From: Ectocarpus siliculosus | Lineage: Eukaryota; Sar; Phaeophyceae; Ectocarpales; Ectocarpaceae | DNA length: 47,404 nt | Assembly (NCBI GenBank): GCA_000310025.1 | Contig: FN649730.1 | Location: forward strand, 1,745,633-1,793,036 | Direction: 5' to 3' | Shown: piece after piece, positions 1 to 47,404 of the stretch | Layout: the number at the start of each line of letters is the position of its first letter | Numbering within the stretch: position 1 is the stretch's first letter | The notes under the pieces: model-generated | Told to the model about the DNA's origin: nothing | What the model saw: only the letters and a program-made list of their open reading frames with translations | Database searches by the model: none | Program-made: the position numbers and the translations under genes

Positions 1-604
1 GGGGGGGGGGGGGGGGGTTCCATCTCTCCCCTTCCTACGGTTACAAAGCGGGCAACACACACCGACAGGCAAAATTCCGCAGAACGGCGATCGGTGTGTT
101 GGATCGATTGAAAGCTCTACAACCAAGAGGGTGCTATCGAACACCCGCCGACACGATGCGAAAGGGAAGACAGATCTCGAGGAGATCGATATGCGAACAA
201 AACCACCCTTTTCAGCACCTCCAAAACCACCCTTTTCGGCACGTCCAAAACCGTATTTTTCGGCATTGGCAGCCTCTTCTTGGTTGTGGAGAGACGGAGA
301 AAAGAAAAAAAACGATGATCGCAAACCCGTGCGTTCGCTCGAACTTCAATATTCCAACTGTGAATTCGCAAAAGCGCGGGACACACTCTAACCTCAGTCG
401 AACAGGCAAAGTAATGACCACCGCCTCAAAACCTTCTCAACGCGGTCAACTTCAGGTTAGAGAAACAAAGCTTGTACTTTCATCCACACACAGTTTCTCT
501 TACACTCTACTATTTCCATACCGCGGTATTTTCATTATTTTTAAATTTTCAACATTTTTTGAACATTTTGTTTTTGCACTTTTTTCGTTTCATTATTTTC
601 TTTT
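1..604. other. Left edge, no gene recognised
   Basis: The window opens with a run of 17 G, which suggests a contig end at a homopolymer. Open frames exist on both strands between 96 and 608, but none resembles a known protein. The stretch 205-255 holds two short tandem copies of a CCAAAACCACCCTTTTCGGC-like motif. From 530 to 610 the plus strand is T-rich and looks intronic or untranslated. If the exon at 617-806 is not terminal, this stretch contains its downstream intron and possibly later exons, which I could not identify. Confidence 0.5.
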
Positions 605-806
605 TTAACTTTTTACCTGGCGGGTTCCCGGCGCCCGAACGGGATTTGACAGGTCCGACACCGTGTTCGCGCGCTTGACCCTCACGGTAGCCTGCGAGTC
701 CAGTCCCCAACGATCCATGTCGTCGATGTTGTTCGCGGAGAGAGACATGGGCTTGCCGCCTCCTCCCGATACGCGTGGTCTCGGAGGGGGGTCAAATTCC
801 ATGTCG
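605..806 (-). CDS. Single exon of an unrecognised protein (partial gene)
   Basis: On the minus strand a clean acceptor (CCCCGCCCAG) ends at 807 and an open frame runs from 806. It either stops at a TAA ending at 605 or is cut at a donor (CAG|GTAAAA) after 617. The roughly 63 residues include KPMSLSANNIDDMDRWGLDS followed by a basic, Ser/Thr-rich stretch (VRVKRANTVSDLSNPVR). Codon choice is GC-rich, as in the certain exons nearby. Phase at the acceptor is 2 and at the possible donor 0. I do not recognise the family; the composition suggests a disordered tail or linker. The upstream exon was not found, because the preceding intron contains repeated acceptor copies. The gene would lie downstream of, and on the same strand as, the nitronate monooxygenase gene. 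Confidence 0.45.
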
Positions 807-1106
807 CTGGGCGGGGATAAAAAGTAGAATTGTTGAAGGACCAGGCGAAAACAAGTAAAGTTTTATTGTACAGCAGTCCAACTCCATGTCCCTGGGCGGG
901 GAAAAAAAATAGAGTTGTTGAAGCACCAGGCGAAAAAAATCGAGTTTATTGTATGGCCAGGTCGTAGGAATACGTAACTTTGGGAGGCAATTAAAAAAAT
1001 ACCGAAGCTTATACTTAAAATAATACAACATACAGCAGTCGATCTTCATGTCCTGGGGTGAGGAAAAAAGGGAAAAAGAGATTTGTTGAAGGACCAGGCG
1101 AAACCA
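797..1106 (-). repeat. Three copies of an acceptor/exon-start segment
   Basis: Read on the minus strand, three units share a pyrimidine-rich stretch (CGCCTGGTCCTTCAACAA, then T-rich), a CCCAG acceptor, and the first exon bases GACATGGA. The AGs fall at 808-807, 893-892 and 1054-1053. The first is the acceptor of the exon at 617-806; the other two are decoys followed by sequence that does not stay like the exon. The unit also carries CAGCAGTC at 871 and 1033. Confidence 0.75.
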
Positions 1107-1787
1107 AATCGTTTGCTAGGGTATCAGAGAGTGCCAGGCGAAAACAAAAGGTTCGGGTGGACCCCCACGCCTCGTTCAGGCAAGTTGTGGATGGCATGTG
1201 ACATGAAGAGCGTGTTCACGTCCGCCTTACAGTGAACGACTCTCTCTCACCCATCCCTAGGACGAGATGAATGCGTCGGAGTACAGGCAAACATGTCAAG
1301 CTGCCCATCCCTATCGAAGGCACACCAAAAAGAGATACGTCAAACGTGCCTCAGCACAAGACACGGATCTGAGGAGATCTAGATCTAGGGTTTCTTCGTG
1401 TATCATCTGTAGAAGGGCGATCCCCCTGCTACCGTGCATGGGCCGGCGTGCCCCCTTCGCTCGTTAATGGCAAGGTCCTTGTGTCTGTAACGATGAGCAT
1501 TCACTGCCGAACGACATACAAAAAAAAAAAAAGGTTGAGAATCAACAGTAGATACAGTCGAAAGATGCCGAGGGGAAGTAGCCGAAGTAAAAGCAATTAT
1601 AAGTAGCACAGGAATCACTCACAAAAAAGTGAAAGAGAGAACCAACGTTGAGAAGCAATGCAGCAGCAGGAGGGGAGGGTCAGCAGCAGAAGCAAAACAC
1701 ATTCACTCAATATGTAGCATGTGCCTGTAACCCTTCACACGACCAACTATTTAGACTTACTCTCACGCTTACGTTCATCGCATCCAC
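1107..1787. other. Spacer downstream of the nitronate monooxygenase gene
   Basis: This is non-coding as far as I can tell. It should contain the 3' untranslated region of the minus-strand gene that stops at 1788, and possibly the 5' part of the next minus-strand gene. The only notable local feature is an A-run at 1519-1531. Open frames here show no recognisable protein. Confidence 0.5.
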
Positions 1788-4700
1788 TCACGTTCTGAGT
1801 CGGTTGACGATGTCCAGCTGCTCCTCGGCCTCCCTGGCGACGTCCCTCGTGATTTTTTCAGCCGCGTCGACGGAGTAGATCAGACCCGCACCCTCCCCCA
1901 TGTACACCTTCGCGATCTTCGAAGCGAGAAAGAAACAGAAGCAAGCACCAAGACACAAAAAATTCGGTTGTTGTCCTATGTACAGACGAAACAAACTGAT
2001 TCTAAAAAGTATTTGCATTGTTATTGGCAAAGCGGGGTCACGATCAATGCGCCTTGTGTACCGCTTCCATTTACACCTTTCGCGATCTTCGGAGCAATAT
2101 TTCTCATAAGCAAGCGCACCAAGAAGTGAATAAACAGGAGTGTAATAGTGGTAACGTGCGTTGTTGTTGGAATTCTGTCGTTACGATCAATAGACTCGTT
2201 GTACCGCGATCTATGCAGCGATCTCCGTCAACAAGTTGGTCAAGGGAATCTTCATTTTCTAACACAGCAGCAGTGGAAAGTAAAGACTTGCCGGCAAGTC
2301 CGATTAGAACTTGATGTACAGTACCACGATTCAAGTAGCGGCGTCCGTCGACATGTCGGTAGAATGAAATTCATTCCCGACACAATGAAATTCATACTAA
2401 ACACAACAGTGGGAAGAAAGGCTCACAATCAAGTCCGTTTAGAAATCCAATGTCCCACGATTTAAGCAGGTGTCCGTCGACAAGTTGGTCAACGGGAAGT
2501 TCAAATCTAACACACTATTCTAGCAGTGGGAAGAAAGGCCAAGGCTTACCGACAAGTCCCTCGTCCTTTCCGCGTCTTCAAGCTGCGCCGTCGGCCTCGA
2601 GTGGCCGGTCACGCCGTCCCTATCGCAACACATCACGCATCATAACGAACGCACACAAGGGTAAACGTGTGTCTCATATTCAAGAACTGACCGGTGAAAA
2701 GACGTTAATCTCCGTGCGGTTGAAACAAAAAGTGCTTCTAAGGCCATGAGTTGGGACCCCATGATGTTTGTGTGTGTGTGTTGCTGAAATCGACGTCGCC
2801 AACTGGCTTACCAAAGAGAGCACAGTCGTGCCTCGCTTAAGGACACCAAAACTCCCCCAGTTAAGGACAACTCTTTTTCGCAGGCATGGTGGCTCGCAGA
2901 ATGTACAACATACGGAGGGGTATCAACCCTAAGGACATTTCCCCGCTTGAAGGACCCTTTTTTACAGCAAAAATCCAGGTGTGTATATCTTTACCCGAGG
3001 TTGGACTGCTCCACCCCAGCTTTTGCGAGGAAAAAAAATCATATCGAACGTGTGTGAATCTTCAGTTGGAATCGACTGCGCCAATTCTCTGACCGAAGGC
3101 AACACGGCAGTCAAATATCGCGATAAAACCGTGCACACAAACTACTTTCTAGTCGTCGGGCACCCCCAGCGGGGGGCGCACGCGGAGGAGGTTGTACAAC
3201 AAATTCTAGTCTCCCAGTTAACACTACGGGGGAGGGGGGGGGGGGGTGTACTCATACTTGTGCATGCCGTAGTCGTTAAAACATTGACCCCCCACCCCTA
3301 CAAAGCCGGGACGGAACACGTCGGGGTCCCACCGGACCAGGGTCTCACATCACCAAACGCGAAACGCCCTGAGGTATGCGGCGAGTCCCATGAAAGGGGC
3401 GCTGCATCCTGGTAAGGGTGCTCGGCATCTTGGGCTTACGAATGACAGCTGCGTATGACTTAATTTATTTTCTAGTGCTATCACGTCCAGAGACAGTTAT
3501 AAGTACTGTGTAACTGCCTCGAGGATGCTTGACCATTTTAACATAACGTGGTGCGATCATCCCCTTTGCGCGGAGTGAGGCTTCTCGACCCCGTACAACA
3601 TGATCTATTTGACCACCAGTCATGGTTACCGCAAAAAAAAAAACAGAGGCAAAAAAAAAAACCGGCAAACTGGTTGCCGAGTTCACGAAGTGACAACGGA
3701 GGGGGGAGGTAAATCGAAATAGCGTGGGTATTGGGCATGAATGCTACAAGTGAGTCCTCCGGAGTGGGCTCATGAAAGCACAGTGTCACCAAGGGGTGAC
3801 GCAAGATGAAAAAAGCAGGCAGCAGAACCTGCCCTCAACGGCACAAAAACCCTTGACCCTGTACGGCGAACACCGGCACCTTGTGTCTCTCCCTCACCTG
3901 ACGAACAGGTCCTCCTTCCAGCGACAACTCTACCCCAACCGTTGACTTCGACTAACCACACCAAAACCTTGGATGCGAACAGCGCAGACCGGCACACACC
4001 ACCTCGAATAAACTACACAAGAGCCCTTAACCCTGTACAACACCACACCGGCAACGTTTGCGTCTCTCTCTTGATTACAACACCTGTCAGACAGGTCCTC
4101 TTCGAGCCGGGCCTCCCGGGTGTGCCACTTCGCCGTGAAGTCGTTCCAAGCCACCCCGCTGGAGTCGTAGGGCTCGGGCCACAAGACGGGGTTGTGTGGT
4201 CGGACCGCTGCAGCCATGTCGAACACTCGTGTCCTCACAGTCTCGTCTCCGCCTGGCCATGGGAGGCGGCATACGTTAGACACCACACCCCCCCTTGGGC
4301 TCGTCTCCGCGAGAAATTGAGGTTATGAGGGAATGGAAGAGGGAGGAGGTTGTAAACAGACCCTAGCCCTACTCCCCCAACTGCATACATTATCCAACAT
4401 GTTTTCTTGAACGAAAAATGTTGCGAAGGCCATTCTTTCTTCAGTATAACGCAATACAACGAATCCTCCATCTCTATCCACAGATGAAAGTCCAGATTCT
4501 CAAAGTGCGGTTGCTCTGCGGCACAAACGGCGGTAACGGTGCCAAAAAAAGGCTGGCGGCGAAGGAACCGTCTCGAACAGAGCTTCCGAAAACGCGCCTC
4601 TTGATTGCGGATTTCTCTTCATCGTGAAGTAGTCGAGCTTTGAAAATCGGTCCACGCGGTGTTGCAGTGTCTTGTGCAACATGCAGTAAGTTGTGAAAAG

Positions 4701-7700
4701 GCAAAGGGGGGTGAGGAGACCAGAGCCCTGCACACGGCCAACGTTTTTTCCTTGCACCCGTAGTGGCTTCTTGTGCCCCCCCATATGGTTATCTTTGTTG
4801 TCTTCATAGGTCTTTCTTTTCATAAAAAAATTAGTGAAAATCTCAATTGTAAAACAAAATCTCACACGAAAGAGTCAACATCTCACTATTATAGAAATAT
4901 TTGAAATCTCACAAAAAAGCAAAGAAAGATACATCAATCAAACTATCACTAAAAAAACTCACTGGTGCTGACAATCTTGGCCTTGTGGTCGTCGGTTCCC
5001 AGAGCCTCGTACGTCGCACAGTACCTGCAAGAAAAACGCCACAATAGACGGAAAGAGGTTCTCAGGCTTAACGGGGACTGCTTGTGCATACGAAAGCCGG
5101 ATGAAAACACAGCACCACGTAACACACAAATCAACCCCGCCAATACCACCAATATCACCACAACCACCACCACCAACAACAACAACAACAACCCCCCAAA
5201 CCAGCAACAACCAACACCACTATAACCAACAACAACAGCAATGCAACCAACAACCACAACACGCCCCCACACACTACCAGAACCCGGCGTGCTCCGTCCC
5301 GGCTTTGTAAGGATGCGAGGTCAATGGTCTAACGACTTCGACATGCACGACTATGAGTAAGCCCACCACCACCACCAACAGTAACACAACCACCACCTCA
5401 AACAAAGCACACCGTGGTTGACTAACCTGGTGCCCATGACGACACCATCGCAGCCCAACGCCAGGGAGGCGAGAAGGCCCCTCCCGCTCACGATGCCCCC
5501 AGCGGCGAGCACCGGCTTCCCGGTCTCCGCCAGCTCCACCGACACTGCCGCTGCCAAGGGAAGGACGCCTCGTGCCACCTCGGGTCTGGATGCGCAACAG
5601 AAGGAAAAAACGATTACACTTACAATCGTGGCTCCGATACAAAAGGGTAGTGTGAAAAAAGGCCCTTGATCCTCTCGTAAGGGAGCCCCCTCTTATACCG
5701 GAACATGGGGTTGCCCAACTACACTATAGCGAGTCGAGTCTGTGACAACCGACTTCGACCCTCTTATATCGGGGCCCCCTCTTACAAGGTACCCTCTTAT
5801 ATCGGAGCCACGACTGTACTAATTTAGCAGCAGCAGCAGCAGCAGCAGCCAAACGCGATTCAAACAAGCGACAGAGACGAAAATGTGCTTGAAACCAGAG
5901 CTCGGATTCGGACGAGGAAGAAAATACTTCGAAGTATAGGTTAGCAGTAGCAGTAGCCCAAAACGCGGAAAAAAAAAAACAGACGCGAGAAAGTGCTTCA
6001 AACCAGAGCTCGGGTCTGGACGAGGATAAAATACCTAATAAATAGCAGCGGCAGCACCTAAGAGCGATAAAAAGGCAACCGACCCACAGCGTCTGGGTGT
6101 ATCTACATACATGGCCGGGAAAAAAAAAAGAAAGGAAACAGTAGTAGACGGTGCCGAAAACGGCGACGCTGGAACCAGCTAGCTTCCCGAAAGCATAAAA
6201 CTCAACTTTGACATCCTCTTCGTCGTGGAGAAAATCAAGATTCGAAGTTCGTCCCAGGGAGTGCGGTATCCCGTGTTACCCACGGTACAGCAATATGGTA
6301 CGGTACACGTCGACGCACCTGAGGCCATGGCCTCCGGCTTCCCGACCTTGGGCCACCACCACGGACGCGCCCATTTCCACCGCCGTTCGGGCCTGACCCA
6401 CCGTCCCCACCTTGCCAAAAAAACGCCATCATCAGCAAGAAAGGGATTCGGTCAACGGATAAGAGAAAGGGGGGCATCGATTGCAAGGCGCTTCCGGACG
6501 TGCAAACGATGACACAGCGGACCAAGGTAGTTGAGGAAAAAAATAGCCCAAAGGAGAAGGCTTGACGACAGGTAGGCTGTCGTGGCAGGTGGCACGAGAG
6601 GGTGTTGACTTCGTTGAAAAACAAAAAACACACACACACTCACAGAAGCTTTGTCTCCCCCATGACGCCCCCTCCAGGAGTCCCAGATCACGGAGTTTAT
6701 GCAAGAATTTTCTGTTTTCAACCGCACTGAGACTGACTACAACAATTGGTGAGCGCGGTCGATGCTACTAATAAAAACACACACATCGACCGCGTCGAGT
6801 GTTGGATCAGTACGGACATACGAAGGTACTGGGTAGAGCGAGATCGGAACGTTTTTTTTTCTTTTTTTGATGTGAAGACAACAAATATACACCACCACAG
6901 CGACCCCTCCCAGATCATGGCCTTTGCCTTCACATTTCAAGCCGCACTGAGACTGACGTCATTTTCATTGGCCAGCCGGCTACAGCAGTACAACAGCAGC
7001 ACGGTCCATGCCGACGACGAAGATGCCCACCTACACACCATTCAGAGGGGGCAACGCAGATGGTACCGGCGACGACGCCGCGACATGTTGTACCCAAACC
7101 AATCAACAGCCCCTGCTCCTTGACAAGAAGAAACAGGACACTACGTACTCAAGTATTTTTGGTGTTCCCACCGGACCTGCCTTCATTATTTCTGAACCTT
7201 CGCAAGGTTTGGGCTGCACGTGGGACACACACACTGGTTCACTCTGAGCTCTCCGTCACCATGGTTACTTCGCGTTTAGAAAACAGGTCGACAAGGCTCT
7301 CCGTGTGGAGATCATTCAACGGGGTGTTGTATGTATAGAGGTGGTCCCGGCACACCGCGGTCCCGGCATACCGCGGTCCCGAGAAGAGCGGGTCCCGATA
7401 ATCCACCGAAAAAAACGCTCGTCACGGGATTTGGCTACGATAATAAACGCTATATATTGGTTCCCTAACACTCAAAAGTGCAGTGTCCCGATACGCCGCG
7501 GTAAAACTCGCTTGTCACGGGATTTGGTTACCATACTACATATATTCGTTCCCCAACATTCAATAGTGCGGTGTTCCGATATACCGCGGAAAAAATGCTT
7601 CTCCCTACACCGCGGTACGGTACGGTATATCGGGACCACCACTGTACTGTATGCACATCAACGACGCGCGAACGCACCTGCGCGATAACTTCCACCCCCA

Positions 7701-10687
7701 TCTCCTGGCACACGGTGTACGCCTCCTTCGCTGGGAAACAGTCGCGCGCGCGCACACGAAGGGACAAAAGGCGATGGAGTCAGAGGGAGGGGGGTCTGCG
7801 GAAGGTAGCGGCATCGCTAGTCCTGGGATTGTTAGACTACCAAGTACATGGGATACACAAGACACTTTTCCCATCACTCAGCCGAGAAAAAAACAAAGTC
7901 GCATGGGCGCCACCCCCCCTCCCCCCCCCCCGAAAACACCTGGTCCGGTGAGAACCCGGCGTATCGCTCGGTCCCGGCCGTTGCAGGGATGCTAGGTCAA
8001 TGCTCCAACGCCTAAGGCATGCACGGCCATGAGTATTATCCCACTGAACACACCTCCCGCTGCACGGCCATGAGTACACACACACACACACACACACCCC
8101 TGTGAAAAACACCCCACGCTAGAAAAAACACGGCGCTCGAAACGCACGCACATGGGGTGGAGGGAGCGAAGAACCAGATCGCGTGCGGGCGGTACCGCTT
8201 CAGCAGGGTCTGCAGCACCGACGTGTCGCAGGCCGCCTCCTTCGCCGAGCCACCGTTGCTGGTGTTGCTATCCCGCCGCAATCCCTTGTCGTCGCCGCCG
8301 CCACCGCCGCTGCCGAGGGTGCCGTTGCTCGCGCTCCCATCGGCCTGCGCCGCCCCTGCCCTTGCCGTGGCGGCCACCGAGGTTGCTGAAGCCCGGGTGT
8401 TGGTGTTCCTACCGTGGAGGGAGGCCTGGTCGTAATACAGAGAGCGCCCGCACACAAGAACTTAGCAGCTTAGAGACTCGAAAAAGAAAAAAAACACAAG
8501 CTAAGAACTTGAGCAGAATTTGTGAGCCCGGCTAAGATCCCCTACACTAAAACCTATATAGCGGCCATTCGTAGCCCGCAAGAGAATGATCAGCAAAATA
8601 AGAACCCCAGCCTCGGCCGAAACTAGAGGTTCTTAAGTGCGGGCGCCATCTGTATACTGTATATATCGTTCATTTGGAATTTTTTGGTTTCCATGAAAAA
8701 AAATTATCGAACCATCCTTCCGCCTCGTATTGTGTTGTATGCATGCATACTCCCGAGGCACGTCGTGTACGAGGGGCAAAAAGGGCAGCTAAAACTACTG
8801 GTAACGCGGTATCCTCCTTTGTCGGGAATGGCCATTTCTGGTGCGTAGCAATCATCGCCACGAGGCATGAACATAGTGTGGACGGGTTTCTGCGTGGGTG
8901 CGTTGCTATGGTAGACGGGTTACGCAGTGGAGCAGTGTTGCGAGGGGGCAGAAACCTCCGAAGATCCGTGCTGGTCCAACTGGTTCGGACGCCTTCCGTG
9001 GTCACAGGCTACAACTACATACCTAGCACTACCCCAAAAGAGCAGAAAAAAGCGATTCACACGGCCGTACTGCTGTTCTTGTCTTCACGTGTCGTATCGT
9101 TCCGATCTCTGCTCAGCATACCACCCTCTCACACCATTACAGGTCCGCGCCTTCGGTGGCCAAAGGGTGTAACTACCCAACAGAAAACGTAAAAACAATC
9201 ATGCGCGCGAACGCATTCGTGAGCCCGGTCGACAACTCCCCACCAAAACCAATATAGGGGCCAACTGTAGCACAACCGTAGGAACCCAGCTGCGGCCAAA
9301 ACTAAACGTTATTTTTAAGTGCAGACGATCGCTGTTTCGTTTTTGTTGTGTTTGTCTACCGTAGGTTCCTTAAGATACCACACCCCTGGACCGATTTTCA
9401 AAGCTCGACTACTCCACGACGAAGAGGATGCCGAAATTGAAGTATACCTTGTCGGAAAGCTCTCGACGAGACCGTTCCAACGCCGCCAATTTCGGCACCG
9501 TCGCCGCTTTCCAGGGGGTGTGATATCTTGTGCAACCTACGGTATTTTCCACACGGCTGTACCTGTGTGACTCCGTGACCGTCTCCGCCCAGGGCAGACC
9601 AGGAGATGATGCCAAGGGCAAGCTTCGCGCCGAGCGGTGCTTCGTCGCGGAACAACCGAACCTGTTTCCGACCGTCATAGAATTTTGACAAAACCAGCAG
9701 CTTCAGAACGTGTTTGTCAAACGTCGTGCTTACTGCAAAAATTACTTCAGAGCACGTGTCAATCGGTTCGCTCCAGGGTCGGTCGCATAAGGGAGGCAGG
9801 CCACGCTGAAGTGTTTTGCTTTTTCGATAGCACGCTCAGTCAAGATAGATGTTGTGTGCCGTTCTTTCTTACGAACCGTGATGTTTTTGTTTGTTGTGCA
9901 CCCCACGTGGCGCAAATCGTGTTGGTATTTTCGCTTACAAGCACCAACCCAATTCCTAAGCTTGTGTGCGTTTTCACGGCCATGCGCGCTTACACCTCTA
10001 GATTTGCGATTCTTGTTTTTTCTCCACTCCAGAGACATTCGAACCCACAACCTATAGAGTCAGTACTGGTTGCGTGTACGAGGGTATGCATACCACCTGA
10101 CACAGAGACCGGCGTGCTACTCTAGAATGTCCGAAACGTGGACTCCAACTCTCCTCCCTTCCCTTGCACGTAAGCCTCAGACAAACTGAGGCAAAACAAA
10201 AATAAAAAAATCAATATTTGCGCTCGCGCAAAATTCACAATGACCAACCTCTTCGTCTAGCTCACTGGTATTCTTTCCGGACCCCGCTCCGATCACTCCA
10301 AGCCCGCCCCCCCTCGCAACAGCGGCTGGAAAAACAAAACAAAAAAAAACGGGGTGCGTTTGGGGGTACAGCGCAGCGCGGTGTTCGATGGTTGGAGAGA
10401 GGTTCAAGTTAAGGCGCCTGAAAAAAGAGAATGATCCAGAGCTTCCCACACCAAGGGCTGGCACATCCGCACCCAGAGAGGTTTACGATGGCGGTTGTTG
10501 TCCGCGGGCGCCTAAAGGCGGTGTCGTGTCCCCACGTGGGCAGGAGATGAGATCGACGGCCGCAAGACAGAAAAAAGAAACATTTGTTCGCGCAAGAATT
10601 GTGAGGGAAAAATGCCGGTGGTATTCATTGTTGGTAACACGAGTGCCGGGGGTGACAGAACCACAGCAAGAAATCGAACAAAAGGCT

Positions 10688-10723
<36 letters not shown>

Positions 10724-13025
10724 GCAGCCGCAGAGAGTCGGTGTGGCGTCGTGTGGAGCACACCGCTGGGTGCCGCGAGAACATGCGCGCGTAGGCATGG
10801 CTCCCGTCTCTGTGACAAAAAAAAAAGGCAGACAGAAAGCCCGACAGACAGTCAAGACAGGCAGACAACACCAGACAGGCAGACGGATAGGCAGCCAGGG
10901 GCGGAGAATGCAGAGGGCCTCGATGCCCAGCGTGACAACAGAGGGATAAGGACATCCTAACCGTAACCCTATCCCATCATCTGTGCCACCGCCAATTGGT
11001 TTCAGGATAAGTATTTAGCCATACTTAAAAGAATCGCTCACGGCTGGTACTCGAAAATCAAAGCAAACACCAACGGTCTACACTGTACGCAAACAAGCAT
11101 CGGGAGATTGGTAAGACCGGGGGAAGGGGCGAGCTGGCAATGATGCGGTGGGAGGGATTGAGCACTGCCGGTGCATAGATACAACGTGCCGTTTTTAAAA
11201 CCGGCACGATGGTGCAGGCACTGGTGACGAACGCTGTTCCAAAGCAGGGAAAACACAAGCAGATGATTCTAGCATACAGCCACGTCACAGCTAAAGCTCA
11301 ATACTTTTTTTTTAACGCGATTTCATCACAAGTTTTCACACGGGTCTGCGCCGGGCAGCAGCAGCAGCTGCTGCTCAGGAGCTGCACAGCAGCTGCTGCT
11401 GCGCTGCAACCGGCGCTTCTGGGAGCCCCGACAAACTGCTTCAACTTTGAGAGAAACAAGCGCCTATTTTACCTCTTTTGGCGTAAAACACGTTTGGACA
11501 AAGCAGCAGCAGCAGTCTTCACCAAAATTTTCTGGCGTCCATCCTCTCGTTCTTTCACCCTCATTCCCTAACTCTAGCCGCAAACGCAGGGGTGTGACAT
11601 GGAGACCTCTGCTTGGTATGCATACGCCCTACATCCATGTTTACTCTTTACTATACACCACCTGCTTTTAACGCCCAAAGCGGTAAGCTCTACACACCAA
11701 CCCTTAGCAGTGACGTCTACAACAAACCGCTTGTCGATCCCACAATGCCCAGGTGGGTCTCAACTTCAACAATCAATCGATCGCCAAACGACGAAGGGGA
11801 AACATCAACCACGATCTCATTCTTGCTGCTGCGGCACTCCATGTCCAGAGCTTTGCTGCCGGGCTTGTGTGTGTTCGTCTCTCCTAAATTACAAAACTGA
11901 GTGACCGTAGACATCTCTGACAGGTGCGTCGTCATGACTACCGCAGCAACATAGGGCCCACCCGACCTGCGTATGGTCGGTCGCCCATGATCCAAGCAGA
12001 TCATCGTTGATGTTTGCACCATATATCCTACACAGCATCGCAACTGTGTGTTGAATAAGGTGTGGGTCCCGATCTACTAATGCATGGTACATGCCTCGCC
12101 GGTACTATGCATATGCATACAATACAGCGGGGTCGTGTGCCTGGGTTTTGAGGGGGAACGCTCGAACCCCCTGAACAAAACAAAGCACCATGGATACCGG
12201 CTTCGACACTACAGGTGGAATGCCCTAACTCTGTAGCCTAATAACCGTGATCATCGACGCCGCACGCCAGGAAACGCGATTTCCCAGCGAATTCCCGTCC
12301 CATTCAGAAGTTACAGGCAGTGGAAGATATCTACAGAAGCACGCTGTCCCGACGACATGGTCTCTCAAATTACCCTGATATCTGTAACTGCGAAATCTGC
12401 GAGTCTTTCAGACCTGTGCCGCATGAATGTTGAACAACCATCGGGACAATAATCCCCGGTCCGGTGCTTGTGGTTGAAATCCTGGGATGGAGTGTTTGGG
12501 ATAACGAACACCACCCAGCCATGTGCATGTGGCGCGGCAAAAAGCAACACGCTCCATGGAAGCACTTGCCGCTCTGCACGCCCTTTCCTGCGCAACACAG
12601 CAGTCGCTAGCAGCAGCGGCGTCACCCAAACGGGCACGATGCCCTCTTGCGCGTGGTGCAAAGTGCAACGTCGGCGTTCGGCGGACACACATTTTTTTGT
12701 TCCAGAAAAAACTCAAGAAAAAAACCTTGAAAAAAAATCAAGACATGTATGTATGATCTCTACCAAAAAGCATGTTCTCCCCACCAGCTTGTCCTCCCCG
12801 ATTGGCACTAGAACAGCTCAAGCCATGATAGGCCTACGGCCCTTTCCTGGTGCGCGGTGTGTAGAGGAAGCAGACAGCACCGATAGCTTTTTTTGGACAC
12901 GCGGGCAGAAAAAGGCATCAACATCACTTGCCGGCTAGACGTCCCCCAGATACACCCGCCATGGGCGCAAGGCAGACCGGGACGGAGAGGTTGAAAGCCT
13001 TCGTGAACGGCGTGGAGAGAACCAT
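1788..13025 (-). CDS. Nitronate monooxygenase / 2-nitropropane dioxygenase-like protein, 11 exons
   Basis: This is an FMN-dependent TIM-barrel enzyme family that oxidises alkyl nitronates. The exons I assembled are 13025-12932, 10325-10249, 9661-9563, 8425-8152, 7730-7678, 6410-6319, 5585-5427, 5024-4963, 4252-4084, 2595-2550 and 1916-1788. They sum to 1254 nt, giving 417 residues, with every phase closing. Family motifs appear in order: the N-terminal LAPMAGVSGG (residues 19-28), AVARGGGLGVIGAG after it, AQGREAGGHG with the typical active-site His (219-228), AAGGIVSGRG (257-266), VVMGTR (278-283), and a C-terminal GEGAGLI. The ATG at 13025 gives the canonical start MVLSTPF. Exon 4 carries an inserted Gly/Ser/Ala-rich stretch of about 60 residues. 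Intron 1 appears to use a GC donor (G|GCAAGT). The gene is only 11% coding. The substrate is not deducible, and some family members act on fatty acids or enoyl groups instead. Confidence 0.88.
1900..2205 (-). repeat. Duplicated acceptor region of the last nitronate monooxygenase intron
   Basis: The start of the last exon with its acceptor (minus strand CGAAG|ATCGCGAAGGTGTA, boundary at 1917/1916) is copied at about 2071-2127, where one extra A shifts the frame. The flanking sequence GTCACGATCAATGCGCCTTG at 2037 is likewise echoed at about 2180. Together these indicate a tandem duplication with a period near 145-172 bp. Confidence 0.7.
2222..2590 (-). repeat. Three tandem units over the exon 10 donor of the nitronate monooxygenase gene
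   Basis: Three units of about 120-129 bp begin near 2222, 2341 and 2468 on the plus strand, marked by CCGTCGACAAGTTGGTCAA-like starts and an AGCAGTGGGAAGAAAGGC-like core. The rightmost unit contains the real donor (minus strand GACTTGTCG|GTAAGC at 2550/2549). The other two carry decayed versions, one reading GTGAGC and one GCAAGT at the same place. Confidence 0.75.
2823..2965. mobile_element. Pogo-like terminal-repeat remnant
   Basis: It begins CAGTCGTGCCTCGCTTAAGG and shares several blocks, including GCATGGTGGCTCGCAGAATG and a GGGGTATC box, with the element at 39620-39811. The CAGT start followed by a CCTCGCTTAAGGACACC-type end is typical of pogo/Tc1-like non-autonomous elements. The right end was not identified, so this copy is probably truncated. 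It lies in intron 9 of the nitronate monooxygenase gene. Confidence 0.5.
3245..3345 (-). repeat. Dispersed repeat family 2, copy 1
   Basis: The minus strand carries a conserved core related to CGAGGTCAATGGTCTAACGA with CATGCAC-ATGAGTA at one side and CCGGTGAGAACC-like sequence at the other. The same core recurs at 5279, 7938, 24598 and 46424. Each copy lies beside or inside C/G-rich homopolymer sequence and within an intron. The class is unknown; no terminal repeats or coding capacity are visible. Confidence 0.65.
3850..4115 (-). repeat. Duplicated donor region of nitronate monooxygenase exon 9
   Basis: The exon 9 donor junction (minus strand GAGGACCTGTCTGACAG|GTG at 4084/4083) has a second copy 186 bp downstream, reading GGACCTGTTCGTCAG|GTGAGG at 3898/3897. 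Both are followed by the same intronic block containing CCGGTGTT- and GTACAGGGTTAAGG-like sequence. The decoy donor is closer to the consensus used elsewhere in this window than the real one. Confidence 0.7.
4530..4695. mobile_element. Short inverted-repeat element (family 1), copy A, partial
   Basis: The right half of the family is recognisable by GTCGAGCTTTGAAAATCGGT at 4632 followed by a diverged GGTGT...CTTGTGCAAC end. The left terminal repeat is not recognisable. It lies in intron 8 of the nitronate monooxygenase gene. Confidence 0.6.
5160..5260. repeat. CAA/CAC-rich simple sequence
   Basis: This is an imperfect (CAA)n and (CAC)n tract in intron 7 of the nitronate monooxygenase gene. 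In the transcript it reads as UUG-rich sequence. Confidence 0.85.
5279..5360 (+). repeat. Dispersed repeat family 2, copy 2
   Basis: It contains GAACCCGGCGTGCTCCGTCC, then GATGCGAGGTCAATGGTCTA and CATGCACGACTATGAGTA. This is the best-preserved copy of the family and lies in intron 7 of the nitronate monooxygenase gene. Confidence 0.7.
5623..5816. mobile_element. 194-bp inverted-repeat element with TA flanks
   Basis: The left end CAATCGTGGCTCCGATACAA and the reverse complement of the right end, CAGTCGTGGCTCCGATATAA, form terminal inverted repeats that extend about 28 bp. The element is flanked by TA at 5621-5622 and 5817-5818, the signature of Tc1/mariner/pogo-type insertion. It has no coding capacity, so it is a non-autonomous miniature element. 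It lies in intron 6 of the nitronate monooxygenase gene. Confidence 0.8.
5823..6056. repeat. CAG tract and two-unit tandem repeat
   Basis: A (GCA)8-like tract at 5826-5850 starts the first of two units of about 115 bp, at 5823-5940 and 5941-6056. They share AAACCAGAGCTCGG and GGACGAGGA blocks, and each starts with TTAGCAGCAG- or TTAGCAGTAG-type sequence. Confidence 0.7.
6140..6287. mobile_element. Short inverted-repeat element (family 1), copy H, degraded
   Basis: Family landmarks are GGTGCCGAAAACGGCGACG, CATCCTCTTCGTCGTGGAG, and a right end GTATCCCGTGTTACCCACGG followed by TA. The left terminus is decayed. The copy ends about 30 bp from the exon 6 donor of the nitronate monooxygenase gene. 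Confidence 0.6.
7336..7644. mobile_element. 309-bp inverted-repeat element with TA flanks
   Basis: The left end TAGAGGTGGTCCCGG and the right end, read in reverse complement as CAGTGGTGGTCCCGATATAC, form terminal repeats flanked by TA (7334-7335 and 7645-7646). Inside, blocks containing CACGGGATTTGG and AGTGCRGTGTYCCGATA are duplicated. The end type resembles pogo/Tc1-like elements. It has no coding capacity and lies just downstream of the exon 5 donor of the nitronate monooxygenase gene. Confidence 0.75.
7938..8035 (+). repeat. Dispersed repeat family 2, copy 3
   Basis: It starts CCTGGTCCGGTGAGAACCCG directly after a C-rich run (7913-7931) and continues through GGTCAATGCTCCAACGCC to GCATGCACGGCCATGAGTAT. 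A short second copy of CACGGCCATGAGTA follows at 8064, before a CA repeat. It lies in intron 4 of the nitronate monooxygenase gene. Confidence 0.7.
8501..8655. repeat. Dispersed repeat family 4, copy 1
   Basis: It runs from a CTAAGAACTTGAGCA-like start through CCTACACTAAAACCTATATA and CAGCCTCGGCCGAAA to AGAGGTTCTTAAG. The TAAGAACYT start and AGGTTCTTA end are inverted relative to each other, suggesting a miniature element. Other copies are at 9192 and 37383. Confidence 0.65.
9192..9340. repeat. Dispersed repeat family 4, copy 2
   Basis: This is a more diverged copy: ATTCGTGAGCCCGG, CACCAAAACCAATATAGG, CAGCTGCGGCCAAAACTAAA and TTTTTAAGTGC correspond block by block to the copy at 8501. Both lie in intron 3 of the nitronate monooxygenase gene. 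Confidence 0.55.
9357..9544. mobile_element. Short inverted-repeat element (family 1), copy B
   Basis: This is the clearest copy, 188 bp including flanking TA. Left end TACCGTAGGTTCCTTAAGAT continues into CCACACCCCTGGACCGATTT. The right end is the inverse, CCAGGGGGTGTGATATCTTG then TGCAACCTACGGTA. The terminal repeats are tens of bp long and the element is non-coding. Its right end is 18 bp from the exon 3 donor of the nitronate monooxygenase gene. Confidence 0.8.
10689..10738. repeat. CAG triplet array
   Basis: About 14 uninterrupted AGC/CAG units are followed by a few interrupted ones (CCGCAG). The array lies in intron 1 of the nitronate monooxygenase gene and generates artefactual poly-Ser, poly-Ala and poly-Leu frames. 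A GACAG-rich stretch follows at 10830-10900. Confidence 0.9.
11356..11410. repeat. CAG/CTG hairpin-forming palindromes
   Basis: CAGCAGCAGCTGCTGCT at 11358 and CAGCAGCTGCTGCTGCG at 11387 are self-complementary, and each could fold as a CAG/CTG hairpin. They are separated by CAGGAGCTGCA. They lie in intron 1 of the nitronate monooxygenase gene. Confidence 0.8.
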
Positions 13026-13997
13026 CGCTTTCGCCGGCACCTTGTGAACCTGGCGAGGGAGTACTCCAGTGCTGGCAGTACCACTGCTGCTGGCCGCTGT
13101 GTGTGGCGTGCCGCAGAGGCAGCCCCAAAGATGCCAATTTTTTCTGGGTTTCGACGTGGTATTCGGAGGCCGACATTGGCAGGGTGTGCCAGTGTTGTCT
13201 GTCGGTCTTGTGGGCTGGCCTTGCACTTACCAGCCCGGGAGCAGCGCACGCTGTGCCGTGTCTCAGTCACCAGCGTACGCACTGCACCGGGTTCCTCACC
13301 ACAGCTCGATTCGAGGGCCTGGGACACAAGGAAGTAACGGCCACTACTGCTGTTTCGCAGGTTTGATTGTATCAGATTTCGGGACGCGGCAAGACGCGGC
13401 CCAATTTTCAAACCCCACGTCGTCAGCTCTCGTGCTGACAGAGGAGAGGGCTACAGAGCGTGGGGTCGAGGCTGGGATCACACCGAAGAACACTCGGACA
13501 GCTCGTCCTCTGCTGTACGGCAACCCTTTCTCATCTCTTGGGGTTGCCGCTGGAAAATTCTTTGTTCGAAGCATGCAAGATCCCGTAAGCCCGGTGCTGC
13601 TGCCTCGGCCTACCACCTACATGTTCTCCGGGAGGCACAACATGAGCCGCACGGTTGGTTCTCGCGATAGCAGTGGGGACGGAAGTTCGCCGCCTCCAGA
13701 AAACTCGGCCCAAGCTCTTGCAGCGAGTGAAGGTACAGGGAGCGAGCGCTGCGGCGATCTTTATACAATATAGCGGCAACCTGAGGCGGGGTGCTGCGTT
13801 TTGCCGATCTGCTTCTTGTGCTGTGCGTATGCCATCCAAAGGCGAAAGAACCAATGTTAATCGGTCGTCTTTTGAACCACGTTCCTCGGATCTTTCACAC
13901 TAAACACTCTAACTCCCCCCCCCCAACCCCCACAGCCTGCCCCAGCTTCGCCTGCAATCAAATACGTTTTTGATACGGGGATGACGGCACCGAGGGC
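13026..13997. promoter_or_regulatory. Shared upstream region of the divergent pair nitronate monooxygenase / METTL23
   Basis: The 972 bp between the two start codons must hold the promoters and 5' untranslated regions of both genes. The real METTL23 start may lie inside it if a further 5' exon exists. Open frames on both strands show no recognisable protein. I see no TATA box or other clear core element. Confidence 0.5.
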
Positions 13998-16900
13998 ATG
14001 GATATACGCTATCCCAACACAACCCACTCGCGCGTCTGTTCCTTGATCTTTGCAGACGGGACACCACTGCCACCCTTGCGGCCAACGCTATCACCATCAC
14101 CATCCTCGGCGTCGTCATGTTCGGTGGACGACGACCGTCCCCTGTCCCCTGGCGGTGACCAAGCCGCGCTCTTGGCGAGTACCACTCGACGAAAACGAAG
14201 CCGTTCTTGGAGCAACAGCAGTAGTCCGACTTATACCGGTAGCAAGACCGCGAACAACAACCGGCCGTGCCGTCGTCCGGCAATCAGGACCGCCAACAGC
14301 GGGGACGACTGTTATCGTGGCTGCGGCGGGCCAATCAGAGGCGAAGGGGGCGGAGACGGGCCCACGAGGGGTCACTACGGACAGGACCTACAACGACTCG
14401 GAGGGGACCAGGTTGGCGACGGCGGTTGTTCGCCGGTCACCGACGAGACGCCCCTTGACGCCCGTAAAAGAAGAGAGGAGGGGTCTGGTGGATCACCAGG
14501 AAGCGATGCCCTTTCTCCTGGAGCAGCAGTGGAGGCCAACGGCCCCGGCGTTGGATCGTCATCCTCGCCTGACGAGGGAGGGGAAGGTACCGCTGCTGCA
14601 GATAAACCTACCAGTCGGGTTTCGGTGAGCGATGGGCAGCGGGCGGATCGGCAACGCACCGGCGGAGCTAGGGGGAAGGGAGCGGGGGCCGGAAAAGCGC
14701 GTGGGGAAAGAATCAAGGGGAGAAGTCGGTGTGCCGGAGGTGAGGGAGACGGCGAGGAGGGAGTGGAGGTGACGCGTGGCGCGCGACAACAGCACCAGGC
14801 GGTGCGTGTCGTGGTGCACGAGGTGGGTGACGAAACCGGCCAAACAATGCTCATCGCAATGGCAAAGGTTTATTTTTTTTGCGTTTTCTGCTTTGCTTGT
14901 GGGTGGCGAAACCTCTACGTTGCTGTGGGACACGTGTGCCGCCCATTTCCTCTTGTGGAACGCTTGGCGATTGCAGATGATAGTTCCTGCGGTATACCTG
15001 CACGATTTCTCGCTACTAGTGTATGGGCACGGGCAGCCTGGCAAAGGGTCCTCACTGCACGAGTGTGGTACCGACTGGTAATGTATATCGTGAGCGCAAA
15101 CACACTTGTTCACCGTCCTCGCTTGGAACATCTCTCAAGAAACATTAGGTGGATATTCTGAGATTTGACTGCAGGGGTGTCAACGAAATTTCGGTTGGAA
15201 GAACAACAGGAACATTCGGGAGGAGAAATAACTCGCGACTGACGGATAAATCAAGGGGCTTATGGCAGCCCCGCCCGGTCGGATGAACCTCACCCCTCAT
15301 CTGCCCAGCCCTACCCGCCCGCGTGGCCACCCCATTCCATGGGCACGCCATACTTCAGGTTTTGTCGGAGGACTTCGGGTTGTTCACATGGCCCTCTGGG
15401 GTAGTGCTGGCGTGCCTCGTCTGGGCTAGGAGGCGAGAGTTTGACGGGGCGAGCGTGGTGGAGATCGGTGCAGGAACCGCGCTGCCTGGCCTGCTCGCCG
15501 CCAAGGTGCGTGCACGCGACCGAACCCCTCTCACACGCCATGGGACCGACCCCTCCGAAAACAATCCTGGGCTTCTCGCCTGTGACTGACATGGGCACGG
15601 CTCGCTGGGAAACACTTGTCGATCACGACCCCCCCCCCAACCGTGCGGCGCGATAGCGAAAATGCCTCTGAGCCAAGTTGCGACGGCAACACGCGCATCC
15701 TGGACACCGCGTGCGCGACTGTATACTGCGTTGGTACAATGAGGTCAAGAAACGTTGTTGCGTGCGCTGCAAACCGTGTTGCTTACATTGTGGGCCTCGC
15801 ATTTGTCAATTGTCTCTTGCTCCTGGCAGCTAGGGGCCAGCGTGGTGCTCACCGACCGGGAGGAGGCCCCGTGGGTCCTCGAGAATATGCGAGGGGCCGT
15901 CGCGGCAAACGGGCTCGATCGCGGGCCCCCCGATGACGCTAGCCCTGCCACCGGCACTGCCGCTGAAACTGCCGGTGCTGACACTGTCAGTGCTGCTGCT
16001 CCTGCCATTGCTGGTGGTGGTAGTGGTCCCAGCACTGCTGCTGCTACCGCTGCGGCTGGGGCTGAGTCGTTCCCGAGAGCCCAGGAAAAAGGGGCTACGA
16101 GAGACGGGCGTATCGGTGGGGCGACGCGGCTAGGACGGTGTTCGGTACAGGGGCTCTCCTGGGGAAGCGTCGGGGCGGCGGCGATCAAGTTAGCTAGAGA
16201 GCGCCGCCCTCAGGTGATAGAGAATCCTAGTCCTATTTTGTGGATGTTTTTCCGAACGATTTCGGTCTCAAGTCTCAGCAAACGTAGACCCTGCAAGCCA
16301 CTGTACTTGCCACAGCTGACGTACGACATCACGCACCCTGGAGCGTTTTTCAAGGCTCGATTATTCCGCGGCAGAAGAGAGTAGTGGTGCCGAAAATAGC
16401 GGCCTTGGAACCGTCTCATGGAGACGTTTCCGATAACGTATCGTTCGGTTTAATGTGTTCTCTTTGTCGTGGAGTATTCGAGCCTTGAAAATCGGTCCAG
16501 GGGGTGTGATATCTTAAGCCACACCCGTCACTAGCCTTGCATGGAGGGACACGGGGGCATGAGTTGAACCGTCCCGTTCTAGGGGGAGGTGGTGGATTGG
16601 AGAAAATTGTTGTTTTTTGCTTGAGTTGCTTCGGAGACGCAGCAGCCTACCTCATGAAACAAGTCAAACTTGTGCACAGCTTTCGGTGTACGTTGAGGGC
16701 CGTGCATCCTGGCTGTTGTAGCGGCGTATTGTTGGATGGTCCGACACATGGGTTCACGCCTTGGAAGGCCAGTTTACGATGGGGTTAGAATCTGCAACAA
16801 CGAATCGGCAACGTGTGACGAGGATAAGAGATGATATCTACACATCTCGTGTTCACGCGGTTGGCAGCTTCTGGAACTACGTTGATGTTACTGCAGCCCT

Positions 16901-18069
16901 CTCTTGGTCTACCACGGACCGTGCGGAATGGAGTCTATGGGACGGAGCTCGATATTTTTTTGTTGAAACGCGAGTGGCACCTGCTGCTGCATCCCTCTCT
17001 ACTTCGCCCTTCCATTCTCCATCGGACCGGACCTCAAAATTCTCGAATCAACCCCCCCGCGCCCCCTCACTGCCGTGTGTAGGGCTCGCTTCTCCCTGGT
17101 ATTTTTTGTATGTTGGCTGGCGCCGCCATGGTCGTGAAGGATATTTTCATTTGTCCCGTGCCACCGCCCCCGCCACAGGTGGTGCTAGGGGCAGACGTGT
17201 TCTACAGCTCGGAGCACTTTAACGATGTTCTGGCGACAGCGTTCATGTTGCTCTCTGGTTCGTCCTCGATGGCGCCCACTGCCGGGGGCGGCGGGTGTGC
17301 GAGTGGAGACGGCGACGGCGCTACAACTTCCCCCCCACCTAGTGTTGCGGAGATTAGCTCAGCTGCTACCGGTGCTCCTTCATTCTCGATGCCTTACTCT
17401 GCTGGAGGTGGAGGCGATGTGATTAGAGACAGCAACGGCACAAACACCGCCCCTCCGTCTGTTGCTACTGGGACTACCTCAGCTGCAACTGGTTCTTCTT
17501 CCTCCTCGATGACGTCCACTGCCGGGGGCGGGGGCGGGGTGACTGGAGACGTCGAATGCACTGCAACTGCCCCTCTGGCTAGTACTACAGGGACTAGCTC
17601 AGCCGTCACTGATGCTCCTTCGTCCTCGATGACTTGCGCTGATGGAGGTGGCGACTGTGCGAATGGAGACGTCAATGACACTACGACTGCCCCTCCGCTT
17701 AAAACCGCTACCGGAACAAGCTCAGCTGCTGCTCCTACAGCTCCTGAGACCACCCCACGGGGTCGTGATACCGCAGGGGGCGGCGCTGCATCCCTTGCTG
17801 GTACCGTTGGCTCTGAGGGGCAACGTACTTCTTCCGCCGAACCAGCTGACACCACACCAACGTTCGGGAGCCCTTTCAGCAGAAGCAGAGGCGTGTTTCT
17901 CACGGCCTACCAGGAGCGAAGCGCGCGGAGGTCCATCAGACCCTTGCTGAGGAAGTGGGGCATGCAGGCCAGGGTGCTCCGTGACGCCCCGCAGCGGGTG
18001 CTCCCTCCCGCCCTCTGGGAGAGCGGTCGCTACGACAGCGTGGCCCTCCTCGAGATAACCTTGATGTAG
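13998..18069 (+). CDS. METTL23: METTL23-like methyltransferase with long low-complexity insertions, 4 exons
   Basis: This is a seven-beta-strand SAM-dependent methyltransferase of the lysine-methyltransferase-like group; human METTL23 is reported to act on histone H3 arginine. Modelled exons are 13998-14867, 15359-15505, 15830-16213 and 17179-18069, joined in phase 0, giving 763 residues. Recognisable parts are DFGLFTWPSGVVLA (295-308), SAM motif I VVEIGAGTALPGLLAAK (323-339), LGASVVLTDREEAPWVLENM at the start of exon 3, QGLSWGS, VVLGADVFYSSEHFNDVLAT (468-487), and a C-terminal FLTAYQER and LLRKWGMQ. The family is usually near 200 residues. The extra length is a 290-residue disordered N-terminus, an Ala/Gly/Thr-rich insert in exon 3, and four 40-residue repeats in exon 4. 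The first exon is the least certain: the start may lie elsewhere, an acceptor-like TCTTTGCAG ends at 14054, and the exon 1 donor (AAG|GTTTAT) is weak. Confidence 0.8.
16300..16520. mobile_element. Short inverted-repeat element (family 1), copy C
   Basis: The left part has ACATCACGCACCCTGGAGCG and TTTTTCAAGGCTCGATTATT. The right part has GCCTTGAAAATCGGTCCAGG followed by GGGTGTGATATCTTAAG. Between them are the family's GGTGCCGAAAATAGCGG and GGAACCGTCTC blocks. It lies in METTL23 intron 3. Confidence 0.7.
17266..17745 (+). repeat. Four 120-bp coding tandem repeats in METTL23 exon 4
   Basis: Units start with TCGATG at 17266, 17386, 17506 and 17626, an exact 120-bp period that encodes 40 residues each. 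Each unit reads SM-x3-A-GGGG..., then an acidic/Thr stretch, then T-x-APP, then T(G/E)TSSA. The reading frame is open throughout. The array sits between conserved beta-strand blocks of the methyltransferase fold, so it should form a long surface loop. Confidence 0.9.
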
Positions 18070-18869
18070 TAGCCGGGCAGCGAAAAGGAGAGCGGTGATG
18101 CTCCGGCGGAGTATGCCAGAAGAAGTCGACGGCGTGCCCAGCACGGTCCTCCAACAAGGGGCTCTCTCAAAGGCCATGGACTGCGTGTCGTGAGGTTTTC
18201 GGGGGGCGTGGCTTTTGCCAAGCTCTTTTCCGTGTTGAAATTGTTTGTTTTTGTTGTTTCTCAGCTTTCGTTTGGGTAATAACCAAAACCAACTTCCGCA
18301 CTGTATGTAGCTTGCGACACACACCGCCTCTCTATCTCGCTGCCAATGAACACCTCCGCCAGCGGCGGAAGTTCAACCAAAAACAAAACCTAGAGAATGC
18401 CACAATCAATCTTGGTAAAAGAGTTTTTTTGATAGGTGTTGCCTCGCCACCAGCAAATAATTTCGTTTGGAAAAGACAAACTCGAAGTAAGAGAAAATCT
18501 TGAGTATACGCTACAGTCGGGAAGGGACTGCTGAACCCTTGGTCGCAGGTTCAAAATCGAAGGATGCACGGCGGGGGAAGGTTGGACAAACCTAAAAAAA
18601 ATCCCTGGATGATCCTTCCTTGTCCGTGACCCGGGTTGATACGTCAAATTCACACCGAGAGGAGATGTAGACTGGCGCTAGAGTTGCAAACGCGAAAAAA
18701 GACACGCAATACTTGAGGGCACAGCTGAAAATCTGCGCCTCTTGGCTCCACCAACATGACACCGCCGCCCAAACTGTTGCACCCTCAGAGCGCCTCGCAT
18801 GTCGCCTGCAACTACCGCGTCTTGACGCAGACAACGGCAAACGAGCCGAAGCTTCAGTGATCTATCTGG
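18070..18869. other. Convergent 3' spacer between METTL23 and DDX49
   Basis: Two genes end facing each other, 800 bp apart. I recognise no gene here. The stretch should contain both 3' untranslated regions. A short T-rich patch at 18243-18262 follows the METTL23 stop. Confidence 0.6.
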
Positions 18870-20695
18870 CTATTTGCCGCTCTTTGGCTCGGCAGAAGCA
18901 GCAGCAACACGCTTCTTTTTCTTCGATCGCGATTTGCTCGGCGTTGTCAACGGCCCTCCCTTTCGGGCCTTCTTGCGCCCACCGCCGTTGCTGCTGCTGT
19001 GGGTGCGTCCTTCGCCCTTGGACTCTCGCTGACGGCTGTTACGCTCCTTGATTGAGGTCTCTCGCTCGTCGAACCCCTGGTTTCCGGAATAAAAGGGGCC
19101 GGTGAAGGGAGAAAGGTTAACGTGACCATCGATCGGGCTAGGCGCACTTACTGTTTTTTGTTTCGGCCACAAAGACGAAAAGAGGCAGTTTGAAACGACA
19201 AATCTTTCCTATTCCTTGACTTGATACTAACGCGATCCTCGTTGCGGAAAAAGTTAAGTTTGTTTGTTTCTGTCAGAAAAACCAATAATGTACTTTGAAG
19301 TACAAATTTTGTCAACCGAAGAAAACTCTTAGAAACGAATTCTTCCAGAAGGCGAGGTTGACAAAGTTTGCCCCTGGGTGGAAAACCGCTTGCAAAGGGT
19401 ACGGCATCACAAGCTATACATGCATAAGTTAAGCGCGATGGTTCAGCACTTGGCAGCTGCGCTCCGAGGCTTAGGCTGAATAATTCAGAACTTGCAGCAC
19501 ACCGTTCTGATCACACCCCGAGAGCCTCATGCAAACCAAAAGCCAGTGACGCTGTCCGTGTTTCGCTTGTCTGAGAATCCCACCTGTTCCATGAGACGCA
19601 TCCTTGCCACCCTTGAAGCCTTTGCCACCTGGTTGAGCAGCTTGAGCACGTCATCCTCCTCCACCTCGGGACAAAGCCCCAGAGGGGTGCCCGTGTACTG
19701 CTCGATGTTGTGGACCAACTCGATGTCGTACTGTGGGTGTGGCAAATCGGAGGGGGGGGGCGAGTACTCGTGTTTCGCATGCCCTAGCGGTTATACCACG
19801 CGTCCTCGAGAGGACGGAGCACTGATAGCGGGGAGAAATGAGATGAAAGCCGCAACGTGCTGCAACAAGCAACTCCCCAGTCAGCGCCAACGCAGCCAAA
19901 AAGACTACGACGACTGATACTGGGGGTATCGCACACAGAGATAGAGCGGATAGTAGAGGGGGTGAAAATGGCACGGAGTCGCGGAGCGCTGCAGCAAATA
20001 TTACCTACCCAGGGCCGAAGCAGCCAATGAGACGAAGACGATTCAACCTCCAGAGACTCTGCTATCACTCATTGGACACAACAGTACACCACAAAAAACA
20101 AAACGAACTTTTATCGTGCTCGCATCGGGCTAGGCGTGGCAGGTTGATGTTGAGGTTTTGATTCCAAAAAAAGAACATGCACCACGCACATGTCATCCTA
20201 TCTCTCAATTGGCTGGCTGTTCACTCTCTTGAAATTCCCTTTCACCAGTCATCTCATCCAGTTCCCTCTACCAGCCATCTAACCACACCATCCTCCCTAT
20301 ACTATTACCAATTGCCGGCACCAACAACGCCCGCTAGGGCACATGCTCCACGCGGCCACGAGAGCGTTATCTTACACCAGCACGTCAGTCACGACGTGTT
20401 CCAAGCTACATATCGCTATTGCACACGAAGCAAGGCGGTTCCGAAAATGAGCAAGCAACACCCTCGTAGACCAAACAACTGATACTCCCCAACTATCTTG
20501 TTTTTACTACATTATTTCACCTGTGACACCAGGGAAACGGCGCGGCCCCGGCGGCCAGCTCGAGCGGTCCTTCCCACCCGGTGGACATAGTCCGTGGCGA
20601 CTCTTGGCACGTCGAAGTTGATCACCAGGTCTACCGCGGGGATATCCAACCCACGGCTGGCCACGTCCGTGCTGATCAAGACCTTTGTCTGCAAT

Positions 20696-20739
<44 letters not shown>

Positions 20740-23700
20740 TAGGCGCGTGCGTTTCTGTAGAGGCCACGTCCGTGCTGACTTCAGACTTTCGTCTGCAACA
20801 ACACCAACAGCATAGCAGCAGCAAGTATTTGCGTGCGTTTTCGCAGCGGAGCGTCCTGCATGCATACGCGACGACTGCGGGGTGTTGAGTCGTCTCGAAA
20901 CAACACGCCGGGATTCGACCCCAAAAACAACTATCGGGAGTTCCTTGAGGCAGGTGTGGGGGGGTGCGGTGGGGGCGCGTATGGCGATAACTAGTCCGTC
21001 GCTGTATCTCCATTTCACTTCACACGCGCACACACATCTACCAACACCCAAGAGGACCTATCGCAATGTGATTGCTTGTGGGCGGCTGGCGAGTTGGATA
21101 TGACATGCCTCCCCTGCGGAAACAAGGGACGGCGGCAACAGGTGTGTCCCAAACCACAACGAACGGCAGTGTCTGCCGTACCGTTACTCGAGGAGCCGGA
21201 CAACCACCTCATCCTCGGCAACCCAGCCCGGGGGAAGTCAATACCGTGCGAATCTCGGTTGTGGGGAGAGACAGACAAAAAAATCACCGAGATAAAATTC
21301 GCGCACCCGCGTGACTTGAATTGTGATCATTTTGCGCACCTGCTGTGACTTGAGTTGTGACCATTTTGCGCACCTGCTGTGGCTTTGAATTGTGACCGTT
21401 TTGCGCACCTGCGGTGACTTGAATTGTGATATGTTGCGCACCCGCTGTGGCTTGAATTTTGACCATTTTGCGCACCTGCTGTGACTTGAATTTTCCCAGC
21501 GCCGCTGTTCTACGGCGCTGTCCCAGCAACGAGTGCAGGGGAGTGCAATCCACTCCCAGCTCCACCAGGGTCTCGGACAACTCTTGGCACCTGGAGGGGT
21601 GGGGAACAAGGGGTTTCGCGACGTTGTCTGTCGGTACTACTGCCGTCTTCTTTTTCCTCCAACTGCCGAATTTCTTCGTGTGTTGTAGGCCTGCAGTCCG
21701 GATTTTCTTGACTGCAAAAGGGAGAGTTCCGACTTGAAGGTGTATGTTTCCCTCTCGGCGGAACTGGTGTTGTCATCGTTGCTGATGTTAATTGTCGTCA
21801 CAGCAAAACCCTTTCCAGCCCCGGCTCATTTTACCTCCTAATGTCCGTACCGGTGCAACTGACGTGGACACCTGTCGTGGTGACCACGGCACCACTACCC
21901 ACAGCAGGGGCCAAAGAGCAAAGACAGGCATATCATCACCACAAGCTATACGCACAACAGCAACAATGATGAGGACTACAACAGCAGCAATGACGATGAC
22001 TACAACAACAGCAACTGTGACAATACAAACGACAACAACAACAACAATAACAACAGCAACACCGCCTCACTTGCGACACTTGCTGACGAAGATCATGACG
22101 CTGCGCGCTCTCCCGTCCCCATCCCCGGTCCCTTCTTGCCCTTCATCGGCTTCTGGGTTGTCGTGCAACCCCCCCGCGCCCCCCCTGCTCTTGCGGGTCT
22201 TCCTGTCTGCGGGGTCGCTCCAGAGGTTGTCCGAGGCCAACATGTTAAGGGTCTGCCGCACGCACGCAAGGCACCGAAAAAAAAAACATGAAAAAACAAA
22301 ACAACAGCCAATCGAATGTTACTTTTTGTCTTTGGGCCAAGGGAACGGTCTGTTCTCTACACAAACACGAAAAATGCGGAAGGTAAGGTGCCAAGTCTGT
22401 CGATGGCTATGGAAGACTAGGGTAGAGTTCAAACCAACTTGTTCAGGGGTCACTTGCGTTTGGCGGTCTGGCGAGGGGCGGGGCAAATGCATCCTTGGCG
22501 AAACAATCGAAACAACGCCTCAAGCGACCCCCGAACCATAAGAACAGGGTTCGAACGGAACACAAAAGCTTTGGAGCTCGAAAGGAAGGCGAAAGAAGAA
22601 CGACTCTGACTCGAGGGCATTGATGTGTGTCCAACGCCTGGCAGAACCAGCGCACACGTGCGTACGATGACAATTCCACTTGAAACAGAGGGAGCAGGCT
22701 CGAAAAAAAAGCACCTGAACGACAAAGCACGTCTTCATCTGCCGGGGCATGAACAGGTACTGCTGCGTCAACGTTTTCGGCACCGTCGCCTGCAACGACA
22801 GACCAAGTGGAACAGCAATCGACGTCAGTGCGGGAGGGGGTTACTCGAGATGATTGGCGGCGTGCGTGCACCAGCCTGTTTCCACAAAGGACCGTCTGTG
22901 TATTGCAAGAAAACAACCGTGATGACATGGAATGGTAGCGACCACACCCGCGGCAGTACAACAGCAATGGCACCTGCGTTTATTTAGCAGCAAGAACAGA
23001 AATCATAAAAAAAAAAAAACACCAGTAACCGGCACATCACAACAACCTCGACAGCACCAAGGTAGCACTGCAATAGTAGCAACAGAGCAGCAGTGACTAC
23101 AACCACAAAAAAAAAAAACACAACAACAACAACAACAACAACAACAATAACAACAACAACAATGCCATTCTTGCCGTTTGTAGTCTTTCTCACCACTTTG
23201 AATCAGATGCCCGGCAAAAAAAAAAATGGACCGCCTTCGAGAGATACTCAGTATCATGACGAAATAGAACAGGAAGGGGGTCCGCAGACCCTATTCCCTA
23301 ACCCTAACCCCAACTTCCCAGATTTCGTTCTTTATCCAACACGTTTTCTTAATACAAAAGCCCTGCGAAAGCGACTGAAAAAAAAATCCACACCGCCGCC
23401 CAACGCATCACCTTCTTGGTGAGGTCATACTTGACCGGGTTCGTCAGGGCCAAGGCCTCCAGGGCTTCCAGGTTGGACGTCATGGTGGCCGAAAACAGCA
23501 GGGTTTGCCGGGAGTTCGGCAGGGTTTTTGGGATACACGGGAGCTCCCTACACAGGGGGGGGGGGGGGGGAGACATACACGGCACCACCGACCATCGTCA
23601 CGTACACTGCTGCGGTCGGAGCGTGACATTTTGAGCATCACACGCCACGCTGTGGGGTTGGTCTGGTCAAAGCGGTGGGGTGGGGGGAGAGGGAAGATGT

Positions 23701-26700
23701 AGATTTGGGAAAACCTCTTGACATGATCATCACCCCCCCAGAACGGCTCCATGATGCCTCAGGAGGGTTCCCGCCCCCATGGTCCGGTGCATAAGTTCCG
23801 CACACACAAAGCAAAGAAGAAACGATCAGACAATTGCATGCAGAGCGCGTCGTGGTGAAGAGGTTGCTCGAGGGGAGCTCTCGTCGGAACGTTACGCTAC
23901 AGACACACTCGTGACCGATCATCTGTTCTGTCTGCTCTTTCGTGTTTGGTGCGTGTTTCACTCCCTCTCGCCCTGCCTGCTTGTCACTACTTGTATCTGA
24001 CCCGCATTTCCACCCATCGGCATAGCGGTCTAGAAATACTACCGTAAGAGGCGCAAAGATGGCAACCCCCCCAGACCGATTTTCAAAGTTTGATAGCACC
24101 CCAACAAACGTGGTTTTTGAAACAGCCCGTCGTGGTATTTCCGTAGACGTATCGGGCTCTTTCCGCACCCTCTTGGCTGTGGAGCAATCGAGCTTTGAAG
24201 GTCCGAAAACGGGGGGTGCCATCTCTCCGCCTGTCACAGCCGTCTGGAAATACTACCAGCAATGTGAGCACCCCCCCTCCTGACAATTCCATCACCGCTC
24301 AAGCTCGGAAAGCTGGCACAAGGTACATCATGAGCATGAGGATGTACTGCGATGTACTTAGAACAACTTTGCCGTCTATCCGCCGCCTCTCTCCTCTCAC
24401 CCTTCAAATGTTGGTGCAAGGAGACGATCGGCTTCATCCAGAACCAGGTACCTGCCACGGTAGAGGAGGAGTCGGATTGTTTTCGTGTATTTCTTCAAAC
24501 TATTTGCCAAAATTTGCATCGACAACACAAACCGACTGACCAAAATGAAAAAAAACGTCAGTTTTCGTGACGGTATACATGACTATTCGTGCGTAGAAAC
24601 AACGCTCCGTCCCCTTGAGGACGCGTGGTCAATGGTCTAACCGTCAAGGTATGCCATACCAACATGAGTACGCCCTCCCCCCCCCTATTCGCGGGCCCCC
24701 CAATATTTCCTGTGTGGAAACCCCAGCGTCCTCCGCTACAGCTTTGCGGGGGTCTAATGGAACAAGGCGAGAATAATGTCACAGGAGTATAAACCCCCCC
24801 ATTTCTCACCGACATTTTGCCAAGGCCGGCGCAGCCGGTCCTTGCAAATGGTCGCGCAGCCTCCCTGGGGTCGCCACTACGACGTGGGGCCGTCCTTCAA
24901 TAAAGGCAGAGAAAGGAACGCGGAAGGGCAAGGAGAGAGCGAAGGTCATCATCTCCAGAAGGAGCGTTCGGTCGAGAGGAGGGTCGGATACACGAGAGGC
25001 TTTACCCCGTACGGCGTTCGAAACGGCAGCGAGCTCCTGCCTAGAAGACGCCGGCGAACGATCGCAGCCGCGTCCTCAAAAGCTCTTGGATGCTGCTGCA
25101 TCTGTTGGTGTGGCTTCCTTCCTCGAAACGTCTGGCACGAAGGTACAAGACAGGCTAAAGGCGCTCGGCAGGACCATGGCCACCACGGGCGCACTCAATG
25201 TAGACTATACACTCAGCGGCGCCGGATCATTCCTCCATGAAGGAAGCGCCTAAACGAGGACACCAGAGTGGGTTGGCCAGCGAGCCAACGACTAACCATA
25301 CACACGTACACCCCTCTTCGATGCGTTCCGGCATCTAAGACTATACAAGGGGACAATGACACTGCATACAATCGCACACATACATGGACGTACGAGAGGT
25401 CAGTTATCATAACCACATGAACACGGGTGTGTCAGAAAACAACGCAACCACTGGAGGAGTGCGACCCAACAACAACACCACTAGAGAGCGCGCAGCGCAA
25501 GTCTAAGCGAGTCTGCCACCAAAAACCGGCATAGTTTGAAAAAAACGGTGGGAGGCAAACTGCACAGACGTGGGCTCAGACGCAGAACGACTCAGGCGAA
25601 GGGCGGGCATCCGACGCACCTGACAGTGCCAAGCTCTGCTCCAAGATGCCGACGCCCCCGATGACCACGGTGTGGCGCAGTCCCATGAGCGCTCCGAGGG
25701 CGCCGAACTGTTCCGAAATCTGAACCGCTAGCTCTCGCGTGGGGGTCAACACGACCGCGAACACCCTGCACGCGATACAAGGACGTGCGATGTTGGCGCG
25801 TGAAAAAAGAGGGAGGCAAACTGGACGTGGCGTAAGTGTGCTGCGTGTTCCGACAATACAGCAGTGCAATTACCGTGGTTTGCAGCAGATACCACACCCC
25901 TTGGGTGGGTTCGCTTTTCAAGCTCGGAAGAGGATGGCCAAACCAACGTGGTGCAATTTCGGAAAGCTCACGAAGAGGCGATTCCGACGCCATCATTTTC
26001 GGCAACACTACTCTTTTTGCGGCAGAATAGTCGAGCTTTGAAAAACAGTCCGAGGGGGGTGGTATCTTATGTAACGCACGGTACACCCAACACGAACAAA
26101 CGTAAACCGATTTCCAGTCCAGCATATAGGTTACCCCATGTTGACCATCTTAGGTGTGTACTGCTGTTCTTCTTTTTTCCTCTCTCGCGGAGATCAAGGC
26201 CAGACGCAACTTGCTTCGAACCGCGACGGTCCCTTGTGCCCCCCTCATCAGTGAGGGTCCTTGTTGAGCTCAACCGAGATGAGCAGCTACGGCAAGGTGG
26301 CGTTGTGCCCTGCACCCAACCGATCTTATCTCCACAACCCCACGCCGCAGTCAACTTAATCACGGCCACGTTTCGGCGACGCTCCCCTTCCCCTACGCGG
26401 GAAGACCACCATAAAACACTGCCGTTTCAGCTCCTCACCCGTAGGGGTCCTTGCTGAGCTCGTGAAGTATTGGCAGTGCAAAGGCAGCGGTCTTGCCGGA
26501 ACCCGTTTCCGCACACCCCAAGACGTCCTTCCCTTCTAAAACCTGACGGAAAGAGAGGGCCCCGGGATAGAAAGACAAGGCCGGCAGGGTTTCAACGAAA
26601 CACGACGAGTTTTTGTGCCTGGAGAAAGGGGATTGGAAATGTTACGAGCAGGTTCTTCTGTATTGTGCCTGGTATATTGGTTGCCGTACGGAAACTGAAG

Positions 26701-28370
26701 GATTGAGCGACGGATGGCAAGAGAGGGAGAAAGTGTGTGTGCATGTGCGTGAGAGAGAGAGAGACAGAGATAGAGAGAGAGAGAGGGAAGAACGTGGGGT
26801 CGCGCTACTACTACTATGAAACGAAATGGATCAGTCGTGAAGGTATGAAGAGGATATATCTCTGGAGCAGATAAGTTTCCGCGTAACCCACCGCCTCCTG
26901 CCCACACTTGCCGCCGACAGAGTCATGGAAGGACCGGCAGATACACTCCGCCCAGAGAAAACGCAACGAGATCATTCACGGGAAGCCAAAAAGATTACCA
27001 TTTAAAGCAAGGACAGGGACGTGCCTGGATTCCCGGGAGGAGAGTGGCTGACGGGTTAAGATCCCGTTCAAATTCAAAACGCCTGCATGTATAGAAACCG
27101 AGAGTGGTGGTACACAAAAAGGTGGCATTTTTCACTGCAAAATAACCTCGCCGTGTAAAACAAGATTCGTGACGAGATGCGGCAACGTGTGTTTGTTTCC
27201 CCTCACCGCAGGGATGCAGTGTCGCTGAACGGGAGTAGGTCTTCGGAAGCCCATGGCCTTGCAAGCCGTCAGCAGCCAATCGCACAGCCCGAGCGACTCA
27301 AAGGTCGCCTCCTCTTCTAGCACCGCCCCCTCCGCTGCTACTTCCGCCTTCCGGCTGCCGTCGGCTGCTGACGGGTGGGAAGCTCCAGCGGAGAGGTTGG
27401 GATCAACATCGTGGCCGTTCTCGCGGCTACCCTTGCCACCGCGACTAGTGGTGGCTTGCGATCCTCCGGGAACATCGCTATCTCCAGTCCTGTGCGACCG
27501 TCGTTGAGAGAGGGGAGAACTGCGGCAATGAAGTGCTTGCGACCAAGGCTATCTGTCATTACCACACGGAGCACTTTTTTCTGTTACGTGAAAAGACGTA
27601 CCGGTGCACGACGACGTTCGACAGCCAGGACAGCATGTCCCGTGGTGGAGACCGCGGTAACATACATAGTTGGTCCTACGTAGCGAGGTTCAGGGTGACA
27701 ACTGAAAGGGAAGGTACCGCAGTATTGTTAGGATGCTCGCGATCGGCCACAGTGGTACACCCTTGATTTAGATGCTGGCGTGCTGGGAGCAGCTACCTGA
27801 AAGGGAGGGGTAAGTCCCGGCAGACAGCAATTGTAATCATGCCGCATGGGATAATGCCGTGTTCCACCATCGGCGGTTGATCGACATCTAACGGCACATC
27901 ATCGTGTGGCGAATGCAAACCATGGCCCAACTCACTACGGCATGTTCCACGCCATACAGCCAACACCAAACCGGTGTATACTACAGTACTTCGGACGTCG
28001 GTGATCGCTTCGTTGCCGACGACCGAAGGCTGCCCGTACACTGCTGCTGCACACACCAAACACGGGCATCCTCAACCACGCGTAGCGTAGTGTCGCTCTG
28101 CGTCACCACCCTCCCTGCATCTATGTATGCCCAACGAATAGAACTGCCACAGAGCTGTCAGCGAATCCACCACAAGCCGAGATAATCGTACTGCTGTACG
28201 CCAAGAGAGCAGCAAGTGTCTCACCCCGCCTTGGTCGTCTTTGAAGCAGCGCCATCCACGACCTCCTTGCTGGAGGAGGCAGCAGCAGAACCGAGTCCTC
28301 CCTCTCCAGCGGATGGACGAGGGCGCTTCCTTCCCGAAGAGTTGTTTTTTTTAGCGAACAGAGTCGACAT
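18870..28370 (-). CDS. DDX49: DEAD-box RNA helicase DDX49 / Dbp8, 13 exons
   Basis: This is an ATP-dependent RNA helicase of the Dbp8/DDX49 subfamily, which acts in 40S ribosomal subunit biogenesis in the nucleolus. Exons: 28370-28225, 27489-27207, 26542-26439, 25765-25620, 24894-24810, 24451-24401, 23547-23412, 22789-22715, 22252-22071, 21590-21476, 20688-20521, 19730-19584 and 19076-18870. All phases close on about 614 residues (human is 483). Motifs: Q motif GFRRPTPVQ (129-137), Walker A AETGSGKT (154-161), PTRELA, ATPGRL, DEAD (260-263), SAT (291-293), VMIF before [16 protein letters not shown] (447-457) and [11 protein letters not shown] (477-487), then a Lys/Arg-rich tail. About 40 Gly/Asp-rich residues are inserted before motif IV in exon 9. 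The start ATG lies in a Ser/Lys-rich first exon. The exon 2 acceptor could instead end at 27520, adding 10 residues. The exon 11 acceptor is immediately preceded by a CTG array. Confidence 0.92.
20657..20806 (-). repeat. Duplicated acceptor and start of DDX49 exon 11, with CTG array
   Basis: The real junction (minus strand TTATTGCAG|ACAAAGGTC at 20689/20688) and the exon bases encoding the ISTDVAS region are echoed at 20762-20806, where the copy reads GTTGCAG|ACGAAAGTC then AGCACGGACGTGGCCTC. Between the copies, 20698-20732 is a (CAG)n array on the plus strand. In the transcript it reads CUG and forms the pyrimidine-containing tract right before the real acceptor. The decoy exon has lost the reading frame. 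Confidence 0.8.
21302..21494 (-). repeat. Six 33-35-bp copies of the DDX49 exon 10 end and its donor
   Basis: On the minus strand each unit reads approximately TTCAAGTCACAGCAG|GTGCGCAAAATGGTC. Unit starts on the plus strand are 21302, 21335, 21369, 21404, 21437 and 21471. The last is the authentic end of exon 10 (boundary 21476/21475). The five others lie in the intron, and several keep an intact CAG|GTGCGC. Two of the minus-strand frames stay open through the whole array. Confidence 0.9.
22019..22062. repeat. CAA-rich microsatellite
   Basis: An ACAACAACAACAACAATAAC-like tract lies just downstream of the DDX49 exon 9 donor. It reads UUG-rich in the transcript. Confidence 0.85.
23111..23162. 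repeat. (CAA)n microsatellite in DDX49 intron 7
   Basis: It is a near-perfect CAA array with two TAA interruptions, preceded by an A-run at 23108-23119. An interstitial CCCTAACCCTAACCCC at 23296 lies nearby. Confidence 0.9.
24040..24235. mobile_element. Short inverted-repeat element (family 1), copy D
   Basis: Left end TACCGTAAGAGGCGCAAAGA continues into CCAGACCGATTTTCAAAG. On the right, GAGCAATCGAGCTTTGAAGG leads to GGGGGGTGCCATCTC. It is diverged and lies in DDX49 intron 6. An 11-bp GAAATACTACC occurs at both sides (24034 and 24247). Confidence 0.65.
24598..24680 (+). repeat. Dispersed repeat family 2, copy 4
   Basis: It contains AACGCTCCGTCCCCTTGAGG, then GCGTGGTCAATGGTCTAACC and CATACCAACATGAGTACG, next to a C-rich run. 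It lies in DDX49 intron 5. Confidence 0.65.
25871..26083. mobile_element. Short inverted-repeat element (family 1), copy E
   Basis: It is 213 bp with TA at both ends. The left end TACCGTGGTTTGCAGCAGAT leads into ACCACACCCCTTGGG. The right end GGGGGTGGTATCTTATGTAA leads into CGCACGGTA. GAATAGTCGAGCTTTGAAAA lies inside the right arm. It lies in DDX49 intron 3. Confidence 0.75.
26753..26789. repeat. (GA)n microsatellite
   Basis: A GAGAGAGAGAGA tract with a few interruptions lies in DDX49 intron 2. Confidence 0.9.
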
Positions 28371-29610
28371 CACACGCTTCTCGTCTCGAGGCAAGCCGAA
28401 GCACACGTGGTGTGCGTTAGGTCAGCGTGTGTGCAGCTGGCTGGCTCTGGCTGCTGGCTGCCTGTCGGTTAGGCCTGTGCTCGGTAGGTGATCACCGAAA
28501 AGCACCGAATTTTGAAAACTTGACCGAAAAAAGTGAGGAATTTGAATCACCGAAAAAATAGTGGCCGATCACCGAAAACGGGAGGCGCCTCACTGATTGT
28601 CACCGTTTTTTTAGGGGGCTCCGTGTATACAGGCCGTACCCCGCAAATCCCATCAGATACCCCCCTCAAGCGCAGCAGCACAGCAGCAGAGCCAACAGCA
28701 CACAGCACACAGCGAACACAACCCAAGCACCGCGCTGCAGACACCACACACGGTACACAGGACGGACACACTTGTGGTATACGTAAAAGAACACCAGAGT
28801 TCGTTTTAACGTTTTCATGTGGAGTACTTCCTACGATCCTTAAAGACATCGCCGAACATCGCCGAAGAACGTTTTCGGCAGTCTACCCTTCAAATTATCA
28901 CCGAAAAGCACCGAAAAATCTTTCTTGGCTCTCACCCTTTCTTATTTTTGTCGCCGATTTTCCCCGAAAAAAAATTCAGTGCACCTAGAATAATCACCGA
29001 TTGTTTTTTGGCAATCGGAAAAAATCACCGAAAAAAAGAAAAAAAAATCACCTACGGAGCACAGGCCTACTGTCGGTGCTGAGCGCTCTTCAAAATGCGG
29101 CGCAACTTAAAATGCCGGACAAGGAAGGTCACCCTCCCCTCCAAAACCAAGTTTACTGCTGCGTAGCCCCTGGTTCTCACAGGCTTGCTTTGCCTGTTGC
29201 CCGCAGAGGGCGAGAGCCGAGGCAAAGAGGGACGTAGATAAGAGAGGGACGAACCCCCCGTCCGCGCGAAGGTTGGTGGAGAACGTCAGTGCACCTGCAG
29301 AGGAGCTCCAGAACCGAAGGTAAGGATATGTGTGTCAGGGGTCAAGTCATTCCCTGAGCTTTTACCACAGCAAGCAGGTGTCCCCCCCCCCCCGTCTCCT
29401 GCCCCTCTCGCTGTGTTCGCGCAATCCCAAGACACCACGCACACAGGGTCGCCGCGTGTGTGCGTGCTTCCACCCCTACTGACCCTCTCGATCTCGGAAG
29501 AGACGTGCAAGCTTGGCTAATCGAGTACCCTTTGCCTCTCTCTCTCTCTCGCTGTGTGTGTTGTTGTACACGGCGGTGAAGTCGGCTGAGGTACCGAGCC
29601 CGCAGCAGCC
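28371..29610. promoter_or_regulatory. Shared upstream region of the divergent pair DDX49 / SLU7, split by a hAT element
   Basis: The two start codons are 1240 bp apart, and 600 bp of this is a transposon (28470-29069). That leaves about 100 bp on the DDX49 side and 540 bp on the SLU7 side. Just upstream of SLU7, a CT-rich stretch at 29536-29552 could mark the transcription start. The SLU7 ATG has a favourable GCAGCCATGG context. Confidence 0.6.
28470..29069. mobile_element. Non-autonomous hAT-type DNA transposon, 600 bp
   Basis: The left end TAGGCCTGTGCTCGGTAGGT and the reverse complement of the right end, TAGGCCTGTGCTCCGTAGGT, match over 23 bp with one mismatch. The 8-bp direct repeat CTGTCGGT flanks it exactly (28462-28469 and 29070-29077), which is diagnostic of hAT insertion. 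Both subterminal regions are rich in CACCGAAAA repeats, probably remnants of transposase-binding sites. The middle is CAG/CAC-rich and non-coding. It inserted about 100 bp upstream of the DDX49 start codon. Confidence 0.93.
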
Positions 29611-32600
29611 ATGGCGTCCCGGAAGCAGGAGCGTCAGCTCCAACAGGCCCGTGAGGCCGGGCAGATCGAGCCCGAGATGGACACGGAGACAGGTGCGACA
29701 TGCTTGTGTGGAAAATGTGGTAAAGTTGCTTGTCATGCCGGTTGATCATAGCGCGCCCGAGGACTTTAGTTGTTCCTTTAAATCGCTTTGGGACGACTTG
29801 CAGGAGCCTCATTGCTGTAAGCAAGAGTTGGCGGAGAGTGCGAGGTTGTTTGATTCGACTCTGTTGTCGCTTCTCGCTTTCGGGTTCTTCGGCAATGTGC
29901 GACCGAAATCGTCGCCGTGTCATGAAAGCTCACCAACCCCAAAAAGACGACATGCTGCTGTACATATGAAAAGCAATGGCCTCTGGTGTGTCATGACTAT
30001 TATGTAACAGTCATGACTCAAGATACCACAGCGTCTTAGGTAGACCAATTATCAAAGCTCCGTCACATTGCAGAAGAGTAGCAACTGCTGTGCCGAGAAT
30101 GGAGACGTTGGGAACATCTCGTCGAGAGCGTTCCTAAAACGTATCATTTTATTTGGGCAGCTATCTCTTGGTCGTGGAAGTAATCTAGCTTTTCAACTCG
30201 GTTCATGGGAGACGTATCATTTGATTTGGGCAGCATCTCTTGGTCGTGGAAGTAATCGAGCTTTTCAACTCGGTTCATGCCAGGCTTCCGCGTCAGTTGG
30301 AGCCGTTACTGATGTTAGAAAGTACTTGGTGACGAAAACAACAACACCAACAACCATGTATGTGGTATCCTCCACCGCAGGCAAGATGATCAACCCCCAT
30401 AACCCGGAGTTCATCACCAAGCGGCCGTGGTACCTGGGAGAGTCCGGCCCTTCCCTGGTGCACCACAGCAAGCAAAAGGTTGACGCCGTGCTTACCATGA
30501 AGAAGGCGGACGAGCTCGTGCAGCAGCGCTGGGCTACCAAGAAGAAGGCCGCCACGGGGTATCGGAAGGTGAGGCGCCGGGCGGATCGATGCGTATCGGG
30601 ATATACAGAAGCGTCGAATTATAGGCGTGTAGCAGGTGCGTCTACTGGGCGTGGTTGTTTGCTGTTGTTGTCGTTTCATTACATGTATCGGTGACAAGGC
30701 CGGTGATGGATGATTTTCGGCAGGGTTATTTTGGGAGGGAGGGAGGGAGGTGCTCAACCCCACTTTGGAGTTCGTGTACTGCTGTGTGGGGTTACAGCCG
30801 TGGAGTTGCAGCCGTGGGGTTGCAGCCGGGCTTACCCTCTTTAGGACTCCCCCCCCCCCCCCCCTCCCAGCAAATCACTTACGAATCCGCCAAAAAACTT
30901 CCCCCGTGCGGTGCAGGGTGCCTGCAAGAACTGCGGCGCGATGGGACACAAGGCCTCCGAGTGTGTGGAACGGCCTCGGAGCGGCAAGAAGGCGGCGATG
31001 AAGACGGGGATGGACATCGCCGCGGACGACGTCCAGACCGACCTCACTTCGCACGGAAAGGTGTGCTCGTACGGGGCCGCCTTAACGAAGATATTATTGA
31101 TCTAAATATGGAATAGAGAGGGGGGGGGGTTAAGTAGGAATTGGAGAGGGGGAATCGTATCCCTATTCCTAGCCCTAAAACCCAACTCCGTACCAACTAC
31201 TAAAACCAAGCTGAATGTTCTCGCCGAGGCTACTGGCTGTATGTGCCGTGCACGTGTCGAGTGTTGTTGGCGGCGTAGTGGGCATGACGTGCATACAGCA
31301 CAGGCCACGCCAACACCAACATTACCAACATCACCAACATCGCCAACACCACCACCAACAGCAGCAGCAGCAGCAGCAAGAACTGTGTTAAAAAATGTTT
31401 TTTGTTTGTTTCGCCCTGCACAGGTGTCCTTCGACGCGAAGCGGGACCGCTGGCTGGGCTACCACCCGGATGAGCACAAGCACACCATCGAGCGGTTCAA
31501 CAAGATCGACCAGGAGAGGAGGAGGGCGAGGAGAGAAGATGCGGAGAAGCAGGAGGAGCGGAGGAAGGTGGGCTTGAAGGCTCTTTGGTCGATGGTCGAT
31601 GGTAGTCATCTATGTAGAAGGTCTACGGAGATTTGGGGGGGGGGGGGGGCTTTTTAGGGGGGGGATGGTTTTGGGGGGGGAGAAAGGAGGCGGAAAAACA
31701 GGAGGAACGGAAGAAGGGGGGCTTGAAGGCCCTTTGGTCGAAGGGGGATGGGAATCATNNNNNNNNNNNNNNNNNNNNNNNNNNNNNNNNNNNNNNNNNN
31801 NNNNNNNNNNNNNNNNNNNNNNNNNNNNNNNNNNNNNNNNNNNNNNNNNNNNNNNNNNGCCTTAAAACCAAATTCCTTACAAATTATAAAAACAAAGGTA
31901 AATTTTTTGGCGGAGGTTACTGGCTGTATGTCCCGTGCACGTTTCAATTGTTTTTGGGGGCGTAGTGGGCATGAGGTGAATACAGCACAGGCCACGCCAA
32001 CACAAACTTTACAAAATTCACAAAAATGGCAAACACCACCACAAACAGAAGCAGCAGCAGCAGCAAGAATTGTTTTAAAAAATTTTTTTTTTTTTTTTCG
32101 CCCTGCACAGGTTTCTTTGGACGGGAAGGGGGACCGCGGGTTGGGTTCCCCCCGGGAGGAGCAAAAGCACACCTTGGAGGGTTTAAAAAAGTTGGCCCAG
32201 GAGAGGAGGAGGGGGAGGAGAAAAAATGGGGAAAACCGGGAGGAGGGGAGGAAGGTGGGTTTAAAGGTTTTTTGGTGGAGGGTGGATGGTATTCATTTAT
32301 GTAAAAGTTTTAGGGAATTTGGGGGGGGGGGGGGGGCTTTGTAGTGTGGGTATGGTTTTGGGTGTGGAGAGAGGAGGCGGAGAAGCAGGAGGAGCGGAGG
32401 AAGGTGGGCTTGAAGGCTCTTTGGTCGATGGTGGATGGTAGTCATGTGTGTAGAAGATCTACGGAGATTTGGGGGGCGGGGCTCCGTAGTGTGGGTATGG
32501 TTTTGGGTATGGAGAGAGAAGGCGGAGAAGCGGAGGAAGATGCGTGTCTTGTGGACTCTTTTGGCCAATATGGTAGTCATCTGTGTAGAAGGTCTACGGA

Positions 32601-35600
32601 GAGTGGGAGGGGTCGGGGGGCTATGGATGTATTTTTCGTAGATGCATTTCTTTGGATAGCACACGGGATCCTTCCCCTATCATGAGCTCCCTTGTACAAT
32701 CCTTTCTCTATCTTTGTTTGGATACCTAAGTGGGCTTCATGTGTGTGATCACTCAAGCCTAGTACACCGTCAGCCCCTTTCTGGAGATGGTGCCCTGGTG
32801 AGTATGGATCAGTTGCCATTTCCCTGGCAAGCAAGCAAGTCGATTGGCTCCAGGAAATCAAACGCGCATCCTCTTGTTTATAGTTTCGGTAGCGCGCGCG
32901 TTTCATGTTTGATGGCATGGAAGAACGGCCACTGTAGCGTGAGACATTGTGTGTGTTGTAGATTGACAGCGTGGCTGCGGCGTGAAAGTATGGGACTTAT
33001 GTTGCAAGACTGATGCACAGCGTGGCCGCGGCGTGAATTACGAGATTCACGTTGCACACTGATGTATGGCATTTTTTTTTTACCCCTGGCCATCCACCTC
33101 ACCCCTTTACCGCTCTCTCGCCCTGATCACCTGAGCAGGCCAAGGAAAAACTGCGGGAGATCAGAAAGGCCGCAAAAGCCGCAGCAGCGGCGAAAAGCGG
33201 CACAACCGGTGTCGGTTCGGCGTCCAACGGGGGAGGCGCGAATGGTACCGCTTCAGCGAGCGGCGGCGGTGCGAACGGGACCGCTGCTGTGGATAGCGAT
33301 GACGACGACAGCGATGTTGCCGGGGGAGGTGAGACGTCGCTCGACGAAATCAGCCGTTCGACAAGAATCAACCAAAAAATAGACGTACATAACTATCAAT
33401 TATCAATGGCGACATGTGGGAGGGAAGTGTGCCGGGTAAACATAGTTCATGGCACGTACAATCATGGCATCGACATCATGAGAAGCACAACATTCCGGGA
33501 ACTGTAATAGTCGGGTTTGGTTTCCCGATGAGTTTATTCATGGCTCTTCTCTTATGTTGGCTTGCCATCGGCTGCTGACGTATGGCAATGGACCTCGGTA
33601 TGGTATCTTTGCTGACACGTTTTTTGTGTCCTTCTGGTGGAAGTGCCGAGATACAGCGGCTGCTTGTACCGCCGTACTTACGTGAACAAGCCTATTTTTT
33701 CTCATGTCGCCCTCTGCTACATATTATTAAAGTATGATTTTACACACAAAACACATACGCACCCACAGGCAAGGGCAATGAGAGCGAGAAGGACAGCGAT
33801 GAGGACACGGGGTCGGACTCTGACGCTTCCGACTACGACTCTGACGAGGATGGGGGCTCCGAAGATGAGGACAACCGGGAGTTCGTGCAGAAGGACGTCG
33901 AGCAGAGGGATTTCCAGGCAAGGGCGGCGGCGGGGGGGAGCAGCATGTCAAATGTTTTTGTTGCAAGCTTTTTTTGGCGTCATGATGTCTTGGTGGAAAA
34001 GAAGTAATGCCACAAGGCCGTACGGGTTTTTTCGTAGTGATGGTGCGGATGGATTCATGCGGAACCATGTGGAACCATGTGGAAACCTACAGGAGGCAGC
34101 TTTGGGGAGCGGGGGCTCAGTTGCGTGTTTGACTCGCCCGCGCGGTCCCGACCGTACCAGGCAGCAGCATCTCACCCACCCGTAGATTCATGCCTCTCAT
34201 GTGTGGTAACATCTTTGTGCGCGTGTGCGTTTGTAGAGTTTCGGCGTGGCGAAGAGGCAACAGGGGTTGGTGGTATCCAGACGAGGACGAATGCAAGTTG
34301 TTCTTGACAAGCAGTGGAGTCGTTTCCGGGGTCGATTGGCCCAACAATAATGACCCCGTTCGGTGCTTCGTAACCAACGCTCTAGAGACCGAGTGGGTCA
34401 GCAACGGACGGGGATGTCGGCGCTGCCCAGAGCGTAGGAGACACCGCCGTGAAATCAGTAGACAGATATATCAGGAAAAAGAACGTTGATTTTTGATCGA
34501 CGCCATGTTTCATCACATTTTCGCTACAAATTCCTTTTTTTCCGGAAAATAAAAAAAACAAAACAGTTACATGTCTATGCACAGAATTGAGTCCAGAAAG
34601 AATTAGCGATTAATCCGCAGATATGAGTCCAAGACACGTTTATCAAATTGATTCATAGTGCTGTGCATAATACTTCCGTGCCTGAATACCACCCAACCCC
34701 TACAAAAAAACAGGGTCGAGTGGCCCGGCAGGGTGGTCTCGGTGGTGCCCAGATGAAGACAACTGTGCGAAACCTGCGTATCCGAGAAGACAGGGCCAAG
34801 TACCTCTACAACCTCGACCCCAACTCGGCCTACTACGACCCCAAGACGCGTGCGATGCGCGACAACCCCATGCCCGAGACGGCGGCGGAGGACCTCGTCT
34901 TCGCTGGAGACAACTTCATCCGGTAAGTTGATTCGTTGTGGAACATATAAAAGTGTAATTGTGTGTTTTTAGGAAATGGTCGGTCTGTTCGGGTGAAGCG
35001 GTCGAAAGCTGCTCTGAACAGGTCGAAAACAGAAAAACGGCTGGCTCCCCGAACAAGTCTCCAGACCTAATAGTACACGTCTGAAACTGCTGTTTTTACA
35101 CACACAAATCTGCAGCTGTTGTTTGAATATACACAATCAAAGAGAGTCCACCCGTTCGAGACATTACGATATAACCACATTCGAAGAGTATTGGCAGGAC
35201 CTTAATTTTATTTGATTGGCATCCATCGACCGCGCTAACCGGCTGACAGAGGCCGTAGGTAGCGGGGTAGGAAAGCAAGCATCCTCTGTTAGTCATCGGG
35301 GGGAAGGTTGGACACCAGGGCCCAGTCACCCGGTTCGAAAATGCGTGTCTAGGTATTTTTTTGTGTTGTGTGGTGTGGTTACCACTTCATCCGGTAGGTT
35401 GTGGGTGTATGGGTACGTCTTTGCTGTTGGCATCGGCTGCGCTTTTTTCCGGTTGAAAAATGATGAGACGTCAGTCTCGGCGCCCCAACAAACAGAAAAC
35501 GCTTGTAAGGCCATGCATGCTCTGTGTATCCTAACGGGTTGACCAATGAAAACGCGTCAGTCTCATTAGTGTGGCTAAAACGGATCACGCTTGTCATGGT

Positions 35601-38109
35601 TTGAGGGGTAGTCAAGGGGGAGGGCTGCTGGGCTATTCCTCCGAACTGTGCGTGCATGTTCCTGTTGTTCGCATCGACCGTTGTAGCGGCTGACTATTAG
35701 TGGAAAGACGCCAGCCTTACAGATTGCAGAAGTTTGGATAACGTGAACGATGTAAGTTCCCCGGTGTTTGTGAGAACCACGCGCCTAGCCTGAGGATCGC
35801 GCCCAGCTGCTGTCCCTCCGCACTACACTGCGGATCGCAACGCGTTGCGCGCGCATACGTAGGCCACCGTATGCGCGTGTTCCCCGTTTGTTGTACGGGC
35901 TTGCCCATGTCATATCTGCAGCGTCTCTCCCGTCAGTTGATGGCGCTCGTTACGTCAGCGTGCCAGCTCAGAGTGGGCTGTGCCCACGACACGGCAGAGC
36001 TGGTCCTGCGTTACCGCTGTGCTGTGCGCAGCCCCCCCGCTCGCCCCTCTTCCTGCCCCTTCCACTTTTTCCCTCTTTTCCCGTGGCCTCTTCCTAGACA
36101 GTCTGCCCTTGTCCCGTGCGTACCTCACGACCCCCACAACCACTCCGGGGAATCACCCGTTTTACCGCAGCAGACTGAGGGATCAACACCCTCCAAGCTT
36201 GTTCGAGAGTTCTTGCACACCCTTATCTGGCGTCAGCAGCACCCTTTGTCAAGTGAGCTGCACCTTGCTTGTCAAGTCAGCCACACCTTGTCACCCAACC
36301 TCTTCCGCTCTCGTTCAGTGTCCCAACATGTCCTCCTCCGACCACCCAACATCTACAACCACCTACCTCTCTGAATCGTCGGAGCGTCGTGGATCACCGG
36401 GTTCGAAGCCGGCACCCCCGGGAAAAAACCGGCTTTCCTCGGTGATTCCGGCTTCGCACCTGGTGATGCACGACGCTCCGACGGTTCAGCCAGGTAGTTG
36501 AAAAAAAACGAAAAAAATGTTTGGATCGTCGAAGGACGACATGTCGGGAGACTGAACGAGAGCGGACAAAGTTGGTTGACAAGGCGCCAGGCAAAAGGGG
36601 CGCAATAAAAAAAACATCATGCACTCTCGAACGGACTGGAGGGTGTCGATCCCTCAGTTCCTGTGCTAAACAGGCGATTTTTTTCCCGTGGTCATGGTTG
36701 TGGGACCGGTACGTACGGGACAACGACACATTCACTAGGAAGAGGCGACGGAAATCTGGGAACAGCAGGGGAAAAAGTGGAAGTGACAGGCAGAGGGGTT
36801 CTGCACGGTACAGAGGCATGCTGCAGAACCACGTCATCTGGCGTGGGGTAGACGCACGCCACCCTGGGCTGGCACGCTGACGTAGCGATCGGCAACAACA
36901 ACCGAAGGGAGAGCCGCTGTATGACGTGGCGAGATACGCTTTGATTGGATGAGACCGTGCAACGGACGGGGTTATGTCGGAGCACGCGCGCACAGCGGTG
37001 GCATGCGTAGATGCGCGCGCGTACAATACGCGTTGTGGTCCGCAGAATATAGTGTGGACTGACAGCGGTTGGGCACCATCATCCTCAAGCTAGGGAGCGT
37101 GGTCCTCGCACAAACACCGGGGTACTCACATGATCACGCAAATCTAGTCATCGGGCCCCCGGGGGGGGGGGGGGGGCGCGGAGGAGAGCTGACTTTTGTA
37201 CCGTGTGTTTCGGGTTGGTTTGTGTCATGACGGTTAAATTCAAGTTTGGTTGGTTGTGTCGGTGCGCCTCGTGCGCAAGCGCGCACTGCCGTGGTGTAGG
37301 CATACGTGTATGTACAGAACAAACTCGCCCGCGCTTCAGACCAGAGGAGTTCAGAAACTGACCCTAAAAAAAATCAAATGTTTAAGAACTTGAGCACGAT
37401 TTGTGAGGTCTGGTATGGTAAGATAAGAACCCCTACACCAAAACCTATGTAGCCATCATTAACATTCGTAGCATGACCCTAGGAATACGGTAACAACCTC
37501 AGCCTCGGCCGAAAGCATAATATTAATAGAGGTTCTTACGTTCCGATGTTTTTTTTTTTTTACCGACACACAACAAATTCATCTCTTCCACAGAGAAGAG
37601 TCGGGGAATTAGCAACGAGTGTATCCATAGCGTTAGCGGGCACTACCAGGGTTTCTACAGTCCCCCGAGCAGCATATCTATGTTTGTTTCCGTCGATGCC
37701 GAAACACGCCTCATTTTTTGTTTTTTTTCGCGACAGTTACACCGGCGACGTCCGGGAGCAAGCTCGCACGTCGGTGTTCGCGTGGGAGGCGGCCGATCGC
37801 GGGCAGGAGGTGCACCCCGTAGCGGACCCCAGCCAGGCCGAGATGCTCAGGAAGAAGTTCGACGACAAGAAGACCACTCTCAAGGAGGTGCGTAGATTTT
37901 ATCGTCAGGATGTGATGGATTCATGTGTTGTTCTTGTTCTTGCTCTTGTTCTTGCTCTTGTTGTTCTTGTCGTTGTCGTTGTCATTGCTGTTGTTGCTGT
38001 TCTTGTTCTCGCTCTTATTCTTATTCTCGTTCTTGTTCTTGTTCTCGTTTTTGTTCTTGTTCTCGTTTTTGTTCTTGTTCTCGTTCTTGTTCTTGTCCTT
38101 GTCCTTGTA

Positions 38110-38144
<35 letters not shown>

Positions 38145-41100
38145 CGTTGTTGTCGTTGCTTTTGCAGTTGCAGTTGCAGTTGTCGTCATTGCCGTCGTTG
38201 TTGTTGTTATCGTTATCTCCCGGTCTTTTTTCCTTACGGAGGAACACCGCCAGCGGCGTATCCTGTACATCCTTGACGAGTGCACGGACAGAACCGAACA
38301 GGGCAATGCTTCTCATGAAACAAGCATTGGGTTCAAACCACATTTGGGGGAAACGGCATCGGGTGCAAACCCCACGGGGGGGAACCACCATTGGGTGCAC
38401 ACCACGTTGGGGGGAAACGCCATTGAGTGCAAACCCCGTTGGGGGGAAACGCCATTGGGTGCAAACCACATTGGGGAGAAACCCCATCGATTTCGGTAGT
38501 AGTGCTGCATGGATGCTAACTCAAGTCTCCCTGACGTTGCTGCTGCTGTGTGTTGCAAACGCCATTCCCTCTTGGGCCAATAGGAGCAAAAGCAGCGCAT
38601 CCTCGACAAGTACGGAGGGTCGGAGCACCTGGACGTGCCGGACGCGAGGCTGCTGGTGGGGCAGACGGAGAGCTACGTGGAGTACGACCGCACGGGCCGT
38701 GTCGTCAAGGGCGCGCCGAAGGTGATTGATTGTTTTGATTGATTGGCTGATGATGAATTTCGACCCGCGCTGGGCTCGACTGGAAACAACGTAGTGAGGT
38801 GGTTGGCTGGTGTTGATCGGGGCGACTTCGACCCGCGCTGGGCTTGACTGGAAACAACGTAGTGAGGTGGTTGGCTGGTGTTGATCGGGGCGACTTCGAC
38901 CCGCGCTGGGCTTGAATGAACAGTAGACTGCGTCTTGAGGTGATTGGCTGATGATGACCGGGGCGATTCCGACCCGCGCTGGGCTTGACTGAACTGTAGA
39001 CAACGTCGTGAGGTGATTGGCGGGTGGTGATCGTGGCGGTTTCGACTCTACGTTGTACTTGAATGAATAGGAGCAGCAAGCACGAAGCAAAAAGTGGCCA
39101 AATCGACCCGACCGGCTGCTTGACTGGACTTGGTTGAGAACAGAAAACCACGCAGGTAATGACAGGCCTCACGACTACGGCGTGCGTGGGTTTACATGAG
39201 TACACACACAGACACACCCTCGCTGCTGTTGCCTCGTTCGTCCCATTGACATTTCGTCTTCGCTCATAATTTGTCCCGCCGTTGCACTTGCCGCTGCTGT
39301 CCTCTCCCGGGAATCGGATCGAATCGGATACGCGCAGGCCGTCGCGAAATCTAAGTACGAAGAGAACGTGTTCCCGTCGAACCACACGTCGGTGTGGGGC
39401 AGCTACTTCGACAAGAGGTCGATGAGGTGGGGCTTCAGCTGCTGCCACTCGCTCACGTTCAAGTCGTACTGCACCGGAGAGGAGGGGAAGGTGAGGGGCT
39501 TGGCTTGCGGTGTAACCCTTGACCGCAAGTTCACATTTTGTTTTTGTCGTGAAGTCGTGCGGTAACGTGAGGTCTCGGATTGCCGTGTAGCCCGTCCCTT
39601 ACCTCTTTTTGTCGTACAGCAGTAGTCCCCGCTTTAAGGGCACCTAAACTAGGGGCACCCGATGCTTGAAGGAAGAAACTGTTTGTCCGAAGCATGGTGC
39701 CCCGCAGAATGTAATATACAGAGAGGGGTATCACTTGGGGGGACACTTGCCCACTTTAATGACACTATTAACATGAATGACCAGAGAGTGTCCTGAAAGG
39801 GGGGACGACTGCGTTGGGGGGGGGGGGGGTCGGCCACTTTTCTGCCCTTCCGCGGGGTCGCTAAATCAGATTGACTTGTGAAATGCGAGTGACGATCAAT
39901 AAACGGGACCACGTCGATGTTTTTTACAGCCACGTCACCCTTTGTTGTTTCTTCCGTGTGTGTAACTGTGATGGTGCGACTGACGATCGATGAGTGGATG
40001 CCAGTACGATATTTTTGTTAACTGTGGTAGTGGGACTGACGATCGGTAGAAGGGACTACGATAATGTTCAAAACTGAAAGTGCGACTGACAATCAGTAAA
40101 ATGGCACTCTACGATAATGTGTTCAACAGCCATGTCACCCTGTTGTTGTCTTCGTGCGTGTGTGTAACTTGTGAAGGTGCGCCCGACGATCGATCAGTAT
40201 ATGGCGCTGCGATAATGTTTTTTATCTGTGAAAGTGGGACTGACGATCAGTAAAAGGGACTACGGTAGTGGTTTAGCTGTGAAAATGGGACTAGCGATCC
40301 TTAAAAGGGACTATTATTCCATTATGTTTTTTACTGCAATGTCACCCCGTTTTTATTTTCGTGCGTGTGTGCAACTTATGAGAGGGCGAATAATGATCAC
40401 AAGATGGGACTGCGATAATGATTATTTACAGCAATGTCGCCCGTTTGTTCTCTCCGTATGTGTGTGTGATGATGATCAGTAAATGGGACTGCAATAATGA
40501 TTTTTACAACAATGTCACCACCCATTTGTTGTCTCCGTATGTGTGTGCGAGAAGGTTGCGAACGATGAGGCCAACTCTGTGCTCAACGTCGACCTGGCGG
40601 GCGAGCGGAAGATGCTCGAGGGAAGAAAGGAGGGGGAAGCGTCCAAGGTAAGATAAATATAATAGCAGTGTCTTCTCGAGCACTTGTAGATGATGAAAAA
40701 AACTCTTGTTACGTTGCGACTTTTTTCCAAAACCAAGTTACCAGTAGAGTTTTCATACTTTTTTCTCGATCTCATTCTTTGTGTTTATTTTTTGCAAGGG
40801 CGAGTGATTAAATGATTGTTTTTCATCTCAAGGGGGAGTCAATGGATCATAGCATTTGATGGTAGTTTGTTTCTCTCTTCTCTATTTTGGCACTTATTCC
40901 TCTACGTGTGTGGTTCTTTGCATCCCTGTACGTGTGTCTGTTTTTGCAGGTGCCGGAGATGACGGCACGATCGGACCTCTACGGAGAGGGTACGGCTAAC
41001 GTTGACCTAGACGAGGACAAGCTCAAGGAGGTAACCTACGGTTCTTGTCGCCGTTGTCGTTAGGCTGTTGTTCTGTCTGTTGTCATCGTCATTGCTATTT

Positions 41101-42789
41101 CTTAGCTTTTGCGTGCTTTGTAGTGGGAGTGGTTGCGGTAGCGGATGTTGCTTGGTGGTGGTCATGACCGTCCCTGTGTCTATTTTTTTTTTTCTTTTTG
41201 TAAAGTCGATGAAGTAGCAGCAGTGGGTCACTCGGTTGGCGCGCTAGACTACATGTAGATCTCAGTAAATAATGACGTTGATATATAAACGCTTCAGACA
41301 GGACACGTTGGGCTATGGCTGATGCACGTCCGGAGTGGCTTACCCGAGCGCTGCACGATGCTTGGCTGTTGTTGTGCTTTTGTGGCTGCTGCTGCTGCGG
41401 GTGTTGCTGGTATACCGTGTGATTTTCAACGTTTGTTGTCGGACTTGCTTCGCGGCCATTGAGTCGCCACGCACGCCTCCCAAAAATGCTTCTCTTTGCG
41501 TCATGTACTCAAATTTGTCTGTCGTTGCCAGGGCCAACGGCTTTTCTTGTCTTACAAAATAGCAACAGCACAGCAGTAGGGCGAATGAACCCTGACGTTA
41601 AGTTTTGTTCGTTGTCCCCGCGTTTTTTGTCGTGTCTGGTCCACCAACAACATGACAACTTGCTTGCGGTGTGACTGAAACTGCGCGCACGAACGCAGGC
41701 GGTGAAGAAGCAGAAGGCGTTCTTGAGCAAGGGGGGAGGGGAGGTGGACGACCGGAAGCGCAAGTACAACTCCATGACGTCATCGGATGTAAGTTTTTGG
41801 TCGTTGATGTTGCTGTCTGTTCTTGTTCTTGTTCTTGTTCTTGTTCTTGTTCTTGTTCTTGTTCTTGTTCTTGTTCTTGTTGCTGCTGCTACTGTGGTGG
41901 TGGTGGTGATGATGGTTGTAGTGTGGCGGCAGTTGATCGCGTGGCCATTCAAGGCTGTTCTGGCCTGCGGCGTATCTCTTTACGAATCACCCATCCGGTA
42001 AAGAAAGAAGAAGTTTTGATCGCCATCCTGGGCCTACTTCAGGAGTATATGCAGTAGGAGAATGCTGCGCAGAAGATTTAACAAGGAACGGAAGAAGACA
42101 CTCTGGAAGACAACTACTCATTAACATTAAGACGCTGCCAGCGCGTGCGTTTTGTCCATCGCAAAAAGCTAGTGCTGCCATGTAAAATACTTACTTCTAT
42201 ACCGTTGCATTGGATGCATGAGACATCACACCCCCTGGACCGATTTTCGAAGCTCGATATCTCGGCAGGAAAAGCAGTGACGGTGCCGAAAATGGCGTTA
42301 GGCGTTGGAACCGTCTCGTCGAGAGCTTTTCGACAACGTATTCTTCAATTTCGGCATCCTCTTCGGCGTGGAGCAATCGAGCTTTGAAAATCGCTCCAGG
42401 GGGTTTGACATCTTACGCAACCTACGGTACATGCAGTCACCTGAAACACTTAAACACTACCCGGCTCGAGATGATATAATACCCCCAGTCAAAAAGGGGC
42501 GTGTTGAAGTCGTTACAGCAGTGAAAGGGGAACAGGAACCGGCTGGCTGGATGCTGGGCTTATGTTGAGTTTGTTTGTGCCTACAATCAATATTTTTTTC
42601 GTCGTGTTACACGGTGTTTGTTACGGCTATCGTGATTTTTTTTTCATGTGTCTTGTGTTTTTGGTCCTTGTCCAGGTGACGAAGGAGGACATGGAGGCGT
42701 ACCGGTTAACCAAGGCCAACAACGACGACCCCCTCGCGAACCTGAGCTCCGATGTGCTGCTCGACGAGGACAACGGAAAATCGAAGTAG
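29611..42789 (+). CDS. SLU7: Pre-mRNA splicing factor SLU7, 14 exons
   Basis: SLU7 is a second-step splicing factor that helps the spliceosome choose and join the 3' splice site. Exons: 29611-29692, 30381-30568, 30917-31060, 31424-31567, 33139-33328, 33769-33917, 34714-34922, 37737-37887, 38584-38721, 39338-39490, 40555-40647, 40950-41030, 41699-41788 and 42676-42789. They sum to 1926 nt, giving 641 residues (human 586), and all phases close. Visible landmarks: [12 protein letters not shown]; the CCHC zinc knuckle [14 protein letters not shown] (93-106); [19 protein letters not shown]; an Ala/Gly then acidic Ser/Asp linker (exons 5-6); the hallmark [19 protein letters not shown] and [59 protein letters not shown]; and RKRKYNSM. 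Intron 6 appears to begin with GC (CAG|GCAAGG). Exon 11 could instead start at 40552. A corrupted second copy of exon 4 at 32111-32254 is excluded. Confidence 0.93.
30005..30290. mobile_element. Short inverted-repeat element (family 1), copy F, with internal duplication
   Basis: The left end CAAGATACCACAGCG and TAGACCAATTATCAAAGCTC match the family's left arm. The right arm is doubled: blocks containing CTCTTGGTCGTGGAAGTAAT and GAGCTTTTCAACTCGGTTCA occur at about 30145-30210 and 30215-30282. It lies in SLU7 intron 1. Confidence 0.65.
31359..31379. repeat. CAG array in SLU7 intron 3
   Basis: About six CAG units end a CAA/CAC-rich stretch (31310-31379), 45 bp upstream of the exon 4 acceptor. 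Confidence 0.85.
31759..31858. other. Assembly gap, 100 N
   Basis: Exactly 100 N, the usual placeholder for a gap of unknown size. It sits inside the tandem repeat that follows SLU7 exon 4. Confidence 0.99.
31859..32300 (+). other. Corrupted second copy of the SLU7 intron 3 - exon 4 region (probable assembly artefact)
   Basis: This segment follows 31165-31620 base for base, including the CAG tract, the acceptor TCGCCCTGCACAG and exon 4 (copy at 32111-32254). It carries many substitutions in which the wrong base equals its neighbour, for example CCACCCGG becoming CCCCCCGG, and runs of G or T are extended. Length is nearly unchanged. That pattern fits poor base calls at a read or contig end, not evolutionary divergence. 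The exon copy stays open only because indels are rare. Confidence 0.7.
35733..37148. mobile_element. Foldback element with two arms of about 670-690 bp
   Basis: Sequence from about 35740 to 36411 is complementary in order to 36446-37135. The outer ends share CCCCGGTGTTTGTG (35760, and inverted at 37110), middle blocks share GACGTAACGAGC/GCTGACGTAGCG and GACTGAGGGATC/GATCCCTCAG, and the centre has CGTCGGAGCGTCGTG on both arms. The loop is about 35 bp. No protein is recognisable. It lies wholly inside SLU7 intron 7, so the transcript could form a hairpin of about 0.7 kb. Confidence 0.8.
37383..37535. repeat. Dispersed repeat family 4, copy 3
   Basis: It contains AAGAACTTGAGCACGATTTG, CCTACACCAAAACCTATGTA, CAGCCTCGGCCGAAAGC and AGAGGTTCTTACG in the same order as the copy at 8501. 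It lies in SLU7 intron 7. Confidence 0.65.
37922..38160. repeat. (CTTGTT)n and (GTT)n microsatellite
   Basis: This is a roughly 240-bp array built from TTCTTG/TCTTGT hexamers, with TTCTCG variants and a terminal GTT stretch. It starts 35 bp after the SLU7 exon 8 donor. It explains the Val/Leu- and Asn-rich open frames here. Confidence 0.95.
38329..38488. repeat. Minisatellite, five 32-bp units
   Basis: Units read about GGGTGCAAACCACATTGGGG followed by GGAAACGCCATT. They lie in SLU7 intron 8, about 95 bp upstream of the exon 9 acceptor. Confidence 0.95.
38722..39080 (+). repeat. Tandem repeats of 68-77 bp starting at the SLU7 exon 9 donor
   Basis: Five units start with a donor-like GAG|GTGRTTGG at 38722 (authentic, AAG|GTGATT), 38799, 38867, 38940 and 39013. 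Each continues with GATCGGGGCGA, TTCGACCCGCGCTGGGCTTG and a GTAGACAACGT- or GAAACAACGT-type end. The real donor is the first member of the array. Confidence 0.9.
39620..39811. mobile_element. Pogo-like inverted-repeat element, 192 bp
   Basis: The left end CAGTAGTCCCCGCTTTAAGG and the reverse complement of the right end, CAGTCGTCCCCCCTTTCAGG, are inverted repeats. Internal blocks GCATGGTGCCCCGCAGAATG and GGGGTATCA match the remnant at 2823. It lies in SLU7 intron 10 and is non-coding. Confidence 0.7.
39930..40555 (+). repeat. Composite tandem repeats ending at the SLU7 exon 11 acceptor
   Basis: Two interleaved motifs recur. One is GTCACC-TTTGTTGTCTCCGTRTGTGTGTG at about 39935, 40135, 40340, 40437 and 40515; the last runs into the authentic acceptor. 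The other is GTGGGACTGACGATCAGTAA then GGGACTACGATAATG, at least seven times between 39970 and 40500. Confidence 0.8.
41815..41882. repeat. (CTTGTT)n microsatellite
   Basis: About 11 uninterrupted TTCTTG hexamers begin 27 bp after the SLU7 exon 13 donor. It is the same motif as in intron 8. Confidence 0.95.
42200..42429. mobile_element. Short inverted-repeat element (family 1), copy G
   Basis: It is 230 bp with TA at both ends. Left: TACCGTTGCATTGG, then ACATCACACCCCCTGGACCG and ATTTTCGAAGCTCGA. Right: CGAGCTTTGAAAATCGCTCC, then AGGGGGTTTGACATCTTACG and CAACCTACGGTA. It lies in SLU7 intron 13. Confidence 0.8.
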
Positions 42790-45640
42790 GCGTGCCCCCC
42801 CCCCCCCCCTACTGTACCGCGGGGGTTTCGTTACTGGTTTTCTTCAAGTTCTGAAAGTATGTTTTTCGTGTCTCGACAGAAGACAATGCAACGCAGCTTG
42901 CCTCGGGCAACCGTACTGGTCCTCTAAAGATATTCTCGGCAGGTTCATTTTTCATGGTGGTGGGAGTATATTTTCGTATTTTCGTGTCGACAAGAAGTTA
43001 GAAAAACAGGGAGAAGGAGGACGTATGGTGGAAAGGAAGCATGGTATCTATGTAGACAAATGGTGGAGATAGAAAAGAGCACTAAGGAAGCCAGCGTGGA
43101 AAGGGAGGAAGATGGGGGGGTAGTAGGAGAAGAGTGCTTGGTGCTACCACTTTGGCGGAGGCATGATTGGCACAAACATTTATTTGTCGGGTTTGTCTAC
43201 TAGCCCGATGGGCGGGGGAAGCGAATGCGAAAATTGTAAATTACCCCGCCGCAGCGGGTGAAACATGCCGTGCTTGTAGGGGCAGGTCGTCACAGGCTTT
43301 GCCTCTCTGGCTCCCTTGGTACACCCTACCGGAGACGTGCCGATCAAGCCCCTGAGCCTGACAACCCAGACGACCGGGTAATGTGAGGCCACTACAACAT
43401 TGGGTAGATTCGACGTTGTCGTGCTCAAGTTTCACCTAATCGGTCAATGCAGTTGGCCGAAAGGACAGCTAAATAGCGTGGCCTGCCATCACCGGAACTT
43501 GGTAACGAGACTGCGCTCGCGTTTAAAGCACATCCTCTGATCGACTGCTGCTGCAGATCGCCACAGGTTGGATGATGTTCATCGCAATCTACATCTCGCT
43601 CTGATTTCAAAGAGAACCTACCTTCACTCGTCGGTGTCGGTGTCGACTTCCCTCTCAAGAGCAGTGCGTTAGTTTGGGTGTTTGTTTTGTGTTTTGGTCG
43701 CTTATTTAGCGTTCGCGTGAGCGGAGTGATGTTTTTCCTGGCTGCCGAAGTCTAGGCTTGAACCGCATCATACCTAATTCCCGAGAGCTTGGGTCTCTAC
43801 CGACCTAAATTCACTTCTTCTGTCCCTGTCATTTTCATTCGCATGGCCCACCCCTTGCCCGACAGCGGCTCAAATGCTGATCTGGTTTGAACCGCATCAT
43901 CCATATTACATGCTACTACCCCCTGCATCTCGCCACAGCAGAAGTAGTCGGCATTTAAATGCGTTCGTTGTGGGACATTCATGCCGACAACTGTGGCGAG
44001 ATTACGACATCTACCGAATGAACCCTCGCATTCATTCGGTGTTCGTGATTGGGCGACAAAACGCAGCGAGGTGCACAAATCGTTCTTCGCCTTTGTTGCG
44101 CGACTTTTGTCTCAAATATCCGCGACGGGACGAACACAAGCCGCGAAGCCCCCCCCCGCCCATAGCGAAGCAGGCCACGGGAACGTTGGTCCACCCAGGA
44201 GCCCATTATGGGAAGGATTGTGCCGTAGCCCACGCACGGTTGACTGCTTTTGGACGTAAACATCGAGGATTATCACATTCACGTTTCTCGTTATCACCTT
44301 CAAATTCAAAATCGACCGTTTTCCGAGCGACAGGATAGCGACCAGATGTTCCCATCCGTGCGGAGGGATAGTTCCGGCAAATTTCGACAACCGACGGCAG
44401 ACGAAACCACCACATGCACCAACCTACCCTACAAAGAGCAAACCCTGTTATCTGCCGTATTGCAGCCCGGCAACTAACGCCGGGTTTTAGGACATACGGA
44501 AGGTTGCAACCCTGCGGTAGACAGCAGCTGTCCGTCTACATAGGAGGGCTAGCATCAATATCAAGGCCGAGTTGCGCGGACAACTAGATCGTTGGCACCA
44601 AGAGCCAAAAACTGGACGGATTGCTTTCGAAACGGTGGCGGAGTCATGCACGTAGCGCACTAACGGCAAGGGCCATTATATCATACATCACATCTACACA
44701 CGGAATAAAAGAGCACATGAAAAAACTATTTCGGGTACTCGCAGAGAAAAAGCGGACCTTCATCATCATCGTCTACGCCGCGATGCCACGCCACGGCGCT
44801 CCCCCCTCCCAACGATTTGTGACTAGATAGCATAGACCAAGCAGGACGTTAGAGAACCCCCCCGCGCCATCAACATCCCTGGAAAGGGCCGAGCTCAGCC
44901 GCTGGCGTTATCTATCTGTCAAAACTCCCCAAGGCTCGAAAGGTGCACGTGCTACCACAGCGAGACCGGCGTTCGTCGGGGAAGGTGTTGGGGCTGTAGG
45001 CATTGCTCCAACAAATACAACGTGAAGAGATCTGATTCACCACAAACGCGCCTCGTTGCGACGCGCGCGCTCGAGGGAAAACCTAATTAAAAGAGTATTC
45101 GGAAGATAAGGTTGTTGTACAACCTACCTCTGCCTTTCAAGCATCACAAAAACAAGACCACAACACAAGACACAAACCACAATCTCGGATGTGCGGCGAG
45201 CGCAGCCGACGTTTTCAACTTACTCTCACAGGGAGCCAGCCCCCCCCAAGCCCATTATCTCGGGTGTGGGAGGCCAAGCGCAGCCGACCAGATCGTGGCA
45301 CAAACAGCAGACGGGGAATAACAAGTAGTACAGTCGAGGACAGTCATCCTAGAAAACGCACACACAAGATGAACAAATAACAAAAAAAAGTGAAAAAAAA
45401 ACGCTGCTGTCACCATCGCTGGTGGACAACATCATCCACAGGCGTACATTGCAAGCGCAAGACTGGCCAAAGGACAAGATAAGGCAAAGACTGGGAACAT
45501 AACAACTAAAAACGAAACGTCAGAACCACCCTCGTACAACCCACACCGTCGGTGTTTCGCCAGCTACACGGGTACAAAAATTCGTGCGACCAAGGACGAC
45601 CTGCTAACGGACGTAGGTGGACCAAGCGGCGACCATCTCC
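42790..45640. other. Convergent spacer between SLU7 and the right-hand gene
   Basis: In these 2.85 kb I recognise no coding exon on either strand. It should hold the 3' untranslated regions of both flanking genes. A C14 run lies 6 bp after the SLU7 stop. Open frames of 60-154 codons occur around 43874-44338 on both strands, but they overlap each other and resemble nothing known. An unrecognised small or lineage-specific gene cannot be excluded. Confidence 0.5.
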
Positions 45641-46798
45641 CTACAACTTGAAGGCCGATCGATCTTCGTCTGATAGGTCCGAGGACAGCTGCTTCGCGAA
45701 CGGGTTGATGTAGTTGTCCTGGGGGAACTCGTTGAGGGCCATGATACCTCGGAGACGGTGCCGCTCCTGGGCGGAAATGGACGACGCACGCATAGAAAGA
45801 CAGGTAGACGCAGCAGTTTAGACACACCGCACCGAACACACGGCAAAGCGAGACTGTTTCTTTTGTTCGTTCTTGTATACCAAAGACAACAAATCCGTCT
45901 CTTTTACAGGTAAGTAAGAGACTGTTTGTGCCGTAGTGCTATCGATATTTTCTTCAGAAGATGTACTTACCGAAACGTACGTGATACAACCACGCCGAAG
46001 GGAATGGATTGAAAAGGAAAATGTTTCATCGGGATGCAAGTATATGGGAAGAGCAAGGAATGCACCGCAAACAATGATTTGTGATCCGACTGCTCTCTGC
46101 TTGAAGCATCAAACCCTCTTGCCATGCGATGGAGCAGCGACGAACTCCCGAAACTCCAACCAGGCCATCAAGCATTCGGGAAAAAACAGGGCTACTTTAT
46201 GTGAACGGAGGTCATGCACACGCCGTCGCGGGCTTGCCACGCACACCCGTCCCCTGAGTCCGTCCGAAAAACGCAACAAACCACCCGTTTAACTCCCATT
46301 TTCTCTATGTCCCCCACACGGTCCTCGCTCATGTACGTGCGTTGAAAAATAGCGACATTACCATGTAACGAAACAGTAAGGAGGATCACGGCATGCATCG
46401 AAAGACCGCGTCTTCCCCGCCCCCCCTGGTCCGGTGAGAACCCGTTCCGGCTATTGATAGGGATGCGAGGTCAATGGTCTAACGACTACGGCATGCAGTA
46501 CCCCCCACACCCACACCCCAAAAAAAGAGAGCGCACAATCACTTTCCCACTGCGGAACCCCTCTCCTACGAAAACGCCTCCGTCCAGGCGGGTCTCCCAC
46601 CTTGCGGTACTGCCCCACGGCGAAGACCACAACGGCCAAGAACGATCCCACGGCTACACCTCCGATGGCCATCACCAGCCAGAACCGGTACTGGGCACGG
46701 TCCCTCCCTGGCCCGCCCATCCGAGACATGGGAGACTGCTCTTTCGCCGCCAGTATGTGAGCGGAACTGTTGGTTGATGCTGCCGCGGGGGTTTCGTC
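45641..46798 (-). CDS. Last two exons of an unrecognised single-pass membrane protein (5' part missing)
   Basis: The penultimate exon, 46798-46601, has acceptor CCCCACAG and donor AAG|GTGGGA. The last exon, 45766-45641, has acceptor TTTCCGCCCAG. They join in phase 0 and give 107 residues ending at TAG. The first part is a polar, Ser/Ala-rich segment followed by one clear transmembrane helix (FWLVMAIGGVAVGSFLAVVV). After it come basic residues (QYRKERHRLR) and a tail with EFPQDNYINPFAKQL and an acidic C-terminus. The arrangement suggests a type I membrane protein with a short cytoplasmic tail of about 45 residues. Upstream exons should lie between 46900 and beyond the window edge; I could not place them. 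A family 2 repeat lies downstream of the penultimate exon. I do not recognise the family. Confidence 0.65.
46424..46502 (+). repeat. Dispersed repeat family 2, copy 5
   Basis: CCCTGGTCCGGTGAGAACCC is followed by GGGATGCGAGGTCAATGGTC and TAACGACTACGGCATGCAGT, next to a C-rich run. It lies in the last intron of the right-hand gene. Confidence 0.7.
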
Positions 46799-47404
46799 CT
46801 GTGGGGCACGGGGGGGTCACAGTTTTTAGGAAACATGCATGCAAGCACACAGAGACCACTAGGGTTTGCCGGGCTGCGACAAGTCGTCTAAGCCTCGAAT
46901 GCTTCAAGCACGGTTTTACGGCCGTGTGGGTTGAGAGTGGGCTGAAAATTGGAGAAGGGAGGAGAGCAGTGCCGGTAATTTCTTTGGTATGTTCCTGCTG
47001 AAGAGCAGTGAAGGGAACGGCGGCTGCCGCGCTACCGCCTGCTGACAAGCTCGTCTTCCATCAAGAATAGCCCTTATGACCTCTACCAAGTGCATCGATA
47101 ACCGTCCCAACGAACGTACAAAGCAAACGTTTTAGGCGTGACAGGTTGCCCGGAAGTTTCGGAGACAACGACTGGCCACACCCCAAAACAACTTACGAGT
47201 ACAAACACAACGGGCGACGCAACGGAACCACCCGAAGGTTCCAAGACAGAAATAGGAAAATTCTTCAACATATCCCTTTCGACTGAGGTTATATCTCGAA
47301 CGGGTAGTCTTTCTGTGAGGATATGTTTACTTTCGAAAACAATTCCCAGCCTTCGCTCGAACCATCCAAGGCAGGGGGGGGGGGGGGGGGGGGGTGTGAA
47401 AGAT
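46799..47404. other. Right edge, upstream part of the membrane-protein gene
   Basis: This is probably intron plus unidentified upstream exons of the minus-strand gene ending at 45641. Minus-strand open frames at 46916-47110 and 47083-47271 are possible but show no convincing splice pair. A run of about 20 G near 47373-47393 lies close to the window end, mirroring the G-run at position 1. Confidence 0.4.

Follow-up and report, generated by a model that had tools for sequence, protein, structure and literature searches.

Genes and gene models at the locus

The window, by which we mean the whole 47,404-nucleotide stretch of Ectocarpus siliculosus DNA analysed here (contig FN649730.1, positions 1,745,633 to 1,793,036), carries four intron-rich spliced genes:

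8408 to 1788, minus strand: nitronate monooxygenase (NMO)-like gene, start not found; Pfam and PDB match
13974 to 18069, plus strand: methyltransferase-like gene; Pfam match
28370 to 18870, minus strand: DEAD-box helicase gene; Pfam and PDB match
29611 to 42789, plus strand: SLU7 gene; Pfam and PDB match

Searched as spliced models, these genes gave Pfam matches to Slu7 (E=2.5e-87), NMO (2.7e-24), DEAD (1.1e-44), Helicase_C (5.2e-26) and Methyltransf_16 (3.9e-10), and PDB chains matched three of the four (SLU7, 2.6e-118; NMO family, 6.3e-15; DEAD-box, 3.4e-68), while a Pfam search of ten raw, unspliced open frames found no match at E 0.01. The source genome (189 Mb, 492 contigs) holds at least 150 scored matches to the EsV-1-7 motif family, out of 880 candidates. 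This fits a brown alga, the family being typical of that group, and none of the 14 control genomes gave a match to it.

The gene models are gene-finder output that was then corrected by hand for frame, with phases checked by eye. In their final form they comprise 35 introns, one of them ending at a placeholder, with a mean length of 755 bp. Of the junctions 69 were scored, a set that excludes the 806/1792 pair and the helicase acceptor preceding exon 27207; the placeholder intron 27401-28224 was kept in the intron-interior control of the window. Regions aligned by homology enclose 20688, 21476, 38721 and 40555, four of the nine junctions to which a preliminary description of this DNA had drawn attention. 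Donor 31567 lies five residues beyond the point where the SLU7 alignment stops, acceptor 1916 and donor 2550 fall in a match that is collinear with the main NMO match and by itself non-significant (i-Evalue 160), and donor 4084 and acceptor 806 are placed by prediction and reading frame only. Homology is also lacking, for example, at donors 28225 and 14867, at junctions 33139 and 33328 of SLU7, and at the final introns of the helicase and methyltransferase-like genes.

The SLU7 gene has an apparent GC donor (CAG|GCAAGG) instead of GT at 33918-33919, with a frame that fits the homology-supported next exon at 34714, and a 2.8-kb intron in which nested inverted repeats (35750-37131; six pairs, arms of 26-67 nt, centre near 36430) look like a fold-back mobile element. 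A dispersed fold-back repeat of about 210 bp lies at 42220-42440; 40 of 2107 first-look candidates were scored, its own copy included, and all of those listed pass. Sequence like it is seen by eye near 9390, 16330, 24080 and 25910. In the methyltransferase-like gene, a 120-bp repeat in 3.7 copies (17259-17698) lies within the last of the predicted coding exons.

Local duplications at splice junctions

The preliminary description held that nine exon-intron boundaries are copied in tandem, and for eight of them, 4084 being borderline, a recognisable second copy does lie nearby, in that a same-strand copy could be aligned through the junction, on both sides and above chance; the claim is not borne out at donor 38721. 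Two duplicated donors that had not been listed, at 34922 (score 17) and 26439 (score 19), were also found. The features concerned are as follows:

791..1107, minus strand: segment of acceptor 806 in three diverged copies; the exon downstream is ab initio only
1898..2095, minus strand: acceptor 1916, NMO-like gene; second copy at 2067-2095, about 170 bp inside the intron, with a retained but weak AG
2200..2564, minus strand: donor 2550, NMO-like gene; diverged intronic copies
3837..4095, minus strand: donor 4084, NMO-like gene; borderline copy 186 bp into the intron, with an adjoining repeat pair
20659..20801, minus strand: acceptor 20688, DEAD-box helicase gene; copy at 20762-20801, AG kept
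21298..21492, minus strand: donor 21476, helicase gene; about six tandem copies of a 33-35 bp unit, including five GT-bearing decoys
26243..26461, minus strand: donor 26439, helicase gene; second copy 190 bp inside the intron, its GT no longer present
31524..32611, plus strand: donor 31567, SLU7; tandem array of units of about 149 bp, broken by an assembly gap
34910..35401, plus strand: donor 34922, SLU7; second copy 471 bp inside the intron, its GT still present
38759..39073, plus strand: tandem array of 73-bp units in the intron that follows donor 38721, starting about 38 bp in
39881..40550, plus strand: intronic array of diverged tandem copies before acceptor 40555

On the gapped through-junction score, which reached 18 at none of 356 shuffled positions, second copies are clear at 806 (34), 1916 (24), 20688 (27), 21476 (39) and 31567 (42) and moderate at 40555 (19) and 2550 (17). 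The copy at 4084 scores 13 ungapped and only 10 gapped, and is helped by the neighbouring repeat 3837-3895/4011-4070; its donor, CAG|GTGAGG, looks stronger than the real CAG|GTGTTG, and use of the copy would, judged by eye, lead to an in-frame stop. At donor 38721 no through-junction copy was found, the best gapped score of 10 being a common value in shuffled sequence, and the exon edge is not shown to be part of the 73-bp array. The segment at acceptor 806 gives the repeat pairs 791-854/876-939 and 869-935/1031-1103, with AG retained, by eye, in both other copies. At donor 2550 the scored copy lies 258 bp into the intron and has lost its GT, and a nearer copy is seen by eye. Of the copies at 40555, where the scored one lies 378 bp into the intron, the one with its boundary after 40176 matches across the acceptor and keeps AG, and another has lost AG.

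The description had also called the repeats local and unrelated between sites, which agrees with the repeat lists, where the units look different from site to site. With regard to introner-like elements, which would form one sequence family common to many introns, genome copies were sought for two junction regions only: 3900-4300 returned itself alone, and 31172-31567 returned 59 matches, most of them to the intronic, repeat-rich portion. SLU7 is a factor in 3′ splice-site choice, and that its own gene carries duplicated splice junctions is probably a coincidence.

A probable assembly duplicate in SLU7

Exactly 100 Ns occupy 31759-31858, inside the SLU7 gene, and they separate a repeat that stands apart from the others:

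31859..32445, plus strand: sequence beyond the 100-N gap, probably 31172-31758 assembled a second time; its copies are not to be counted

Apart from these two segments, the genome search gave no long match. They align over 587 columns with 103 substitutions and zero gaps; 50 of the changes are losses of C and 5 are gains. Based on 71 other local repeat pairs, which show 192 gap openings per 2329 mismatches, about 8 gaps would be predicted for 103 substitutions, and the probability of none is 2e-4. The simplest reading of this alignment is that a single piece of DNA probably entered the assembly two times, its bases being poorly called next to the gap. That the copies of 31424 and 31567 beyond the gap are an assembly artefact is thus very probable, even though one of 19 other pairs with at least 40 mismatches is likewise gapless; the artefact would cover the surroundings of these two junctions only, and so a part of the pattern. 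The second copies of the exon and of acceptor 31424 are best left out of any count. The copy number at donor 31567 is inflated by the gap-flank repeat, but the tandem unit of about 149 bp is real.

Junctions compared with nearby intron sequence

Local repeats abound in the window, which holds 55 pairs within 1.5 kb (self-comparison score 17) against 0.4 expected from shuffled sequence, and the frequency of duplicated junctions has to be read against this density. At an ungapped through-junction score of 13, copies were found at 10 of 69 junctions, a count that includes the probable artefact at 31424, compared with 126 of 600 positions drawn at random from intron interiors and 115 of 600 pseudo-splice sites, GT/AG-like but unused, in the window introns. 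Repeats from the blast-type self-comparison cover 7/69 junctions versus 3186/21057 intron positions (15.1%). When the junctions were rotated through the window, a test that drops the repeats at 31100-32700, including the real one at 31567, the 5/69 observed compared with a mean of 5.5, and 67% of rotations reached the observed value. The gapped score gave 11/69 junctions versus 94/500 intron positions at a cut-off of 16; at 14 the order was slightly reversed (17/69 versus 109/500).

Much the same was seen elsewhere in the genome, in 29 stretches of 10 kb taken at round coordinates from long contigs (30.5 kb of N in all; one stretch, L007, is entirely N), which yielded 195 junctions from predicted internal exons after those at predicted introns shorter than 60 bp had been dropped. 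At an ungapped score of 13, copies were found at 18/195 junctions (95% interval 5.6 to 14.2%), 111/1053 flanking intron positions, 45/640 random non-coding positions and 7/755 shuffled positions, so that the junctions lie slightly below flanking intron and slightly above random non-coding sequence, and local duplications in the sampled DNA exceed chance about tenfold. Gapped scores gave 18/195 junctions, 69/734 flanking intron positions and 4/356 shuffled positions at 16, and 33/195 junctions versus 111/734 flanking intron positions at 14. The rate was 7/90 with a stricter exon set, and donors and acceptors were similar both ungapped (10/96 versus 8/99) and gapped (13/96 versus 10/99). For the first 20 stretches alone, the comparison was 16/156 versus 70/758 (p=0.39), and for window and sample together, gapped and with 31424 left out, 28/263 junctions versus 163/1234 controls (p=0.31). 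About a quarter of the exons predicted outside the window may be false, judging from 19 in reversed sequence versus 80 in the first 20 stretches; by our estimate these would not mask a twofold enrichment. The two strongest outside matches, both in stretch L011, sit in an array, and the exons concerned are probably false.

No test made in the window or in the 29-stretch sample gave a significant excess at junctions, and enrichment over nearby intron, by which junction-spanning duplications would form a special class, was found neither in the window, nor in the sample, nor by rotation. The earlier judgement that nine of 78 junctions is a high figure therefore does not hold, since in both data sets the rate at junctions does not exceed the rate at ordinary intron positions. 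The preliminary description had itself named a lack of repeat enrichment over splice junctions as the result that would speak against its idea, and for this sample, as distinct from the whole genome, that is the result obtained. A view of splice junctions as true duplication hot spots could draw on the eight sites that proved real and on small, non-significant excesses in some comparisons. It is nevertheless very unlikely, because relative to nearby intron there was no ungapped excess at any cut-off from 13 up and no gapped excess from 16 up, and the gapped scores of junctions and nearby intron did not differ significantly in Mann-Whitney tests (p=0.16 in the window, 0.71 outside).

Intron ends and intron creation

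It had further been suggested that tandem duplication of AG|GT-containing segments both creates and lengthens introns. The lengthening is borne out, and the creation is unsupported. If introns had arisen in this way (the Rogers model), the repeats at junctions would be traces of the event and the surroundings of a donor should match those of the acceptor of the same intron. Among 94 introns (34 from the window and 60 from outside, the intron with unknown acceptor being excluded) no such match was found: none reached a donor-acceptor similarity of 8, where 0.55 would be expected from mispaired introns, and the mean similarity was 0.14, versus 0.10 for mispaired ends. In favour of such an origin, a canonical AG or GT is kept in the copies at 1916, 20688, 21476 and 34922, in one of the two copies at 40555, in the clean copy at 31567 and, by eye, in the copies at 806. 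The duplications here, however, involve one end of an existing intron, and the intron ends do not match as predicted; we regard creation by this route as most improbable and as largely refuted for these introns, although old events could have decayed past detection.

Decoy splice sites and the side on which copies lie

The notion that duplication keeps supplying spare splice sites is partly sustained, in that several copies are canonical but others have lost GT or AG. There is very little likelihood that the copies are functional alternative splice sites under selection: all five decoys at donor 21476 keep GT, three match the PWM score of the real donor and one of these (shift 102) keeps the frame, but four of the five would shift the frame if used, and at 2550, 26439, 31567 and 40555 some copies lack GT or AG.

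Relative to the site in use, the copies do tend to be found towards the intron. At a score of 15 this was so for 26/34 junction cases versus 42/88 controls (p=0.005; p=0.07 at 16 and 0.025 at 18), in a post hoc comparison from which L011 and 31424 were left out. The excess comes mostly from the window (12/13, versus 14/21 outside), and the 13 window rows are not all independent, 15505 and 15830 being one match seen from both ends. An intron-side excess is expected if the exon-side site is the one kept.

Discussion

Local tandem duplication of an intron end together with its exon is already known. In the potato case (PMC4974935), a local tandem duplication took in an intron end plus the first part of the exon that follows and copied the splice site, and a second, 83-bp duplication within an intron is also mentioned. 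The duplications described here resemble that case in spanning intron end and exon and in copying the splice site, but in potato the intron is new and its gain is backed by phylogeny, whereas here the copies lie inside existing introns. The same source describes the Rogers model of AGGT duplication and the ATP2A1 and fission yeast cases (PMC4974935), which share with our locus the tandem copies of a segment holding AG|GT; the introns in those cases run between the copies, unlike any of the 94 tested here. In Drosophila, novel intron positions have arisen through sliding or tandem duplication (PMC2891723), with duplicated proto-splice sites near introns as at our locus; those duplications, however, lie in coding exons and make introns. 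For Ectocarpus itself, autosomal introns have a median length of 524 bp and annotated tandem repeats make up 3.35% of the genome, in keeping with the long, repeat-bearing introns seen here, and the accessible portion of that study contains no treatment of repeats across splice junctions (PMC12477816). Among the papers listed on intron gain, intron expansion, internal duplication, duplicated splice sites and brown-algal introns and repeats, which include related cases, we found no survey of junction-spanning duplications in brown algae.

Since the copying of junctions does not exceed that of the surrounding intron, we think it very likely that the junction duplications reflect background local tandem duplication, with no special intron-making mode. 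Local duplications of tens to a few hundred bases are common in the non-coding DNA sampled and lengthen its introns; we propose that they then decay through point changes and indels. As introns are many, about one junction in ten is caught inside such a duplication, much like the intron positions near it, both in the window and in the 29 stretches. When an event crosses an exon edge and the exon-side site is kept, the mRNA would be unchanged and the variant, being near-neutral, might persist. The other copy would become intron sequence that may hold a canonical site, present in several of the copies described above and presumably unused. On sequence grounds, the splice site next to the exon is probably the one that continues to be used, with its copies surviving in the intron as decoys. 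Neither a preference for AG|GT nor the creation of introns would be required.

A practical consequence of background duplication is that counts of striking junctions need a local baseline: with a tenth to a fifth of intron positions lying in recognisable local duplications, junctions inside repeats are to be expected. It is also worth noting that the SLU7 gene probably contains an assembly error. More tentatively, background duplication could leave canonical decoys at up to about one junction in ten, and the intron-side excess could be the footprint of selection on splice-site choice, a possibility to which we give less than even weight. If it is true, the genome would offer thousands of natural test cases of a spliceosome picking the exon-side copy, and if the decoys are confirmed by cDNA, junctions of this kind would be a useful natural set for studies of splice-site choice.
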